DNA of 64,000 bases from Bradyrhizobium ottawaense (GTDB taxonomy: Bacteria > Pseudomonadota > Alphaproteobacteria > Rhizobiales > Xanthobacteraceae). The notes beneath the pieces were generated by a model that was not told the origin of the DNA, made no database searches, and saw only the letters and a list, made by a program, of their open reading frames with translations. Shown here one piece after another: positions 1-64,000 of this stretch. The DNA is taken from assembly GCF_002278135.3 (NCBI RefSeq), contig NZ_CP029425.2:3696001-3760000 (forward strand). Direction: 5' to 3'. Within the stretch, counting starts at the first letter, position 1, and every line of letters starts with the position of its first letter. A program made the translations under genes and the position numbers.

Positions 1-795
1 ATGGTCGACGACGGGCTTGGGCGTGCCGCGCGGCGCGTAGAGGCCGTACCAGGTCGTGACATTGAACTCGGGAACGCCGGCTTCGGTCGAGGTCGGCACA
101 TCAGGCAGCGTCGCGACACGCGTCTTGCTGGTGATGGCATAGCCCTTGATCGTCTTCGACTGGATGTACGGCGTCGGCCCTGTCGCGGGATCGCAATAGA
201 CGTCGATGTGGCCTGCGATGACGTCGTTCAGCGCCGGTCCGCCGCCCTTGTAGTAGATCGGGGTGAGCTTGGTATCGGTGGCGCTCATGAACATCAGGCC
301 GCAGAGCTGCGAGGCCGAGCCGAGACCGACATTGCCGAAAGTGACCTTGTCACCGGCGTTGCGGATATGCGCGACCAGCTCGCCGAGATCCTTGGCTGGA
401 AAATTCGGTCGCGCCACCAGGATCATCGGGACGTCGGTGACGAGCCCGATCGGGGCGAAATCGCCGACCGGGTCGAACGGCAGCTTGGCGTAGAGGGCAG
501 GCGCGGTGGCCTGGCCGACATGCATCAGCAGCAGCGTGTAGCCATCCGCGGCCGCCTTGGCGACGCGGTTGGTGCCGAGCGTGCCGCCGGCACCGACGAC
601 ATTCTCGATGACGATGGACTGTTTCAGCGTCGCGCTCATGGCGCTGCCGAGGATACGTGCGATGACGTCGCCGGGACCGCCGGCGGAGAACGGCACGATC
701 ATCGTGACCGGGCGATTGGGAAAGTCGTCAGCGAGCGCTGCGCCGCAGGGATGAAGTAGGAGGAACAGGATCAGCGATCGTACGAGAAACTTCAT
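1..795 (-). CDS. Bug/TctC-family tricarboxylate-type substrate-binding protein (3' end outside window)
   Basis: The reading frame is open from an ATG at 795 to the left edge, giving 265 residues of a family usually near 320, so the C-terminus lies outside the window. Residues 1-22 form a Sec signal peptide (hydrophobic core, then ALA before the mature start). The mature N-terminus shows the Bug-family signature FPNRPV followed by IVPFSAGGPGD (residues 25-43), and later the GYTLL and PDVPTSTEAG motifs typical of the family. Such periplasmic proteins bind carboxylates and normally serve TctAB transporters or act as sensors. It is the last visible gene of the leftward operon, 24 nt after the GntR gene. 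No TctA or TctB gene is in the window, so it may be an orphan receptor or its partners may lie further left. Confidence 0.88.
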   Translation of the reverse strand, partial: MKFLVRSLILFLLLHPCGAALADDFPNRPVTMIVPFSAGGPGDVIARILGSAMSATLKQSIVIENVVGAGGTLGTNRVAKAAADGYTLLLMHVGQATAPALYAKLPFDPVGDFAPIGLVTDVPMILVARPNFPAKDLGELVAHIRNAGDKVTFGNVGLGSASQLCGLMFMSATDTKLTPIYYKGGGPALNDVIAGHIDVYCDPATGPTPYIQSKTIKGYAITSKTRVATLPDVPTSTEAGVPEFNVTTWYGLYAPRGTPKPVVDH

Positions 796-819
796 CGAAC
801 ACTCCCTGGCGGCATTATT

Positions 820-1536
820 CTAGTCGTCGGAAGGCGCCGCCTCCTTGGCCGCCGACGATTTTTCGATCATGTCGAGCGCGGCCACCGCGGCCGCGTTGAT
901 GTGGTCGACGCAGCAACGCTCGGCGAGATCCGGATCGCCGTTCTGGATCGCACGCCAGATCGCGGTGACCTCGCGCAGACTCTTGTTGATCCGCTTCGGT
1001 TGCGACATCGAGGTGATCCGCAGCAGCTGGATGCGATCGTGCAGCGGCTTGAGCATGCGCTGGATAAACGCATTGCGGCAGCCGCCGATCAGCGCCGCGT
1101 AGAAATCGGTCTTGGCTTCGAGGCATCCGACGAGGTCTTGCTTGGCCGCGGCCGCCTTCAGCCGTGTCAGGGCGTCGCCGATCCGGCGTGCCACTTCGGG
1201 GTCGTGAAGCCTGGCGCATTCGCGGCCGGCGAATCCTTCGAGCACTGCGCGCGCCGCGTAGAGCTGCCGGGCCTCTTCGAGGCTGATCGTGGACACCACG
1301 GGGCCGCGGTGCGGAACCGTATTGACCAGCCCGTCGGCTTCGAGCGCACGCAGCGCTTCGCGGATCGAGGGGCGGCTGACGCCCATCATCTCGCAGAGCT
1401 CGCGCTCGACCAGGCGCTGGCCCGGCTTCAGCGTTCCCGACATGATCGCCTCACGCAGCTTCTGCGCCACCATCGCCCGGACGGTCGGGACGTCCTCGAT
1501 GCGGAGTGTCGACTGCAATTCGTTGCGTCTTTCCAT
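820..1536 (-). CDS. GntR-family transcriptional regulator, FCD subfamily
   Basis: This 238-residue protein has an N-terminal winged helix-turn-helix (about residues 18-78, with GVSRPSIREALRALEADGLV) and an all-helical FCD ligand domain (about 85-220). FCD regulators sense small carboxylates and usually control the neighbouring catabolic genes. Oddly, the usual FCD metal ligands look mostly lost: the positions expected to hold Asp, His and His are K142, Y146 and V190, and only H212 remains, judged by eye against the family pattern. It sits inside the leftward operon, 24 nt upstream of the Bug gene and 23 nt after an SDR. The palindrome at 12033-12043 between the two arms of the cluster is its most likely operator. 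Confidence 0.9.
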   Translation of the reverse strand: MERRNELQSTLRIEDVPTVRAMVAQKLREAIMSGTLKPGQRLVERELCEMMGVSRPSIREALRALEADGLVNTVPHRGPVVSTISLEEARQLYAARAVLEGFAGRECARLHDPEVARRIGDALTRLKAAAAKQDLVGCLEAKTDFYAALIGGCRNAFIQRMLKPLHDRIQLLRITSMSQPKRINKSLREVTAIWRAIQNGDPDLAERCCVDHINAAAVAALDMIEKSSAAKEAAPSDD

Positions 1537-1559
1537 GTCCGGGTCCTGTTCGGGAAAAC

Positions 1560-2300
1560 TCAGTACCGGTTTACAGGCAGAATCATCATTTCGGCAATTT
1601 GAACGTGGGCGGGCTGGTCGAGCGCGAAGACGATCGAGCGGGCGATATCGGCCGGATCGAGCGCCATCCTGAACTGGTCGAAATAGTCCTTTTCCTTCTG
1701 CTGATCGCCGCGGTAGCGGGTCAGGATGATGTTGGTCCGGGTCAGGCCGGGCTGCAGCTCGGTCACCCGGATCGCGGTTTCCGCCAGCTCGCCCCGGAGG
1801 GTCTCGGTGAACATGTGCACGCCCGCCTTGCTGGTGCTGTACGCCGCCATGTCGGGCACGATCCGCACCGCGTTGATGGAGCTGATGTTGACGATGTGGC
1901 CGGCGTTGCGCTGGACCATGCCGGGAAGGATCGCGCGCGTGACGCGCATCAGGCCGATCAGGTTGGTCTGGATGATGCTGGACCAGTCGTCCGCAGAACC
2001 GATGTCGAAGCGCGTCCGGCCGCCGATGTCGTGGCCGGCATTGTTGATGAGAACGTCGACCGGCTTGAAATGACCGGGAATGGCATCCGGCAGGCGATCG
2101 ACGGCCGTTGCATCGCTGACGTCGAGCTGGATCGGAAACACCGCATCGCCCGCCGTCGCCGCCAGCTCTTCAAGCGCCTTGGCGTCGCGATCGACCAGCA
2201 CGACGCGGCGGCCGCTATCCAGCAGTGCCTTGGTGATGGCGCGTCCCATGCCGCCGGCGGCACCCGTCAGCACCACGGTCTGGCCTGATTGTTCAGTCAT
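1560..2300 (-). CDS. SDR-family NAD(P)-dependent oxidoreductase
   Basis: A classical short-chain dehydrogenase of 246 residues. The nucleotide-binding TGAAGGMG is at 12-19, NNAG at 86-89, the catalytic Ser near 140-141, and the YSTSK active site gives Y154 and K158. The closest family flavour is the YdfG-like branch that oxidises or reduces beta-hydroxy acids or aldehydes. It lies 23 nt upstream of the GntR gene and 22 nt after another SDR in the leftward operon, so it probably performs one redox step of the same pathway. The substrate cannot be named from the sequence. Confidence 0.88.
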   Translation of the reverse strand: MTEQSGQTVVLTGAAGGMGRAITKALLDSGRRVVLVDRDAKALEELAATAGDAVFPIQLDVSDATAVDRLPDAIPGHFKPVDVLINNAGHDIGGRTRFDIGSADDWSSIIQTNLIGLMRVTRAILPGMVQRNAGHIVNISSINAVRIVPDMAAYSTSKAGVHMFTETLRGELAETAIRVTELQPGLTRTNIILTRYRGDQQKEKDYFDQFRMALDPADIARSIVFALDQPAHVQIAEMMILPVNRY

Positions 2301-2322
2301 CGCTGCACTCCCATTCCAGTTC

Positions 2323-3102
2323 TCATGCCACCGACCAGCCGCCGTCGATCGGCAGGCTGGCGCCGGTGATGTCGTTCGCGGCCGGACCGCAGAGGAAGAC
2401 GACCATGGCGGCGACGGCGTCCATTTCGACGAAGCGCTGCGTCGGCTGGCGCTCGCCGAGATAGTCGCGCGTCACGTCCTCGACCGGACGATCGCTGCTC
2501 GATGCCATCGTCGCGATCTTGTTCAGGATCGCGGGCGTCGGCAGCGTGCCTGGGCAGAGCGTGTTGCAGGTGATGCCGCTGCGTGCCGTCTCGATGGCGA
2601 CGGCGCGGGTCATGCCTGCAATTGCGGTCTTGGTGGTGACGTAGTCGATGCGGTCCTCGACCGCGCGGCTGGAATAGATCGAGCCCATGTTGACGATCCG
2701 GCCCCAGCCGCGATGCTTCATCGCAGGCAGCGCCAGGCGGATGAGGTGGAACGGCGCCGACAAATTGACGGCGAGGGCCTCATCCCAGCGCTCGGGCGGA
2801 AACTGTTCGATGGCAGAGAAATGCCGCACGACGGCATTGTTGACGAGGATGTCGATGGCGCCGCAGCGGTCGAGCAGGTCCGCCATCATGGCCTCGATCC
2901 CCTCGCGCCGGGACAGATCGGCGCCGGCGGCGATGACCTCCACGCCGAAGCGGGCGCGGAGGTCATCCGCGGCCTGCTTCGGCGTGTCGAGATCGTGAAG
3001 GACGATATTGGCGCCCGCGCCGGCAAGGCCTTCGGCGATAGCGAGGCCGAGGCCCGCGGTCGCGCCGGTCACGAGTGCCCATTTGCCCTTCATCGCAGCC
3101 AC
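2323..3102 (-). CDS. SDR-family oxidoreductase, 3-hydroxybutyrate-dehydrogenase-like
   Basis: This is a 259-residue short-chain dehydrogenase with TGATAGLG at 12-19, catalytic S141, Y154 and K158 (YVTTK), and the C-terminal ITGASLPIDGGW motif near 246-257. Its overall layout resembles D-3-hydroxybutyrate dehydrogenase and 3-oxoacyl reductases. The usual NNAG motif reads NNAV (88-91), a mild departure. The start lies only 6 nt after the stop of the CMD-like gene, so translation is likely coupled; an internal ATG at codon 4 is an alternative start. It belongs to the leftward operon and probably acts on a hydroxyacid or enol intermediate. Confidence 0.88.
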   Translation of the reverse strand: MAAMKGKWALVTGATAGLGLAIAEGLAGAGANIVLHDLDTPKQAADDLRARFGVEVIAAGADLSRREGIEAMMADLLDRCGAIDILVNNAVVRHFSAIEQFPPERWDEALAVNLSAPFHLIRLALPAMKHRGWGRIVNMGSIYSSRAVEDRIDYVTTKTAIAGMTRAVAIETARSGITCNTLCPGTLPTPAILNKIATMASSSDRPVEDVTRDYLGERQPTQRFVEMDAVAAMVVFLCGPAANDITGASLPIDGGWSVA

Positions 3103-3108
3103 GCTCCG

Positions 3109-3489
3109 CTACTTCTTGTCGAGCTCGGCGAAGACTTCCTTCGCATTCCGAAATGCATCCACGCCGGCCGGCACGCCGCAATAGATTGCGACCTGCATGA
3201 AGACCTCGCGGATTTCCTCCTTGGTCGCGCCATTGGCGAGCGCGCCGCGGACATGGGTCTTCAGCTCATGAGGACGGTTGAGTGCGCAGAGCATCGCCAG
3301 ATTGAGGAAGCTGCGCGTCTTTCGTGTGAGGCCCTCGCGGCCCCAGACGTAACCCCAGCAATATTCCGTGGTGAGGTCCTGCATCGGCCGGTTGAACTCG
3401 TCGGCGGATGCGATCGCCTTGTCGACGAATTCGTTGCCGAGCACGCTCTTGCGGATTTCGAGGCCGCGGTCGTAGGTCGCTTTGTCCAT
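3109..3489 (-). CDS. Carboxymuconolactone decarboxylase-family protein (PcaC-like)
   Basis: The 126-residue protein matches the single-domain gamma-carboxymuconolactone decarboxylase family in length and in the C-terminal block (TKEEIREVFMQVAIYCGVPA, about residues 88-107). PcaC decarboxylates 4-carboxymuconolactone in the beta-ketoadipate route; relatives in this superfamily also act as peroxidases, so the reaction is not certain. It lacks the CxxC of the AhpD peroxidase branch, which favours a decarboxylase or isomerase-like role. A close paralogue lies on the opposite arm at 13523-13912. It stands 41 nt after a binding-protein gene and 6 nt before an SDR. Confidence 0.88.
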   Translation of the reverse strand: MDKATYDRGLEIRKSVLGNEFVDKAIASADEFNRPMQDLTTEYCWGYVWGREGLTRKTRSFLNLAMLCALNRPHELKTHVRGALANGATKEEIREVFMQVAIYCGVPAGVDAFRNAKEVFAELDKK

Positions 3490-3530
3490 TGTGGTCTCCG
3501 TTTCTTGGTTTGGCGCCCTCAGCTCTCAGG

Positions 3531-4769
3531 TCAACTCTTGGGCCAGAACGGTTTTGCCCGCGCGAGTTCGGGCGGGAACACCGTCACCGGCACGCCGGCT
3601 TGCCACTGCACGATGGTCATGCCGGCGCCGACGCGGCGGCCCTTCTCGTCGAATTTGATCTCGCCCAGCGGGTAATATTTGGAGGGGCCGCCATCCATGG
3701 TGCGCAGCGCTTCGCCGACGGCGACGCGATCGGCCTTGCCGGCCTTCTCCAGCGCGTCCTTGATCACCCACATGTCGCCATAGGTGGAGATCGCGTTCTG
3801 CGTCATCCACGGCTCCTTGTAGCGCGTCTTCAACTCGGCGATCAGCGCCTCATGGCCCTTGGCGCCCCAACTGGCGACGCACGTCAACACGCCCTGGAGC
3901 AGCTCGGGGCTGACGGTCTGCAGCATGTCCGGCTCGGCGATCGCGATGCCGAACGAGATCGTCGGCACCTTGCCCTGGCCGAGGCCAAATTCGTTCATCT
4001 TCTCGAGCAGCAGTTTTGCATCCGAGATCACCGTCGGCAGGAAGAACAGCAGGTCGGGCTTGGCCGAACGGATCTTCTGCACCAGTGAGGTTGCGTCAGC
4101 GAGCGGCGGGGTGAACGTCTCGTCGACGATCAGCTGCAACTGGTTCTCCGCCAGCAGGCCCTCGCGCATTGCCTTGGCGGAGGCGATCGAGGCGCCCGTG
4201 TTGTCGGTGAGGATCGCGACCGTCTTCGGCCGCTTGCCTGAGGCCGTCTCCGCCAGCTTGATGAGCTGGGGCAACGCCTGCCGTGCCTGCGACCCCGCGG
4301 TGGCCGCGGTCTGGAACACGTATTTGAATCCGCGCTCGGTGATGAGATCCGAATAGGAGAGGGTGAGCATCGGCAGGTTGGCGCGCTCGGTCACCTCGGT
4401 CACCGCGAGGGTGAACGAGGACAGATAGGCGCCGCTGGCCGCGACCAGATCGGTCTCCTGCGCCACCATGCGCTGTGCCGCGTTCTTGGCCTTCTCCGTG
4501 GTATCGCCGGAATCGAGCACGACGAGCTTCAGCTTGGCGCCGCCGAGCGCCTTGACGCCGCCTTGCGCGTTGATGTGATCAATCGCCATCTCGGCGCCTT
4601 CGCGCATCACCGTTCCCGGGCGGGCATAGAGCCCCGAGATCGGCACCAGCAGGCCGACCTTCACTTCAGAAGGTTGCTGCGCCCAGCCGGCGCGGGACGC
4701 GATCAGCGTGCCGGAGGCGCCGGCCAGCAGGGTTCGCCGCGATATCGTGATCTTGCTCTTTGCAGTCAT
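3531..4769 (-). CDS. ABC transporter substrate-binding protein, Leu/Ile/Val (LivK) type, Tat signal
   Basis: The start at 4769 gives 412 residues beginning with a twin-arginine signal (ISRRTLLAGA, residues 9-18) and a cleavage region near GWAQQ. Longer upstream reading adds an Arg/Ser-rich stretch with no signal character, so it was rejected. The mature part has the type I periplasmic-binding fold (EVKVGLLVPISGLYARPG, MAIDHINAQGG). It is strongly paralogous to the next gene (4801-6036). Both are expected to deliver ligand to the LivHMGF-type transporter encoded upstream. Ligands of this group range from branched amino acids to aromatic and aliphatic carboxylates. Confidence 0.9.
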   Translation of the reverse strand: MTAKSKITISRRTLLAGASGTLIASRAGWAQQPSEVKVGLLVPISGLYARPGTVMREGAEMAIDHINAQGGVKALGGAKLKLVVLDSGDTTEKAKNAAQRMVAQETDLVAASGAYLSSFTLAVTEVTERANLPMLTLSYSDLITERGFKYVFQTAATAGSQARQALPQLIKLAETASGKRPKTVAILTDNTGASIASAKAMREGLLAENQLQLIVDETFTPPLADATSLVQKIRSAKPDLLFFLPTVISDAKLLLEKMNEFGLGQGKVPTISFGIAIAEPDMLQTVSPELLQGVLTCVASWGAKGHEALIAELKTRYKEPWMTQNAISTYGDMWVIKDALEKAGKADRVAVGEALRTMDGGPSKYYPLGEIKFDEKGRRVGAGMTIVQWQAGVPVTVFPPELARAKPFWPKS

Positions 4770-4800
4770 GACAGTCTCCTCCCCAGGATTTGCGCGACGC

Positions 4801-6036
4801 CTAGGATTTCTTCGGCCAGAACGGCTGCGCCTGCGCGAGCTCGGGCGGATAAACGGTGACAGGCACGCCCGATTGCCATTGCACGATGACGACGCCGGCG
4901 CCGACGCGGCGGCCCCTCTCGTCGAATTTGAGCTGGCCGCCCGGGTAATATTTCGACGGGCCGGCATCCATGGTGCGGAAGGCCTGCGCGACCGCGTTGC
5001 GGTCGGCCTTGCCGGCCTTCTCCAGCGCTTCCTTCATCAGCCACATGTCGCCATAGGTCGAGATGACGTTCTGGGTCATCCAGGGCTCCTTGTATTTGGC
5101 CTTGAGCTCCGCGATCAGCGCCTCGTGGCCCTTCGAGCCCCAATTGGCGACGATGGTCATGATGCCCTGCACGGTCTCCGGGCTCACGCTCTGCAGCATG
5201 TCGGGCTCGGCGATGGTGATGCTGAAGGACACGGTCGGGATCTTGCCCTGGCCGAGGCCGAACTCGCTGATCTTCTCGAGGCCAAGCTTGGCGTCCGACA
5301 CTGCATTGGGCATGAACAGCAGCAGATCGGGCTTGGCCGAGCGAACTTTCTGGATCAGCGGCGTCGCATCCGACAGCGGCGGCGTCCAGACTTCCTCGAC
5401 CACGAGCTGGAGGCCCTCCTGCGCGAACAGCCTCTCCTTGAGCGCCTTGGCGGTGGCCACCGACGTTGCGGTGTTGTCCATGAGCATCGCCACGGTCTTC
5501 GGCTTCTTGCCCGAGGCATTCTCGGCCAGCTTCATCAGCGTCGGCAGGCCGAGCTCTGACTGGCGGCTCGCGGTCGCTGCGGTCTGGAAAATGTATTTGA
5601 AGCCGCGGTCAGTCAGCAGGTCCGAATAGGACAGCGTCAGCACAGGCAGCTCGGCGCGCTCGGTCACCTCGGTGACCGCCAGCGTGAAGGAGGACAGATA
5701 GGAGCCGGTCGCGGCGACCAGATCTGGCTCCTGCGCCACCATGCGCTGTGCCGCGTTCTTGGCTTTCTCGGTGGTGTCGCCGCAGTCGATCACGACCAGC
5801 TTCAGCTTGGCGCCGCCGAGCGCCTTGATGCCGCCCTGCGCGTTGATGTGTTCGATGCCCATCTCGGCACCCATCTTCATCACCTGGCCGGGGCGGGTGT
5901 AGATGCCCGACAGCGGCACGATCAGTCCGACCTTGATCTCGCCAGGTGCCTGCGCGCGCGCAACGCCGGCGAGGCCGACGGCGGCGGCGCCGGAGAGCAC
6001 GGTGCGGCGACTCAGTCCTTTTGAAGTCTTGTTCAT
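4801..6036 (-). CDS. ABC transporter substrate-binding protein, LivK type, Tat signal (paralogue)
   Basis: This is a 411-residue paralogue of the downstream neighbour, sharing long near-identical blocks such as GGAKLKLVVIDCGDTTEKAK. The start at 6036 places a twin-arginine motif (LSRRTVLSGAA) at residues 9-19, followed by ARAQAPGEIKVGLIVPLSG. The fold is the type I periplasmic binding protein. It sits 31 nt upstream of the other binding protein and 34 nt after the livF-like gene. Two similar receptors with one membrane complex suggest a recent tandem duplication that widened or tuned ligand range. Confidence 0.9.
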   Translation of the reverse strand: MNKTSKGLSRRTVLSGAAAVGLAGVARAQAPGEIKVGLIVPLSGIYTRPGQVMKMGAEMGIEHINAQGGIKALGGAKLKLVVIDCGDTTEKAKNAAQRMVAQEPDLVAATGSYLSSFTLAVTEVTERAELPVLTLSYSDLLTDRGFKYIFQTAATASRQSELGLPTLMKLAENASGKKPKTVAMLMDNTATSVATAKALKERLFAQEGLQLVVEEVWTPPLSDATPLIQKVRSAKPDLLLFMPNAVSDAKLGLEKISEFGLGQGKIPTVSFSITIAEPDMLQSVSPETVQGIMTIVANWGSKGHEALIAELKAKYKEPWMTQNVISTYGDMWLMKEALEKAGKADRNAVAQAFRTMDAGPSKYYPGGQLKFDERGRRVGAGVVIVQWQSGVPVTVYPPELAQAQPFWPKKS

Positions 6037-6070
6037 TTTGTTTCTCCCTGATCTTTGTTTTTTGTGTTGG

Positions 6071-6764
6071 TCACATGCCGAGATAGGCTTTGCGCACGCG
6101 GTCATCGGCGCGCAGCGTAGCGTTGTTGCCTTCGAGCACGACGTGTCCGGCTTCGAGGACATAGCCGTGGTCGGCGGATTCCAGCGCTTCCGCGACGCGC
6201 TGCTCGACCAGCAGCATGGTCAGCCCGGACTGGCGGCGGATCTCGATCAGCCGCTCGAAGATGAAGTCCGCGGTCGAGGGCGCGAGCCCCATCGAGGGCT
6301 CGTCCAGCATCAGAAGCTTCGGGGAGGAGGCGAGGCCGCGGCCGATCGCGAGCATCTGCTGCTGGCCGCCGGACATCGTACCCGCGAATTGATCGCGGCG
6401 CTCCTTCAGCACCGGCAGCCATTCGAAGATGCGCTCGATATTGGCTTGCCAGTCGCGGCGGCCGCTCTCGGTCATCGCGCCCATTTCCAGATTCTCCATC
6501 ACGGTCAGCGACGGGAAAACCTGGCGTCCCTCCGGGACGTGGGCGATGCCGAGATGGGCGCGCTGCGGCGGCGGCACTGCGAGCAGGTCGACGCCGTCGA
6601 ACGTGATCGCGCCGCCGCTGGGCTTGACGATGCCGGAGATCGTCTTGAACAGCGTGGTCTTGCCGGCGCCGTTGGGTCCGACGATCGCGACGAACTGGCC
6701 CGCGCCGACATTGATCGAGACGTCGTTCAGGACGGGCTTGGCCGAATAGCCCGCGCTCAATCCC

Positions 6765-6778
<14 letters not shown>
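6071..6778 (-). CDS. ABC transporter ATP-binding protein, LivF type
   Basis: The 235-residue ATPase has Walker A GPNGAGKT (34-41), signature MSGGQQQ (135-141), Walker B LLMLDE (155-160) and the VEQ switch region expected of LivF. It powers import by the branched-chain-type (HAAT) transporter together with the fused LivM-LivG and LivH. The gene overlaps the fusion gene by 14 nt, a sign of translational coupling. The first signature residue is Met where Leu is usual, a common tolerance in LivF. Confidence 0.93.
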
Positions 6779-8539
<1,761 letters not shown>

Positions 8540-8543
<4 letters not shown>

Positions 8544-9475
8544 GTCCTCTCCACCATGCGCCCGAAGAAGCCTTGCGGGCGGAAGAAGATGATGAGGAGG
8601 AAGACGGCGAAGATCGCGGCGTTCTGCAATTGTGTCGGCAGGATCAGCGTCGACATCTGCTGCACGAGGCCGATCGTCATGCCGCCCCAGAAGGCGCCGA
8701 TGATGCTGCCCATGCCGCCGAGCACGACGCCGGCATACATGACGATGACGTATTCAAGACCGACGAAGGGGTGGAACGGGTAGTTGGTGGCGAGCAGGCC
8801 GCCGGCAATCGCGGTGATGCCGCAGCCGAGTGCGAAGGCGGTGCGATGCGCGCGGTCGACGTCGATGCCCATATAGGTCGCTGCCGTCGGATTGTCCGCG
8901 GCGGCGCGGAGCGACTTGCCGATCCGCGTGCGCGTGATCAGCAACGAGAGCAGGATCATGATCGCCAGCGAGACGATCATATCGATGCTGCGGGCCTTGT
9001 TGAGGAAGATGCTCATGTCGAAGAAGGGCCCGAGCTCCCACGCCGAGCTCGACAGCGGCGTACGGATCGAGGCCAGCACCGAGCCGAACACGATGAGGCC
9101 GCCGTTCTGCAGGATCAGCGCGATGCCGAGCGTGAGGATGAGCTGGGCGTAATGGCCTTCGCCTTCGAGCGAGGCAGTACGTGTCCCGGAGACGTGCGAA
9201 ATCAAAGCCAGATGCACGAAATAGCCGAACACGGCGAGCACCGGCCCGGCCAGCAGGATGGCGACGAACGGCCCCACGGCATTGCCGAACAGCGTCTGGA
9301 TGCCGGCGGCGGTGAAGAGATAGAAGGCGGTGTACATGCCGAGCATCATGAAATCGCCATGGGCGAAGTTGATGACGCGCATGACGCCGAAGATCAGGCC
9401 GAGCCCGACGCACATCAGGCCATAGACGGCGCCGATCAAAAGCCCCGCGGCGAGCGCTTGCAGAAAGCCTTCCAT
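8540..9475 (-). CDS. ABC transporter permease, LivH type
   Basis: The start at 9475 (MEGFLQALAAGLLIGAVYGL) gives a 311-residue polytopic protein with about eight hydrophobic segments. It carries the LivH signatures GLGLIFGVMRVINFAHGDF and GMGSIIGAFWGG. It pairs with the fused LivM to form the translocation pore. The upstream extension to 9613 is polar and lacks family similarity, so it was excluded. Its stop overlaps the start of the fusion gene. A 103-nt gap separates it from the MmgE/PrpD gene upstream, long enough for an internal promoter. Confidence 0.92.
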
Positions 9476-9578
9476 CAGCCTGGCCTCCGAGTATCGGCTT
9501 GCCGGCAGCCATGCGCCGATGGCATTACTAAGCTGGTCTCGAAATCGACCATGTTTCCCCCGTACTCTCCGGCACTTC

Positions 9579-10973
9579 TCATGATGCCGGTCGTAAAGCC
9601 CGTTCCGTTGCATTCAGGCGGCACTGCGCGGCGATGTCGCCTGCATGGCCGAGCTGCTCGCAATCGTCGATGAGTTGCTCGAGCCGCCGCACGCGATCCT
9701 CGCCGAGGCCTCCGGCTGCCGAGCTGCGAAAGCGTGCGCGAATATCGGCAGGTGTTGCGGCGATGACGTCGGGCAGAGCGTGCCGGATGGTCCGGCCGCC
9801 GCGCAGCTGCACGGTGACCTCCGCACCCTGCTTGCCGGGGAAGGCGGCGGTGAAGGCGGGATCTGCCTTGAGATCGGTGACCGCCACGAGGCGGATGATG
9901 TCGGCATCATCGAGCTCGGCGTAGTTCTCTTCCTCGATCTCGCCCCGCGCCAGCGTCGCCGCGACGCTGAAGGGAATGCTCATCTTGGCCTGGAGCGCGT
10001 TGCGGTAGGGCCCCATGGAATCGCAGCCGGGATAGCGCACCGCAGCGTCGGGCGCGCGGATGACGACGTGGTCGATCTCGTCGACGCTGGCGAGCTCGTG
10101 TGAGACGCGAAGCGCGGCCTGTGCCGCTGTCTGCGCGAAATTGCAGGCGGGGACCGGCTTGTTGTAGACGGCCATGATCTCGCACTCGCCATTGGGGAAG
10201 AGCGCGATGCTCTCCGGCGCGGGCTGGCGGCGATAGGCGGCGAACAGGCCGGCTTCACCCTCCAGTATGGTTTCCGAGCCGAAGGCGCCGGCCGCGGCAA
10301 GGCCAATTGCCTTGATCGCATTGCCGGCGGCAAAGCCGGGATGGAAATACATGTCGGAGCCGCCGGCATGCGGCCACTCGTTGAGACCGCTGGAGGTATT
10401 GGCCGCGATCGCGATGGCGCTGGTCGCCTGGGCCTCGGAGAGGCCGAGCGCGAAACTTCCCGCGAGCGCTGCGCCCAGAGGGGCCACGAGGCCCGTCGGG
10501 CGATAGAGGCGTGCGAGGTCCGAGGTCAGCAGCGCGCGGCCGATCCGCGCGCCGGTCTCATAGCCGATGATGGCGGCCGCGAGCAGCCTGTCCCCGCGCA
10601 GCGGCGTCTGTTCCGACAGCGCGAGCAGGGCCGGCCAGATCACGACGCCGTGGTGCGCGATGCTGGCCGCATGCATGTCTTCCCGCACGAGGCCGTGCCC
10701 CATGACGGCATTGGCGAAGGCTGCGTCGGCCGGCGAGGAAAGCTGCGACGTCCCGATGATCGTTGCGCTGCCGCCGGCCTGCGCAATCGCAACCGCCTGG
10801 CGGCTCCAGGGATGATGGCCGGCCTCGAAGGCGCAGGACAGGAAGTCGAGCAGGCAGAGCTTTGCCTTGGCAATGACGTCCTGCCCGAAATAGCCAATAT
10901 CCAGCGCAAGCACGCTCCGCGCCATCTGACGCGCGAGCGGGACCTTGCCTGATGCGGTCGGACCGATCGTCAT
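9579..10973 (-). CDS. MmgE/PrpD-family protein (first copy)
   Basis: The 464-residue protein has the two-domain MmgE/PrpD layout: a helical N-terminal domain with the motif GHGLVREDMH near residues 92-101 and a C-terminal alpha/beta domain. Family members include 2-methylcitrate dehydratase, cis-aconitate decarboxylase and iminodisuccinate epimerase, so a dehydratase, decarboxylase or epimerase acting on a polycarboxylate is likely. It follows the hydroxyacid dehydrogenase gene by 28 nt. A second, clearly different member lies on the other arm (12124-13479). Substrate is not predictable. Confidence 0.88.
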   Translation of the reverse strand: MTIGPTASGKVPLARQMARSVLALDIGYFGQDVIAKAKLCLLDFLSCAFEAGHHPWSRQAVAIAQAGGSATIIGTSQLSSPADAAFANAVMGHGLVREDMHAASIAHHGVVIWPALLALSEQTPLRGDRLLAAAIIGYETGARIGRALLTSDLARLYRPTGLVAPLGAALAGSFALGLSEAQATSAIAIAANTSSGLNEWPHAGGSDMYFHPGFAAGNAIKAIGLAAAGAFGSETILEGEAGLFAAYRRQPAPESIALFPNGECEIMAVYNKPVPACNFAQTAAQAALRVSHELASVDEIDHVVIRAPDAAVRYPGCDSMGPYRNALQAKMSIPFSVAATLARGEIEEENYAELDDADIIRLVAVTDLKADPAFTAAFPGKQGAEVTVQLRGGRTIRHALPDVIAATPADIRARFRSSAAGGLGEDRVRRLEQLIDDCEQLGHAGDIAAQCRLNATERALRPAS

Positions 10974-11001
10974 CGCGGGTCGCTCTCCCTGGCTTGCGCG
11001 A

Positions 11002-11895
11002 TCAGCCGCGCATCTCGACCCCGGCCCACTCCTCGAGCACCTTGGCGATCGAGGTGAAGTCGGATGAGGCGCCGTATTTGGCGTTGGTGATCGCGAGCAT
11101 CTGCCGCACCACCGCGCCGCAGACCATCGGCACGCCCATGGCCTCGGCCTCGTCCACGCAGAGACGAACGTCCTTGTAGGAGAGGCCGGTGGCGAAGCCG
11201 AAATCGAAGGTACCGGGCAGCACCGCGCGGGGGAATTTGTCTTCGGAGGCGCTGTTGCGGCCGCTGCTGGCGTTGATGATGTCGATCAGCACCTTGGCAT
11301 TGACGCCGCCCTTGACGCCCATCGCGACGGCTTCCGAGGTGATCACGAGGGCTGCGGCCGCCATCAGGTTGTTGGCGAGCTTAGCCGTCTGCGCCACGCC
11401 GGGCTTGTCGCCGGTGTAGAACAGCTTGCCAAAGTTCTTCAGGATCGGCTGCACGATGTCGTAAGTCGCCTGCGGGCACGAGACCATCACCGCCAGCGTG
11501 CCGTTGACGGCGCCCTTGATGCCGCCGCTCACGGGCGCATCGACCAGGGTCATCCCCTTGGCCTTCAAGCCTTCCGCAACGAGCTTCGCAGCGCCTGGAC
11601 CCGACGTCGAGAGATCGATGACGATCTTCGCACGGTTGCCGCTGCCGATGCCGTCCTGGCCGAGCGCAACGGCCTTGACGATGTCGGGCGTCGGCAGGCT
11701 GGCGAGCACGATGTCGGAGCGTGAGGCGACGTCGGCCGGCGAGCTGGCGAGGAGCGCGCCACGCTTGACCAGCGGCTGAGTCGCCTCGGCCTGCGTGTCA
11801 TAGACGACGAGCGAATAGCCCGCGTCCATCAATCGTCCCGCCATCGGACCGCCCATGCGGCCCGTGCCGATTACGCCGAGAATCTCTCCCGCCAT
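11002..11895 (-). CDS. 3-hydroxyisobutyrate/tartronate-semialdehyde dehydrogenase-family oxidoreductase
   Basis: Starting at 11895 the protein has 297 residues. The dinucleotide motif GTGRMG is at 10-15, the substrate loop DAPVSGG at 119-125 and the catalytic lysine in AKLANN (K172), all diagnostic of beta-hydroxyacid dehydrogenases. The upstream extension to 12060 would run through the promoter region and is not supported. It is the first gene of the leftward arm, so it is expected to respond directly to the operator at 12033-12043. It probably interconverts a beta-hydroxy acid and a semialdehyde. Confidence 0.9.
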   Translation of the reverse strand: MAGEILGVIGTGRMGGPMAGRLMDAGYSLVVYDTQAEATQPLVKRGALLASSPADVASRSDIVLASLPTPDIVKAVALGQDGIGSGNRAKIVIDLSTSGPGAAKLVAEGLKAKGMTLVDAPVSGGIKGAVNGTLAVMVSCPQATYDIVQPILKNFGKLFYTGDKPGVAQTAKLANNLMAAAALVITSEAVAMGVKGGVNAKVLIDIINASSGRNSASEDKFPRAVLPGTFDFGFATGLSYKDVRLCVDEAEAMGVPMVCGAVVRQMLAITNAKYGASSDFTSIAKVLEEWAGVEMRG

Positions 11896-12022
11896 CGTCT
11901 GCTCCCTGTCGCGCGATCCCGTGACGGGCGCGCCTTCTTGATCTCGTTGGTCGATCGTCATCGCCGGCCGGCCGTCTCGGCCGCCGTCGTCGTGGCAGCG
12001 GGGTCCCGCGCCAACGGGCCGG

Positions 12023-12060
12023 ATTGTTATGATTGTCAGACAAGCTGTCAAGCATAACAT
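12023..12060. promoter_or_regulatory. Divergent promoter region with GntR-type operator
   Basis: The palindrome TTGTCAGACAA (12033-12043) fits the TnGTnnnACnA form bound by GntR/FCD regulators. An outer perfect inverted repeat TGTTATG / CATAACA flanks it (12025-12031 and 12053-12059). Rightward, TTGTCA (12033-12038) and TAACAT (12055-12060) with a 16-nt spacer make a fair sigma-70 promoter for 12124-15446. Leftward, TTGACA (12051 to 12046) lies 17 nt before a weak AACAAT (12028 to 12023). A repressor bound here would block both arms. Binding is inferred. Confidence 0.6.
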
Positions 12061-12123
12061 CTGGGGTCGACAGTTTGCCGCGGATCGGCATAAGGTTCGA
12101 ACAAAACGAGGAAGACGCCCCGC

Positions 12124-13479
12124 GTGCCGCCAGTCCCAATTCCGAGTGTGAGCAAGACGCTCGCCGATTTCGTCGCTGCCTCGTCATGGACGGACGTCGA
12201 GGCGCAGAGCCTTGAGGCGCGGCGATCGATTCTCAATTTCTTCGCGACGGCGCTCGGCTCCGCGCGCGATCCTGTCGTGATCGCGGCGATGCGCACGCTG
12301 TCGCCGTTCACCGGGGCCGCGACATCGACGGTCATCGGTCACTCGCAGCCGATGGATGCGTTGTGTGCATCATTTCTCAATGCCATCTCGGCCAATCTGC
12401 TCGACTTCGACGACACCCATCCCGAGACAATCATTCATCCGGCCGCGCCGGTTGCCGCGCCGATATTGGCGCTTTCGGAGATGCGCAAACTGTCGGGGCG
12501 GGATGTCTTGACCGCGTTTATTCTCGGCGTGGATGTGGAGTGCCGCATCGGCAATGCAGTCTCGCCGCGCCACTACGCGCGCGGCTGGCACATCACCTCG
12601 ACCTGCGGGATTTTTGGCGCGGCGGCGGCGTGCGCGAAACTATTGGGCCTGCCCGCTGCGGGAATCGCAAACGCGATCGGGCTTGCGGCCAGCCAGTCGG
12701 CGGGCAATGTCGAGAACCTGCCCAGTGCCGCCAAGAATGTCAGCGTGGGCAATGCGGCTCGGAACGGATTGTTCGCGGCACTGCTGGCGCAGCAGGGCTA
12801 CGAGGCATCGCCCCGCGCCATCGAGGGTCCGCTGGGCTGGGCGCGCACCATGGGTGACGAGCCCGATATTGCTCGCCTGCTCGACGGTCTCGGCAAGACC
12901 TGGGAGATTGCGAAGAACACCTACAAGCCGTATCCCGCCGGCATTGTCTTTCACGCGGTGATCGACGCCTGCCTCTCATTGCGCCAGCGCATCGGCGGGC
13001 GGGTCGACCAGATCGAGTTGGTGACGGTGCAGGGCTCGGCGCTGCTGCTGGCGCGCGGCGATCGCCCGGTCAATAACGAGCGCGATGCGCGCGTCAGCAT
13101 CCATCATTGCGTGGCTTGCGGATTATTGCTCGGCACGGCCGGGGTCGCCGAATTCACGCATGAGACGGTGGTCCGGCCCGACATCGCGCAGCTGCGGCAG
13201 AAGGTGAGGGCGGTGCTCGATGGCGCGATGCCGGATGGCGCCGCACGCGTGACGTTGCGCCTGTCGTCCGGTGAGGTCCTCACCGAGACCGTGATCGCGC
13301 CGCGTGGCAGTCTCGCCGCGCCGCTCACAGATCGCGACCTCGAGGCCAAGCTGCGCGAGGCCATGCGGACAGGTCGAAGCGATTGGGATGCGGACCGCGT
13401 CATCGACGCAATCTGGCGGCTCGATTCGGTCGACGACGTCGGCAATCTCCTGCAATCGCTGCGACCGGCATCGCGCTAA
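12124..13479 (+). CDS. MmgE/PrpD-family protein (second copy)
   Basis: This 451-residue protein begins at a GTG and has the MmgE/PrpD family pattern, including NLLDFDDTHPETIIHPAAP (about residues 93-111), where the DDTH block is characteristic, and the KPYPAGIVFHAVIDA block near 276-290. It is the first gene of the rightward arm, about 64 nt downstream of the predicted promoter. Together with the first copy it points to a pathway using two hydration, dehydration or decarboxylation steps. It is too divergent from its counterpart to be a recent duplicate. Confidence 0.87.
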   Translation: MPPVPIPSVSKTLADFVAASSWTDVEAQSLEARRSILNFFATALGSARDPVVIAAMRTLSPFTGAATSTVIGHSQPMDALCASFLNAISANLLDFDDTHPETIIHPAAPVAAPILALSEMRKLSGRDVLTAFILGVDVECRIGNAVSPRHYARGWHITSTCGIFGAAAACAKLLGLPAAGIANAIGLAASQSAGNVENLPSAAKNVSVGNAARNGLFAALLAQQGYEASPRAIEGPLGWARTMGDEPDIARLLDGLGKTWEIAKNTYKPYPAGIVFHAVIDACLSLRQRIGGRVDQIELVTVQGSALLLARGDRPVNNERDARVSIHHCVACGLLLGTAGVAEFTHETVVRPDIAQLRQKVRAVLDGAMPDGAARVTLRLSSGEVLTETVIAPRGSLAAPLTDRDLEAKLREAMRTGRSDWDADRVIDAIWRLDSVDDVGNLLQSLRPASR

Positions 13480-13522
13480 TCAACTTCCAACTCAACTCTC
13501 TCAAGACCTGAAAGGGACGATC

Positions 13523-13912
13523 ATGAGCAAGACCGAACTGTTCGAAAAGGGCCTCAAAGTTCGTAAAGAGGTGCTCGGCGAGGACTACGTCAACAAGTCG
13601 ATTGCCGGGGCCGACGAGTTCACGCGCACCATGGCGGAATGGTCGACCGAATTCTGCTGGGGTGCCCTGTGGACGCGGCCCGGCGTCGACCGGCGCACGC
13701 GCTCGATCGTCAATCTGGCGATGCTCGGCGCACTGAACCGGCCGCACGAGCTGAAGCTGCACGTCAAGGGCGCCCTGAAGAACGGGCTGACCAAGGAGGA
13801 GATCAAGGAGATCCTGCTCCAGGTCGCGGTCTATTGCGGCGTTCCCGCCGGCATCGACGCCTTCCGCAATGCGCGCGAGGCCTTCAACGAGGTTGACGCG
13901 GCGGGTTCCTGA
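13523..13912 (+). CDS. Carboxymuconolactone decarboxylase-family protein (PcaC-like, second copy)
   Basis: Starting at 13523, which has AAAGGGA about 10 nt upstream, the protein has 129 residues. It aligns closely with the leftward-arm copy at 3109-3489, sharing NLAM, ALNRPHELK and a CGVPAGIDAFRNA tail. The longer upstream reading is the tail of the previous gene in another frame. The similarity suggests duplication within the cluster, perhaps for two stereoisomers or for assembly of a heteromer. It is spaced 43 nt after the PrpD gene and 9 nt before the hydrolase gene. Confidence 0.88.
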   Translation: MSKTELFEKGLKVRKEVLGEDYVNKSIAGADEFTRTMAEWSTEFCWGALWTRPGVDRRTRSIVNLAMLGALNRPHELKLHVKGALKNGLTKEEIKEILLQVAVYCGVPAGIDAFRNAREAFNEVDAAGS

Positions 13913-13921
13913 GCAACTCCC

Positions 13922-14728
13922 ATGGCAGACCCGGACTACGAGCTGTTTGCGATCCGCTACGCGACACGGGATGCGCAGCGGAGCGAGCACTTCATCGGCG
14001 GCGATCCGCATGACGGACCGATGCCGATGGACTATTTCGTGTGGCTGGCGCGGGGAGGCGGGCGCAGCTTCGTCATCGACACCGGCTTCAACGCGGAAGT
14101 GGCCAGGCAGCGCCGGCGGAATTTCCTGCGTTGCCCGGTCGAGACGCTTGCCGCGTTCGATATCGACCCTGCCGACGTCGGGGATGTGATCCTCACGCAT
14201 CTGCACTACGACCATGTCGGTAATTTCGACCGGTTTCCGAACGCGCGATTTCATCTGCAGGAGCGCGAGCTCGCCTACGCCACCGGGCGCTATATGCAAT
14301 ATCCGCGGCTGTCGCATTCGTTCGAGGTCGAGGACGTCTGCGGGATCGTGCGGCTGAATTACGCGCGCCGGGTGCTGTTCTACGACGGCGATGCCGAGAT
14401 TGCGCCCGGCCTGACGGTGCATGTGGCCGGCGGCCATTCCGCCGGTCTTCAATTCGTCCGCGTCAACACACGCCGCGGCCCTGTCGTGCTCGCCTCCGAC
14501 GTCAGTCATTTCTACGAGAACATGACCAGCGAGCGTCCGTTCACGACGGCGTTTCATGTCGGCGACATGCTTGTCGGCTTCGACAAGCTGCGCGCCGCGG
14601 CGCCTGACGCGGACCACATCGTCCCCGGCCATGATCCGCTCGTCATGAAGCTCTACCCGGCGCCAGGCCCGGAGCTGAATGGGATTGCGGTTCGCCTCGA
14701 CGTGGCGCCGACCGCAACGCCGGCGTAA
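13922..14728 (+). CDS. MBL-fold metallo-hydrolase, N-acyl-homoserine-lactonase-like
   Basis: The 268-residue protein has the metallo-beta-lactamase motif HLHYDHVG (H93, H95, D97, H98), then H172, D193 and H237 as the remaining zinc ligands. Motif spacing and the N-terminal layout resemble the AttM/AiiA lactonase branch. In this operon, next to a carboxymuconolactone-decarboxylase-like gene, opening of a pathway lactone is the simplest role; quorum quenching is an alternative that the sequence cannot exclude. It starts 9 nt after the CMD-like stop, which suggests co-translation. Confidence 0.85.
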   Translation: MADPDYELFAIRYATRDAQRSEHFIGGDPHDGPMPMDYFVWLARGGGRSFVIDTGFNAEVARQRRRNFLRCPVETLAAFDIDPADVGDVILTHLHYDHVGNFDRFPNARFHLQERELAYATGRYMQYPRLSHSFEVEDVCGIVRLNYARRVLFYDGDAEIAPGLTVHVAGGHSAGLQFVRVNTRRGPVVLASDVSHFYENMTSERPFTTAFHVGDMLVGFDKLRAAAPDADHIVPGHDPLVMKLYPAPGPELNGIAVRLDVAPTATPA

Positions 14729-14837
14729 CCGCGCGTCGCGGGTTCCAAGTCTGCCTCTGCACCGCGGCGGTTCGGAACCAAAGCCTTCGCCTTCGCATTC
14801 GCAATGGATCGCCGAATGCGCTTGATGGTGGAGGACG

Positions 14838-15446
14838 ATGAGGGACAGCACGTCGGAAGTGGCCGAGATCAGGGAGGCCGTTCACCTCTGCATCGACATG
14901 CAGAACATTTTCGCCCCCGGCGGTCTGTGGGCGACGCCGTGGATGGATCGTGTTCTGCCGACGATCGCCTCGATCGTTGCGCGCCACCAGGCCAGAACCA
15001 TCTTCACGCGCTTCATCACGCCGCAGGATCCGGAAGATCGCCCGGGCCAGTGGCAGAGCTATTTTCATCGCTGGAGCCAGGCCACGCGCAAGCATCTGCC
15101 GCCATCCGCGCTCGAGCTCGTGCCCGCACTGAGCAAGTTCGTTCCGCCGGCTGCAATGATCGACAAGCCGGCCTATTCCGCATTCAGCAATCCCGCCCTC
15201 GCAGGCCGGCTGACCGACAAGAACGTCGGCACGGTCGTGATCTCGGGCGCCGAGACGGACGTCTGCGTGCTCTCGACGGTCCTGAGCGCGGTCGATCTCG
15301 GCTTCAGGGTCGTCATCGTCGAGGACGCCTTGTGCAGTTCGTCCGACGTCGGGCACGACGCGCTCATGACGATGTACCGCACCCGCTTTCACGGCCAGGT
15401 CGACCTGGTGACAACGGAAGAACTGGCCGAGTTCTGGCGGGAGTAG
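14838..15446 (+). CDS. Isochorismatase-like cysteine hydrolase
   Basis: The 202-residue protein shows the complete catalytic triad of the cysteine hydrolase family: D20 in CIDMQ, K110 in IDKPAYSAF and C143 in ETDVCVLS. Members include N-carbamoylsarcosine amidase, maleamate amidohydrolase, nicotinamidase and ureidoacrylate hydrolase, so release of ammonia from an amide is likely. A GGAGG precedes the start at a suitable distance. It is the last gene of the rightward arm, 109 nt after the lactonase-like gene. Its presence hints that the imported compound may contain an amide or carbamoyl group. Confidence 0.87.
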   Translation: MRDSTSEVAEIREAVHLCIDMQNIFAPGGLWATPWMDRVLPTIASIVARHQARTIFTRFITPQDPEDRPGQWQSYFHRWSQATRKHLPPSALELVPALSKFVPPAAMIDKPAYSAFSNPALAGRLTDKNVGTVVISGAETDVCVLSTVLSAVDLGFRVVIVEDALCSSSDVGHDALMTMYRTRFHGQVDLVTTEELAEFWRE

Positions 15447-15458
15447 GGGGCGATCCGC

Positions 15459-16634
15459 TCAATTGACGTTGTCGGCGAGCATGTTGCGGACGGCCGTGGC
15501 GACGGCCGAAATGCCGCTCGCATCGTGCATCAGCGCGATCTCGCCCTGCTGGGCGTGGCGAATGGCATGCGCCATGACGCGTAGCCGTGGGTCTCCGCCA
15601 CTGCGCCACATCCGGTCGGCCATCCTGGCCGCGCCCATGTGATGCTTGCTCATGCTCTCGACGAACACCGCATCGAACCGGTCCGCCGGCGCGGCCTTGA
15701 CCTGTCGCATCTCGGCCTGAGCCAGGAAGCCCGGCATGGCGGCACGCTCTTCGGTGCTGCAGTCGGGCATCTCCGTGTCGAACCAGCTCAGCCACCAGTT
15801 CTCGAAAATCCTGATCTCGCCGGCCTGGCTCGCGACCATCAGCATCGCGAGCTTGCGCAGATGCGGGCCCTGGGCGCGCTCCACGGCGATCCGGGCCAGC
15901 TCGATACCCTGGGCATGATGCGCCGTCATGTGACGGATATAGGTCTGGTCCGCATCCCTGTCGCGGCCCATCCAGGGCGGCTCGTAGCCGTGGCTGCCGA
16001 ACAACGCGATCGCGCCGAGCAGCGCCACCACGACCAGCGCACCGGTGATCCAGGCATTGGTGAAACGGATGTCGCGCTCGGCTGCAGCGCCGCGCCTCCA
16101 GCGCAACCGGGCGAACAGAGGATACATCAGGGCCGAGGTGCCATGAACGAGCAGACCGATCCAATAGGGCTGCTGCAGCGTGAACAGCGGCTGCCAGAAC
16201 GGAAACAGCGGCACCAGCACGAACCACTCCGTGGCTGACGAGAACGCGGCCCAGGGCAGCGCGAGCAGCAGGATGGTCGCCGGCCGCAAGTCGGCGGTCC
16301 AGCGTCCGAGCACACCGAAGAACACCAGCGCCCAGGAAAAATCCGCCCATTGATGAAAGGCGATCCCGGTCAGGATCGCGCTCCATGACGGCTCTGCGCT
16401 GATCGCCCAGTCGCGCGCGGGAATGGCAGCGACCGTCATCCAGTCGACCGCGGCATCGCGGCCGATCCGGGCGGCGAAGAGCTGGCTGACGATGGTCGAG
16501 AAGGTGCTGCTGATCAGGCCGAGCGCGACGGCGGCAATCCAGCGCGAACGTCGTCGTCGCCCCTTGACCCGCGACAGGCCTTCGTCGGTGCGCCGCACTG
16601 CATTGGCAAGTGCTGGTCGCGGCTCTGCGTTCAC
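15459..16634 (-). CDS. Membrane protein with C-terminal DUF305 domain
   Basis: The 391-residue protein has four or five hydrophobic segments between residues 30 and 212, then a DUF305 domain (about 230-391). That domain carries HMTAHHAQG (235-243) and the second-repeat HHMGAARMADRMW. DUF305 proteins are usually short secreted four-helix bundles linked to metal or copper handling; fusion to a multi-helix membrane region is less usual. The start is a GTG that overlaps the TGA of the csbD-like gene by 4 nt (GTGA), so the two are translationally coupled. Function is unknown. Confidence 0.8.
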   Translation of the reverse strand: MNAEPRPALANAVRRTDEGLSRVKGRRRRSRWIAAVALGLISSTFSTIVSQLFAARIGRDAAVDWMTVAAIPARDWAISAEPSWSAILTGIAFHQWADFSWALVFFGVLGRWTADLRPATILLLALPWAAFSSATEWFVLVPLFPFWQPLFTLQQPYWIGLLVHGTSALMYPLFARLRWRRGAAAERDIRFTNAWITGALVVVALLGAIALFGSHGYEPPWMGRDRDADQTYIRHMTAHHAQGIELARIAVERAQGPHLRKLAMLMVASQAGEIRIFENWWLSWFDTEMPDCSTEERAAMPGFLAQAEMRQVKAAPADRFDAVFVESMSKHHMGAARMADRMWRSGGDPRLRVMAHAIRHAQQGEIALMHDASGISAVATAVRNMLADNVN

Positions 16635-16810
16635 GTCAGCTGCTTGAGCTTCTTCAGCGGGTTGAGCTTGCTCGGCCTGTCCTGTTCGTCACGGCCGCGC
16701 TCGGCCTCGGCCTTGCCGGCGTCGTGCAGATCCTGGTCGCCGATGATCTCGCCGACGGCTTGTCTGGTCTTGCCGACGATGCGTTGCTGGAGTGCCTTCG
16801 TCTTGCCCAT
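16631..16810 (-). CDS. CsbD-family small stress protein
   Basis: An ATG at 16810 opens a 59-residue frame beginning MGKTKALQQRIVGKTRQAV and ending KKLKQLT. The KTRQAVGEIIGDQDLHDAGKAE core is the CsbD pattern (GKxKEAxGxxTGDxxLxxxGK). CsbD-like proteins are general-stress proteins of unknown mechanism. Two competing frames across the same bases are compositional shadows. The stop overlaps the GTG of the DUF305 gene, making a two-gene operon. A 10-bp-stem hairpin lies in its leader at 16853-16887. Confidence 0.82.
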   Translation of the reverse strand: MGKTKALQQRIVGKTRQAVGEIIGDQDLHDAGKAEAERGRDEQDRPSKLNPLKKLKQLT

Positions 16811-16852
16811 GGCTTGTCTCCGAGGTGACCTGCCTCCAGACCCACGCCGCTA

Positions 16853-16887
16853 ACCCCGGCGCCTGAAGGGGCGGTGAGCGCCGGGGT
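16853..16887. other. Long inverted repeat upstream of csbD-like gene
   Basis: ACCCCGGCGC (16853-16862) and GCGCCGGGGT (16878-16887) form a perfect 10-bp stem with a 15-nt loop. No T-run follows on either strand, so it is not a classical intrinsic terminator. It lies about 43-77 nt upstream of the csbD-like start and could be an mRNA leader structure, or the end of transcripts from the gene at 17057-17590. Confidence 0.45.
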
Positions 16888-17056
16888 CGCGGTTTCGTGC
16901 AGTCTGCCTCCGGCAGGGGGGACGTCGGAGGCGTTGATCAGACTCTCTGGCTCGCGGATGGTTCCTCGCGGCCCTCAGCGCGGATCGAGCACGATGTTCA
17001 CGCCTTCATTGCCCCGGAGCCGTGCTTCACCTCGTCAGGCCTTGGCCGTGCCTTGG

Positions 17057-17590
17057 TCATGCTTTGGCGGGCGCTGCAATCTGCCTGGCCGCTGTTCTGA
17101 CGCTCTCGATGCCCTTGGGGAAGCCGCTGCGGTTCGGATAAAGCTTGCGCCGTGCCTCGCGCGGCGGCCGCCTCGGCTTGGTGTCCTGCGCGGCGCGGTA
17201 GTCGAGCATGGCGATGCCGCCGACCATCAAGAGCGCCAGCGCGATGTTGCCCTTCTTGGGATTGTCGACTGTCAGCCCCGACAGCAGTGCGGCGGCATCG
17301 AGACCGTCGCCGCCGACGCGGGCCCACAGGCCGGCGTTCTTGTCGACCGACAGCGACATGATCCCGGCCAGGATCTCGCGCACGCCGAAGGCGCGGACCA
17401 TGGTCTCATGGCCTTCCATGCCCAGCGTTTCCGTGACGCGTCTCGGCGCGAAGAATTCGACGACGCCAAGTCCGATGCTGAACCAGCCGAGCGCGCGGGC
17501 GAGCTGGTCTTCCGGCCGCTTCAGGCTCGGCCCGCCCTCGACAATCTTCGGGTCGCCCTTGGTGCGGACGATGTTGGAGAAATGAAACAT
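17057..17590 (-). CDS. Small membrane protein of unknown function
   Basis: The start at 17590 gives 177 residues with two or three hydrophobic stretches (ALGWFSIGLGVVEFFAP, VREILAGIMSL, IALALLMVGGIAMLDYRAA) and a basic C-terminal tail. The pattern resembles the membrane segment often annotated next to cyclase/dehydrase-like proteins in rhizobia. It is 11 nt downstream of the zinc alcohol dehydrogenase and surely co-transcribed with it. The same frame stays open upstream through the dehydrogenase gene, but that extension is an overlapping shadow. No function can be assigned. Confidence 0.8.
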   Translation of the reverse strand: MFHFSNIVRTKGDPKIVEGGPSLKRPEDQLARALGWFSIGLGVVEFFAPRRVTETLGMEGHETMVRAFGVREILAGIMSLSVDKNAGLWARVGGDGLDAAALLSGLTVDNPKKGNIALALLMVGGIAMLDYRAAQDTKPRRPPREARRKLYPNRSGFPKGIESVRTAARQIAAPAKA

Positions 17591-17601
17591 GGCTTGCTCC
17601 T

Positions 17602-18777
17602 TCAGGGCCTCAGCACGACCTTGACGCAGGAGTCGCGCTTGTCGCGAAACACCTGGTACATCTCCGGTCCTTGTTCGAGCGGCACGGTGTGGGTGATGAC
17701 GAAGGAGGGATCGATCTCGCCCTCCTCGATGCGGCGGAGCAGATCGTCGGTCCAGCGGTTGACGTGGGTCTGGCCGGTCCGCATCGTCAGGCCCTTGTTC
17801 ATGAATGCGCCCATCGGCAGCATGTCGGACAGGCCGCTGTACACGCCAGGCACCGAGATGATGCCGCCGGGCCGGCAGACATAGATCATCTCGCGCAGCA
17901 CGTGGGGCCGGTCGCTTTCCGCCATCACCATCTGCTTGGCGCGGTCGAGCAGTGTGTCGGGCAGGGAGGCCATCACGTGCGATTCCATGCCGACGCAGTC
18001 GATGCACTTTTCCGGTCCCCTGCCGTCGGTGAGATCGTTCAGCCGCTCCACCACGCTCTCGGTTTCGAAGTTGATGGTGGTGGCGCCGCCGGCTTCCGCC
18101 ATGCTGAGCCGCTCGGGCAGGCAGTCGATCGCGATCACCTGGTTGGCGCCGAGCAGGATGGCGCTGCGGATCGCCATCTGCCCCACGGGACCGCAGCCCC
18201 AGATCGCGACGGTGTCGGTGGGCTCGATGTCGCATTGCACGGCGGCCTGCCAGCCGGTCGGGAAGATGTCGCTGAGGAATAGCAGCTGCTCGTCGGGAAT
18301 GCCCGGTGGCACCTTGATGTGGGTGGCATCGGCATAGGGCACGCGGAGATATTCGGCCTGGCCGCCTGGATAGCCACCGGTCAGATGCGTGTAGCCGAAC
18401 AGGCCGGCCGTCGTGTGTCCGAACACCTTGTCGGCCAGATGGCGCTTGCGGTTGGTGGTCTCGCACACGGAAAAATTGCCGCGCTTGCACTGGTCGCATT
18501 CGCCGCAGATGATCGTGAAGGGCACGACGATGCGGTCGCCCTTCTTCAGCTTGCCGTCGACGCCGGAGCCGACCTCGACCACTTCGCCCATGGTCTCGTG
18601 GCCCATGATGTCACCGGGCAGCATGCCCGGAATGAAATTGTGGAAGAGGTGCAGGTCGGAGCCGCAGATGGCGCAACTCGTGACCTTGATGATGGCGTCG
18701 CGCGGGTCCTGGATCTCCGGATCGGTGACGGTGTCGCAGCGGATGTCCTCCTTGCCGTGCCAAACCAGCGCCTTCAT
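17602..18777 (-). CDS. Zinc-dependent alcohol dehydrogenase, glutathione-independent formaldehyde-dehydrogenase-like
   Basis: This 391-residue MDR-family enzyme has catalytic zinc ligands C38 and H60/E61 (GHETMGEV). The four structural-zinc cysteines are C91, C94, C97 and C105. The nucleotide motif [10 protein letters not shown] lies near 184-193. Length and motifs match the Zn-ADH group that includes glutathione-independent formaldehyde dehydrogenases. It heads a two-gene leftward unit with the small membrane protein and diverges from an SDR gene across a 170-nt intergenic region. A role in aldehyde detoxification is inferred. Confidence 0.9.
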
Positions 18778-18947
18778 CGTCCGTCCTCCCGGCTGAACCA
18801 GTTGGCATCTAAGTCGAGGGGTGAACGATGGTTGCTACGCCGCGCAAATTCTTCGCACTGCACCGGCTGGCGCAAATCGCAACGCGGATAGGAACGAGAG
18901 CGCAGGGCAGTGATTGGGCGTGATCAACGTCAAGCGAGGACACGCTC

Positions 18948-19730
18948 ATGCCCGCCAATCAACTCGCAATCGTCACCGGCGCTTCCACCGGTATCGGCCT
19001 GGAACTCGCAAGGTGCTGTGCCCAGGCGGGTTTCAACCTCGTCATCGCGGCTGACGAGCCGATGATCGAGCGGGTGGCGGTCGATCTGCGCAGGCTCGGC
19101 GTCAGCGTGGAGGCCGTTGAAGCCGATCTCGCCACCACCGATGGCGTCGACAGGCTCTGCGCCGCGGTCGGCGACCGGCCGATCGATGCGCTGCTGGCCA
19201 ATGCCGGCGTCGGCCTCGGCAAGGCGTTCCTCGATCAGGACTTTGCCAGGATCAAGCATCTCGTCGACACCAACATCACCGGCACGCTCTATCTGATCCA
19301 TCGCGCCGGCAACGAGATGCTGCGGCGCAAGTCGGGGCGCATCCTGATCACGGGCTCCATCGCCGGCTTCACGCCCGGAAGTTTCCAGGCGGCCTATAAC
19401 GCCAGCAAGGCGTTCCTGGACTCATTCTCCTTCGCGCTACGCGAGGAGCTGCGCGACAGCGGCGTCACCGTCACCTGCCTGATGCCGGGCGCCACCGAGA
19501 CCGAGTTCTTCCGCCGCGCCGACATGATGGACACCAAGGTCGGCACCGAGAAGAAGGACGGCGCGTACGACGTCGCCAAGGCCGGCTTCGATGCGATGCT
19601 GCGCGGCGAGTCCGATGTCGTCACGGGGCTGAAGAACAAGATCCAGACCACGGTTGCCAACGTCACGCCGAACGAGATGCTGGCCAGGCAGCATCGCAAG
19701 ATGGCCGAGCCGGGCACGGCGAAGTCGTAG
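18948..19730 (+). CDS. SDR-family NAD(P)-dependent oxidoreductase
   Basis: The 260-residue protein has TGASTGIG (10-17), NAG at 85-87, S137 and the YNASK active site (Y150, K154). The C-terminal part (AKAGFDAMLRGESDVVTG) resembles the DltE/YqjQ-like SDR branch. It diverges from the zinc alcohol dehydrogenase and may share its regulation. The substrate is unknown. Confidence 0.87.
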   Translation: MPANQLAIVTGASTGIGLELARCCAQAGFNLVIAADEPMIERVAVDLRRLGVSVEAVEADLATTDGVDRLCAAVGDRPIDALLANAGVGLGKAFLDQDFARIKHLVDTNITGTLYLIHRAGNEMLRRKSGRILITGSIAGFTPGSFQAAYNASKAFLDSFSFALREELRDSGVTVTCLMPGATETEFFRRADMMDTKVGTEKKDGAYDVAKAGFDAMLRGESDVVTGLKNKIQTTVANVTPNEMLARQHRKMAEPGTAKS

Positions 19731-19880
19731 AGCGAGGTCGTCGCAATTTCTGCGGCGCTGCGCGGCTGAACGGGCGGACCGGCAAAAGGAGGCAAGCCGA
19801 TTCACATAGCCTCGATTCACATAGCCTAATGCGCGGCGGCCCCGAAGCGGTCACATTGTGTGGGCTGGAAAGGGGCTGCG

Positions 19881-19976
19881 ATGGCGATGGACCGCATCGA
19901 ACGGGCCTTTGTCGCGACTGCGATCACGGGTTTTCTCGTGATGACGGTGGCCGTTGCCTGGATGATGATGAGCTGA
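19881..19976 (+). CDS. Possible 31-residue single-span membrane peptide
   Basis: An ATG at 19881 opens a 31-codon frame with sequence MAMDRIERAFVATAITGFLV followed by a hydrophobic tail ending in WMMMS. A GGGGC stretch lies 7-11 nt upstream. It would form one transmembrane helix with a short cytoplasmic N-terminus. No homologue is recognised, and coding status rests only on composition and the weak Shine-Dalgarno. Confidence 0.35.
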   Translation: MAMDRIERAFVATAITGFLVMTVAVAWMMMS

Positions 19977-20008
19977 CGCGGGAAGGGCTTGCCGTCTTGC
20001 GCGTCGCG

Positions 20009-20539
20009 CTACCTTACGCCGCCGTCGTCCTGTGCCTGGCAGTGACCGTCTGGCTCGCCTTCGCGCATCTGCTCTGATCCGCGCCTGGTTGCGGGCTCGC
20101 TCAGCGCAGCCGGTTCAGGCGATGATTGCTGCGGCCACGCCGGTTGACCGTCGAGGAGGCTCGCCAAATTCTGGACCATGGCTACGACATCGATCGGCTT
20201 CTCCCAGATCGGCACGTCCTGGAATTCCGGCTCGATGCTGATCCTGTCGTAGCCCGTGGTGAACACGAAGGGCACCTGGCGTGCCCTGAGCTCCCGGGCG
20301 ATCGGAAAGATCGGCTTTGCACGGATGTTCACGTCGAGCACCGCGGCATCCAGAACGCCGCCATCGTGCAGCATCTCGATTGCATCCTCGATATGGCCGA
20401 CCGGACCGGCGATCTCCGCGCCGAACGCGCGCAGCGCCTTGCCGATGTCATCGGCAAGAAAATATTCGTCCTCCACGACGAGGATGCGGCGTCCCGTCAG
20501 CGGCGCGCGTTGACGAGACGACGAGGGTAATACGGACAT
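20009..20539 (-). CDS. Single-domain response regulator (receiver)
   Basis: The start at 20539, preceded by GGAGGGATC, gives 176 residues. The receiver domain (about 17-135) has acidic E23/D24, phosphoacceptor D69 in AVLDVNI, T94/T95 and K114 in EKP, so it is complete. There is no output domain; a disordered Pro/Ser tail follows. Such proteins relay phosphate from HWE-type kinases. The adjacent divergent kinase gene is a damaged remnant (20740-21926), so this regulator may be orphaned. A GGAAC-N16-CGTT site upstream (20600-20624) suggests general-stress control. Confidence 0.88.
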   Translation of the reverse strand: MSVLPSSSRQRAPLTGRRILVVEDEYFLADDIGKALRAFGAEIAGPVGHIEDAIEMLHDGGVLDAAVLDVNIRAKPIFPIARELRARQVPFVFTTGYDRISIEPEFQDVPIWEKPIDVVAMVQNLASLLDGQPAWPQQSSPEPAALSEPATRRGSEQMREGEPDGHCQAQDDGGVR

Positions 20540-20599
20540 GATCCCTCCGGCGAGCCTGCCGACCGATGGGAAAACCAAGGGTCGGGGCCGGCGTTTACC

Positions 20600-20624
20600 A
20601 ACGAGGGAGGCCAAGGCGGGTTCC
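20600..20624 (-). promoter_or_regulatory. EcfG-type (general stress sigma factor) promoter candidate
   Basis: On the minus strand GGAAC (20624 to 20620) is followed after exactly 16 nt by CGTT (20603 to 20600), the core pattern of alphaproteobacterial EcfG promoters. Transcription would begin some 50 nt before the response-regulator start at 20539. One such match is expected by chance in a window this long, but the position is fitting. Confidence 0.55.
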
Positions 20625-20739
20625 AAGGGCAAACGCGACTCCTTCGTCATTTGCCTTTGATCCGTTGGGAGAATATCGATTTCTGCTATTGGTAGGAGCC
20701 GGTGCACGCCGGGCATGTCGAGCGTCCCGAGCGAACTGC

Positions 20740-21926
20740 ACGCCCCAGACGAACTTCCAGGCTACTTTCGAGGAGTTCGAGAGCAGCCCTGAGCAGCTGA
20801 AACCGTCCACGAGGAAGACCAGTCTCTCAACGAGGAGTTACATTTGGCCCACGAGGAGATCGGAACCTCGCCTGAGGAGTTGCAGTCGGTCAACGAGGAG
20901 TTGACCTCCATCAACGGCGAGCTGACGCACCGTGTCGAGGAGTTGACGCGCGCCACCCGCGATCTCAGGAATTTCCTGGAGAGCACGCGCATCGCGACCG
21001 TCTTTCTCGACAATGATCTTCGCGTGATGAACTTCACACCGGCGATTACCCAGGTGCTGCATCTCGTCGAGACCGACACGGGCCGCCCCATCGGTCACAT
21101 CAAGGCGCGCATCCCGATCGAGGATCTCTACGACGACATTCGCCGCGTGCTGCGTACGCTTGCGAGCGCCGAGCGCGAGCTGAGCGCGTCGGACAGCGGC
21201 ACGCGCTACATCGTGCGCATCCTGCCTTATCGCAGCACCGACGATGTCATCGCCGGCGTCGTCATCACTTTCATCGACGTTCCGGCGATCACCCGCGCCG
21301 AGGAGCGCCAGCGCCTGCTGCTGGCCGAGCTGCAGCACCGCGTCCGTAATACGCTTGGCGTGGTGCGCTCCATCGCCCGCCGTTCGGCCGAATCCGCCAC
21401 CACTGTCGAGGAATATGCTTCTCATCTCGACGGACGGCTCAACGCATTTGCCCGCACCCAGGCGCTGGTGACACGCGATCCGGAGGGCGGTGTCGACCTG
21501 GAATATCTCGTGGTCGAGGAGCTTCTCGCCTATAATGCCCGCGAGGGCGAGCAGATGCGGGTCTCAGGTCCCAAGGTGCGCTTCCAGCCCAAGGCCGCCG
21601 AAACGTTCGCGCTCGCGATCCACGAGCTAGCGACGAACGCGCTGAAATATGGCGCCTTGAGCCAGCCGAGCGGACATGTTGAAATCTCCTGGCGCCTCGA
21701 TGAAGGCACCCAGCCCGCGGAGCTGGTGTTCAAATGGCGCGAGTGCGGAGGGCCACAGGTCAAGCCGCCGCTTCGAAAGGGTTTTGGCACGGAGCTTCTG
21801 GAGCGTACGCTCGCGTTCGAGTTCAAGGGGCAGACCACCCTGGCATTCGACCCCGCGGGGCTGCAATGCACGATCGCCATTCCGCCGAGCAAGCGCACGT
21901 TCCACACACCGGCGGTGGCTGATTGA
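20740..21926 (+). pseudogene. 5'-truncated, frameshifted CheB/CheR-PAS-HWE histidine kinase remnant
   Basis: The long 3' frame (from a TTG at 20844 to 21926) contains a Glu-rich coiled coil (EELQSVNEELTSINGELTHR), a PAS domain (about 40-150), a HWE-type phosphoacceptor H165 in LQHRVRNTLG, an N-box HELATNALKYGAL, the WRE motif and a G-box KGFGTELLE. Just upstream, another frame reads QATFEEFESSPEQLK and then continues in the kinase frame as TVHEEDQSLNEEL. Loss of one A in a short A-run near 20800-20802 explains the shift. The CheB and CheR domains that normally precede this coiled coil are absent. A shortened kinase could still be made from the TTG. It ends 1 nt into the Crp/Fnr start. Confidence 0.75.
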
Positions 21927-22672
21927 TGCCCTTGTCGACCTCCGATCGCAGCCTCGTGGAGCTGGTCATTCGCCGGCTGACCGTGCTGCGGCCGTTGTCG
22001 ACGGAGGCCCGTGCGTCGCTCGAATATGCGTTGCTCGAAGGTCTCGAGCGCGTCGGGGCGAGTGAAGACCTGATCTCGGAGGGCGATCCCGTCGATAGCG
22101 TCCGGGTGGTGCTATCGGGCTGGCTCTGCCGCTACAAGACGCTCGAGGACGGCCGGCGCCAGATCGTCAATTTCATCTTTCCGGGCGAGAGCTGCGACGC
22201 GCACGCGTTCTTGCTCCCCGTGATGGACCATTCCATCGCGACAATGACGCCAGTGGTCTACGCCGAGATCAAGCGCGCGCGTTTCGAGAGTCTGACGATG
22301 GGCGATCGCTCGCTCGCCGAAGCGTTCTGGTGCGAGACCCTCGTCAACAACGCCATCCAGCGCGAATGGGCCATCAACCTCGGTCGCCGCACGGCCCTGG
22401 AGCGGGTGGCGCATCTGTTTTGCGAGATATTCGAGCGGCTTCGGCCCGTCGGGATGGTCGACGGCAATTCCTGCGTCATGCCGGTCACGCAGATGGACCT
22501 TGCCGACGCTACCGGGCTGTCGGTGGTGCACCTTAACCGGACCGTGCAGGAGCTGCGTGCGTCGGGCTTGATCGTGCTGCGCGATCGGACCCTGACCATC
22601 AACGATCTCGACGCGCTCAAGGCAGCGGCGTTGTTCGCGCCGAACTATCTGCAACTCTATCGACTCACTTGA
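21926..22672 (+). CDS. Crp/Fnr-family transcriptional regulator
   Basis: The protein has 248 residues from an ATG overlapping the kinase stop (TGATG). A cyclic-nucleotide-binding-like barrel spans about residues 20-130, and a Crp-type winged helix (about 165-235) includes MPVTQMDLADATGLSVVHLNRT. No FNR-type cysteine cluster is evident, so it is not a standard iron-sulphur oxygen sensor. This Crp/Fnr branch is frequent in Bradyrhizobium next to HWE kinases. Coupling to the remnant kinase suggests that they once formed one signalling unit. Confidence 0.9.
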   Translation: MPLSTSDRSLVELVIRRLTVLRPLSTEARASLEYALLEGLERVGASEDLISEGDPVDSVRVVLSGWLCRYKTLEDGRRQIVNFIFPGESCDAHAFLLPVMDHSIATMTPVVYAEIKRARFESLTMGDRSLAEAFWCETLVNNAIQREWAINLGRRTALERVAHLFCEIFERLRPVGMVDGNSCVMPVTQMDLADATGLSVVHLNRTVQELRASGLIVLRDRTLTINDLDALKAAALFAPNYLQLYRLT

Positions 22673-22868
22673 TCAGAGTGGGACGGCTGGTTTGGCCGAG
22701 GCTTTCGATGCGCCCGGGATTGACCGGCTCGGGCCCCTGAAACGCGTTGGATTCGGCTCGCTTGCGATACTCCTCCGCCATTTCCAGCAGCGCAGTTCGC
22801 GTTTCGGGTGAGGAGCTGAGAGCGGCCTGGCTCTCGCAGGTTTTCTGCAGTCGGCGATAGTTGTCCAT
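22665..22868 (-). CDS. Small conserved-type hypothetical protein
   Basis: From an ATG at 22868 (an earlier one exists at 22877) the protein has 67 residues, with MDNYRRLQKTCESQAALSSS and a helical MAEEYRKRAE segment. This soluble, charged pattern recurs among small rhizobial hypothetical proteins. Its stop overlaps the 3' end of the Crp/Fnr gene by 8 nt in convergent orientation. Function is unknown. Confidence 0.7.
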   Translation of the reverse strand: MDNYRRLQKTCESQAALSSSPETRTALLEMAEEYRKRAESNAFQGPEPVNPGRIESLGQTSRPTLIK

Positions 22869-23103
22869 CTGCGCCAATCCCAGGCGGTCCTACCACGTTC
22901 CTAAATTAGCAGATTTGGCCACCGACTAATTTAACCCATGTTACGCAAGCGAGCTTGTCTTGCAGCAGTCTCTTCCTCCTTCTGACCCCGGCAAGCAACC
23001 GTTCCGCTTCTGGAACGTTGTGGGAGGCGTCGCCTATGCGCGATGACCTCAATCGGTGAGAACGCAACGGAGCGCTCCGACCCAGTGATCAGGGAGAACG
23101 CCC

Positions 23104-23304
23104 ATGTTGACGCGGCGTCGAGTGAAGCTGACGGATCCGCTGGAGATACGTCTGGCCGTCGAAGCGGAGCGGCTGCGCGCGGAAGCCAGATCGCTTCCGC
23201 CCGGAGCGGCTCGCGACGAGATGTTGCGCAAGGCGCGCCAGGCGGAGACCGGGTCCCAGATGAGCGAGTGGCTGCGGTCGCCGGGGTTGCAGCCGCCGGA
23301 TTGA
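23104..23304 (+). CDS. Small hypothetical protein, SLPPG family (copy 1)
   Basis: The 66-residue charged helical protein carries the block RLRAEARSLPPGAARDEMLR then KARQAE. This is clearly related to the block in the protein at 24071-24277 (ARSLPPGREREMLLRRAKQ). A GGGAG lies 9-13 nt upstream of the ATG. The domain looks like a short helical hairpin. No function is known; the paralogy supports real coding. Confidence 0.72.
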   Translation: MLTRRRVKLTDPLEIRLAVEAERLRAEARSLPPGAARDEMLRKARQAETGSQMSEWLRSPGLQPPD

Positions 23305-23483
23305 CGCCGGCTTGCCCTGTCCGTGTGAACGGAGCGAAGCGTGCCGCAGGTCAGGCTGCACCGCCGGGAACGGGTTAGATGTCGGCGCGTACCGATGCGC
23401 TGGTGTCGTGGGCAGAAACCGGAAAAATGAGCGCCACGTCCATCGTCCCCGTTGTGTCCGGTTGTCACCCGGCGGTGCCTTCG

Positions 23484-23768
23484 TCAACGCCGCTTCGCGG
23501 CTTTGGTTCGCCGGTTGTAGGGTGAGCGATTGACGGGTCGCAGCGAAATCCCTTCGCGCTGCGCCTTGCTGCGAATGGCCGCGACCGGGCGCTGAAGCTT
23601 GATGCTCATCACGCCGGTCGGCGTGTTTCCCTTCGCGAGCTGCTTCAGCTTGCTCACATCCGAGGCTGTCCAGGGCTGGCGCGCGCGGCGCTTATACGCG
23701 GGATTTGCCTTGCGCGGTCCCTTGCGGCCGATCGGTGAGCCCGGCCGCTTCCATGCTGCTTTTGCCAT
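23484..23768 (-). CDS. Small basic protein with SANT/HTH-like segment
   Basis: This 94-residue, strongly basic protein has a central WTASDVSKLKQLAKGNTPTG block, followed by a segment (VMSIKLQRPVAAIRSKAQREG) that resembles a Myb/SANT-like or GcrA-like DNA-binding helix pattern. Basic tails flank it on both sides. A nucleic-acid-binding role is a guess from charge and fold pattern. It stands alone, in leftward orientation, among other small genes. Confidence 0.72.
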   Translation of the reverse strand: MAKAAWKRPGSPIGRKGPRKANPAYKRRARQPWTASDVSKLKQLAKGNTPTGVMSIKLQRPVAAIRSKAQREGISLRPVNRSPYNRRTKAAKRR

Positions 23769-24070
23769 GACGATCCTCCTTCAAGTCCTTCTTGAACAAG
23801 CGAATCAGCAATTCGGTTCCGGCGCAGTCGATTGTCGTGACGAACGGCACGCGAGAGCGAGGGACGATGCCGTGCGGCCGTCCTCGCGCAAAATCGCGCA
23901 GCGTTAACTTTTTGAAATGCCGGAACCCGCCGTCGCGGCCGAAGCTGAAAACCATTGCCCGGCCGGGCCGCCCCCAACCGGCAAGCCACTCGAGTGACAA
24001 GAGAACCTGGGCCCCGGCGCCCGATCCCAGCCGGGGCCGATTTCCGTCCAACCGAATAGCCGTGAGTCCA
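23769..24070. other. Intergenic region between divergent small genes
   Basis: This 302-nt stretch separates the leftward basic protein from the rightward SLPPG pair. Both directions must start here, but no confident promoter, terminator, repeat or RNA gene was recognised by eye. Confidence 0.5.
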
Positions 24071-24277
24071 ATGACCGCCAAACGCAACCGCAACAAGCAG
24101 ACCCGATCGCTCCAGGAGCGATTGGCCGCATTTGCCGAAAACGCCCGCGAGCGCGCGCGCAGCCTGCCGCCTGGCAGGGAGCGCGAGATGCTGCTGCGGC
24201 GCGCCAAGCAGAACGAAGTGACCTCGAACCTGACCGACTGGCTGAGCGCACCGGTCTGCACGAGACGAGGAGAATGA
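24071..24277 (+). CDS. Small hypothetical protein, SLPPG family (copy 2)
   Basis: From the ATG at 24071 the protein has 68 residues, with a basic N-terminus (MTAKRNRNKQTR) and the block ARERARSLPPGREREMLLRR shared with the protein at 23104-23304. The longer upstream reading is a poor, Arg/Pro-rich extension. Its TGA overlaps the ATG of the next gene (ATGA), so the two are coupled. Function is unknown. Confidence 0.75.
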   Translation: MTAKRNRNKQTRSLQERLAAFAENARERARSLPPGREREMLLRRAKQNEVTSNLTDWLSAPVCTRRGE

Positions 24278-24480
24278 CGATGCGCAGCTTCAAGCACTAC
24301 CGCGCGTTCCAGATCGACCCGGATGGGCATGTGTTCGGATGCATCAATCTCGTCTGCGTCAATGACGAGGAGGCCAAGCGCGAGGCCGCTTCGCTCGTGC
24401 TCGGCCACCGCATCGAGCTGTGGCGGCTGGACCAGCGGATCGCGAAATTTGATGCGCCGCAGGACGTGGCGCGCCAGTAG
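24274..24480 (+). CDS. Small conserved-type hypothetical protein
   Basis: The 68-residue protein contains FQIDPDGHVFGCINLVCVND, then EEAKREAASLVLGHRIELW. This beta-then-helix pattern is common in short Bradyrhizobium proteins that carry the DGH and HxIELW motifs. It starts by a 4-nt overlap with the preceding gene. A second in-frame ATG is two codons later. Function is unknown. Confidence 0.75.
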   Translation: MTMRSFKHYRAFQIDPDGHVFGCINLVCVNDEEAKREAASLVLGHRIELWRLDQRIAKFDAPQDVARQ

Positions 24481-24486
24481 CGGCAA

Positions 24487-24511
24487 GGAACCGGGTGCTG
24501 CCCCCCGGGTT
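24487..24511 (+). promoter_or_regulatory. Weak EcfG-like promoter candidate
   Basis: GGAAC (24487-24491) is followed after 16 nt by GGTT (24508-24511), which differs from the EcfG -10 element CGTT by one base. It lies about 35 nt before the start of the flavodoxin-like gene. It is offered only because of its position. Confidence 0.3.
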
Positions 24512-24544
24512 GGTCGGATGATACCGACTTCGCCGGGAGCCTGC

Positions 24545-25621
24545 ATGACGGACGCTGAAATTCGCAAAGGGATGCCGCCCGTCAAGTTGTCGCGCGAGGA
24601 GTTCGAACGGCGCTACAAGCGTCAGTTCGTCGATCCCGCCTTTGCCCCGCTGCAGCGCGAGCTCGATGCCGTCGTCGGTGCCGCCTGGGAGGCCTATAGC
24701 CATTCGCGCAAGGTGCCGTTGACGCGGAACGCGGGCGCAGGTTTCTCCGATCCCGACTACGACATTGCCGTCGATTGGCTCGATGCGCGGGCGAAAATCC
24801 TGTCCGCGCAGCGTCGGCATGACGACGCGCAGGAGACGCCGCGCATTCTCGTCATCAACGGCTCCGCCCGCAGCGAGCACACCTGTCCCGGCGAGATGTC
24901 CAAGACCTGGCGTCTGGTCAAGCTGGCTGAACCTGTCTTCGTCGAGATGGGATTTGCCGTGGACATCCTCGATCTGTCCCGTCTGGCTTCAGAATTCGGC
25001 AAGACCATTCATCCCTGCAAATCCTGCGTCTCGACCGCGATGCCGCTCTGCCACTGGCCGTGCAGCTGCTATCCGAACTATTCGCTGGGGCAGACCGGCG
25101 ACTGGATGAACGAGATCTATCCGCTGTGGGTCGCGGCCCACGGCATCCTGATCGTGACCCCGGTGAATTGGTACCACGTGCCTTCCGGGCTCAAGGCGAT
25201 GATGGACCGCATGGTCTGCGCCGACGGCGGCAATCCCGATCCGACCTCGACGCATGGCAAGAAGGCCGACGCGGCCAAGGCGATGGAGCTGAAGGGCTGG
25301 CCCTATCCGCGCCATCTCGCCGGCCGCCATTTCGGCGTGGTCGTTCATGGCGATGCCGTCGGTGCCGAGGGCGTGCGCCGCGCCTTGTCGGACTGGCTGA
25401 CCGACATGCAGCTGATCTCGGCGGGCCGCTTCGCCGAGCTCGACGGCTATGTCGGCTACATGGAGCCATATGCCGTTTCGCATCGCGAGCTCGATGACGA
25501 CGGGGAATTCCAGCAGGAGGTGCAGAACGCGGCGCGCGCGCTCGGCAACGCAGTCCGGCTGGCCAGGAGCGGGTGCCTCCAGGAGCCCGGGACCGGGTTG
25601 CAGGACCCGAATCCCAAATGA
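24545..25621 (+). CDS. Flavodoxin-like / NADPH-dependent FMN reductase-family protein
   Basis: The start at 24545 gives 358 residues. After a 95-residue helical N-terminal extension comes a flavodoxin-like core: RILVINGSARSEHTCPGEMS (FMN phosphate loop), VTPVNWYHVPSGLKAMMDRM (flavin-binding loop) and a C-terminal DMQLISAGRF region. A cysteine-rich segment (CKSC, then CHWPCSC, about 158-178) lies in the core and is unusual; it may bind a metal or be redox active. The stop overlaps the start of the next gene by 4 nt (ATGA). The pair likely handles electrons or a quinone-type substrate. Confidence 0.82.
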   Translation: MTDAEIRKGMPPVKLSREEFERRYKRQFVDPAFAPLQRELDAVVGAAWEAYSHSRKVPLTRNAGAGFSDPDYDIAVDWLDARAKILSAQRRHDDAQETPRILVINGSARSEHTCPGEMSKTWRLVKLAEPVFVEMGFAVDILDLSRLASEFGKTIHPCKSCVSTAMPLCHWPCSCYPNYSLGQTGDWMNEIYPLWVAAHGILIVTPVNWYHVPSGLKAMMDRMVCADGGNPDPTSTHGKKADAAKAMELKGWPYPRHLAGRHFGVVVHGDAVGAEGVRRALSDWLTDMQLISAGRFAELDGYVGYMEPYAVSHRELDDDGEFQQEVQNAARALGNAVRLARSGCLQEPGTGLQDPNPK

Positions 25622-26517
25622 CCGGCGCGCGGTTTGATTGCCTGGTCGTCGGCGGCGGCCCCGCCGGGCTGATGGCCGCGATCTATCTGGCGCGCTTCCG
25701 CCGCAGCGTCTGCGTCGTGGACACTGGCGCCAGCCGTGCCGCGCTGATCCCCCGCAGCCACAACGTTCCCGGCTTTGTCCACGGGCTATCAGGTTCTGAC
25801 TTGATCGCGCGCATGTCGGCGCAGTTGGGCGAGCTCGCCGTCGAGCGCGTGGAAGCCGAGATCACCGCCTTGCAGCGGCGCGACAACGGCTTTCAGGCGG
25901 TCTGGAACGGCGGCGCGCTTGAGGCCACCACCGTCATCCTCGCCAGCGGCATCGTCGACAGCCATCCGCCGTTCGAGCAATGGCGCGCCGCGGTCGCGGA
26001 CGGGCTGCTGCGCTATTGTCCCGTCTGCGACGCCTTCGAGGTGATCGGCCGCCGCGTCGGCGTCGTCGGCCCGCTTGGCCGGGCCGCCGGCAAGGCGCTG
26101 TTCCTGCGCGGCTATTCGCGCGAGGTGACGCTGCTCGCAACCGGACAGGATGACGAGGAGAGCGCGACAGCGGAGCTGGAAGAGGCCGGCGTCGACATCG
26201 TGTTGGCGCCCGACCTGCGCTTGCGGCGGAGGGTGGGGGGCCTCGAGGCCGTCTTCGCCGATGGCCGGACGATGCAGTTCGACACGGTCTACCCGGCGAT
26301 GGGTGCCGAGGTGCGTTCGCAGCTCGCGGTCTCGCTGGGCGCCCAGCATACCGGGGAGGGCTATCTGAAGGTCGACGACCATCAGCGCACCTCGGTCGAC
26401 GGCCTTTATGGCATCGGCGACGTCGTCACCGACCTGCATCAGATCTCGGTCGCATTCGGCCACGCCGCGCTTGCCGCCTGCACGATTCACCACAGCCTGC
26501 CCCGGCGCCTGGCGTGA
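25618..26517 (+). CDS. Thioredoxin-reductase-like FAD/NAD(P)-dependent oxidoreductase
   Basis: This 299-residue protein has the FAD motif VVGGGPAGLMAA (10-21) and a CPVC pair (C134, C137) in the position of the thioredoxin reductase redox centre. The C-terminal FAD motif YGIGDVV is near 274-280. The NAD(P) segment (GVVGPLGRAAGKALF) departs from GxGxxA/G, so cofactor use may differ from true TrxR. It belongs to the ferredoxin/flavodoxin-reductase-like TrxR relatives common in rhizobia. Overlap with the flavodoxin-like gene supports a redox pair. Confidence 0.85.
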   Translation: MTGARFDCLVVGGGPAGLMAAIYLARFRRSVCVVDTGASRAALIPRSHNVPGFVHGLSGSDLIARMSAQLGELAVERVEAEITALQRRDNGFQAVWNGGALEATTVILASGIVDSHPPFEQWRAAVADGLLRYCPVCDAFEVIGRRVGVVGPLGRAAGKALFLRGYSREVTLLATGQDDEESATAELEEAGVDIVLAPDLRLRRRVGGLEAVFADGRTMQFDTVYPAMGAEVRSQLAVSLGAQHTGEGYLKVDDHQRTSVDGLYGIGDVVTDLHQISVAFGHAALAACTIHHSLPRRLA

Positions 26518-26599
26518 CCGGGAACGAAGGGCGCGGCTTCGCCTTGGTTGAGCGGGACGCGCGACCTCGACGCGCAAGGACGGCCTGAAGGAAGCGATC

Positions 26600-26788
26600 A
26601 TGCTGGAAGAGAAACTGAAGGACGCCATCGTCGGCGAGTTGCAGCGGCAGGCCGCCGACCGGCCGCAATCGCTCAAGGTCCAGGGCGCGGGAGAGATGAA
26701 AAGCTCGGAGGAGCTGATCGTCAACGGCAAGATCGACCTTGGCGCCCTCGTCATGGTGATCGCGGGATCAGTCGCCGGCGGGCCTTAG
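26600..26788 (+). CDS. Small hypothetical protein
   Basis: The 62-residue protein starts at an ATG preceded by AAGGAAG. It has a charged N-terminal helix (MLEEKLKDAIVGELQRQAAD), a short beta-like ELIVNGKIDLGALVMVIAG segment and a Gly-rich end. It lies 82 nt after the TrxR-like gene and ends 13 nt before the convergent AraC-domain pseudogene. No function is known. Confidence 0.65.
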   Translation: MLEEKLKDAIVGELQRQAADRPQSLKVQGAGEMKSSEELIVNGKIDLGALVMVIAGSVAGGP

Positions 26789-26801
26789 GTTCGACCGGCC
26801 G

Positions 26802-27739
26802 TCATGCGCTTCGCGCCGCGCGTCGCAGCGACTGCGGCGGCTGACCGAAGGCGCGGATGAAGGCTCTGCGCATCCGCTCGGGGTCGCGAAAGCCGGTGGA
26901 TTGGGCGACGCGCTCGATGGCCTCTCCGGAGGACTGCACCCGCTCGCGCGCCACCTCGACCCGCAAGCGCTCGACCGCCTTGGTCGGCGTGGATCCGGTC
27001 TCGGCGGTGAAGGAGCGGACGAAATGCCGTGCGCTCAATCCGGCGCGTTCGGCGAGCGCCTCGACCGTGAGATGCGCATCCAGATTCTCGCGCACCCATG
27101 AAAGAAGGCTGCCGAAGCGGCCGTTCGGCGTCTTGAGCTCGAGCAAGCTCGAGAACTGCGATTGTCCGCCGCTGCGGCGATGATAGAGCACCAGCTGCCG
27201 CGCGGTCGCTTGCGAGACCTCCTCGCATGGTCCTGCGCGATCATGGCGAGCGCGAGATCAATCCCGGCCGTGATGCCGGCCGACGTCCATACCCGATCGT
27301 CGCGGATGAAGATCTGGTCCGGTTCGAGCCTCACCTTCGGATAGCGTCCGATGAAATCGCGGGTGCAGGACCAGTGCGTGGTGGCGCAGCGGCCGTCCAG
27401 CAGTCCCGCCTGCGCGAGAAGATAGGCGCCGTTGCAAACGCTGGCGATGCGCACGCCGCGGCTCGCCAGTCGCTGAATGAAAGCGATCGTCGTCTTGCAG
27501 CGCGCCGCGGCTTCCACGCCCTCGCCACCGGCCACGAACAGCGTCGTGACCGAGCTTGCCGATCGCAGATTGCGCGCCAGCATCTCGATGCCCGACGAGC
27601 TGCGCACGGCGCCCGCCTTCGTTGCGACCGTGATCACGCGCGGCGCATTCGGCGTGTGCCGCCTGGCGATCTCGAACACCGAGATCGGACCGGCCGCGTC
27701 CAGCAACTGGAATTCGGGAAAGATCAGGAAGCCGATCAT
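26802..27739 (-). pseudogene. GlxA-family (DJ-1/PfpI + AraC HTH) regulator, frameshifted
   Basis: From ATG 27739 the N-terminal DJ-1/PfpI-like domain reads well (MIGFLIFPEFQLLDAAGPIS, VCNGAYLLAQAGLLDG, TSAGITAGIDLALAMIAQDH). It then degenerates into Arg/Ser-rich sequence. The AraC-type DNA-binding domain (ARHFVRSFTAETGSTPTKAV) continues in a different frame down to 26802. The expected junction is around 27224-27228, where one missing base after GACCAT would restore AQDH-x-EEVSQATARQLVLYHRR. The gene would otherwise be about 312 residues. It is divergent from the isocyanide-hydratase-like gene that it probably once regulated. A sequencing error is the alternative. Confidence 0.82.
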
Positions 27740-27830
27740 GGGCGTGTCCAAAATTGAGGGAATTAAGCCATTTCGACCACAAGGCCAACATGGCAGGCTG
27801 CAACCGTCAAGCGCGTTGTCGAGGTTGGAC

Positions 27831-28517
27831 ATGTCGGGCCTGTTGCAGATCGGTCTTCTGGTTTTTCCGCGCGTCACCCAGCTCGATCTCACCGGTCCCG
27901 CCCAGGTCTTCTCCAGCCTGCCTGACGTGACGGTGCATCTGATCTGGAAACGCATCGAGCCCGTGCCGAGCGATTCCGTGATCGCGCTGATGCCGACTGT
28001 CACCTTCGCCGATTGTCCGCAGCTCGACGTGATCTGCGTCCCCGGCGGCTACGGCACCGACGAGCTGATGCTGGACGAGGACGTTCTCGCCTTTCTGCGA
28101 AAGCAGGAGAAGGGGGCGACATACGTGACCTCGGTCTGCACCGGCTCGCTGGTGCTTGGCGCCGCCGGCTTGTTGAAGGGATATCGCGCGGCCACGCACT
28201 GGACCGCGAGGGATGCATTGCCGTACTTCGGAGCCGAGCTGTCGCAGGAGAGGGTCTGCATCGACCGCAATCGCATGACGGGCGGCGGCATCACCGCCGG
28301 CATCGACTTCGCGCTCACTTTGGTGTCGATGTTGCGCGGCCGCGCCGCTGCGGAGATGATCCAGCTGCGCATGGAGTACAATCCCGCGCCGCCCTTCGCG
28401 GCCGGCTCGCCGGACACGGCGCCGGCGGCGATCGTCGCTGCCATGAAGGAGCGGGTTGCGCCTGCGCAGGCGCGGCGGCTGGAGTTCGTCAGGAAGGCCG
28501 TCCAGCGGCAGGGATAG
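27831..28517 (+). CDS. DJ-1/PfpI-family protein, isocyanide hydratase (InhA)-like
   Basis: The start at 27831 (GAGG 7 nt upstream) gives 228 residues, the length of Pseudomonas isonitrile hydratase. The nucleophile elbow VTSVCTGSLVLGAAGL has C103 and T104, and D19 sits in TQLDLTGPAQVF. These match the essential Asp and Cys of InhA, which hydrates isonitriles to N-substituted formamides. The THWTARDAL block is also typical. Other DJ-1 relatives with this elbow have unknown substrates, so the name is tentative. It diverges from the frameshifted GlxA-type regulator across 91 nt. Confidence 0.8.
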   Translation: MSGLLQIGLLVFPRVTQLDLTGPAQVFSSLPDVTVHLIWKRIEPVPSDSVIALMPTVTFADCPQLDVICVPGGYGTDELMLDEDVLAFLRKQEKGATYVTSVCTGSLVLGAAGLLKGYRAATHWTARDALPYFGAELSQERVCIDRNRMTGGGITAGIDFALTLVSMLRGRAAAEMIQLRMEYNPAPPFAAGSPDTAPAAIVAAMKERVAPAQARRLEFVRKAVQRQG

Positions 28518-28629
28518 CGAGCCAGCTTCGACCGGCCGCGCGCCGCGTGGACCGGCGCATGCGCTGTGAGCGAGGGCACATCGATCGATCATCGCGACAT
28601 GCCGTCGCGATGCTGAAGCGGAGGGGGCA

Positions 28630-29898
28630 ATGGCGCCTTGTCGTGTTGGAGAATTGCTATCGTCGCGCAGCCGGCTTTGCCGCTTGACCTTCGGCCTCAT
28701 CCTGGCGCTGGGTCAGGCAGCGCTCGCCGAACGGAGCGCGGCTGCCGATTTCTCCGGTGGCGTGGTCAGGATCGGCATCATCAATGACCAGGCCGGACCG
28801 TTGTCGGACCTGGCCGGGCCCGGCTCCGTCGTCGCCGCGCGGATGGCCGTGGACGATTTTCAGCGCGCAACGCCGGGGCTGAAGGCCGAGATCGTCGTCG
28901 CCGACCATCAGAACAAGCCGGATATCGGCGCCCAGATCGTCCGCAAATGGTTCGACGTGGATGGCGTCGACATGGTCGCCGACGTCGGAAACTCCGCGGT
29001 CGCGCTCGCCATCCAGTCGATCGCACGCGACAAGAACAGGATCGTGATCTATTCGGCGGTCGGCACCACCGATATCGGCGGCAAGCAATGCTCGCGCACC
29101 GGCCTGATGTGGCTGCACGACAATTACAATCTAGTCGCCGGATCGGTCCGAAAGCTGGTGTCGCAAGGCTATGACAGCTGGTTCTTCATCGCGTCAGACT
29201 ACGCGTTCGGACGCAATATGGTCGAGGTGTCCCAGCGCGTGCTGGCGGCGGCAGGGGCCAAGTCGCTCGGCGCGGTCTTTCATCCGCTCGGAAATGCCGA
29301 TTACGGCTCCTTCCTGCTGCAAGCCCAGGCTTCCAAAGCCAAGGTGGTTGCGTTCGCCAATGCCGGCGAGCAGCTCGTGACCTCGATGAAGCAATGGAAC
29401 GAGTTCGGAATGAATGCGGGGCCGCAGAAGGCCGTCGCCGAGCTGATGTTCCTGACCGATGTGCACGCCATGGGGGCCGAAACGGCCAAGGGCCTGACGA
29501 CCGTCACTGCCTGGTATTGGGCGCTCAACGAGGAAACGCGCGCGTTCGCCCAGAGGTTCTACAAGCTTCACAACGCCATGCCGACCGCGCCGCAGGCCGC
29601 CGTCTACTCCGCCGTGTCGCAATATCTGAAAGCCGCTTCTGCGGCGGGAACGGACGAGACCAACGCCGTGCTGGAGCAGATGCGCGCGATGCCGGTCGAC
29701 GATTTCTATGCGCGCGGCGCGCGGCTGCGCGCCGACAACAAGCTGGTGCACGATTTTTATCTCGTCGAGGTCAAGAAGCCGTCGGACGTGAAGACGCCCT
29801 GGGACTATTACAACGTCGTCGAGAAGATACCTGCCGAGGACGCCTTTCTGCCCCTCAGCGACAGCGAATGCCCGTTGCTCAAGACGTCACGAAACTAG
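28630..29898 (+). CDS. Orphan ABC transporter substrate-binding protein, LivK type
   Basis: The 422-residue protein has a Sec signal peptide (cleavage near AAAD, about residue 38-40), then the type I periplasmic-binding fold (VVRIGIINDQAGPLSDLAGP, VADVGNSAVALAIQSIARD). It has no membrane or ATPase partner nearby. It probably supplies a Liv-type importer encoded elsewhere or acts as a sensor. It differs clearly from the pair at 3531-6036. Confidence 0.87.
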   Translation: MAPCRVGELLSSRSRLCRLTFGLILALGQAALAERSAAADFSGGVVRIGIINDQAGPLSDLAGPGSVVAARMAVDDFQRATPGLKAEIVVADHQNKPDIGAQIVRKWFDVDGVDMVADVGNSAVALAIQSIARDKNRIVIYSAVGTTDIGGKQCSRTGLMWLHDNYNLVAGSVRKLVSQGYDSWFFIASDYAFGRNMVEVSQRVLAAAGAKSLGAVFHPLGNADYGSFLLQAQASKAKVVAFANAGEQLVTSMKQWNEFGMNAGPQKAVAELMFLTDVHAMGAETAKGLTTVTAWYWALNEETRAFAQRFYKLHNAMPTAPQAAVYSAVSQYLKAASAAGTDETNAVLEQMRAMPVDDFYARGARLRADNKLVHDFYLVEVKKPSDVKTPWDYYNVVEKIPAEDAFLPLSDSECPLLKTSRN

Positions 29899-29931
29899 CA
29901 TTTGCGTCAAAGAAAGCGGCGGCCGGCCGCT

Positions 29932-30189
29932 TCAGCCATATTCCTCGCCGATGCCGTATTCCCGGTAGATCTCCAGTGGGTCGAGGTCGGGAAACAGGCG
30001 GCATTTGGCCTGGGCGAGGTGCAGGCTCACCGCCGCCGGCTCCTTGCCGTTCGCCAATATCTTGCGGATGTCGTCCATATGCGCGTTCGGCTGGTGCTTC
30101 GGTTCGAGCTGCTCCAGCGCGACCAGGGCGGTCGCGAGGGCCTCGGTCAGAACCCAGTCGTCGTGGCCGGTGATTCCCTTCTTCGGCAT
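29932..30189 (-). CDS. Small conserved-type hypothetical protein
   Basis: This 85-residue protein begins MPKKGITGHDDWVLTEALAT and ends in a DLDPLEIYREYGIGEEYG tail. It is acidic and mainly helical, a pattern found in small rhizobial proteins. It is convergent with the binding-protein gene; a GC-rich inverted stretch lies between them (29910-29935). No function is known. Confidence 0.7.
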   Translation of the reverse strand: MPKKGITGHDDWVLTEALATALVALEQLEPKHQPNAHMDDIRKILANGKEPAAVSLHLAQAKCRLFPDLDPLEIYREYGIGEEYG

Positions 30190-30462
30190 CGGCAGACCTC
30201 AGATGTGGCGGCAGCGTCCAGTCTATCGCGACTTTCGCCAAATCGCCATTGAGCCATAGCGGGTGCGCTGCGTCAGGGCAGGCCCACCGCCATCGTCCGG
30301 CTTGCATTATGGCGGCGTGTGGCTAAAAGGCGGCGACTTGCAGTATCCTTGTTGAAACAAAGTTGGCGTAGACGGGCCGTCACAACCCAGCTCCCGGTCT
30401 GGGTCCCGATCCCGAATCTCGCAGCACGATCCGGCTGCGCACCCCTCAAGGCTCGAGCCAGC

Positions 30463-30837
30463 ATGGTTTTTCTCAGCTTCGTCTACCGCTTCATCACCAA
30501 CTTCGCGTTCATGGCGGTGGTCTATTTCAGCCTGAACTTCATGGAGAAATATCCGAACCGGGCGATCCTGGCGATCCTGGTGCTGATCTATGCGGCGATG
30601 CGTGCGGTCTCGACGCTGCGCGCGTTCTACTTCTTCCAGAAGATCGAGAAGCTGGAAGCCGAGACGCGGCGGCTTCAGGGCCCGATCAATGACGGCTCCG
30701 GGGGAACGAATGCGCGCAAGCAGGTGGTCGCCGACGTGGCCCGGCTGCGCCGCGACGGCGAGCTCAAGTCCTATATGGACCTGTTCTTCCTGGCGCTGAT
30801 CGTGCTGCTCTGCGTCGCCGCCATCATGCGGCAATAG
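30463..30837 (+). CDS. Small membrane protein
   Basis: The start at 30463 gives 124 residues. Two adjacent hydrophobic helices occur near 3-22 and 30-50, then a charged coiled segment (EKLEAETRRLQ) and a final helix (LFFLALIVLLCVAAIM). The upstream extension to 30319 is unlike a membrane protein and was not included. It is convergent with a deacetylase gene. No family recognised. Confidence 0.72.
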   Translation: MVFLSFVYRFITNFAFMAVVYFSLNFMEKYPNRAILAILVLIYAAMRAVSTLRAFYFFQKIEKLEAETRRLQGPINDGSGGTNARKQVVADVARLRRDGELKSYMDLFFLALIVLLCVAAIMRQ

Positions 30838-30844
30838 GTAGGGA

Positions 30845-32122
30845 CTAAGCGCGCTTCTTCAGACTGGCGATGCGGGTCGAGCGCGGCGTGGCGCTCTTGG
30901 CCTGCGCGGCAGGCTTGGGTGCGGCCGGTGCCGCATGCGCGGTGTGCCGAACCTGGGACTTGGCCGTCTTGCCCTTTGCCGCCTTGCCCCTGGCCGCATG
31001 CGGCGTCTCGGCCGCCATTGCCAGCCGGGTCGCGGCACGCCGCGACAATGTCGTCGACAGCAGCACCTCGACCGAGCCTTCCGGGATCGCAAACAGCGCG
31101 CGGCCGGGCACGGGCAGGGCGGACGCGACGTCCATCTGACCCTTGGTCCGGCGCGGCAGCAGCGGCTGATGCTCGGTCCGCGCATTGAGGTCGGCGAGCG
31201 AGGGCGCCGGCAGCGTCCTGGTCTGCGTGAACACGAAGCTCGGAACGGAAGGCCAGCGCGCGATCGGCACGGTCTCGGTCGGCGGATGCAGCAGCCATTC
31301 CACCGGCGTGGTCGGCGTCGCTGGCCGGTCGGCGGTCGCGGGCACAACATGCACGATGCGATAGCCGCGCGCTTTGAGGTCGCGGATGATTTTTGGCAGC
31401 GCCGCCACCGTCCGCGCCTGGATGTCGTGCAGCAACAGGATGCCCTTGCCCTTGGCCTCCAGCCGCTGGATCGCGAGCTGATAGACGCGGTCGGACGACA
31501 CATGGCGCCAGTCGTCGGCCGGGAAGTCAGCGCTCCACACCTGGATGCCGCGCGAGATCAGATGGTGCTCGACGCCTTCGGCGCGCATCAGGCCGGGAAT
31601 GCGGAAGAACGGCGCCAGCTTGGACGGATCGGTCATCGCGGCCGAGGTCCACTCGATGCCGCCATTGATCTCGGCCTCGGCCTTCTCGATCGGCATCCGG
31701 TCGAAGGTCAGCGGATGGTTCATGCTGTGGGTGCCGACCGTGTGGCCCGCCGCCACCAGCTTGCGCACGCCTTCGGGGTTCGCCTTGGCCTGGCTGCCGA
31801 TGATGAAGAAGGTCGCCTTGATGCACTCGTCGTCGAGCATCTTGAGGACCTGGTTGGAATATTTCGGCAGCGGACCGTCGTCGAAGGTCAGGACGACCTC
31901 ATGATCCCTGAGCGGCAGCGTCTCGCGGTACTGCATGGTGCCGATCAGCGGATGCTCGCGCGGATCGACCACCAGGGTGCGGGACGTCCCGAGCGCGTCG
32001 GGATGGCCCGGGCAGTCGGCTGCAAGCGCCGCCGGCGATCCGATGGTCGAACATCCAAGGAATCCGCCGAGGCAAAGGACGATCCACGATCGCGTCCGCA
32101 AGACAACGCTACTTCCGATCAT
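30845..32122 (-). CDS. Polysaccharide deacetylase (NodB-type, CE4) with basic C-terminal tail
   Basis: The 425-residue secreted protein has a signal peptide (cleavage near AALAA, residue 35), then a NodB homology domain. Motif 1 is TFDDGP (D81, D82) and motif 2 THSMNH (H132, H136), giving the metal triad and catalytic base. The last 120 residues are Ala/Lys/Pro-rich and low complexity, probably an anchor or wall-binding tail. CE4 enzymes deacetylate N-acetylglucosamine polymers such as peptidoglycan or exopolysaccharide. The adjacent gene at 32301-33104 encodes a shorter paralogue. Confidence 0.9.
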   Translation of the reverse strand: MIGSSVVLRTRSWIVLCLGGFLGCSTIGSPAALAADCPGHPDALGTSRTLVVDPREHPLIGTMQYRETLPLRDHEVVLTFDDGPLPKYSNQVLKMLDDECIKATFFIIGSQAKANPEGVRKLVAAGHTVGTHSMNHPLTFDRMPIEKAEAEINGGIEWTSAAMTDPSKLAPFFRIPGLMRAEGVEHHLISRGIQVWSADFPADDWRHVSSDRVYQLAIQRLEAKGKGILLLHDIQARTVAALPKIIRDLKARGYRIVHVVPATADRPATPTTPVEWLLHPPTETVPIARWPSVPSFVFTQTRTLPAPSLADLNARTEHQPLLPRRTKGQMDVASALPVPGRALFAIPEGSVEVLLSTTLSRRAATRLAMAAETPHAARGKAAKGKTAKSQVRHTAHAAPAAPKPAAQAKSATPRSTRIASLKKRA

Positions 32123-32300
32123 GAACCCCGTCTGCCCTCATGTGCGATTGCCGCCATAGTAGGTCGGAGACATCAGGAAACGGTTCAGGCCAAAGAACCT
32201 TTCCCGTCACAAAGTCCCCATCCATTTGCATGGGGTATCATGAACAGAGTGTTAATAGGGCCCAAATCACCCCATTTTGCGCCGGCGTGACATTCCGGCA

Positions 32301-33104
32301 TCAGCGCGCATCGGCATTCTTCTGCGGGCCTGCCGGCGCGATGTGGACCACCCGATAGCCGTTCTCCCTCAGATACCGCAGGAAGGCCGGCATGATCGCC
32401 GCGGTGCGCGCCTTGGGGTCGTGGAAGAGGACGATGCCCTTGCCGCTAGCTGCGAGGCGCTCCGTGACCAGCTTCAATTCCTGCTCCGGCGTCATCTCGT
32501 TCCAGTCGCTGGCCCAGAGGTCCGCGCCGAACACGACGATGCCACGGGATTGGAGCAGGTCGAGCTGCGCTTGCGTCCCCTGGAAATAGGGAAAGCGGAA
32601 GAACGGCGTCGAAGGCGTCGCCGTCGAGCTGCCGTGCAGCGCCATCTCGACGGCCGCGACGCCGCGGTCGACCTCGCTCTTGGCCTTGTCGAACGGGATC
32701 CGCGCCATGAACGGATGCGAGAAAGTGTGGTGGCCGATGGTGTGGCCCTCGCGGGCGATGCGCTTGACCATGTCGGGATGCTGGCTGGCGTGGAGGCCGA
32801 TCAGGAAGAAGGTCGCGCGCACGCATTCCTGCGCCAGCGCCGCCAGCACCTTCGACGTCGTCGGCGGGTTCGGCCCGTCGTCGAAGGTCAGCACGACCTC
32901 GTGATCGGCCAGCGCAAGCGTCTGCGGAAAGCTCTTCAAGCCCACGCGCGGCGTGGTCTTGGCATCGACGCTCAGCACGCGCGAAGTGCCGAGCGCGTCC
33001 TTGCGCGGACACTCAGCGGCCACGGCCGAAGCGACGCCGATCAAGGCCGCGAGGGCCGCGCCCGATGACATCGAGGTCCACCTCAGTCGAAGCATCTTTG
33101 TCAT
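32301..33104 (-). CDS. Polysaccharide deacetylase (NodB-type, CE4), short paralogue
   Basis: The 267-residue secreted protein has a signal peptide ending near AVAA (residue 30), motif 1 TFDDGP (D75, D76) and motif 2 HHTFSH (H126, H130). It lacks the low-complexity tail of its neighbour. The two share the N-terminal CP...DALGTSR...VD pattern, which indicates tandem duplication. It is divergent from mgtE over 82 nt, and 178 nt separate it from the next deacetylase. Confidence 0.9.
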   Translation of the reverse strand: MTKMLRLRWTSMSSGAALAALIGVASAVAAECPRKDALGTSRVLSVDAKTTPRVGLKSFPQTLALADHEVVLTFDDGPNPPTTSKVLAALAQECVRATFFLIGLHASQHPDMVKRIAREGHTIGHHTFSHPFMARIPFDKAKSEVDRGVAAVEMALHGSSTATPSTPFFRFPYFQGTQAQLDLLQSRGIVVFGADLWASDWNEMTPEQELKLVTERLAASGKGIVLFHDPKARTAAIMPAFLRYLRENGYRVVHIAPAGPQKNADAR

Positions 33105-33186
33105 TGCGCTCGGAGTTGCCTTGTGGGTATTGCCTGACCGTCAGCCCAGACCATTCGTTCCAACCTGTCAAACGGCGAGGCGCGCC

Positions 33187-34608
33187 ATGGATGAACATAT
33201 GGACGTTGCCCGATCCGCCGCGGACTCGGTACTCGACCACGTGCCGATGCGCAATGAAGACGGCGATATCAGGCACGAATTCGTCGAGGAGGTCGCCCAT
33301 GCGATCGAGGCCGGCGACAGCGCCTCGCTGCGCGCCTGCGTCGCCGAGCTGCACGAGGCCGATCTCGGCGATCTCATCGGCGCTCTGGAGCCCGACGACC
33401 GCGTCCGCCTGGTCGAGCTGACCGGGCGCGATTTCGACTTCTCCGCGCTGAACGAGCTCGACGAGGGCGTGCGCGAGGAGATCCTCGAGGAACTGCCGCC
33501 GGAGACCGTCGCGGAAGGTGTTCGCGAACTCGAATCCGACGACGCCGTCGAGCTGCTCGAGACCCTCGACCAGGCCGAGCAGGAGGAGATCCTCGAGAAG
33601 CTGCCGCTCAAGGAGCGCGTCGCGCTCGAACGCAGCCTGCTGTATCCCGAGAATTCCGCGGGCCGCCGGATGCAGACCGAGTTCATCGCGGTGCCCCAGG
33701 ATTTCACCGTCGGGCAGGCGATCGACTACATGCGCGAGACGCCGGATCTGCCCGACCGCTTCTACGAGATCTACGTCGTCGACAAGGACCAGCACTGGCA
33801 GGGCGCAGTCCCCCTCGACGTGCTGCTGCGCGCGCGCCGGCCGGTGCCGCTCACCGAGCTCACCGACGAGGACCGCCGCCGCGTCTCCGTCCTGGAGGAC
33901 CAGGAAGAGGTCGCGCGCATGTTCGGCAAGTATAATCTCGTCGCAGCTCCCGTGCTCGACACCCAGGACCGCCTGGTCGGCGTCATCACGGTCGACGACG
34001 TCGTCGACGTCATCGAGGAGGAGGCGGACGAGGACCTCAAGGCGCTCGGCGGCGTCACCAGCGACGAAGAGCTGTCGGATACGTTCCTGACGATTGCGCG
34101 CGCGCGGTTCAACTGGCTGCTGGTCAATCTCGCCACCGCCTTCCTGGCGTCCTCGGTGCTCGGCCTGTTCGAGGGCCAGCTGGAGAAGATGGTCGCGCTC
34201 GCCGTGCTGGCGCCGATCGTGGCGAGCCAGGGCGGGAACGCCGCGACCCAGACCATGACGGTGGCGGTGCGGGCGCTGGCGACGCGCGAGCTGGGCTCCT
34301 CCAATGCCTGGCGCGTGGTGATGCGCGAGGCGCTGGTCGGTCTCGTCAACGGGCTCGCCTTCGCCGTGATCACGGGGATTGCGGCGGTGGCCTGGTTCAA
34401 GATCCCCGGCCTCGGCATCGTCATCGGCCTGGCGATGGTGTGCAACCTCATCGCCGGTGCGCTCGGCGGCATCCTGATCCCGATGGCGCTCGAACGCGTC
34501 AGGGCCGACCCCGCGGTGGCGTCGGGCACGTTCGTCACCACGGTGACGGATGTGGTCGGGTTCTTCTCGTTCCTCGGCATCGCGACGCTCTGGTTCGGGC
34601 TGAGGTAG
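33187..34608 (+). CDS. mgtE: Magnesium transporter MgtE
   Basis: From the ATG at 33187 (another at 33199 is possible) the protein has 473 residues, in the usual MgtE range. The acidic N domain (about 25-150) is rich in Leu and Glu repeats. Two CBS modules (about 160-275) end with VITVDDVVDVIEEEADEDLK. Five membrane helices follow from about 300, with SQGGNAATQTMTVAVRAL lining the pore. It is a Mg2+-gated channel-type importer in the inner membrane. A palindromic repeat follows the stop (34622-34725). Confidence 0.95.
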   Translation: MDEHMDVARSAADSVLDHVPMRNEDGDIRHEFVEEVAHAIEAGDSASLRACVAELHEADLGDLIGALEPDDRVRLVELTGRDFDFSALNELDEGVREEILEELPPETVAEGVRELESDDAVELLETLDQAEQEEILEKLPLKERVALERSLLYPENSAGRRMQTEFIAVPQDFTVGQAIDYMRETPDLPDRFYEIYVVDKDQHWQGAVPLDVLLRARRPVPLTELTDEDRRRVSVLEDQEEVARMFGKYNLVAAPVLDTQDRLVGVITVDDVVDVIEEEADEDLKALGGVTSDEELSDTFLTIARARFNWLLVNLATAFLASSVLGLFEGQLEKMVALAVLAPIVASQGGNAATQTMTVAVRALATRELGSSNAWRVVMREALVGLVNGLAFAVITGIAAVAWFKIPGLGIVIGLAMVCNLIAGALGGILIPMALERVRADPAVASGTFVTTVTDVVGFFSFLGIATLWFGLR

Positions 34609-34621
34609 GTTTCACCCCAAC

Positions 34622-34725
34622 GTCATTCCGGGGCGCGCCTCTTGGCGCGAGCCCGGAATCCATTTTTCCGCATCGCTTGCAGCCTGATGGATTCCGGGCT
34701 CGCGCTTCGCGCGCCCCGGAATGAC
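34622..34725. repeat. Dispersed palindromic intergenic repeat (copy 1)
   Basis: This 104-nt element starts GTCATTCCGGGGCGCG and ends CGCGCCCCGGAATGAC, so its termini are inverted repeats. Internally GAGCCCGGAATCCAT and ATGGATTCCGGGCTC form a second stem. A close copy is at 63295-63396. Such REP-like elements are dispersed in Bradyrhizobium and Rhodopseudomonas genomes, as far as I recall. It follows mgtE and may act as a transcript end. Confidence 0.85.
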
Positions 34726-34781
34726 AATCATCTTTAATCCGAACTTAAGCGACCTGCCGCATCATCGCCTCGCTTGGGGGA

Positions 34782-35099
34782 ATGAGCATGCGGTTGCGGC
34801 TGAAGGCGGACGGACGGGTCGTTGAGTTGCGGGATGGACAGGAATTTCCGGTCCAGCCGTCTCCGGTCGAGCCCACGGCCAATGCCGCGCCGGCCGACGC
34901 CAACCCGCTCGCGGTGCGCGATTTGCGTCGCCGCGCCTGCCTGACCCAGATGGAGTTCGCCGCCAAGCTCGGCGTTCCCGTCGAGACCATCCGCAACTGG
35001 GAGCAGGGCAAGCGGGCGCCGCGGGGACCGGCCCGCGCGCTGCTCGCGGTGATCGCGCACGCCCCGGATACGGTGTTCCAGGCGCTCGCCAAAGCCTGA
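34782..35099 (+). CDS. XRE-type helix-turn-helix regulator
   Basis: The 105-residue protein has an N-terminal acidic and proline-rich arm, then an HTH (about 50-85) with LTQMEFAAKLGVPVETIRNW followed by EQGKRAPRGPARALL. This is the pattern of HigA/MqsA-type antitoxin-like regulators. No toxin gene is adjacent, so it is probably a stand-alone regulator. A GGGGG tract precedes the start; a second ATG is two codons in. Confidence 0.85.
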   Translation: MSMRLRLKADGRVVELRDGQEFPVQPSPVEPTANAAPADANPLAVRDLRRRACLTQMEFAAKLGVPVETIRNWEQGKRAPRGPARALLAVIAHAPDTVFQALAKA

Positions 35100-35267
35100 C
35101 GCCAAAGCCCGACGTCGAGGGCGGCCGGGCCCTGACGCGAACCTCCTGTTAGCATTGCGCCAAATATCCCGCTGAACTGCCGCGGCCTTCCGTTGGCAGC
35201 GTCATGGGCCGGGTCCATAATGAGGCCTGATGACGTCAGGGGCTGCCGCAACGGAAGAGGAGTCCTC

Positions 35268-36086
35268 ATGCTGTTCGTCGAGGCCAATGGCGCAAAAATC
35301 CCGGCGATCGGACTCGGGACCTGGGAGCTGAGCGGAAGACCTGCCGCGCGCGTGGTCGAGCAGGCGCTGCGGTTCGGCTATCGCCACATCGACACCGCGC
35401 AGGTCTACGAGAATGAACGCGAGGTCGGCGACGGCTTGCGCGCCTCGGGCGTGCGCCGGGACGACATCTTCCTCACCACCAAGGTCTGGACCAACCATTT
35501 CGCGCCCCACGATCTCGAGCGCTCGGTCAAGGAGAGCCTGGCTCGGTTGCGGCTTCCCTCCGTCGATCTGCTGCTGCTGCACTGGCCCAATTCGCATGTG
35601 CCGCTGGCGGAGACGCTCGGCGCGCTGTCGCATGCGAAGACCATGGGCCTGACCCGCCACATCGGCGTCTCCAATTTCACGGTGGCGCTGATCGAGCAGG
35701 CGGTCGCGCTGTCGCCTGAGCCGCTGGTCTGCAACCAGGTCGAATACCACCCTTATCTCGATCAGGCGAAGGTGAGGGCGGCCTGCGACCAGCATGGCCT
35801 TGCGCTCGTCGCCTACAGCCCGATCGCCAAGGGACGCATCAAGTCCGACCAGAGGCTGGCCGAGATCGGACGCGTCCACCGCAAGACGCCGGCGCAGGTC
35901 TGCCTGCGCTGGCTGGTGCAACAGAATGTCGCTGCGATCCCGCGCACCTCGCGCATCGAACGCCTGTCTGAAAACATCGAGATCTTCGATTTCGAGCTGT
36001 CGGAGGACGAGATGAGCCGGATCGCCGCACTCGCCAGTCCGAAGGGTCGCCTGACCGACTTCGGCTTCGCCCCGAAATGGGATTGA
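35268..36086 (+). CDS. Aldo/keto reductase
   Basis: The start at 35268, with GGAAGAGGAG upstream, gives 272 residues. The AKR tetrad is D42, Y47, K72 and H105, and the motifs IDTAQVYENE and LLLHWPN are typical of the AKR5-like 2,5-diketo-gluconate reductase/DkgA group. NADPH-dependent reduction of aldehydes or ketones is expected. It is monocistronic by spacing. Confidence 0.9.
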   Translation: MLFVEANGAKIPAIGLGTWELSGRPAARVVEQALRFGYRHIDTAQVYENEREVGDGLRASGVRRDDIFLTTKVWTNHFAPHDLERSVKESLARLRLPSVDLLLLHWPNSHVPLAETLGALSHAKTMGLTRHIGVSNFTVALIEQAVALSPEPLVCNQVEYHPYLDQAKVRAACDQHGLALVAYSPIAKGRIKSDQRLAEIGRVHRKTPAQVCLRWLVQQNVAAIPRTSRIERLSENIEIFDFELSEDEMSRIAALASPKGRLTDFGFAPKWD

Positions 36087-36135
36087 GAGGGGGCTGGGGT
36101 ATGCTAGGACCGCGACGGCAACCCAAGATCGGTCG

Positions 36136-37098
36136 ATGGAACTGCGGAAGATCATACGGACGGACATTGCGGCGTCAGCAATCGCGCATCTGACGCTGGT
36201 GGCGCTGATCATCGTGATCAGCGAGGTCCATCCGTTTCGCAGCCAGCCGCCGGAGACCGTGACCGTCGACATCGTCACGCCGGAGCAGGTGAAGGAAGAG
36301 ATCAAGGAGCAGGAGACGAAGGAGGCGGCCAAGGAGAAGCCGCCGGAGCCAACGCCCGATCTGAAACTGCCGAAGCTTGATTTCACCGACCAGTCCGAAG
36401 CGGCGGGCAAGCCCGCGGCCAAGCAGCAGGACGCGGCACCGTCGTCGCAGCAGACGCCACCTGAACCGCAGCAGAAGCAGCCGCAGCCGCAACCCTCGCC
36501 GGCGCCGAAGCAGCGTGAGGCCAACGTGCAGCCTCAACCTCAACAGCCACAGCCGTCGCAACAGCCGCCGCCCCAATCGCAGCAACAACCGCCGCCCCAG
36601 CCACCGATGCAGCCGCCGCCTCAAGCGATGCAGCAGCCGGAGGCCGCGCCGCCGCCGGCCTATCAGGCTCCGCAGCCTGACGTCACCGTCAAGTACGGCG
36701 TCATGCTGGGCCTGCCGCCGGAATTGCCGCCGGAGCTGCCGAAAGACACCCCCAAGGACGATGGCGGCGATGCCAAGGATTCGATCGCAGCCAAGCTGCC
36801 GCAGGAAGTCATCGCCGCGCTTCGTCGCCATTTGCGCAGCTGTGCGAAATTGCCGGCCGGACTCAGCCCCACCGACGCCGTTCGCATCAAGCTGCGCACG
36901 GTGTTTGCGACCGACGGCACGCTGGCGCGCGAGCCGATCCTGATCGAGGCTCCGCCGTCCGCGAAAGGCGTGGCGCTCGTGAAGTCCGCCATGAGCGCGC
37001 TCCAGAACTGCCAACCTTACAAGATGCTGCCGGCAAATCTGTACGGGGAATGGAAGATCATGGACCTGCCGTTCAGCCCGCGGGATTTCGGATCGTAG
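36136..37098 (+). CDS. TolA/TonB-like envelope protein with Pro/Gln-rich linker
   Basis: The 320-residue protein has an N-terminal membrane anchor (about 12-30), an acidic/lysine segment, a long Pro/Gln-rich spacer (about 110-180) and a C-terminal TolA-like domain (about 225-320) with two cysteines (C237 in LRSCAKLP and C295 in LQNCQPY). The layout suggests a periplasm-spanning protein that contacts outer-membrane partners. No TolB, ExbB or ExbD gene is adjacent. TonB- versus TolA-type function cannot be settled. Confidence 0.78.
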   Translation: MELRKIIRTDIAASAIAHLTLVALIIVISEVHPFRSQPPETVTVDIVTPEQVKEEIKEQETKEAAKEKPPEPTPDLKLPKLDFTDQSEAAGKPAAKQQDAAPSSQQTPPEPQQKQPQPQPSPAPKQREANVQPQPQQPQPSQQPPPQSQQQPPPQPPMQPPPQAMQQPEAAPPPAYQAPQPDVTVKYGVMLGLPPELPPELPKDTPKDDGGDAKDSIAAKLPQEVIAALRRHLRSCAKLPAGLSPTDAVRIKLRTVFATDGTLAREPILIEAPPSAKGVALVKSAMSALQNCQPYKMLPANLYGEWKIMDLPFSPRDFGS

Positions 37099-38129
37099 CT
37101 CTTGTAGCCCGTTGGCTCCATCGGGGCTACGCGATCGTGCCTGTGTCGCGCTCTGTCAATCCATCCCGCCAAAAATATTCCACTTTACCGAAATTCGGTT
37201 TCGGCGTATGTGTCGTCCATCCCGGCTCACCAAGAGGGGCGATCATGTGTCGTCACGCATCGCGAGCCGGGCTTGCGGTGGACGCGGCAGCGTCGGCACG
37301 AGAGGCGCGGGCAGGGCGGGTAGTCCCTGTGAGCCCGAGGCTTCGTGCGACGAGCGGCGCTGCTAGGCTTCGTCTCGTCTGTAAGTTTCCGGCTTCGTCG
37401 ACAGGGCCAGGAAAAACTGCGGCGAAATGGCGGGCCGTGCGTACGGCAAAACCGTGTGGTCCTGGCCGTCGTTGCCACGGTCAAGTCCTTGCGAAGGTGC
37501 GAGCGAGCCCAACCGGGCAGACTGCATCATCCAATTCGCGGGGCGAGGGAGGCCAGAAGGAATGGTCGGCTCCCGGGAGATCACGGCATAAGCCGTCCGA
37601 CCATCGCGCAGGGAAGGCCGAGTGATCGGCACCACCTGTATGCTGCTGTGCGGTTCTTTCTGCGTGTGCTTTTCGCGCAGCGGACCGCGGGTGCGAGCTG
37701 GCACCCGGCCTTCCCTGCGCCCTCTTGGCTAATGAGGGTACGAGATGAAGCAAAGCTCGGGCGAAACGCGCCGCGAGAATGCGAAGGCGTGTCTGCGAGC
37801 TGAGCTGCGTGCCACAAACTCGATCTCGCAGGGTGGGCAAAGCGGAAGCGTGCCCACGCCTTGTTGCTTATGGAGAGAGATCGTGGGCACGGCGCTATGC
37901 GCCTTTGCCCACTCTACGGCACTGCCGCTGGGATGCGCACTGGCGCATTGTAATGACGGTGGAGAGCGCGCGCGCCACTCACCGCTCTCGTGCCCCGGAC
38001 GCGGCGCAGCACGAAGTGGTGCGCTGCAGAGCCGGGGCCCATCCATCCGCATCGCGCCGTGTTGCCCTGGGTCCCGGCTCTGCGCCGCAACACTCGCGCG
38101 TTGCAGCTTGTCCGGGACACGGGAGCGCC
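37099..38129. repeat. 1-kb gene-free block made of several dispersed repeat elements
   Basis: No convincing gene lies between the TolA-like and DUF599 genes. About 37225-37735 contains a segment I recognise as a sequence repeated in Bradyrhizobium genomes and often misannotated as short Arg/Pro-rich proteins. At 37831-37914 nested inverted repeats occur: GTGGGCAAAG (37833) pairs with CTTTGCCCAC (37903), and CGTGCCCACG (37849) with CGTGGGCACG (37882). At about 37987-38125 a third element pairs AGAGCCGGGGCCCA with TGGGTCCCGGCTCT. Overlapping short frames here show no family features. Confidence 0.7.
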
Positions 38130-38846
38130 TCAATGACCGCGCTTCATCGCCTCATCGCCATCCGCCACCTCCGGCGCCATCGCGGCCCACGCGCTCGATG
38201 CGAATTGCCGGCGCCAGGTCACGACCACCACGGCCGCCGTGGTCACGAACAGCAGCCAGGGGCTGACGAACCAGCCGAGATAGCCGAGCGCGAAGAAGAA
38301 GGCGCGCTGGCCGCGGTTGAAGTGGCGGCCGGCAGATTCGAACAGGCGCGTGGTGCGGATGACATGGGCCTCCGCCTCCGGCGTGTCGCGCCGCTCGGCC
38401 GGGGGCATGCCGCCGAACAGGATCGCGACATAGTTGAACAGGCGATAGGACCAGGCGAATTTGAAGAAGGCGTAGACGCAGATCAGCACGAGGCCGACGC
38501 ATTTCAACTCCCACATCGCCGGCGACGTGCTGAGGTCGATCGGCAGCTTGCTCAAAATCGTGATCGCGTCGTTGGTGGCGTGCAGCAGCGCCAGCGCGCC
38601 GCCGAGCGCGATCAGGCTGGTCGAGGCGAAGAAAGCGGTTCCGTTCTGCAGCGAGGCCATGATCTGCATGTCGACCATGCGCGTCTCGCGGTCGAGCAGC
38701 CGGCGCACCCAGACCTCGCGATAGCGGTTCATGCGCGCCGACAGGCTGTCGCGGCCGTAGGCCGAATGCTCCAGCGTCAGGGCATAGACCAGCCATTCGA
38801 TGATGAAGAAGCCGACCGCGGTGATGTCGACCCAGTGCCTGCTCAT
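38130..38846 (-). CDS. DUF599 family membrane protein
   Basis: The start at 38846 gives 238 residues with four to five hydrophobic helices (DITAVGFFIIEWLVYAL, NGTAFFASTSLIALGGALAL, KCVGLVLICVYAFFKFAWSY, FALGYLGWFVSPWLLFVTTA). It has the N-terminal NRYREVWVRRLLDRETRMVD block characteristic of DUF599. Function is unknown. Its initiation region lies within an 11-bp tandem repeat (38846-38889), and a four-codon upstream frame (ATG AGA CAG ACA TGA) overlaps its start codon. Confidence 0.85.
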   Translation of the reverse strand: MSRHWVDITAVGFFIIEWLVYALTLEHSAYGRDSLSARMNRYREVWVRRLLDRETRMVDMQIMASLQNGTAFFASTSLIALGGALALLHATNDAITILSKLPIDLSTSPAMWELKCVGLVLICVYAFFKFAWSYRLFNYVAILFGGMPPAERRDTPEAEAHVIRTTRLFESAGRHFNRGQRAFFFALGYLGWFVSPWLLFVTTAAVVVVTWRRQFASSAWAAMAPEVADGDEAMKRGH

Positions 38847-38889
38847 GTCTGTCTCATGTCCGTCTCTTGTCCGTCTCTTGTCCGTCTCT
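38846..38889. repeat. 11-bp tandem repeat across the DUF599 start
   Basis: Four head-to-tail units of 11 bp occur: one variant copy (TGTCTGTCTCA) and three identical copies of TGTCCGTCTCT, running 38846-38889. They cover the start codon and the whole ribosome-binding zone of the leftward gene, where the complementary AAGAGACGG may serve as a weak Shine-Dalgarno. Copy-number change would shift the leader, not the coding frame. Confidence 0.85.
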
Positions 38890-39003
38890 TGGCGAGGACC
38901 GCAACGATTGCCACGCATGACGGGGCGCAGCAACGATTGATTGGCGGCAGGGGATGGCGTTAAAAGCGGCTCGCCCTAGGACGTCTCGGGAAGGACTGAT
39001 GAC

Positions 39004-39666
39004 ATGGCTGCGCTGAAACTCGCGATCGGTAACAAGAACTACTCGTCATGGTCGATGCGGCCATGGCTCGCGCTTCGCGCCAACGACATCCCGTTCGTGG
39101 AGACGCTGATCCCGCTCTACACCGACAATCCCGCGGACAAGGAGCAGATCCTGTCCTTCAGCCGTGCCGGCAAGGTGCCGGTGCTGGTCGACGGCGATGT
39201 CACGGTGTGGGATTCGCTCGCCATCATCGAATACGTCGCCGAGCGCTATCCGGAAGTGAAGCTGTGGCCCGACGACGTCGCCGCGCGCGCGCATGCCCGA
39301 TCGGTGTGCGCCGAGATGCATTCCGGCTTCGTGCCCCTGCGCAACGAATGCGGCATGAACCTGCACCGGCCGGTCCGGCCCTTGGCGCTGTCGGCCGACG
39401 CCAAGGCCAACGTCGCGCGCATCGAGGAGATCTGGCGCGAGTGCCGCACGCGCTATGGTGCCAAGGGTCCGTTCCTGTTCGGCCGCTTCGGTGCGGCCGA
39501 TGCGATGTACGCGCCGGTGGTGCATCGCCTGCGCACCTACGCGATCGACGTCGCGCCGGACACCAAGGCCTACATGGAGACGATGATGGCGCTGCCGGCG
39601 TTCCAGGAATGGACCCGCGACGGGCTGGCCGAAACCCTTGTCATCGAGAAGTTCGAGGACGCCTGA
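39004..39666 (+). CDS. Glutathione S-transferase family protein
   Basis: The 220-residue protein has a thioredoxin-fold N-terminal domain (about 1-80) with YSSWSMRPW as the active-site region, PVLVDGDVTVWDSLAI as the glutathione site (cis-Pro and Asp-Ser), and a helical C-terminal domain. The SSWS motif places it in the group near zeta/YfcF-like GSTs. The reaction is glutathione conjugation or a glutathione-dependent isomerisation. Confidence 0.9.
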   Translation: MAALKLAIGNKNYSSWSMRPWLALRANDIPFVETLIPLYTDNPADKEQILSFSRAGKVPVLVDGDVTVWDSLAIIEYVAERYPEVKLWPDDVAARAHARSVCAEMHSGFVPLRNECGMNLHRPVRPLALSADAKANVARIEEIWRECRTRYGAKGPFLFGRFGAADAMYAPVVHRLRTYAIDVAPDTKAYMETMMALPAFQEWTRDGLAETLVIEKFEDA

Positions 39667-39971
39667 CCGGTCGGTCCGAGCGAGGCCGCTGGCTGTGTGC
39701 CGGCCGGCGGCGCTCACGTTCCGGACATTGACCGGGGCCATATGCCAATCGGGCTGCGACCGGCCCTGCGACATGCCGCCTGAACATGCGGCCCCGGCGG
39801 TATCATCGACCTGTCGGTTCCATCCCTATCATTCTGAAAAGATTGCAGGATTTACACGTTTGCCATGGTGGCATGGCGCTGGCCAAAACGGCTGGCCGCG
39901 TGCTATACAGCGCTGGGTTTCTGGCCGGCCGTCGCAGTGGGACCATGGGCGAGGCAGGCGTTGTTTGAGTG
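39667..39971. other. Intergenic region without recognised content
   Basis: This 305-nt stretch lies between the GST gene and a small gene. Short frames here look like compositional noise. No terminator or promoter was identified with confidence. Confidence 0.5.
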
Positions 39972-40175
39972 ATGGAGAGGGTGTTGAAGCACAAATTCCC
40001 GATTGGAACGCGCGTATTGTTCACGGCCAGCAACGTCGCGCGCCCTGCTGCCAGCGGCTCGTACGAGGTCATCCGCCTGCTGCCGACCGACGGCGACGAC
40101 TGCCAGTACCGGATCAAAAGCTCGACCGAAGCCTTCGAACGCGTCGCCAAGGAAAGCCAGCTCGCGCTGTCCTGA
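39972..40175 (+). CDS. Small conserved-type hypothetical protein
   Basis: The ATG at 39972 gives a 67-residue protein (a GTG one codon earlier is possible). It contains KHKFPIGTRVLFTASNVARP and YEVIRLLPTDGDDCQYRIKS, a beta-rich SH3-like pattern, then a helical SSTEAFERVAKESQL end. This arrangement is common among short Bradyrhizobium proteins. Function is unknown. Confidence 0.75.
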   Translation: MERVLKHKFPIGTRVLFTASNVARPAASGSYEVIRLLPTDGDDCQYRIKSSTEAFERVAKESQLALS

Positions 40176-40331
40176 AAACCGACGCTCCCGCGCATTCGCG
40201 CCCCCTGCGGAATTGTGTCCTGCCGCCGTCAAAAGGCCCGCTTCACCTTCCCAAGGTGGGCTGGGGCCAGTTGCCGACTCGCGGTGCTCGCTTGACCATT
40301 CGCTCTCTGCTCGCGTGAGGGGACGTCGCGC

Positions 40332-41318
40332 ATGAACTGGGCATGGGCCACTTCGCTCGACCAAATCTGGCGCTCGCCGGCCTTTCCGATGTGGATGACG
40401 CTGGCGGCTGCCGGATTCTTCGGATTGATCCTGCTGATCACGCTGCTGCGCGCCGACAGGTCGGTCGCCAACGGCGCGCTGACCGTGATCACGCTGCTGT
40501 CCATCGCGATCGCCGGAGCTGCCACCGTGCGCGTCTATGGACCGGCGGGGCAGGACGCTCCGACCGAAGCGCGCGCGCAAGGTGCCGTCATCGCGAGCCT
40601 GCCGGCGCTGTCCTGTCTCGACGATCTCGCCGGCGATGCGGTCGCCATTGGCTGCGAGAAGGCGCTGTTCGGCTCGCCGGATGCCGCGGCTGCCGCCGTC
40701 TCCTATACCGCGGTCCGAATCGACCGGCTGACCGCGCTCGGTGATGCCGCGACCGCCGAGAAGAGCCTGACGACGGACATGAAGGTGCTGCGCAAGGCGC
40801 TGGAGCACGATCGCTACGGCCTCGTGGCGCAGGTGCTGGTCGTGCGCGACGGTTGCACGCAGTTCGACTGCGCCGCGTTCCGCTCGCTGACCGACCAGCA
40901 GCGGGTTGCCGCCAACATGGACGCCCATCTCTACGACATGCTGGTCGCGCGCCATGCGCCAACCTGGAACGCGCCTGCAACGGCGTCGGCGATGCCGGCC
41001 ACGGCCGCGCTTGCCGGGCTGCCGCCCGCGATGCCGACGGGCAAGCCGACCAGCGCTGAGTTCCCTAGCGCCTCGTCGACGCCGCCGGTCAGCATCATGA
41101 ATCCGGAGCCCACGGCGACGACGCGCCAGGCGGCGCCCGCCGCCGCGAACGCAGCGCCGGCACCGCGCGCGCCCGCCGCGACGTCGGCACAAGCCGCCGC
41201 ACCACCGGCCGCGAAGAAGCCGCCGGCCCCGAAGGCTGCGCGTGCTCCTGCAGCGCCGGTTCCGCTCGCTCCGCCGCCAACCTCGGCGGCCGCGCCCGCG
41301 GCTGCGGATAACGAATAG
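40332..41318 (+). CDS. Membrane-anchored hypothetical protein with Ala/Pro-rich C-terminus
   Basis: The 328-residue protein has two N-terminal hydrophobic helices (about 18-40 and 48-66), then a soluble domain (about 75-215) with paired cysteines (LSCLDDLAGDAVAIGCEKAL and RDGCTQFDCAAF). A low-complexity Ala/Pro-rich tail follows (about 220-328). The cysteine pairs suggest periplasmic disulphides. No family is recognised. It lies 42 nt before the DUF1489 gene. Confidence 0.75.
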   Translation: MNWAWATSLDQIWRSPAFPMWMTLAAAGFFGLILLITLLRADRSVANGALTVITLLSIAIAGAATVRVYGPAGQDAPTEARAQGAVIASLPALSCLDDLAGDAVAIGCEKALFGSPDAAAAAVSYTAVRIDRLTALGDAATAEKSLTTDMKVLRKALEHDRYGLVAQVLVVRDGCTQFDCAAFRSLTDQQRVAANMDAHLYDMLVARHAPTWNAPATASAMPATAALAGLPPAMPTGKPTSAEFPSASSTPPVSIMNPEPTATTRQAAPAAANAAPAPRAPAATSAQAAAPPAAKKPPAPKAARAPAAPVPLAPPPTSAAAPAAADNE

Positions 41319-41360
41319 ATCGGCATTCCAAATGCGGTGCCGCCCGGCTAATGCTTGGGC

Positions 41361-41801
41361 ATGCCGCTACATCTGATCAAGCTCGCCGTCGGTTGCGACT
41401 CCGTCAAGGAATTGAAGGAGTGGATCGCCGAACGGATGCAGACCGCCAAGAAGAAGGGTCTGCCGCAACATCACATCCACATCACTCGCATGGTCCCCAA
41501 GCGCGATGCCGAGATCCTCTCGGGCGGGTCGCTCTACTGGGTGATCAAGGGCGAGATCGCCGCACGGGAAAAGATCATCGGCATCGAGCCGTTCCGCGAC
41601 AAGGACGGTATCGGTCGCTGCCGGATCGTGATGCAGCCGAAAGTGGTCTCGGTGTCGCCACGGCCGATGCGCCCATTCCAGGGCTGGCGCTATCTCGCCG
41701 ACGATTCCGTGCCGCCCGATCTCGGCAAGTCCGCCGCCGGCTCGATCGCGGCGATGCCGGAGCCGATGCGGCGCGAATTACGCGATCTCGGGCTGCTCTA
41801 A
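41361..41801 (+). CDS. DUF1489 family protein
   Basis: From ATG 41361 the protein has 146 residues and shows the DUF1489 pattern: [16 protein letters not shown], then HITRMVPKR and the [12 protein letters not shown] block, ending with [14 protein letters not shown]. The family is restricted mainly to alphaproteobacteria and has no known function. Its TAA overlaps the stop codon of the convergent panC, with no room for a terminator. Confidence 0.88.
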
Positions 41802-42649
41802 ACCGCGATATTGTCGATCAGCCGAGTCGTGCCGAGCTTGGCCGCGACCAGGATCCGCAACGGTCCGTCCTTGCGCGAGGCGAGGGGCGCCAGCGTCTCG
41901 GCATGGCGCGCTTCGTAATAGTCGAGCGCAAAGCCGGCCGCCTCGATCGTTGCGGCGCCACGCTTCATGGCCGACGCAACGGCTTCGCCGGCACGGATGC
42001 GGCCGGCGCTGTCCTTCATGGCACGGTAGAGGATGGGGGCGGTCCGCCGCTCCTCGGGCGACAGATAGACGTTGCGCGAGGACATCGCGAGCCCGTCGCG
42101 CTCGCGCACGGTGCGGGAGCCGACGATCTTGACGCCGAGGTCGAGGTCGCGCGCCATCTGCGACACCACCCGCAACTGCTGAAAATCCTTTTCGCCGAAG
42201 ATCGCGAAGTCCGGCCGGCACTGCGTGAACAGCTTGCCGACGACGGTGGCGACGCCGCCGAAGAAATGCGGGCGGAAGCGGTCCTCGAGGCCGGCGATCG
42301 CCGGTCCCTCCGGCACGATGCGGGTGGCAAAGCCGTCCGGATACATGGCATCGACGCCGGGATGCCAGACGATATCGACATCCTCGGCTGCGAGCTTGGC
42401 GATGTCGGCCTTCCAGGTGCGCGGATAGGCGCCGAAATCCTCGGTGGGGGCGAACTGGGTCGGGTTGACGAAGATCGAGACCACGACGCGGCTGGCGCGC
42501 CGCTTGGCGAGGCGGACGAGAGACACATGCCCGTCATGGAGGGCCCCCATGGTCGGGACCAGCGCGATCGTGGCCTTTCGCTTGCGGAGATTGTCGACGG
42601 CGCGGCGCAAGGTTGGGACCGTGCGGGCGATCAAAGGGCTTGCTGACAT
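41798..42649 (-). CDS. panC: Pantothenate synthetase (pantoate-beta-alanine ligase)
   Basis: The start at 42649 gives 283 residues, the normal PanC length. It has the nucleotidyltransferase signature [15 protein letters not shown] (about 33-47), [22 protein letters not shown] (the KDxQQ block) and the C-terminal [12 protein letters not shown] motif. It condenses pantoate and beta-alanine with ATP in the cytoplasm, the last step of pantothenate synthesis. No panB or panD is adjacent. It is divergent from mipZ over 284 nt. Confidence 0.96.
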
Positions 42650-42933
42650 CAGGACTCGACAGGGTTGGGAATCGGCGCGGCATGACCTGGCGCCAGGGGC
42701 GACTAACCTTAACAAGCGGCGATCGTGGACGCCATGCATCCGGATGCGGCACAGCATCCCGCGCAAGGTCGCGCAGGATGTCGCGACATTGTGGGCTGGA
42801 TTACAGAAAGAAAGACGGCGCCGCGATTCATGATGAAGCAGGCGCGCTGCGATTTGCATTACCTGTCACGCATTTCACTTGACCGCAGACGCGGCCAACT
42901 CGAAGATATTCATCAGGGGTGTTGAGGATCGCC

Positions 42934-43857
42934 ATGCTTGTGCAGGCTAGCCAAGGCCAATCCGGCTCGGCGCATGTGGTCGTGCTCGGTAACGAGAAGG
43001 GCGGCTCCGGCAAGTCGACCACCGCCCTGCACATCGCGGTTGCGCTCCTGAAGGCCGGCCAGCGCGTCGCCACCATCGACCTCGACTGCCGTCAGCAGAG
43101 CTTCACGCGCTACATCGGCAACCGTGCCGCCTGGGCGCGCCGCACCAAGCTCGACCTCGAACTGCCGGTGCATCGCTGCATCAAGCTCGGCGAGACCATG
43201 CAGATCGCCGAGAACGAGAATTCCGAGTTCCAGCAGTTCATGGAGGCGGTCTCGGCGGTCGAGAGCAGCTTCGACTTCATCGTCATCGATACGCCGGGCA
43301 CCGACAGTTATCTGATGCGGCTGGCGCACTCGATGGCCGACACGCTGGTCACGCCGATCAACGACAGCTTCCTCGATTTCGACGTGCTCGGCACCGTCGA
43401 TCCCGCCAATTACGCGGTGACGGGCGAGAGCCACTACGCCGAGATGGTGCGCGACGTCAGGCGCAAGCGCCGCCAGCTCGACGGCTCGACCACCGACTGG
43501 ATCGTCGTGCGCAACCGCCTGTCGATGCTCGGCTCGCGCAACAAGCAACTCGTCGCCGAGGGGCTGAAGGATCTGTCGCTGCGGCTCGGCTTCCGCTACG
43601 TCGACGGCTTCGCCGAACGCGTCGTCTATCGCGAATTTTTCCCGCGCGGCCTGACCGCCCTCGACGAGATCGACGAAACCACGCTCGGCATGCGGCCCAA
43701 TCTCGGCCATCTGACCGCACGAGAGGAGGTGACGAGCCTGCTCCGGCAGCTCAAGCTGCCGCTCGACGAGCGCGGCCGCCGCCGCGCCGCCAACCGGGCC
43801 GAGTGGTTCAACCAGGTCGACAAGCCGCTCGAGGTTCACGACATCCTCGGCGCCTGA
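42934..43857 (+). CDS. mipZ: Division-plane positioning ATPase MipZ
   Basis: From ATG 42934 the protein has 307 residues with a ParA/MinD-type deviant Walker A KGGSGKST (22-29). The switch Asp lies in TIDLDCRQQSFTRYIGNR, and the alphaproteobacterial MipZ blocks VHRCIKLGETMQIAENE and VVRNRLSMLGSRNKQ are present. MipZ forms gradients from ParB at the poles and blocks FtsZ assembly away from midcell. A TTG 15 nt upstream is a possible but less likely start. Monocistronic. Confidence 0.95.
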   Translation: MLVQASQGQSGSAHVVVLGNEKGGSGKSTTALHIAVALLKAGQRVATIDLDCRQQSFTRYIGNRAAWARRTKLDLELPVHRCIKLGETMQIAENENSEFQQFMEAVSAVESSFDFIVIDTPGTDSYLMRLAHSMADTLVTPINDSFLDFDVLGTVDPANYAVTGESHYAEMVRDVRRKRRQLDGSTTDWIVVRNRLSMLGSRNKQLVAEGLKDLSLRLGFRYVDGFAERVVYREFFPRGLTALDEIDETTLGMRPNLGHLTAREEVTSLLRQLKLPLDERGRRRAANRAEWFNQVDKPLEVHDILGA

Positions 43858-43906
43858 GCGGCGGTATATCGCTACTTCCGATCGATCTGAGGGGCCGGTT
43901 TCCGCG

Positions 43907-43931
43907 GGAACTGTGGCCGCGCTCCGCCGTT
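43907..43931 (+). promoter_or_regulatory. EcfG-type promoter candidate
   Basis: GGAAC (43907-43911), 16 nt, then CGTT (43928-43931) is a perfect core match to the general-stress promoter form. The nearest downstream gene is the alpha/beta hydrolase at 44201, so the leader would be long. Confidence 0.45.
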
Positions 43932-44085
43932 TTCACCTTACGTTGACCGTGAAATTGAACCCAAGCGGGACCGGTTGCGTCGGATGGTGACGTGCACGCT
44001 GACGTAGCTTGGCGAGGACGGGATGCCTACAAAACGTGTGCGGCGCACAATGAAAGGGCTGCCGGTTCACAATATTTGGCCTTCC

Positions 44086-44109
44086 TGTCACGCGCCTGTG
44101 ACATATATT
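44086..44109 (+). promoter_or_regulatory. Inverted repeat TGTCAC-N6-GTGACA before a TATATT box
   Basis: The 6-bp half-sites are perfect (44086-44091 and 44098-44103), and the right half abuts a good -10-like TATATT (44104-44109). No clear -35 element is seen. An operator for an unknown regulator of the hydrolase gene is plausible. Confidence 0.4.
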
Positions 44110-44200
44110 AGCGAATAGGCGACAAGGGGTCGAAGAGCCCCGGAAGAACACGATTTTCAACAGGGATTCAGGCCGCAAGAGCCTGAGGCTGAGGACGAAA

Positions 44201-45061
44201 ATGAAGCGTGGAATTGCCGTTCTGGTTTCGGTCAGTGCTCTCTGCGGCATCGCCTATTTCACGGCGAGCAAGTGGGCGATCAAGCACGAGACCATTACCT
44301 TCTACGACGCCTCGCGCGACAATCGCCCGGTGCCCGTCGACATCGCGGTGCGTCGTGACAAGGAAATGCAGGCCACCGCCGGCATGATCACGCTGCCGGT
44401 CGCAGTGATCAATCACGGCAACACCGTCAAGAACACCGAATACGGCTTCCTCGCCAACATCTTCGCTGCGCGCGGCTACATGGTCCTGAGCCCGCAGCAC
44501 GACTTGCCGACCGATCCTCCGATGGTGACCAAGCCCGGCGAGCTCTATGTCGGCCGGCTGCCGCAGATCCTGCGCGGTGTCGCCAACATCCATCTCGCCG
44601 TGCAGGAAATGAGGAAGCTTCAGCCGAACGCCGACTACGACAAGGTCACCATGGTCGGCCATTCCATGGGCGGCGACATCACGATGTATTTCGCCAAACA
44701 GTATCCGGATGAAGTCAAAAAGGTCGTCACGCTCGACAATTTGCGCGTGCCCTTCGTCACCGCCGGCAAGTTCAAGATCCTGTCGTTCCGCTCCACCGAT
44801 CCGCAGTTCAAGGCCGATGCGGGCGTGATCCCGACGGACGAGGAATGCGAGAAGGCGGGTATCCAGGTCGTGAAGACTGAATTCCAGCACAACGACATGC
44901 GCGACACCGGTCCGGATGTCGCCAAGAACTCGATCCAGGGCATGCTCGACAAATTCCTGAGCGCCGCCGACAGCGAGATCGCGCCGGTCGACACGCAATC
45001 CTCGCCGCCCAATATCCTCGAGCCCGGTCCGGTCGCCTTGATGGGGCCTGCCAAGAGCTGA
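44201..45061 (+). CDS. Alpha/beta-hydrolase fold protein, membrane-anchored or exported
   Basis: The 286-residue protein has an N-terminal hydrophobic segment (about 5-22) acting as signal or anchor and a hydrolase core with nucleophile elbow GHSMGG (S155). The oxyanion region INHGNTVKNTEY sits at 70-81, and a late His (H222 or H-N-D context, FQHNDM) may complete the triad. An esterase, lipase or depolymerase activity in the periplasm is inferred. A strong terminator follows at 45103-45140. Confidence 0.82.
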   Translation: MKRGIAVLVSVSALCGIAYFTASKWAIKHETITFYDASRDNRPVPVDIAVRRDKEMQATAGMITLPVAVINHGNTVKNTEYGFLANIFAARGYMVLSPQHDLPTDPPMVTKPGELYVGRLPQILRGVANIHLAVQEMRKLQPNADYDKVTMVGHSMGGDITMYFAKQYPDEVKKVVTLDNLRVPFVTAGKFKILSFRSTDPQFKADAGVIPTDEECEKAGIQVVKTEFQHNDMRDTGPDVAKNSIQGMLDKFLSAADSEIAPVDTQSSPPNILEPGPVALMGPAKS

Positions 45062-45102
45062 CCTCTTCGCCCTGACGGCGCCCACATCGTCAGTCACGAT
45101 CT

Positions 45103-45140
45103 GCAAAGCCCCCGCCAGCCTCTGCCGGCGGGGGCTTTGC
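45103..45140 (+). terminator. Strong hairpin terminator after the alpha/beta hydrolase
   Basis: GCAAAGCCCCCGCC (45103-45116) and GGCGGGGGCTTTGC (45127-45140) form a perfect 14-bp stem with a 10-nt loop, 42 nt after the stop. The T-tract is short and lies within the stem, so termination could work for both strands. Confidence 0.75.
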
Positions 45141-45195
45141 ACATTGACCGGGCTGCTTGCGCTAACCACATTAGCCGCCCACGCAGGGTCAAGGC

Positions 45196-45945
45196 ATGTC
45201 GGGCGAACCCATCAAACCCCGCAGCGGCGATGCCGTCTCGGCGCAAGCAGGCGGTGCGGTGCCGCAGGCCGGAACGTCGACTGCGGAAGACATCGCCGCC
45301 TTCGTCGCCAAGGCGCAGGCGATGTCACCGCATGCGCCGGGCGCGAAGGGGCGGCTGATCTTCGCGCTGGACGCGACGATGAGCCGGCAGCCGACCTGGG
45401 ACATGGCCTGCGCGCTGCAGGCCGACATGTTTCGCGAGACCGCCGCGCTCGGCAGTCTCGACATCCGGCTGGTCTATTATCGCGGCTTCAACGAGTGCCG
45501 CGCCACGGGATGGATTTCCGACAGCAACAGGCTTGCGGCGTTGATGACCAAGATCGATTGCCGCGGCGGCGACACCCAGATCGGCAAGGTGCTGACCGAG
45601 GCGCGGCGCGAAGCGGTCGCATCGGGCGTGCGTGCCGTCGTCTTCGTCGGCGATGCCATGGAGGAGAAGGTCGACGAGCTCTGCGCCAAGGCCGGCGAGC
45701 TCGGCATGCTCAAAGTGCCCGTGTTCCTGTTTCAGGAAGGTCATGACGCCGTCGCCGAGCAGGCCTTTCGCGAGATCGCGCGCCTGACGGGTGGCGCCTG
45801 GTGCCGGTTCGATCCGGGTGCGGCGGCGCAGTTGCGCGAGCTGTTGCGGGCGGCTGCGGCCTATGCCGCCGGCGGTCGCGAGGCGCTATTGAAGCTGGCG
45901 AAGACCGCGAGCGGCGCGGCCAGGCTGATCGGCCAAATGAAGTAG
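45196..45945 (+). CDS. VWA-like domain protein
   Basis: The 249-residue protein has a von Willebrand A-type core: LIFALDATMSRQPTW (about 53-67, a variant DxSxS-like metal site reading DATMS), VVFVGDAMEE and VFLFQEGHD. The N-terminal 45 residues are low complexity. Its relatives are found in alphaproteobacteria upstream of a J-domain gene, as here (65 nt). A chaperone- or complex-assembly role is a guess. Confidence 0.78.
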   Translation: MSGEPIKPRSGDAVSAQAGGAVPQAGTSTAEDIAAFVAKAQAMSPHAPGAKGRLIFALDATMSRQPTWDMACALQADMFRETAALGSLDIRLVYYRGFNECRATGWISDSNRLAALMTKIDCRGGDTQIGKVLTEARREAVASGVRAVVFVGDAMEEKVDELCAKAGELGMLKVPVFLFQEGHDAVAEQAFREIARLTGGAWCRFDPGAAAQLRELLRAAAAYAAGGREALLKLAKTASGAARLIGQMK

Positions 45946-46009
45946 CGCTCAGGCGTCGCGGCGAGGCGTATGCCATGCATTTTGCCGCGAGGGCGACTAT
46001 ATTCCGGTC

Positions 46010-46738
46010 ATGACCCTGATCGCCGGCGCTGTCGCAATTATCACGCTTTATCTGCTGCTCCAGATGTTTCGCGCTGCCAATCCGGCGGTGCTGGCGAGGG
46101 CCATCAGGTTCGGTGGCGGCGTGGTGGCGCTGGCGGTCGCAGCCTTCACGGGCTTGCGGGGCGAGCTGGTGGTGGCGATCCCGCTCGGGATTTTCGGCGC
46201 CGGGCTGCTGGGCTGGACACCGCTGGCAAACGCCGGCTTCGGCAATGTCGGCGGGCTGTTCGGCGGCGGTGGTGCTGCGCCCGCGTCAGGGCAGTCTTCA
46301 CGCGTGCGTTCGCAATTCCTGGATATGCGGCTCGACCACGGCTCTGGCCAGCTCGGCGGGCAGATCGTCGCCGGGCCTCACGCCGGGCGCGATCTCGGCG
46401 AGTTCGATCTCGCTAGCCTGCTGGCCATGGTTCCGACATTCGACGCCGAGAGCGTGGCCTTACTTGAAAGCTATCTGGACCGCCGGTTTCCCGCCTGGCG
46501 TCAGAACGCGCAGAGCGATGCGGCAGGGGGGCAGCGCCGCACGGCGGCGAGCGGCAAAATGACGGCGGAGGAGGCCTATCAGATCCTTGGCTTGCAGCCG
46601 GGGGCGGGGCGTGACGACATCAGTCGGGCCCACAAGACCCTGATGAAGAAACTCCATCCCGACCAAGGGGGGTCGAACTATCTCGCTGCCCGTGTAAACG
46701 AGGCCAAGGATACTCTGCTTCGTACGCATAACGGCTAA
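46010..46738 (+). CDS. Membrane-anchored J-domain (DnaJ-like) protein
   Basis: The 242-residue protein has two or three hydrophobic stretches in residues 3-75, a Gly-rich linker, and a C-terminal J domain (about 185-240) with the essential HPD in KKLHPDQGGS. The domain order resembles mitochondrial TIM14/Pam18-type co-chaperones, which are membrane-tethered and stimulate Hsp70. It lies 65 nt after the VWA-like gene. A membrane DnaK partner role is inferred. Confidence 0.85.
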   Translation: MTLIAGAVAIITLYLLLQMFRAANPAVLARAIRFGGGVVALAVAAFTGLRGELVVAIPLGIFGAGLLGWTPLANAGFGNVGGLFGGGGAAPASGQSSRVRSQFLDMRLDHGSGQLGGQIVAGPHAGRDLGEFDLASLLAMVPTFDAESVALLESYLDRRFPAWRQNAQSDAAGGQRRTAASGKMTAEEAYQILGLQPGAGRDDISRAHKTLMKKLHPDQGGSNYLAARVNEAKDTLLRTHNG

Positions 46739-46900
46739 CTCCGGCACTACGCTACAAACGCCCGTACCGCGTGAGCTCCGCTTGCTCTGTTTGCCGTCGC
46801 CCTGACACCCGCCATTGTCGGCGTGATTGATCTCTTGAGTAAAGTTTTAACCGTAAATCCTTGACGAGAAGTTGTCGCGGAACTGGCATTGAGATCCGCC

Positions 46901-46933
46901 AAAAACAAAAATGCCCGCGCAAGGCGCGGGCAT
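46901..46933 (-). terminator. Intrinsic terminator of the D,D-carboxypeptidase gene
   Basis: Read leftward, ATGCCCGCGC (46933 to 46924), a 3-nt loop and GCGCGGGCAT (46920 to 46911) are followed by TTTTGTTTTT. This is a textbook rho-independent terminator 24 nt after the stop of the gene at 46957-48795. Confidence 0.9.
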
Positions 46934-46956
46934 TTTGAGCGGAGCGTTGCGAAAGA

Positions 46957-48795
46957 TCAGTTGCGGACGGTGATGCAGGAGATGTCGGCGCGCTTCAGGG
47001 TACGGCAGACGGCTTCGGCCTGGTCGCGCTCGAGCCCGGCGAAGCGGGCGCGATAGAGCTTGCGATTGTCCTTGGCGACGACCTCGGTGAACGGATCGGC
47101 CTTGCTGAGCAGGCCGCGGGCCGAGCTGCGCGCGGCATCGATGCGCTGCTGGGCTTCGTTCTCGCTCTCGAGCGCGCCGACCTGGACGATCCAGCCGCTG
47201 TGGGTGGCGACCGGCTTGGTGGTGGCGCTCATCTGGATCGGCATCGGGTCGGCGGAGGCCAGCTTCGGAGCGGCCGGGGCGGGCGCAGCAGCCGTTGCGG
47301 CCGGCAGCACCCCGAGGATGCCGTTGCCGGTGCCGAAGCCCGCCGGCTGCCGCGGCAGCTCGGCGCGGGCGATCTCGGCCTTCGGCGCTTCCGGCTGGCT
47401 GACGACCTCGGGCTTGTTGATGAGATCGGCCCGGGCGACGACGGCGGTGGAGGTTTCCGCGACGTCGGAACGGGACGAAATGGCGTTGGTGACCGGCGGT
47501 GCGACCTGAGCGGGGGCGGCGGAGGCGACCTTCACGGCGCCGGCCTTGACCTGAACCGTCTTGACCCGGACCGGCTTCATCGGCTCGGACGAGCCGGGGA
47601 TGATGGAGAGCGGCTGGCTCGAGATCACGCCATTGGTGAGCGGCGCCGGCTCGATCTTGGATTCCGTCGGCCGAACTTCAGGCTTGGCTTCGGATCTGGG
47701 CTGGGCCGGCGGCACCGCGGCAGTCGCAGCCGCGAGCGTCGACAGGCGTGCGGCCAGACGCGACGGAGCGGCTTCAGGAGCAGGGGCAGGAGCGGCCTGA
47801 ACCTGCGGAACGGCGCGGGCCGGGGTAGGCGACGCGTCGGCGACCTCGGTGCTGGCGTCCGCGCCGTTGCGCTCCGTGACCGCGGCGACGGTGTGGGTGG
47901 TCGCACCCTTCTCGAGATTCTCCGCGAGCAGGTTGCGCATGATGGCATCGCGCGAACCGCCGCTGCGGCCGCCGAGCACGACACCGATCAGATGACGGTT
48001 GCCGCGGCGCATCGAGGTCACGAGATTGAAGCCGGAGGCGCGGGTGTAGCCGGTCTTGATGCCGTCCACGCCCTCGACATTGCCGAGCAGGTGATTGTGG
48101 TTGCGGATCGACTGTCCGCGCCAGTTGAAGGTCGCCGTCGCGAAATAGCGATAGTAGCGCGGGAAGCGCTCCTGGATGGCGCGGCCGAGCGTGGCCTGGT
48201 CGCGCGCGGTCGTGACCTGCTCGTCGTTGGGAAGGCCGTTGGCGTTGCGGTACACCGTCTTGGACATGCCGAGCGAGCGCGCCTTGCGCGTCATCATCTG
48301 GGCGAAGTCGTCCTCGTCGCCGCCGATCGCTTCGGCGATCACCACGGCTGCGTCGTTGGCGGAGCGGGTGACGAGACCCTTGATCGCGTCCTCGACACGG
48401 ATGGTCTGGCCGGCGCGCAAATTCAGCTTGGTCGGATCCTGATCGGCGGCGTGCTGGGACACCGGCATCTCGGTGTCGAGCTTCATCTTCCCGGACTCGA
48501 GACGCTCGAACAGCAGGTAGAGCGTCATGATCTTGGTGAGCGAGGCGGGGTGGCGGATCCCGTCGGGGCTGGTCGCCTGGAGCACTGCGCCGGAATTGCC
48601 GTCGACGATGATGGACGCGAATTTCGGGCTGGAGCTCTCGGACACGTCGCGCTGCACCCGGTGGTGCGCGTAATGGCGGCGATGACGCCGCGCCTCGGCG
48701 GCATCGGTGGTGAAGATGACCGCGGTGGTGACCGTAAGAAGCCCGAAAACGCCAACCCGCGCCAAGCGCGAGGAAGACAAGTTTTTACGAAGCAT
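46957..48795 (-). CDS. D-alanyl-D-alanine carboxypeptidase (low-molecular-weight PBP) with SPOR domain
   Basis: The 612-residue exported protein has a signal peptide (about 1-35) and a peptidase S11 domain (about 55-300) with SLTK (S85, K88), SAN (145-147) and KTG (247-249). A long Ala/Pro-rich spacer of about 230 residues precedes a C-terminal SPOR domain (about 535-612; SGWIVQVGALESENEAQQRI). The SPOR domain should bring the enzyme to glycan at the division site. It trims the terminal D-Ala of peptidoglycan stem peptides. The DacA/DacF type is clear; the exact gene name is not. Confidence 0.93.
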   Translation of the reverse strand: MLRKNLSSSRLARVGVFGLLTVTTAVIFTTDAAEARRHRRHYAHHRVQRDVSESSSPKFASIIVDGNSGAVLQATSPDGIRHPASLTKIMTLYLLFERLESGKMKLDTEMPVSQHAADQDPTKLNLRAGQTIRVEDAIKGLVTRSANDAAVVIAEAIGGDEDDFAQMMTRKARSLGMSKTVYRNANGLPNDEQVTTARDQATLGRAIQERFPRYYRYFATATFNWRGQSIRNHNHLLGNVEGVDGIKTGYTRASGFNLVTSMRRGNRHLIGVVLGGRSGGSRDAIMRNLLAENLEKGATTHTVAAVTERNGADASTEVADASPTPARAVPQVQAAPAPAPEAAPSRLAARLSTLAAATAAVPPAQPRSEAKPEVRPTESKIEPAPLTNGVISSQPLSIIPGSSEPMKPVRVKTVQVKAGAVKVASAAPAQVAPPVTNAISSRSDVAETSTAVVARADLINKPEVVSQPEAPKAEIARAELPRQPAGFGTGNGILGVLPAATAAAPAPAAPKLASADPMPIQMSATTKPVATHSGWIVQVGALESENEAQQRIDAARSSARGLLSKADPFTEVVAKDNRKLYRARFAGLERDQAEAVCRTLKRADISCITVRN

Positions 48796-49183
48796 GGAAC
48801 CCCGTCCCCGTTTCTGACTTGATCACCGGCTCGTGAGGCGAAATTGTGCCCAATGGACCCGGGATCATTACCTGCTCAGGCTGTCCCTCCGCTGGTGCTC
48901 GCCGCGGGGGACGTTGGACCTGAACCGCTATTCTGGCTAAGGTGATGGTCTCAAACGGCTTTTGACCGTCTGCGGAAGTTGAACACGTCCAGGGAATCAG
49001 GGTAGGGGCCCGCGGTTTCCAAATGCTTAAAGAACCCTTGCGGGAAACCCCGGGAATCTTCGCGAAATGAGTCCAATTTTGTGCGTCGCACAAAATTCTT
49101 GACTTTTTTGTGCGTTGCACTAATTGTGGGCAGAGTCAGGGAGCCGGGGCTTCCCGACGAGAGCCAGGGAAAAGGATTCCGAA
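48796..49183. other. Divergent regulatory region of carboxypeptidase and phasin genes
   Basis: The 388-nt gap holds the PhaR-type palindrome and -35-like TTGACT described separately (49075-49124), plus the phasin Shine-Dalgarno (GGGAAAAGGA, 49168-49177). Nothing else coding or repetitive was recognised in the left two thirds. Confidence 0.5.
49075..49124 (+). promoter_or_regulatory. PhaR-type operator and promoter of the phasin gene
   Basis: A perfect 23-nt palindrome (11 + 1 + 11, centre 49086) contains TGCGTCGCACAA, which fits the motif TGCRNYGCASMA that I recall for Bradyrhizobium PhaR. A second TGCGTTGCACTA lies at 49111-49122. A -35-like TTGACT (49099-49104) sits between them, so PhaR binding would cover the promoter. 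This fits repression of a phasin gene in the absence of polyhydroxybutyrate. Confidence 0.7.
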
Positions 49184-49522
49184 ATGTTCAAGGTTGAAGA
49201 CTTTCAGAACTACGGGAAAGAGCACTTCGAGCAGTACGTCGCCTCCGCGACCTCGGTGCAGCACGGCCTTCAGGCGATCGCCAGCGCCTATGGCGACTAT
49301 ACGAAGAAGTCGTTCGAAGACACCAAGTCCTTCGTCGAGAAGCTTTCCGGCGTGAAGTCGCTGGACAAGGCCATGGAAGCGCAGACCGATTTCGCCCGTT
49401 CCTCCTACGAGACCTTCGTTGCGGAATCGCAGAAGATCGCCGGCCTCTACAGCGACCTCGCCAAGCAGGCGTTCAAGCCGGTCGAGACCATCGTGTCGAA
49501 GTTCACCCCGGCTGCTCAGTAA
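49184..49522 (+). CDS. phaP: Phasin (PHB granule-associated protein)
   Basis: The start at 49184 gives a 112-residue, helical, cysteine-free protein with the phasin pattern. FEQYVASATSVQHGLQAIAS and a TDFARSSYETFVAESQKIAG segment are followed by a short PVETIVSKFTPAAQ tail. Phasins coat polyhydroxybutyrate granules. The PhaR-type palindrome upstream supports the assignment. An intrinsic terminator follows at 49547-49576. Confidence 0.92.
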   Translation: MFKVEDFQNYGKEHFEQYVASATSVQHGLQAIASAYGDYTKKSFEDTKSFVEKLSGVKSLDKAMEAQTDFARSSYETFVAESQKIAGLYSDLAKQAFKPVETIVSKFTPAAQ

Positions 49523-49546
49523 ATTTTTCAGGACGTCCTGGAATCG

Positions 49547-49576
49547 AAAAGCCCGGCTGAACCAGCCGGGCTTTTT
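49547..49576. terminator. Bidirectional intrinsic terminator
   Basis: AGCCCGGCT (49550-49558) pairs with AGCCGGGCT (49564-49572). An A-run precedes and a T-run follows the stem, so it should end both the rightward phasin transcript and the leftward TadG-like transcript. Confidence 0.9.
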
Positions 49577-49596
49577 GTTGGCACGCGGTCGATCCG

Positions 49597-50958
49597 TCAG
49601 CGCGCCACGCGCAGCTTCGACAGCGAGGTGCCGATGTCCTTGAACACCGAAACGGTCTGGCTGGCCGACGTGACGAGATAGAACTTGTCGGAGCTGCTGG
49701 CGCAATATTGCAGCACGCTCGAGGTCGGATCGCTGCCGGTGTTCACCTGCACGGTGTAGATCGTGATGTTGTTGGGCTGGGCCTTGGCATTGTCGCACAG
49801 CTTCTTCTCCCGCGCGTCGATCTGCGAGGAGTCGCTGTACCAGCGGTTCTGCGTGTTCATGCCGTCGGAGAGCAGGACGATTGCGTCCTTGTAGGTGTAG
49901 TTGGTGTCCTTGGCCGGCGCGTTCATGGGATCGCCGGTCGAGAGCGTCATCCAGCCCCAGGCGAGGCCGATGCCCTGGTTGGTGTTGCCGGTCGGGACCA
50001 GATTGCCGATCAGCGTCTTGAGCGCCGACCAGTCGTAGCTCAGCGGCATGATCGGTTGGATGTAGGCCGAATTGCTGGAATTGCAGTACGAATACTGCTC
50101 CGCCGGGAACAGCGTCGACGAGTTGCTGCTCACCGGAGCAGTATTCTTGGTGTCGTAGTCCTGATCGCGGTCGGTGACGCATCCCGTCCATTTGTTGTGG
50201 TTTTTCGGCGTCCACGTCTTGCCCGCGCTGACGCAGCTCGACTGTTGCTTGTACCAATTGTCGCTGCAGCTGCCATTCACCGCTTCCCAGTCGCTCCAGT
50301 CGATCCAGGACTTGTCATAGTTGCTGCTGCCGACGTTGACGTCCTTGGAAAACGGAACGACCGAGATGTAGACGTCGCCGTTGGTCTTGGCGAGCGTGCT
50401 GAGCTGGTCGACCAGGTTCTTCGCGGCCGTCTGCATGGCCGGCATCTTACCGTCGTCGGCCATCGATCCCGTGACGTCGAGCACCAGGGCCACGCGCATG
50501 CGCGTCAGGCCCCAGGCGCTGGTGGAGGTGGTGTCGATGCCGAGTGTCGGGAAGCCGGCGATCTTCATGAAGCTGGTCGTGTAGGCGCCGGTTCCGGTGA
50601 GCTGGATCGTCGAGCCGATGCTGGTGCTCGCGGTATAAGTGGCCCCAACGGTGACCGATGGCAGGGTCGTGGTGTTGGTGAACAGGGCATTGAAATAGGT
50701 TTGCGCCTTGCTGCTGATCTGGGACGTCGTGATCGTGCCGGACGACAGGTCCCTGGAGAGCATCAGCGCGGTGGAGTCGAGGGCCGACTGCATGGAGGCG
50801 CGGGCCTGGGCGGCGCGGCTATAATCGATCGCGGCACCGACGAAGCTCAGCACCGGGACCAGCGCGATGGCGAAGATCACGGCGATATTGCCTTGCTCGG
50901 CCGTTGCAAAGCGGGCGCATAGTCGACCAAGGCGGCTGACGAGCGGCGGGCGAGACAT
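49597..50958 (-). CDS. TadG-like pilus-assembly protein with VWA domain
   Basis: The start at 50958 gives 453 residues. The N-terminus has a TadE/TadG-type segment (about 20-45, AEQGNIAVIFAIALVPVLSF) that anchors the protein, followed by a central VWA domain with MIDAS DVTGSM (about 160-165) and VLLSDGMNTQ. Four or more cysteines sit in a Trp/Asn-rich loop (CSDNWYKQQSSC, TGCVTDRD, YSYCNSS), likely disulphide-bonded outside the cytoplasm. Tad proteins assemble Flp pili; no other tad genes are nearby, so this is a stray copy. Longer upstream reading was rejected. Confidence 0.85.
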   Translation of the reverse strand: MSRPPLVSRLGRLCARFATAEQGNIAVIFAIALVPVLSFVGAAIDYSRAAQARASMQSALDSTALMLSRDLSSGTITTSQISSKAQTYFNALFTNTTTLPSVTVGATYTASTSIGSTIQLTGTGAYTTSFMKIAGFPTLGIDTTSTSAWGLTRMRVALVLDVTGSMADDGKMPAMQTAAKNLVDQLSTLAKTNGDVYISVVPFSKDVNVGSSNYDKSWIDWSDWEAVNGSCSDNWYKQQSSCVSAGKTWTPKNHNKWTGCVTDRDQDYDTKNTAPVSSNSSTLFPAEQYSYCNSSNSAYIQPIMPLSYDWSALKTLIGNLVPTGNTNQGIGLAWGWMTLSTGDPMNAPAKDTNYTYKDAIVLLSDGMNTQNRWYSDSSQIDAREKKLCDNAKAQPNNITIYTVQVNTGSDPTSSVLQYCASSSDKFYLVTSASQTVSVFKDIGTSLSKLRVAR

Positions 50959-51441
50959 GACAATCCCCGAAATCTGTGTTTTGCCCGATTTCGCGCCATG
51001 CCATTGAACGGCAGGTAAATTGGACCGTAGAAAACCGGAGCGACCCGCGTGAAACCGCCGCAGCCGGGTTAATAGCCGGGGTTCCTGGTCAACATGTTCT
51101 AAACGCGCGGGGGCGAAATTTTTGTCAAATCGGTCCGGATTGTTTAACCTCGCTCCTGATCGCCCGGAACGGGAATCGGGACTGCCGTGGCCGCATCGGC
51201 CGGACCTCTGCACGCTTGCGGCGGGCCGGGGGCAGGCCCATATTGCTGGCGAACGATCCGGTTTGGACCGGATTGTCGGGAGCGGCGATCCAACAAGGCG
51301 GCGCGCCTGCGCCAGGCTCCGAAGGGCGGGGTCGCGCGGCGACCGCCATTCGCTTCCATGGGGAATTTGAACGCCTGAGCCATGCCGCAATTGACTTCCA
51401 GACTCGACCTGTCCGCGCCAGCCGCTGCCTACGCTCCTCGC
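50959..51441. other. Intergenic region between TadG-like gene and clpS
   Basis: About 480 nt separate the two divergent genes, or 423 nt if clpS starts at 51382. Apart from that possible clpS extension, no gene, repeat or confident promoter was recognised. Short Arg/Pro-rich frames are compositional. Confidence 0.45.
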
Positions 51442-51774
51442 ATGAGCAATGACGAGAACCGTTCGGGCAACCCCTCGGGTCCGAACACTTCGGTCATTAC
51501 CAAGGTCAAGCCGAAGACCAAACGGCCGAACCTCTACCGCGTGCTGATCCTGAACGACGACTACACGCCGATGGAGTTCGTCGTCCACGTGCTGGAGAAG
51601 TTCTTCAACAAGGACATCGAGGCCGCGACCAAGATCATGCTGCACGTCCATCATCATGGTATCGGGGAGTGCGGCGTGTTCACTTACGAGATCGCCGAGA
51701 CCAAGGTGACACAGGTGATGGATTTCGCCCGCAAGCACCAGCATCCGCTGCAATGCGTGATGGAAAAGAAGTAG
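51442..51774 (+). CDS. clpS: ATP-dependent Clp protease adaptor ClpS
   Basis: From ATG 51442 the protein has 110 residues. The ClpS core has [20 protein letters not shown] then [11 protein letters not shown], followed by [16 protein letters not shown], the substrate pocket and ClpA-docking surface. It delivers N-degron substrates to ClpAP. An in-frame ATG at 51382 would add 20 residues without family similarity. The clpA gene follows after 282 nt. Confidence 0.95.
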
Positions 51775-52056
51775 TCGCCGGTCCCGTTCCTTAGAGTGGT
51801 TCTGCTCGTGTGGTGTGTGATGGCAGCGCATCCTGCTGCATGATCCGGTGAACTTCGGCGCCGGCGTCAACCCTGCCCAAATGGGTAGTCCGCCCAAATC
51901 GGAACGGGTTTTGCATCGAAAATACCGCGGGTGTGTCGCTGCCAGAGTCGCGGAACCGGTCTTTCGCCGCGGTCTTGTATAACTATATGTGACAAAGGTT
52001 GTTGTTGCCTGACCGGGCGATGACGATCATGATGGTGGGGGCCATAGAGGACGCGA

Positions 52057-54465
<2,409 letters not shown>

Positions 54466-54490
54466 TCCAGCGCTCATCATGAACAGAAAG

Positions 54491-54517
54491 AGGCCGGCTG
54501 CGAAGCCGGCCTTTTTT
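54491..54517 (+). terminator. Intrinsic terminator after clpA
   Basis: AGGCCGGCT (54491-54499), a 4-nt loop and AGCCGGCCT (54504-54512) are followed by a T-run. It lies 25 nt after the clpA stop. Confidence 0.92.
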
Positions 54518-54540
54518 GTTTCCGAGGCTGTGTGTGACCC

Positions 54541-54999
54541 TTACGTCCCGGCTTCGGGCGCGGCCGCTGGCGGACGCGGCTTGCGCGGCGCGGCCGGCCG
54601 CGCGCTGCGGGCGGGGGCGGTCGGCTGCATCGTCACGATGACCGGATTGGGCTTGTGATCGGTGGCCGCCCCGGTCGCGGCATCAACGCCCATGCCGATG
54701 ACGCCGCCGGCGAGGAGATTGCCGGCGAAGCCGGCGGCGCCCGTGCCCGACACTTCCTTGGTGAGTTGCACCGTCTGGGGTTGATAGCCTTCCTTTTCGA
54801 AGGTGATCGTGATGTCGGCGCTACGCTTGGCGACGATGGCGCAAGGTGTTGTGCAGGTTGTCGGCACCTCAAGCCCGCTGACCACAGCCTCCACGCCTGA
54901 CGGTGTCGATGAGATGCTGATGTTTTCGGTCGTGCCGCGCGTCACAGACGCGCAACCGCCCAGCATGACGCTGAGCGCCACAATTCCCAATGAACGCAT
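54541..54999 (-). CDS. PEGA-domain lipoprotein
   Basis: The start at 54999 gives 152 residues with a lipoprotein signal (LSVMLGGCAS, lipidated C16). A PEGA-like domain follows (ISISSTPSGVEAVVSGLEVP, then a CTTPC pair and DITITFEKEGYQPQTV). A Gly-rich glycine-zipper-like stretch (GAAGFAGNLLAGGVIGMGVD) and a Pro/Ala-rich tail end it. It probably sits in the outer membrane or on its periplasmic face. Function is unknown; a few residues upstream at 55035 offer a poorer start. Confidence 0.83.
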   Translation of the reverse strand: MRSLGIVALSVMLGGCASVTRGTTENISISSTPSGVEAVVSGLEVPTTCTTPCAIVAKRSADITITFEKEGYQPQTVQLTKEVSGTGAAGFAGNLLAGGVIGMGVDAATGAATDHKPNPVIVTMQPTAPARSARPAAPRKPRPPAAAPEAGT

Positions 55000-55127
55000 G
55001 AAGTGCCCCTTATTCCCCGCGCCAATCAAGCGCAACCGGAGCGCGAGGGCAATAGGTCATTGGTCCTGATAGTTAAGCCACGCAGGGGTTGTGCACGGGA
55101 ATAGCAGGCACCGGAAGGTGGGCTCTG

Positions 55128-56549
55128 TCAGTCGCCCCGCAGGCGCTGATCGTCCTGCACGCGGACGTGTTCGGCGCCGCGCGCGCCAGCCGGAGACAGC
55201 CGCAACATGCTCAGCACCGCGCCGCAGAGTGCAAACCCGACGCCTGCGAGCAGTGCCAGCCTGGTCCCCTCAACCGGATACCGTCCGAGCAACAACGCCA
55301 CCAGCGCAGCGCCAGTGGTCTGGCCGAGCAGACGCGCCGTGCCAAGCATGCCGCTGGCGCCGCCGGCGCGCTCGCGCGGGGCGGCTGCGATCATGGTGCG
55401 GTTGTTGGGGGTCTGGAACAGACCGAATCCGGCACCTGCCAGCGCCATGCGCCAGATCACGTCGAACGGTGTGGGGTCCGCGGGCAGGAAGGCGAGCGCG
55501 GCGAGGCCGCAGGCGAACAGCGTGAGCCCGATGCCGCCGAGCAGGCCGGCCGGATAACGCTCGACCAGGCGGCCGGCCAGCGGCGCTGCGAACGCCACCG
55601 CGATCGGCCATGGCGTGATCAGGAGGCCCATATGCACCGCCGAATAGCCGAAGCGGCTCTGGAGGTAGAAGGGGATCGCGACGAAGGCCAGCATCTGCCC
55701 GCAGAACGAGGCGATCGAGGTCGCGATCGACAGCGCGAACACGGGGATGCGCAACAGGTCGACCGGCAGCAGCGGCGAGGTCATGTGGGTTTCGCGCCAG
55801 ATCAGCAGCGCGCCTGCGACCAGAGCGATGGCGAACTGGATCAGGCAGGTGATGGCGGCCTCGCCATGACCGACGCTGTCGACGGCTGCGATCCCGACGC
55901 CGAAGGTGATCGCTGAAAGCCCCGCGCTCTGCCAGTCGAACGAATGGCTGGCGGGCTTTGTGTGCGGCAGGCTGCGCAGGCCCAGCACCAGCGTCACCGC
56001 GCCGAGCGGCACGTTGATGGCGAACAGCCACGGCCAGCTTCCGACCGCCAGGATGCCTGCGGCGAGCGTCGGGCCGATGGCGGCCGAGAAGGCGACGACG
56101 AGCGCGTTGAGCCCGATGCCGCGGCCGAGCTGGCTGCGCGGGTAAGTGAAGCGCACCAGCGCCGCGTTGACGCTCATGATGCCGGCCGCGCCAAAGCCCT
56201 GGATGATGCGCGCGATCGTGAGCAGCGGCAGCGTATGCGCCAGCGCGCAGAAGGCGGATGCCAGCGTGAACAGCACCAGCCCGACCAGATAGACGCGGCG
56301 ATAGCCGACGATCTCGCCGAGCGAAGCCAGCGGCAGCAGCGAGATCGTGATCGCAAGCTGGTAGCCGTTGACGATCCAGATCGAGAAGGCCGGACTGGCG
56401 TCGAGGTCGGCCGCGATCGTCGGCAGCGCGACATTGGCGATGGCGCTGTCGACCACCGCCATGATGATGCCCAGCGCAATGGTCAGCACCGCCTGGTTGC
56501 GCTGTGGCTGCGGTAGGCCGTCGGCGTGCTCGATGGGGGCGGACGACAT
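55128..56549 (-). CDS. MFS transporter, DHA2 (EmrB/QacA-like) family
   Basis: The start at 56549 gives 473 residues with 12 or more hydrophobic helices. Motif A-like GEIVGYRRVYLVGL is at about 73-86, and the antiporter motif C-like FGAAGIMSVNAALVRF is near 111-126. These match drug:H+ antiporters. It exports toxic organic compounds from the cytoplasm. No regulator or EmrA partner is adjacent. A tail rich in Arg/Asp ends the protein. Confidence 0.9.
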   Translation of the reverse strand: MSSAPIEHADGLPQPQRNQAVLTIALGIIMAVVDSAIANVALPTIAADLDASPAFSIWIVNGYQLAITISLLPLASLGEIVGYRRVYLVGLVLFTLASAFCALAHTLPLLTIARIIQGFGAAGIMSVNAALVRFTYPRSQLGRGIGLNALVVAFSAAIGPTLAAGILAVGSWPWLFAINVPLGAVTLVLGLRSLPHTKPASHSFDWQSAGLSAITFGVGIAAVDSVGHGEAAITCLIQFAIALVAGALLIWRETHMTSPLLPVDLLRIPVFALSIATSIASFCGQMLAFVAIPFYLQSRFGYSAVHMGLLITPWPIAVAFAAPLAGRLVERYPAGLLGGIGLTLFACGLAALAFLPADPTPFDVIWRMALAGAGFGLFQTPNNRTMIAAAPRERAGGASGMLGTARLLGQTTGAALVALLLGRYPVEGTRLALLAGVGFALCGAVLSMLRLSPAGARGAEHVRVQDDQRLRGD

Positions 56550-56681
56550 GATGGAGGCGCGCTTGATTCGAGCCGTGTTCCGTCTCCCGATTAGGAAATT
56601 GCAGGATGGATCGCAACCCGGCAGGACACGGACGGTTCCTGTGCCGCAGGCGGTCGGCATCGACCGGAACGGCCGCGCACC

Positions 56682-56828
56682 CTACCAGCGTGCTGTCGAT
56701 TTCCCGAACACGTAGAGCGCAATGAGGCCGAGCGTCACCACCGTCGAGACGACCAGGACGGCGCGGTCCCGGTCGATCCGCGTCCGCTCGGTGCGGGTGA
56801 GATTGAGGACCGTGAACAGAGCCTTCAT
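56682..56828 (-). CDS. Small single-span membrane protein
   Basis: The ATG at 56828 opens a 48-residue frame: a charged N-terminus (MKALFTVLNLTRTERTRIDR) and one C-terminal transmembrane helix (VLVVSTVVTLGLIALYVF). It lies between two leftward genes. Short length limits certainty, but the topology is protein-like. Confidence 0.55.
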   Translation of the reverse strand: MKALFTVLNLTRTERTRIDRDRAVLVVSTVVTLGLIALYVFGKSTARW

Positions 56829-56907
56829 GGCAAATCGGCGCATCGCGGCCTCGCGGCCGCATTGTGCCACGGCCGGCGCGAGCGGGCTTGATGCAGCTCA
56901 ACGAGGC

Positions 56908-57933
56908 CTAGACCGCCGGCGGGTTCCGGTCGGTGAAGGTCGTGCGCTGGTGCCAGTAGGGATAGGGTAGCGTCACCTTGCTCGCCGCGTCGAGTTTTGC
57001 GACCTGGTCCTTGGTCAAGGACCAGCCGACCGCGCCGAGATTTTCGCGCAGCTGCGTCTCGTTGCGCGCGCCGATGATCAGCGTCGATACGGTCGGGCGC
57101 TGCAGCAGCCAGTTCAGCGCGATCTGCGACACGCTCTTGCCGGTTTCCTTCGCGACCTCGTCGATGGCATCGACGACACGATAGACATGCTCGTCCGGCA
57201 CCGGCGGGCCGAACTCGGCGGTCTTGGGCAGGCGGCTCACCTCGGGCTTCGGCTGACCTCGGCGAAGCTTGCCCGTGAGGCGTCCCCATCCGAGCGGCGA
57301 CCAGACCACGGCACCTAACCCCTGGTCGAGGCCGAGCGGCATCAACTCCCATTCGTAATCGCGCCCGATCAGCGAATAATAGGTCTGGTTGGCGACGTAG
57401 CGCGGAAAACCGTGCTTGTCGGCAACAGAGAGCGACTTCATCAGGTGCCAGCCGGAAAAATTCGAAACGCCGACATAGCGGATCTTGCCGGCGCGGACGA
57501 GCGTATCGAGGGTCGCGAGCACCTCCTCGGGCGGGGTGAAGGCGTCGAAGCCGTGGAGCTGGAACAAGTCGATGTAGTCGGTGCCGAGCCGGCTCAGCGA
57601 ACCGTCGATGGCTGCGAGCAGATGCTGCCGTGACGAGCCGATGTCGTTCGGGCCGTCGCCGAAGCGAAACGTGGCCTTGGTCGAGACCAGCACCTTGTCG
57701 CGGCGGCCCTTGATGGCCTCGCCGAGAACGCGTTCGGACTCGCCGAGCGAATAGACGTCCGCGGTGTCGAACATCGACACGCCGGCCTCGAGGCAGACGT
57801 CCAGCAGGCGCCGCGCCTCGGTCGCGTCCGTCGTGCCCCACGCGGCAAGGCGGCCGACGCCGCCGAAGGTGCCGGTGCCAAGGCTCAAGGCGGGCACCAT
57901 GAGGCCTGACCGGCCCAAGCGTCGGTATTCCAT
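56908..57933 (-). CDS. Aldo/keto reductase (YajO/Tas-like)
   Basis: The 341-residue protein has the AKR tetrad D56, Y61, K86 and H127, with MFDTADVYSLGESE and IDLFQLHGFD. Length and motifs fit the AKR11/12-like group (YajO, Tas). It reduces aldehydes or ketones with NADPH; the substrate is unknown. Confidence 0.9.
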   Translation of the reverse strand: MEYRRLGRSGLMVPALSLGTGTFGGVGRLAAWGTTDATEARRLLDVCLEAGVSMFDTADVYSLGESERVLGEAIKGRRDKVLVSTKATFRFGDGPNDIGSSRQHLLAAIDGSLSRLGTDYIDLFQLHGFDAFTPPEEVLATLDTLVRAGKIRYVGVSNFSGWHLMKSLSVADKHGFPRYVANQTYYSLIGRDYEWELMPLGLDQGLGAVVWSPLGWGRLTGKLRRGQPKPEVSRLPKTAEFGPPVPDEHVYRVVDAIDEVAKETGKSVSQIALNWLLQRPTVSTLIIGARNETQLRENLGAVGWSLTKDQVAKLDAASKVTLPYPYWHQRTTFTDRNPPAV

Positions 57934-58045
57934 CGAAATGCTCCTCGGCTGCCGCTGATTGATCGTTGCGGCCTCGGCATCGAGGTTAGCGCAAGCGGGT
58001 GCCTTGTCCTATCACGCGCTCACATACCGGCCTTGCTCGGACGCC

Positions 58046-58282
58046 CTAATCGTGCCGAAGCATATCGTCGAACGCGGCGTCAACGATGCGCGGGCCGACA
58101 AGCTTCGCCGAAAGTTTCGGCTCGTCCCTTGCCTGGGATGGGGGAGCGCAGCCGAGCTCTCGATTGCGCGTCTGCTGCGGCAGCAGAGTCAAACCCCATC
58201 CCACCACGACCAGCACGGCGAGACGGATCGCGATGACGCTCAGCAACAGCTCGCTTCCGCTTATCGTCGTCTGAGTCCTCAT
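58046..58282 (-). CDS. Possible small membrane protein
   Basis: An ATG at 58282 starts a 78-residue frame with one strong hydrophobic helix (ELLLSVIAIRLAVLVVVGWG) and a polar C-terminal tail ending FDDMLRHD. It lies downstream of the AraC gene on the same strand, 92 nt after its stop. No homologue is recognised, and coding status is uncertain. Confidence 0.45.
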   Translation of the reverse strand: MRTQTTISGSELLLSVIAIRLAVLVVVGWGLTLLPQQTRNRELGCAPPSQARDEPKLSAKLVGPRIVDAAFDDMLRHD

Positions 58283-58374
58283 GCGTGGCAGCCTGATCCA
58301 CGCCGCAACGCAAGACAATCTGGAATTGGCGAGCGTTGCCTTCGTCCAGGACGAAGGCTTGCGAAGATGGCTGC

Positions 58375-59331
58375 TCAGTGCCGCAGCTGGCTCTGCCTGA
58401 AATCGCGCGGCGACATGCCAAAATGCTCGCGGAAGACGCGGCCGAAATGCGAGAGGTCGTTGAAACCCCAGGCAAAGGCGATCTCGCTGATGTGGCGATG
58501 GACGAGCATGGGCGAGGCGAGGTCGCGACGGCACCGCGCAAGGCGTTCGGCGAGGACGTAACGTTGGAACGAGGTCTCCTCGTCGGCGAGAAGGTCGTTC
58601 ACGTAGCGCGGCGAAATGCCGAGCGCAGCCGCGGTCTCCGGCAATGAAAGGTCGGGGTCGGCGAGATGGGCGCGGACATGCGCCTTGAGCCGGTAGATCA
58701 GCGCAGAGCGGTGGGTCGAGGATGGCAGCGACGTCTTGCCGAGCCGCTCGCTCAGCGCCATCGCGAGCAGATCGACGGCCTGTTCGGACAGAACAGCGGC
58801 GTTGCCAGGGGCGAGCCGGTCGGCACTCTGGCAAAGCCGGAAGATGAAATCATAGGCGAGCCGCTCGAGCGGTGCCTCAGTGCCAAACGACATCGCGGTC
58901 AGCGTCTCCGTGCCGCCGAGCCGGCGCTGCAACATCTCGCGCGGCACCTTGAAGATGGTCTGCGTGAAGGCGTCGTTGAACTTCAGCTCATAGGGGCGCG
59001 TGGTGTCGTAGAGCGCGAACTCGCCGGGATGAACTACAGTCTCGCGGCCGTCCTGCACCACGCCGCCGTCGCCGCGATGGCCGAGCGCGACCAGGACGAA
59101 ATCCTGATCCGAGCGCGCGATGCGGGAGGGCGTACGGAATACGTGCTGGCGATCGGAGCAGACCTCGGAGCATACGGCCTTGCCGAGCGGGATTTGCGTG
59201 ACCGAGCCGCGAAAGGCGCTGCCGAGATCGGATTTGCAGTCGAGCCCGACGAAGACGTCGCAGACGATGTCCTGCCAGAGGGCGAGCCGCCGGTAGCCCG
59301 GGCTGCCGTCCGTCGTGAACTGGATTGGCAT
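58375..59331 (-). CDS. AraC-family transcriptional regulator of the aldoxime/nitrile genes
   Basis: The 318-residue protein has an N-terminal ligand-binding cupin-like domain of the AraC_binding_2 type (about 30-190). The C-terminal double HTH (about 215-315) contains SLPETAAALGISPRYVNDLL and ISEIAFAWGFNDLSHFGRVF. It is divergent from the nitrilase over 196 nt. In known aldoxime clusters an AraC-type activator sits beside the nitrilase and Oxd genes, so it is probably the aldoxime- or nitrile-responsive activator. Confidence 0.9.
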   Translation of the reverse strand: MPIQFTTDGSPGYRRLALWQDIVCDVFVGLDCKSDLGSAFRGSVTQIPLGKAVCSEVCSDRQHVFRTPSRIARSDQDFVLVALGHRGDGGVVQDGRETVVHPGEFALYDTTRPYELKFNDAFTQTIFKVPREMLQRRLGGTETLTAMSFGTEAPLERLAYDFIFRLCQSADRLAPGNAAVLSEQAVDLLAMALSERLGKTSLPSSTHRSALIYRLKAHVRAHLADPDLSLPETAAALGISPRYVNDLLADEETSFQRYVLAERLARCRRDLASPMLVHRHISEIAFAWGFNDLSHFGRVFREHFGMSPRDFRQSQLRH

Positions 59332-59527
59332 CGGCAGGCCTCCCTTTCACATCCAGCGAAATCGCATGTTGGCGCAGATCCAGCCCGATCCGAGGCAAAT
59401 CCCGTACCGGGCCGAAATCCCGGCCGGTCGAGTTTTTGTTCCGCCGCGGTCGAGCGGCTGGTTGCCCGCTTTGGCCCAATAGACTGCATCGGAGATGGCT
59501 TCCGATCAACCGGCAATGGAGGCGGCA

Positions 59528-60544
59528 ATGGGCATCGAACATCCGAAATACAAGGTGGCGGTGGTGCAGGCGGCGCCGGCTTGGCTCGATCTCGACGCCT
59601 CCATCGACAAGTCGATCGCGCTGATCAGGGAGGCCGCGGAGAAGGGCGCCAGGCTGATCGCCTTTCCCGAGGCCTTCATCCCCGGTTACCCCTGGCATAT
59701 CTGGATGGACTCGCCGGCCTGGGCGATCGGCCGCGGCTTCGTGCAGCGCTATTTCGACAACTCGCTGTCCTATGACAGCCCGCAGGCCGAGCGCTTGCGC
59801 GATGCCGTACGCAAGGCCAGGCTCACCGCCGTGATCGGCCTGTCCGAACGCGACGGCGGCAGCCTCTATCTGGCGCAATGGCTGATCGGGCCCGATGGCG
59901 AGACCATCGCCAAACGCCGCAAGCTGCGGCCGACCCATGCCGAGCGTACCGTCTACGGCGAGGGCGACGGCAGCGATCTCGCCGTGCATGCGAGGGCCGA
60001 CATCGGCCGTCTCGGCGCGCTGTGCTGCTGGGAGCATCTCCAGCCGCTGTCCAAATACGCGATGTACGCCCAGAACGAGCAGGTGCATGTCGCGGCCTGG
60101 CCGAGCTTCTCGCTTTATGATCCCTTCGCGCCGGCGCTCGGCGCCGAGGTCAACAACGCCGCTTCGCGCGTCTATGCGGTGGAGGGCTCTTGCTTCGTGC
60201 TCGCGCCTTGCGCGACGGTCTCGCAAGCGATGATCGACGAACTTTGCGACCGGCCGGACAAGCACGCGCTGCTGCATGCCGGCGGTGGCTTTGCCGCGAT
60301 CTACGGTCCCGACGGCAGCCAGATCGGCGAGAAGCTGGCGCCGGATCAGGAGGGGTTATTGATCGCCGAGATCGACCTCGGCGCCATCGGTGTTGCCAAG
60401 AACGCGGCAGATCCGGCCGGGCATTATTCACGGCCCGACGTGACGCGGTTGCTCCTGAACAAGAAGCGGTACCAACGCGTCGAGCAATTTGCCTTGCCGG
60501 TGGATACCGTCGAGCCCACGGACATCGCCGCGGCGGCGAGCTGA
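59528..60544 (+). CDS. Nitrilase
   Basis: The ATG at 59528 has GGAGG just upstream, so it is preferred over the ATG at 59495; the protein then has 338 residues. The catalytic triad is E48 in FPEAFIPGYP, K132 in RRKLRPTHAER and C167 in LCCWEHLQPL, all in true-nitrilase context. It hydrolyses nitriles to carboxylic acids and ammonia, working as a helical oligomer in the cytoplasm. It is followed 28 nt later by the aldoxime dehydratase that would supply its nitrile substrate. Confidence 0.95.
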   Translation: MGIEHPKYKVAVVQAAPAWLDLDASIDKSIALIREAAEKGARLIAFPEAFIPGYPWHIWMDSPAWAIGRGFVQRYFDNSLSYDSPQAERLRDAVRKARLTAVIGLSERDGGSLYLAQWLIGPDGETIAKRRKLRPTHAERTVYGEGDGSDLAVHARADIGRLGALCCWEHLQPLSKYAMYAQNEQVHVAAWPSFSLYDPFAPALGAEVNNAASRVYAVEGSCFVLAPCATVSQAMIDELCDRPDKHALLHAGGGFAAIYGPDGSQIGEKLAPDQEGLLIAEIDLGAIGVAKNAADPAGHYSRPDVTRLLLNKKRYQRVEQFALPVDTVEPTDIAAAAS

Positions 60545-60572
60545 TCACCGAGATCGAGGGGAGGGTACGATC

Positions 60573-61613
60573 GTGGAATCTGCAATTCCTCGGCATCTCG
60601 AAAACCCGCGCACGCGCCACAAGCGCGTGCCTGATGATTACCAGCCGCCATATCCGTCCTTTGTGGCGCGCTACAGGCCCGGCGTGAGCCGTGTCGTGAT
60701 GGCCTATTTCGGCGTGCAGCATCGCGGCACGGCGCCGGTGGCCGCGACGGAGGCGCTCGCCGACATCGCGCGCTATTTCGCTGCGGCAGGCGGGCCTTCG
60801 CATTGGGATCGCGCGCACTATGTCGATCAAGCCGGATACGAGACCGTCGTCTCGGTGGGCTATTGGGACGACATCGCACGCTTCGACGCCTGGTTCGAAG
60901 CGGCGCGCGAGGCCTGGACCGGACGGCAGCGCGAAGGCATCGGCACCTTCGTCGAAGTGCTGCGTCCCATTGTAGCGCGGCACGAGACACTGTTCTCCTC
61001 GCCCGACCGGACTGAGGGCGTCGCCTCGATCGCCGGCGGCATGAGCGGCGAGGTGCAGGAGCACGCTTACTGGGGCGGCATGCGCGACCGTATTCCGCTG
61101 TCGCAAACCGACGCGATGGCGCCCGGTGGCGCGCCGGAGCTGATCCGGGACGGTGCGCGGCTGCGCGTGACGGCGCACGACAATCTCTGCCTGATCAGGT
61201 CCGGGCAGGATTGGAGCGATACCGAGGCATCCGAGCGAAAGCTCTATCTCGATGATGTCGAGCCGGTGCTGCGCGAGGGCATGGATTTCCTGCGCGACGA
61301 GGGGCTTGCGATCGGCTGCTATGCCAACCGCTACATGGAGGTGCTCCAGGCCGACGGCAGCGTGAGCGAAAAGTCCTACGGCCAGAGCTGGTGGAAGAGC
61401 CTGGCGGCGCTCGAACGCTGGGCGGAGTCGCATCCAACCCATGTCAGGATTTTTGGTGCCGCGATGAAGTATCTGTCCACGCTCGGCCCGTCAGCCAAGC
61501 TGCGACTTTATCACGAGGTCACGGTGGCAGCTGCGGACGAGCAGTTCTTCGAATATCTGAACTGCCACGCCAAGACCGGCATGTTGACGGCGGTGGAGAC
61601 CGTCAGCGCCTAG
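60573..61613 (+). CDS. oxd: Aldoxime dehydratase (phenylacetaldoxime dehydratase-like, heme enzyme)
   Basis: A GTG at 60573 with GAGGGGAGGG upstream gives 346 residues, close to the family's about 350. The N-terminus (MESAIPRHLENPRTR, then RVPDDYQPPYP) and the C-terminal block RLYHEVTVAAADEQFFEYLN followed by CHAKTG are diagnostic of Oxd proteins. Candidate catalytic or heme residues are H287/H290 (proximal region), H314 (distal His context LYHEV), S220 and R173. Oxd uses ferrous heme to dehydrate R-CH=NOH to R-CN. It ends in a TAG whose CTAG also encodes the stop of the convergent HAD gene. Confidence 0.93.
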   Translation: MESAIPRHLENPRTRHKRVPDDYQPPYPSFVARYRPGVSRVVMAYFGVQHRGTAPVAATEALADIARYFAAAGGPSHWDRAHYVDQAGYETVVSVGYWDDIARFDAWFEAAREAWTGRQREGIGTFVEVLRPIVARHETLFSSPDRTEGVASIAGGMSGEVQEHAYWGGMRDRIPLSQTDAMAPGGAPELIRDGARLRVTAHDNLCLIRSGQDWSDTEASERKLYLDDVEPVLREGMDFLRDEGLAIGCYANRYMEVLQADGSVSEKSYGQSWWKSLAALERWAESHPTHVRIFGAAMKYLSTLGPSAKLRLYHEVTVAAADEQFFEYLNCHAKTGMLTAVETVSA

Positions 61614-62248
61614 CCCACGCAATGACCGAGCAGCTCGGGATGTGCGGCGCAGATGTGATGCGCGCCGGCGTCCCTGAGCTCGGTCTCGCTGCCATAGCCA
61701 TAGAGCACGCCGATCGCGGTCATGCCGTTGGTGCGGGCGCCGATCACATCGTGGCTGCGGTCGCCGATCATGATGGCGCTGCTCGCGTCGACCTTGGTCT
61801 CGTCGAGCGCGTAGCGCAGCAGATCGCGCTTGTCGACGCGGGTGCCGTCGAGCTCGGACCCGAACACGCGCTCGAAATACGGCTTCAGGCCGAAATGATT
61901 GACGATGCGGGTAGCGTAGACCGCGGGCTTGCTGGTCGCCACGAACATGCGCGGCGTCGTCGCGGCCACCGCGGCGAGCGTGTCGTGGATGCCCTGATAG
62001 AGCGCATTCTCGAACAGGCCGACCTCGGAAAACCGCTCGCGGTAGAGTAGCAGCGCCCGGTCAGCAAGTTCGTCGGTTCCGACGAGCCTCTTCAGGCTGG
62101 CATGCAGCGGCGGCCCAATGCACCAGGTCAGCTCGTCCTGGCTCGGGACCGGCTGGTCGAGTTTTTTCAGGGCATACTGGATCGAACCGGTGATCCCGGG
62201 CTTTGGATCGGTGAGTGTGCCGTCGAGATCAAAATAGATTGTCCGCAT
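61610..62248 (-). CDS. HAD-superfamily phosphatase (Gph-like)
   Basis: The 212-residue protein has HAD motif I FDLDGT (D7, D9), motif II in VATSKP, and motif IV GDRSHDVIGA. A four-helix cap lies between residues 16 and 85. This fits the phosphoglycolate phosphatase-like subgroup. The substrate is uncertain. Its stop codon is shared with that of the aldoxime dehydratase gene in convergent orientation, so transcripts must overlap. Confidence 0.88.
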   Translation of the reverse strand: MRTIYFDLDGTLTDPKPGITGSIQYALKKLDQPVPSQDELTWCIGPPLHASLKRLVGTDELADRALLLYRERFSEVGLFENALYQGIHDTLAAVAATTPRMFVATSKPAVYATRIVNHFGLKPYFERVFGSELDGTRVDKRDLLRYALDETKVDASSAIMIGDRSHDVIGARTNGMTAIGVLYGYGSETELRDAGAHHICAAHPELLGHCVG

Positions 62249-62324
62249 TTTGGCCGAGCTCAGCGTTGATTATTCCGGCCGTTGCTAGTTGCCTTGGGGC
62301 CCGAGTTCAAGGGCTTGGAGCGAA

Positions 62325-63290
62325 ATGCAGCTTGGTGGGGTCCAGAGGCTGATCTGGCAGCTGCTCGTGGCAGCGTTCGTCTGCACGTCGGCGCTGGCCG
62401 AGGACGCACCGGTTCCTCCCACGCAGCTCGGCCCCGAAGCCCCCGCAAAACCGTCGCCATCGCCCGAGTCGGCGCGCGAGAGCGACACGCGGGAGTCGAT
62501 CTGCCTGATCATCGAGGCCGCCGCGCGCGATGCCAATCTCCCGCTGGAATTCTTCGCCCGGGTGATCTGGCAGGAAAGCCGCTTCCAGGCCGATGCGGTA
62601 GGTCCCACGACACGCAGCGGCGAGCACGCACAGGGGATCGCGCAGTTCATGCCGGGCACCGCGAGCGAGCGCGGGCTGCTCAATCCGTTCAATCCGGTGC
62701 AGGCATTGCCGAAGTCGGCAGAATTCTTGAACGAGCTACGCAACCAGTTCGGCAATCTCGGCCTCGCGGCCGCTGCCTACAACGCAGGTCCGCGGCGCGT
62801 GCAGGAATGGCTCGCCGGCACCGGCGGCATGCCGGAGCAGACCCGCAACTATGTCTTGGCCATCACCGGCACCAGCGTCGATGCCTGGGCCAAGGCAGGC
62901 GCGACCGGCAAGGGCCCGCCGAGCGCGCCGCCGACGAGCTGTCGCGACCTGATGGCGCTGCTCAAGCGCGCGCCGAATGCTTTCGTCGCCGAGCTCGAGC
63001 AGCATGTGGAGCTTGCGGCCGCAAAGGCCTGGGGCGTGCAGCTCGCCGCCGGCTTCGACCGTAACAGGGCGCTGGCGATGTACTCCCGCGCGGTCACGCG
63101 GCTCGGTGCCGCGATCGGCGAGCGTGATCCGAGCCTGCTGAGTTCGGTGATGCGCAGCCGCGGCACCCGTGCGTTCTACCAGGTGCGCATCGGCGCCGAC
63201 ACGCGCGGCGAGGCGGATGATCTGTGCAACCGCATCCGCAAGGCCGGCGGGGCGTGCTTCGTACTGAAGAACAAGGGTGTCGCGGGGTAG
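62325..63290 (+). CDS. Lytic transglycosylase, SLT domain
   Basis: The ATG at 62325 gives 321 residues with a signal peptide (cleavage after ALA near 25). The SLT domain (about 58-175) has catalytic E84 in WQESRF, GIAQFMPGTASERGL and AAAAYNAGPRRV. The C-terminal 40 residues (FYQVRIGADTRGEADDLCNR) resemble a SPOR module. It cleaves peptidoglycan glycan strands to 1,6-anhydro products in the periplasm. A dispersed repeat follows the stop. Confidence 0.9.
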   Translation: MQLGGVQRLIWQLLVAAFVCTSALAEDAPVPPTQLGPEAPAKPSPSPESARESDTRESICLIIEAAARDANLPLEFFARVIWQESRFQADAVGPTTRSGEHAQGIAQFMPGTASERGLLNPFNPVQALPKSAEFLNELRNQFGNLGLAAAAYNAGPRRVQEWLAGTGGMPEQTRNYVLAITGTSVDAWAKAGATGKGPPSAPPTSCRDLMALLKRAPNAFVAELEQHVELAAAKAWGVQLAAGFDRNRALAMYSRAVTRLGAAIGERDPSLLSSVMRSRGTRAFYQVRIGADTRGEADDLCNRIRKAGGACFVLKNKGVAG

Positions 63291-63294
63291 GCTG

Positions 63295-63396
63295 TCATTC
63301 CGGGGCGCGACGAAGTCGCGAACCCGGAATCCATCGCGAGGCTGTCTCTGCGGCCCGATGGATTCCGGGCTCGCGCTTGGCGCGCCCCGGAATGAC
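63295..63396. repeat. Dispersed palindromic intergenic repeat (copy 2)
   Basis: The 102-nt element has the same termini (GTCATTCCGGGGCGCG and CGCGCCCCGGAATGAC) and inner stem (CCGGAATCCAT / ATGGATTCCGG) as 34622-34725. Differences cluster in the loops. It begins 5 nt after the transglycosylase stop and may serve as its transcript end. Confidence 0.85.
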
Positions 63397-63466
63397 GGCG
63401 CTGGGTGCGTCACGCATGCCAGCCCCGCCGCGCGCTTCCTTGACGCGAGGCGCCGCATTGCCCGTT

Positions 63467-64000
63467 ATGCGGGCACGATTCCGCAACCCGGCCAAGACTC
63501 CCGTGGCGCTTCCTCCGCTCGATTCACCACAATGGAATAGCCGGTGGCTTGCCTTCGGCTGGGGCCTGCGCTCGATCACGCAGACGATCCTCACCATCGT
63601 GCTGTTCGTGACCTATCTCGGCATCGGCGCGCTGGCCCATGACACCCATTTCAGTCTGGCCTGGGCGCTCGCCTCGACGCTGTTCGTCTGGGCGGGGCCG
63701 GCGCAGATCATCCTGATCACCACGCTCGGCTCCGGCGCCACCGTCATCCAGTCGGCGATTGCAGTCACCGTCAGCGCCATCAGGCTGTTCCCGATGGTGG
63801 TCTCGGTGCTGCCCTTGATGCGCACGCCGACGACCAAACGGCGCGAGCTGGTCTTTGCCGCGCATCTCACCGCGGTGACGCTGTGGGTCGAGTGTCACCG
63901 TTTCCTGCCGCAGGTGCCGCGTGAACGGCGCATCGCCTTCGTTCACGGGCTCGGCTGTGGCCTCGTCTCGGTGTGCCTCGTCGCCAACACCTTCGGCTAT
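63467..64000 (+). CDS. AzlC-family inner-membrane protein (partial, runs off right edge)
   Basis: An ATG at 63467 opens a frame that stays open for 178 codons to the window end. Hydrophobic helices (QTILTIVLFVTYLGIGALAH, LAWALASTLFVWAGPAQIIL) and the motif SAIRLFPMVVSVLPLMR match the AzlC-like branched-chain amino acid exporter family. AzlC pairs with AzlD to export amino acids or their analogues. The C-terminus and any azlD gene lie beyond the window. The N-terminus before about residue 25 is polar, so a later start is possible. Confidence 0.8.
   Translation, partial: MRARFRNPAKTPVALPPLDSPQWNSRWLAFGWGLRSITQTILTIVLFVTYLGIGALAHDTHFSLAWALASTLFVWAGPAQIILITTLGSGATVIQSAIAVTVSAIRLFPMVVSVLPLMRTPTTKRRELVFAAHLTAVTLWVECHRFLPQVPRERRIAFVHGLGCGLVSVCLVANTFGY

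Follow-up and report, generated by a model that had tools for sequence, protein, structure and literature searches.

A conserved unit of at most 15 genes lies at the start of the window (the whole 64,000-nucleotide stretch of Bradyrhizobium ottawaense DNA analysed here), in a genus of soil and root-nodule bacteria. Its two divergent arms bring together two MmgE/PrpD proteins, a dedicated importer, a few partner enzymes and a candidate operator, and since a FadR-type palindrome spans both predicted promoters, a single regulon is suggested. We favor, at about even probability, the reading that this one GntR-controlled regulon serves to break down a branched C4-dicarboxylate, or the lactone of one, without CoA activation. 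Because all these parts share one conserved unit in a mutable genus, the substrate is directly testable, and its identification would reveal what two protein subfamilies do.

The block holds 16 genes, in a minus-strand arm of 12 and a plus-strand arm of 4, which diverge from one promoter region at about 11896-12123. Pfam scans of the 16 proteins recovered every family named in the first-pass annotation, which had described this inventory and its two arms. It had also called the block an island; a gene block it is, but its G+C content is the same as that of the remaining window, and compositional distinctness is not borne out. Several genes are shorter than their longest ORF; the likely starts, judged from homology and motif, are 11895 (HIBD), 13523 (CMD2), 4769 (SBP1), 6036 (SBP2) and about 9475 (LivH). 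The genes are as follows.

1..795, minus: TctC-type binding protein (Pfam TctC 3.9e-54; 20/20 Bradyrhizobium regions)
820..1536, minus: GntR regulator with FCD domain, FadR subfamily (GntR and FCD; 20/20 regions)
1560..2300, minus: SDR1, short-chain dehydrogenase (adh_short 1.4e-52; YSTSK and TGAAGGMG motifs; 13/20 regions)
2323..3102, minus: SDR2, 3-hydroxybutyrate-dehydrogenase-like (PHB_DH TIGR01963 255.8 bits, cut-off 307; 20/20)
3109..3489, minus: CMD1, PcaC-like decarboxylase family (CMD 6e-22; 18/20 regions)
3531..4769, minus: SBP1, Liv-type binding protein (Peripla_BP_6 2.6e-52; RR signal motif RRTLL)
4801..6036, minus: SBP2, tandem paralogue of SBP1 (Peripla_BP_6 5.1e-51)
6071..6778, minus: LivF-type ATPase (ABC_tran 5.4e-32)
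6765..8543, minus: fused LivM permease and LivG ATPase (BPD_transp_2 and ABC_tran in one 592-aa ORF)
8540..9475, minus: LivH-type permease (BPD_transp_2 1.9e-35)
9579..10973, minus: PrpD1, MmgE/PrpD protein with a rewired active site
11002..11895, minus: HIBD, beta-hydroxyacid dehydrogenase of the 3-hydroxyisobutyrate dehydrogenase family (NAD_binding_2 and NAD_binding_11; KLANN motif; 20/20)
12124..13479, plus: PrpD2, MmgE/PrpD protein with a near-canonical active site (Pfam; nearest solved relative 2hp0, 8e-43)
13523..13912, plus: CMD2, PcaC-like decarboxylase family (CMD 9e-22; 20/20 regions)
13922..14728, plus: MBL-fold hydrolase, AHL-lactonase-like group (Lactamase_B 5.6e-20; HLHYDH; nearest solved 8x78, 4e-25; 17/20)
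14838..15446, plus: isochorismatase-fold cysteine hydrolase (Isochorismatase 8e-34; adjacent in 3/20; a non-conserved neighbour)

The TctC gene exceeds the window and reaches about -179 (the full gene is seen in locus L009). No TctA or TctB was found beside it here, so it is an orphan binding protein. The Liv (HAAT) importer is complete, with two permeases, two ATPases and a Peripla_BP_6 binding protein; LivM and LivG are fused, and SBP1 and SBP2 are 68% identical.

The two arms belong together. In 20 regions picked from 32 Bradyrhizobium genomes with PrpD2, the gene order of both arms is kept in every case: TctC-GntR-[SDR1]-SDR2-[CMD1]-SBP1-SBP2-LivF-LivMG-LivH-PrpD1-HIBD on one side and PrpD2-CMD2-[MBL] on the other, where brackets mark genes that are sometimes absent. 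Presence, not order, was scored in the 51 left-uncut loci among 54 Bradyrhizobium-type loci, whose genomes overlap with the 20-region set; SDR2, both binding proteins, the importer, HIBD and CMD2 occur in 51/51, PrpD1 in 50/51 and CMD1 in 45/51. Across 79 sampled genomes PrpD1 was never found without PrpD2 (31 of 35 PrpD2-positive genomes against 0 of 44 PrpD2-negative ones; Fisher p 6e-18, a nominal value since the genomes are related). Rare co-occurrence of the arms in other genomes, named in the first-pass annotation as the outcome that would speak against it, was thus looked for and strong co-occurrence was seen instead. MBL is missing from 3/20 regions and 12/54 loci and CMD1 from 2/20 regions, so each is dispensable, a point against the reading that we favor. 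The cysteine hydrolase adjoins the unit in 3/20 regions and 5/54 Bradyrhizobium-type loci (two sets that share genomes), and many Bradyrhizobium genomes, whether or not they have the unit, carry close homologues at other positions. A carboxylated substrate containing both a lactone and an amide had been proposed; because the hydrolase is adjacent so rarely, we drop the amide half. The lactone half, itself a hypothesis, is plausible on chemical grounds and finds a partial precedent in the itaconate/2-hydroxyparaconate/methylsuccinate cluster, as far as the available text on it goes.

The promoter region points to common control of the arms.

12023..12060, both strands: back-to-back promoter-like sites, minus TTGACA-17-AACAAT (12051-12023) and plus TTGTCA-16-TAACAT (12033-12060)
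12033..12043: predicted GntR operator TTGTCAGACAA, within the minus-promoter spacer and overlapping the first hexamer of the plus promoter

Two promoter-like sites were found in 11800-15700, against a mean of 0.6 in shuffles. The palindrome TTGTCAG[A/T]CAA is present in 62 of 68 distinct intergenic sequences, as exactly TTGTCAGACAA in 35 and as TTGTCAGTCAA in 27. The pattern TTGTCNGACAA occurs at 6 places in 8.59 Mb, and only the one at 12033-12043 has an A/T centre. FadR-subfamily regulators have the consensus TKGT-N3-ACMA and carboxylic-acid effectors, according to the portion of PMC4494728 available. The regulator here has the GntR HTH and FCD domains of that subfamily, and a TKGT-N3-ACMA palindrome lies in the divergent intergenic region, as in the regulons described there; in contrast to these, the GntR gene is about 10.5 kb from the predicted site, within the regulated operon. 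GntR is the likely repressor of both arms. No NCBIfam regulator model scored above its cut-off for GntR, the best being TIGR03338 (128 bits, cut-off 271.5).

MmgE/PrpD proteins are widespread. A 2025 paper calls them "quite diverse and poorly characterized" and, in the text available, gives four activities (PMC12290011). The same text states that H85, D88, H99, H150, K198 and K266 (numbering of IDS epimerase) are conserved in all members, and that known substrates share a 1,4-dicarboxylate backbone, with enolate chemistry proposed for all. Both of our proteins have the MmgE_PrpD_N and _C domains and the fold, and the best-scoring solved relative of each by sequence is IDS epimerase from Agrobacterium tumefaciens BY6 (2hp0); unlike the setting of that enzyme, no lyase family was found by Pfam scans among the 16 proteins here. 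PrpD2 retains D88, H99, H150, K198 and K266, five of the six family residues, together with Y145 in 69/69 distinct sequences (at least 60% identity), while Asn replaces the first pocket His, H85, in 104/113, which counts against our favored reading. PrpD1 keeps only H85, H99 and K266 in 66/66 distinct sequences (at least 54% identity). In it D88 is changed to V, Y145 to L and H150 to R, and K198 is lost, with no Lys near that position in the alignments tried. Judged from sequence, PrpD1 belongs to MmgE/PrpD by its domains and fold but departs from the stated residue rule. The residues of cis-aconitate decarboxylase (IRG1) include D93, T97, K207 and K272. With H103, H159 and H277 (available text of PMC7347537), seven positions can be compared, and PrpD2 keeps all of them in 59/59 sequences (at least 60% identity), though most are also present in relatives that have other activities; in PrpD1 only H103 and K272 remain. 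An active PrpD1 would put to the test the view that every member binds a 1,4-dicarboxylate through the same residues. A broader proposal, offered tentatively and with well under even confidence, is that the CoA-free route for branched C4-dicarboxylates and their lactones extends across Alphaproteobacteria with swapped transporters, and that PrpD1 founds a MmgE/PrpD catalytic class in which base and enolate lysine are kept, the diacid pocket is replaced and enolate chemistry acts on a non-1,4-diacid.

Gene content, conservation, the conserved palindrome over two promoter-like sites and the active-site states are read from the DNA; we infer the binding of GntR at the palindrome, the regulator and inducer roles, the substrate class and the step order of the following scheme. 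The FadR-type GntR repressor, whose gene lies close to the distal end of the left operon, would bind TTGTCAGACAA and close both promoters until a carboxylic-acid inducer frees it from the predicted operator. The Liv-type importer, with its two paralogous binding proteins, would take up a small branched carboxylate, which the enzymes would break down without CoA activation. Where a lactone is present, the MBL enzyme may open the ring. PrpD2 could isomerise, dehydrate or decarboxylate a C4 1,4-dicarboxylate backbone by enolate chemistry via His105, Tyr151 and Lys268, and PrpD1, whose pocket has lost its usual acid, lysine and tyrosine, may accept a related intermediate in which the second carboxylate is absent or masked. 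Oxidation of a hydroxymethyl or beta-hydroxy group would fall to HIBD and the SDRs. The carboxylate labilised by this oxidation would be taken off by the PcaC-like CMD proteins, leaving a semialdehyde or keto acid for central metabolism. A paraconate-type path from lactone to hydroxymethylsuccinate, formylsuccinate and succinate semialdehyde would fit.

A lactonase and a MmgE/PrpD protein in one dicarboxylate cluster have a precedent in the accessible part of PMC9875883. The itaconate-methylsuccinate cluster of Pseudomonas aeruginosa and Cupriavidus necator (PA0878-PA0886; PMC9875883, PMC12290011, both as available in part) likewise has a putative dicarboxylate transporter and a MmgE/PrpD isomerase, to which P. 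aeruginosa adds a 2-hydroxyparaconate lactonase. It differs in its CoA activation (Ict, Ich, Ccl), in its small 127-aa RdoPA lactonase and in having no CMD, HIBD or SDR among the genes given there. As an identity for our unit this cluster was rejected: the Pfam scans of the 16 proteins found no CoA-dependent enzyme family, and no CoA transferase, itaconyl-CoA hydratase or citramalyl-CoA lyase family in particular. Our literature search, part of which used poorly performing wording, found no paper describing the gene set.

Ferrovibrio, Acetobacteraceae, a Paracoccaceae bacterium and Variovorax also have versions of the module, in which the transporter is either the same or a different one. The surroundings of related clusters bear on a second reading, which we consider unlikely: a pathway for an aldonic or aldaric acid, branched or not, and the corresponding lactone, in which an oxidised C4-C6 acid would be the substrate of PrpD2 and HIBD would make or use a tartronate-semialdehyde-like product. 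Related clusters lie near genes for an RbsB-like sugar binding protein and an RraA-type aldolase (L138), SMP-30 and GMC proteins (L139), and a talarate/galactarate-dehydratase-like enolase-superfamily protein (243 bits, cut-off 500) with a family-1-type binding protein (L147). A different substrate class is therefore indicated for those versions, though such neighbours may belong to operons of their own. The Variovorax cluster has an annotated LacI-type regulator, and LacI-like starts were spotted by eye in Acetobacteraceae loci. HIBD has both domains of the 3-hydroxyisobutyrate / 2-(hydroxymethyl)glutarate / tartronate-semialdehyde dehydrogenase family and its conserved Lys segment (KLANN), and scores 198 bits to the 2-hydroxy-3-oxopropionate reductase model (cut-off 397); it is below every NCBIfam cut-off compared, including that of TIGR01692 for 3-hydroxyisobutyrate dehydrogenase (202 bits, cut-off 291.6). 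Against the sugar-acid pathway, the 16 Bradyrhizobium proteins include no sugar-type transporter, kinase, aldolase or sugar-acid dehydratase. The CoA-free route that we prefer is itself not favored in Variovorax, since CoA transferases, an enoyl-CoA hydratase and a thiolase are encoded directly after the cluster. PrpD2-like proteins also function in other settings, because 29 of 53 non-core rows have none of the four enzyme partners (at the thresholds used; some loci are short or cut), another point against the reading that we favor.

That the unit is a side branch of aromatic (beta-ketoadipate-like) catabolism, with the CMD proteins as PcaC and MBL in place of the enol-lactonase PcaD, is distinctly improbable. 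Liv-type binding proteins do include aromatic-acid binders, and CMD1 scores 152.2 on TIGR02425 (PcaC; cut-off 155.7), a model that fails to separate it from the pca-linked CMD of the same genome, itself at just 154.5; the second CMD scores 132.9. The unit shares the CMD family with PcaC 4-carboxymuconolactone decarboxylase but is a separate locus without pca neighbours: by pairwise comparison CMD1 is closer to CMD2 (64% identical) than to the pca-linked CMD (42%), which has pcaB- and pcaD-like genes beside it elsewhere in the genome. Pfam scans found no pca family, no ring-cleavage dioxygenase and no PcaB family among the 16 proteins.

We think it very improbable that the unit scavenges quorum-signal or other signal lactones, with MBL as an acyl-homoserine lactonase and the remainder using the products. 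MBL resembles AiiA-type lactonases and carries their HxHxDH motif, but it scores 62.0, 54.4 and 39.3 bits on the AiiA/AttM/AidB models (cut-offs 375, 390 and 360), is missing from many units, and has no fatty-acid catabolism family beside it among the 16 proteins. The 2-methylcitrate cycle or aconitate metabolism in another gene order would explain two MmgE/PrpD proteins but is hardly credible, since both score far under the TIGR02330 (PrpD) cut-off of 458 (37.1 and 29.9 bits), no PrpB- or PrpC-type family is found among the 16 proteins, and a Liv importer is unexpected for such a pathway.

Against the GntR-controlled regulon that we favor, loci L137, L138, L140, L141, L143 and L146 gave no match to the operator-type pattern, even though two of them, L138 and L146, encode a GntR homologue, and the pattern does match loci without that logic (L092, L097, L139, L148, L152). 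In its favor, sites of the same type lie in two divergent gaps of the Pseudoroseomonas version and in one of the Paracoccaceae version. By eye, an extra half-site-like CTGTCAA was seen beside the palindrome.

We suggest that the two-armed gene set at the left end of the window is very probably a conserved unit with joint regulation. Pfam scans of all 16 proteins bore out the sixteen-protein, two-arm inventory of the first-pass annotation, which is arranged as follows.

leftwards from 11895, minus strand: 12 genes, listed from the left end of the window towards 11895 as TctC, GntR (a FadR-type regulator with FCD), SDR1, SDR2, CMD1, SBP1, SBP2, LivF, LivMG (fused permease and ATPase), LivH, PrpD1, HIBD
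about 11896-12123: gap between the arms
rightwards from 12124, plus strand: 4 genes, PrpD2, CMD2, MBL and an adjoining cysteine hydrolase

PrpD1 and PrpD2 are MmgE/PrpD proteins, CMD1 and CMD2 belong to the PcaC-like carboxymuconolactone-decarboxylase family, HIBD is of the 3-hydroxyisobutyrate-dehydrogenase type, MBL is AHL-lactonase-like, and SBP1 and SBP2 are Liv-type binding proteins. The window covers 3,696,001-3,760,000 of a genome that is a single contig of 8.59 Mb and whose PrpD2 is 99% identical to a protein under the name Bradyrhizobium japonicum. The widest gap in the minus arm, judged from inferred starts, is the approximately 100 bases between PrpD1 and LivH; TctC, the leftmost gene, extends past the window edge. 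Beyond it (L009, about 8613-11587) are DUF1326, PpoB2 (copper-chaperone family) and CobW genes, a separate and possibly metal-related group. At the other end, a gene at 15459-16634 with a C-terminal DUF305/DUF4142-like domain lies beside the unit in two of 20 fetched regions (L117, L126). A compositional island is ruled out by the level G+C throughout the window. We found no paper on this gene set in the open-access literature (PMC), a search to which subscription papers are mostly out of scope and which leaves absence from print unproven.

The first-pass annotation had named rare co-occurrence of the arms in other genomes as a result that would refute it. We found the opposite, with the PrpD1 and PrpD2 arms kept together. 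A PrpD2 scan of 84,980 species genomes gave 254 loci, of which the best 80 were used. ORF calls erred on overlapping frames in several high-GC loci, and the counts are therefore from tblastn of the window proteins at at least 60% identity. Among the 54 Bradyrhizobium-type loci within these best 80, which include a Hyphomicrobiales MAG (L066) and three loci cut on the left (L047, L069, L072), CMD2 is present in 53, SBP2, LivF, LivMG, LivH and HIBD in 52 each, SDR2, SBP1 and PrpD1 in 51 each, CMD1 in 45, MBL in 42 and the cysteine hydrolase in 5. All 51 of the loci uncut on the left hold SDR2, both binding proteins, the importer, HIBD and CMD2, with PrpD1 in 50 (not L063), CMD1 in 45 and MBL in 39. 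Since the 10-kb flank of these loci does not reach as far left as the unit does, 20 longer regions (20 kb) were fetched, hand-picked among the 32 genomes, out of 79, whose PrpD2 match has at least 65% identity; the two of these 32 that lack PrpD1 (G320, G361) are not among the 20. Several strains are shared with the 54 loci, and the two sets are not independent. At at least 65% identity, 20/20 regions hold TctC, GntR, SDR2, both binding proteins, every importer gene, PrpD1, HIBD, PrpD2 and CMD2; CMD1 is in 18, MBL in 17, SDR1 in 13 and the cysteine hydrolase in 3. Gene order is constant across all of them.

The pairing of PrpD1 with PrpD2 is also seen in a sample of the genus. In 79 genomes drawn evenly from Bradyrhizobium, throughout which PrpD1, PrpD2, MBL and the cysteine hydrolase were the only proteins searched, 35 have PrpD2 (E to 1e-100) and 31 have PrpD1, each of these 31 being among the 35. 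PrpD1 was found in none of the 44 sampled genomes without PrpD2 (nominal Fisher p 6e-18). About two fifths of the 79 thus have the pair, and 44 yielded neither protein. In 29 of the 31 the two genes share a contig and are no more than about 3 kb apart; in G359 they are on two contigs and in G312 about 8 kb apart. PrpD2 without PrpD1 is seen in G319, G320, G338 and G361. The search reports a single in-frame TGA in each of two PrpD2 matches (G318:C1:2111823 and G544:C118:18787).

The cysteine hydrolase behaves differently. At E to 1e-40, 51/79 genomes have matches to it, most of them at a large distance from PrpD2; it adjoins PrpD2 in four (G000, the genome under study, and G346, G353 and G354). 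Since it is so rarely beside the unit, being adjacent in only 3/20 regions and 5/54 loci from the best 80 of 254, we regard it as a neighbour and not a member. The amide substrate proposed in the first-pass annotation is rejected. A second, apparently shortened match lies at G000:C1:621853-622317 (79% over 155 of 202 residues).

Both arms look like one regulon under a candidate GntR operator, as judged from the intergenic sequence. Conservation in the middle of the HIBD-PrpD2 gap is low, apart from a block at about 12031-12060 and the stretch before PrpD2. The block holds these predicted elements.

12033-12043: palindrome TTGTCAGACAA, the candidate operator
minus strand: predicted promoter TTGACA-17-AACAAT, with the palindrome inside its spacer
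plus strand: predicted promoter TTGTCA-16-TAACAT, with the palindrome covering its first hexamer

The promoter scan gave two back-to-back predicted sites in the gap, against a mean of 0.6 in shuffles of the stretch. A repressor on the palindrome would shut both arms. TTGTCAGACAA agrees with the consensus TKGT-N3-ACMA of the FadR subfamily, which binds carboxylic acids according to PMC4494728. The 78 intergenic rows reduce to 68 distinct sequences when only identical copies are removed, so some genomes may count twice; TTGTCAGACAA is exact in 35 of these, TTGTCAGTCAA occurs in 27 and other variants in 6. Exact TTGTCNGACAA is found in 38 of 74 Bradyrhizobium loci, most of the remainder having the TTGTCAGTCAA form in the aligned count. 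Genome-wide, the TTGTCNGACAA pattern has six occurrences, and only the one in this gap has A/T at its centre. Two other versions carry sites of the same type: the one on a Pseudoroseomonas cervicalis plasmid between GntR and CMD (11517) and between CMD and TctC (14400), the Paracoccaceae one between CMD and HIBD (7972). Counting against the regulon, the pattern was not found in L137, L138, L140, L141, L143 and L146, and it also matches in L092, L097, L139, L148 and L152 without a tie to such a gap.

Outside the core set, a PrpD gene keeps part of this company in some loci. Among 53 non-core rows, three or four of HIBD, MBL, SDR2 and CMD are neighbours of PrpD at fixed thresholds in 13 (one of them L143, a Bradyrhizobium, as is L144), two in 6, one in 5 and none in 29; the rows include several short loci and three repeated places (L012/L147, L014/L146, L015/L145), none of which was dropped. 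Examples are these.

Ferrovibrio (L075): LysR regulator, HIBD-CMD-MBL-SDR2-PrpD2-CMD, SDR1, another PrpD, NMT1-type importer
Roseococcus, Humitalea, Pseudoroseomonas (L083, L091, L092): HIBD, MBL, SDR2, PrpD2
Variovorax sp. SRS16 plasmid (L150): LacI, SDR, PrpD, PcaC-like, HIBD, MBL, TctC
Paracoccaceae plasmid (L151): TctAB, CMD, HIBD, PrpD, AiiB-like MBL, 3-hydroxybutyrate-dehydrogenase-like SDR, GntR-type regulator
Pseudoroseomonas cervicalis plasmid (L149): Liv importer with fused LivMG, MBL, SDR, PrpD1-type (~50%), GntR, CMDs, TctC

The P. cervicalis stretch has two NAD(P)-dependent oxidoreductases just 33% like HIBD, and PrpD2 was not found next to its PrpD1. Four plasmid matches (H1, H16, H17, H26) were looked at among the 15 and 25 matches listed; in H26 an HIBD-type gene alone was found beside PrpD. 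The Variovorax version, on plasmid 3, is followed downstream by genes for an enoyl-CoA hydratase, a thiolase and three CoA transferases, a possible route of the product into central metabolism there. Of 10 distant genomes, 3 have their best whole-genome SDR2 match beside PrpD2. In the 8.59 Mb of the genome under study, MBL has 2 matches (E to 1e-60) and CMD has 5 (E to 1e-10), with the unit's own counted; chance co-location is therefore unlikely. Distant versions L138, L139 and L147 lie near genes of sugar-acid type, namely an RraA-like aldolase, RbsB-like and DctP binding proteins, an SMP-30 lactonase, a GMC oxidoreductase and a talarate/galactarate-dehydratase-like protein.

PrpD1 and PrpD2 are only 27% identical, and iminodisuccinate (IDS) epimerase is the top-scoring solved structure for both in a sequence search. 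A 2025 study (PMC12290011) shows an MmgE/PrpD protein to be an (S)-(R)-methylsuccinate isomerase, gives a 1,4-dicarboxylate backbone as common to all known substrates of the family, and states that H85, D88, H99, H150, K198 and K266 of IDS epimerase are conserved in all members; H99 and the tyrosine Y145 are the bases proposed in PMC7347537. PrpD2 has N91, D94, H105, Y151, H156, K204 and K268, that is, all listed residues except the first. The kept residues are present in 69/69 distinct sequences at at least 60% identity, and Asn is at the first position in 104/113 at at least 37%. PrpD1 has H93, V96, H107, L153, R158 and K272 and no Lys at the K198 position, in 66/66 distinct sequences at at least 54%; only identical copies were taken out of either set. 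In PrpD1 from L116, L137, L138, L140, L142, L143 and L149, 6/6 distinct sequences (partly contained in the 66) agree at positions 93, 100, 107, 158 and 272 and have V/L at 96 and L/F at 153. No alignment tried places a Lys at 206-208, where the residue varies with the alignment. A D/E at 207 as the K198 equivalent was rejected, as ungapped alignment gives M208 and MAFFT S206. The predicted PrpD1 model has the family fold (mean pLDDT 83.5); its segments 101-103, 152-156 and 195-207, near the altered residues, are of low confidence. The strict conservation of these residues argues against PrpD1 being a decaying copy.

For the substrate, we give about even chances to a branched carboxylate or lactone. 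From their families, MBL would be a lactonase, PrpD2 a dicarboxylate enolate enzyme, HIBD and the SDRs dehydrogenases of hydroxymethyl or beta-hydroxy groups, and CMD a decarboxylase of the labile acid left by dehydrogenation. A paraconate-type substrate would give MBL, PrpD2, HIBD/SDRs and CMD a sensible order of use. To the specific order of steps we give a low probability. In P. aeruginosa, the itaconate cluster described in PMC9875883 also pairs a lactonase with an MmgE/PrpD isomerase, but its pathway requires CoA enzymes and there are none in this unit. The predicted model of SBP1 is poor (mean pLDDT 59.6).

Three familiar readings were rejected in their plain form. The AHL-lactonase reading fails at 62 (AiiA), 54 (AttM) and 39 (AidB) bits against cut-offs of 375, 390 and 360; the nearest solved MBL structure is 8X78. 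The 2-methylcitrate reading fails likewise, since the TIGR02330 dehydratase model, with its cut-off of 458 bits, gives 37 and 30 for the two PrpD proteins. A plain pca reading is set aside since a pca cluster is at another locus of the genome, where a PcaD-type protein above cut-off is accompanied by a C-terminal piece of PcaB type and by a CMD that shares 42% identity with CMD1. This pca-linked CMD also misses the NCBIfam PcaC cut-off, which was therefore dropped as a stand-alone argument.

Some of these families recur elsewhere. At G000:C1:1304475 (L155) a third CMD, 61% identical to CMD1, adjoins another HIBD-type dehydrogenase; this is a separate small unit in which the CMD-HIBD pairing recurs. 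A paper on a succinamopine plasmid mentions an mmgE gene near opine genes. An MBL paralogue of roughly 50-54% identity lies at G000:C1:553209 and is similarly placed in most of the Bradyrhizobium genomes sampled. One or more MBL matches (E to 1e-60) are present in 77/79 genomes, and this paralogue, unlike the MBL of the unit, is very common in the genus.
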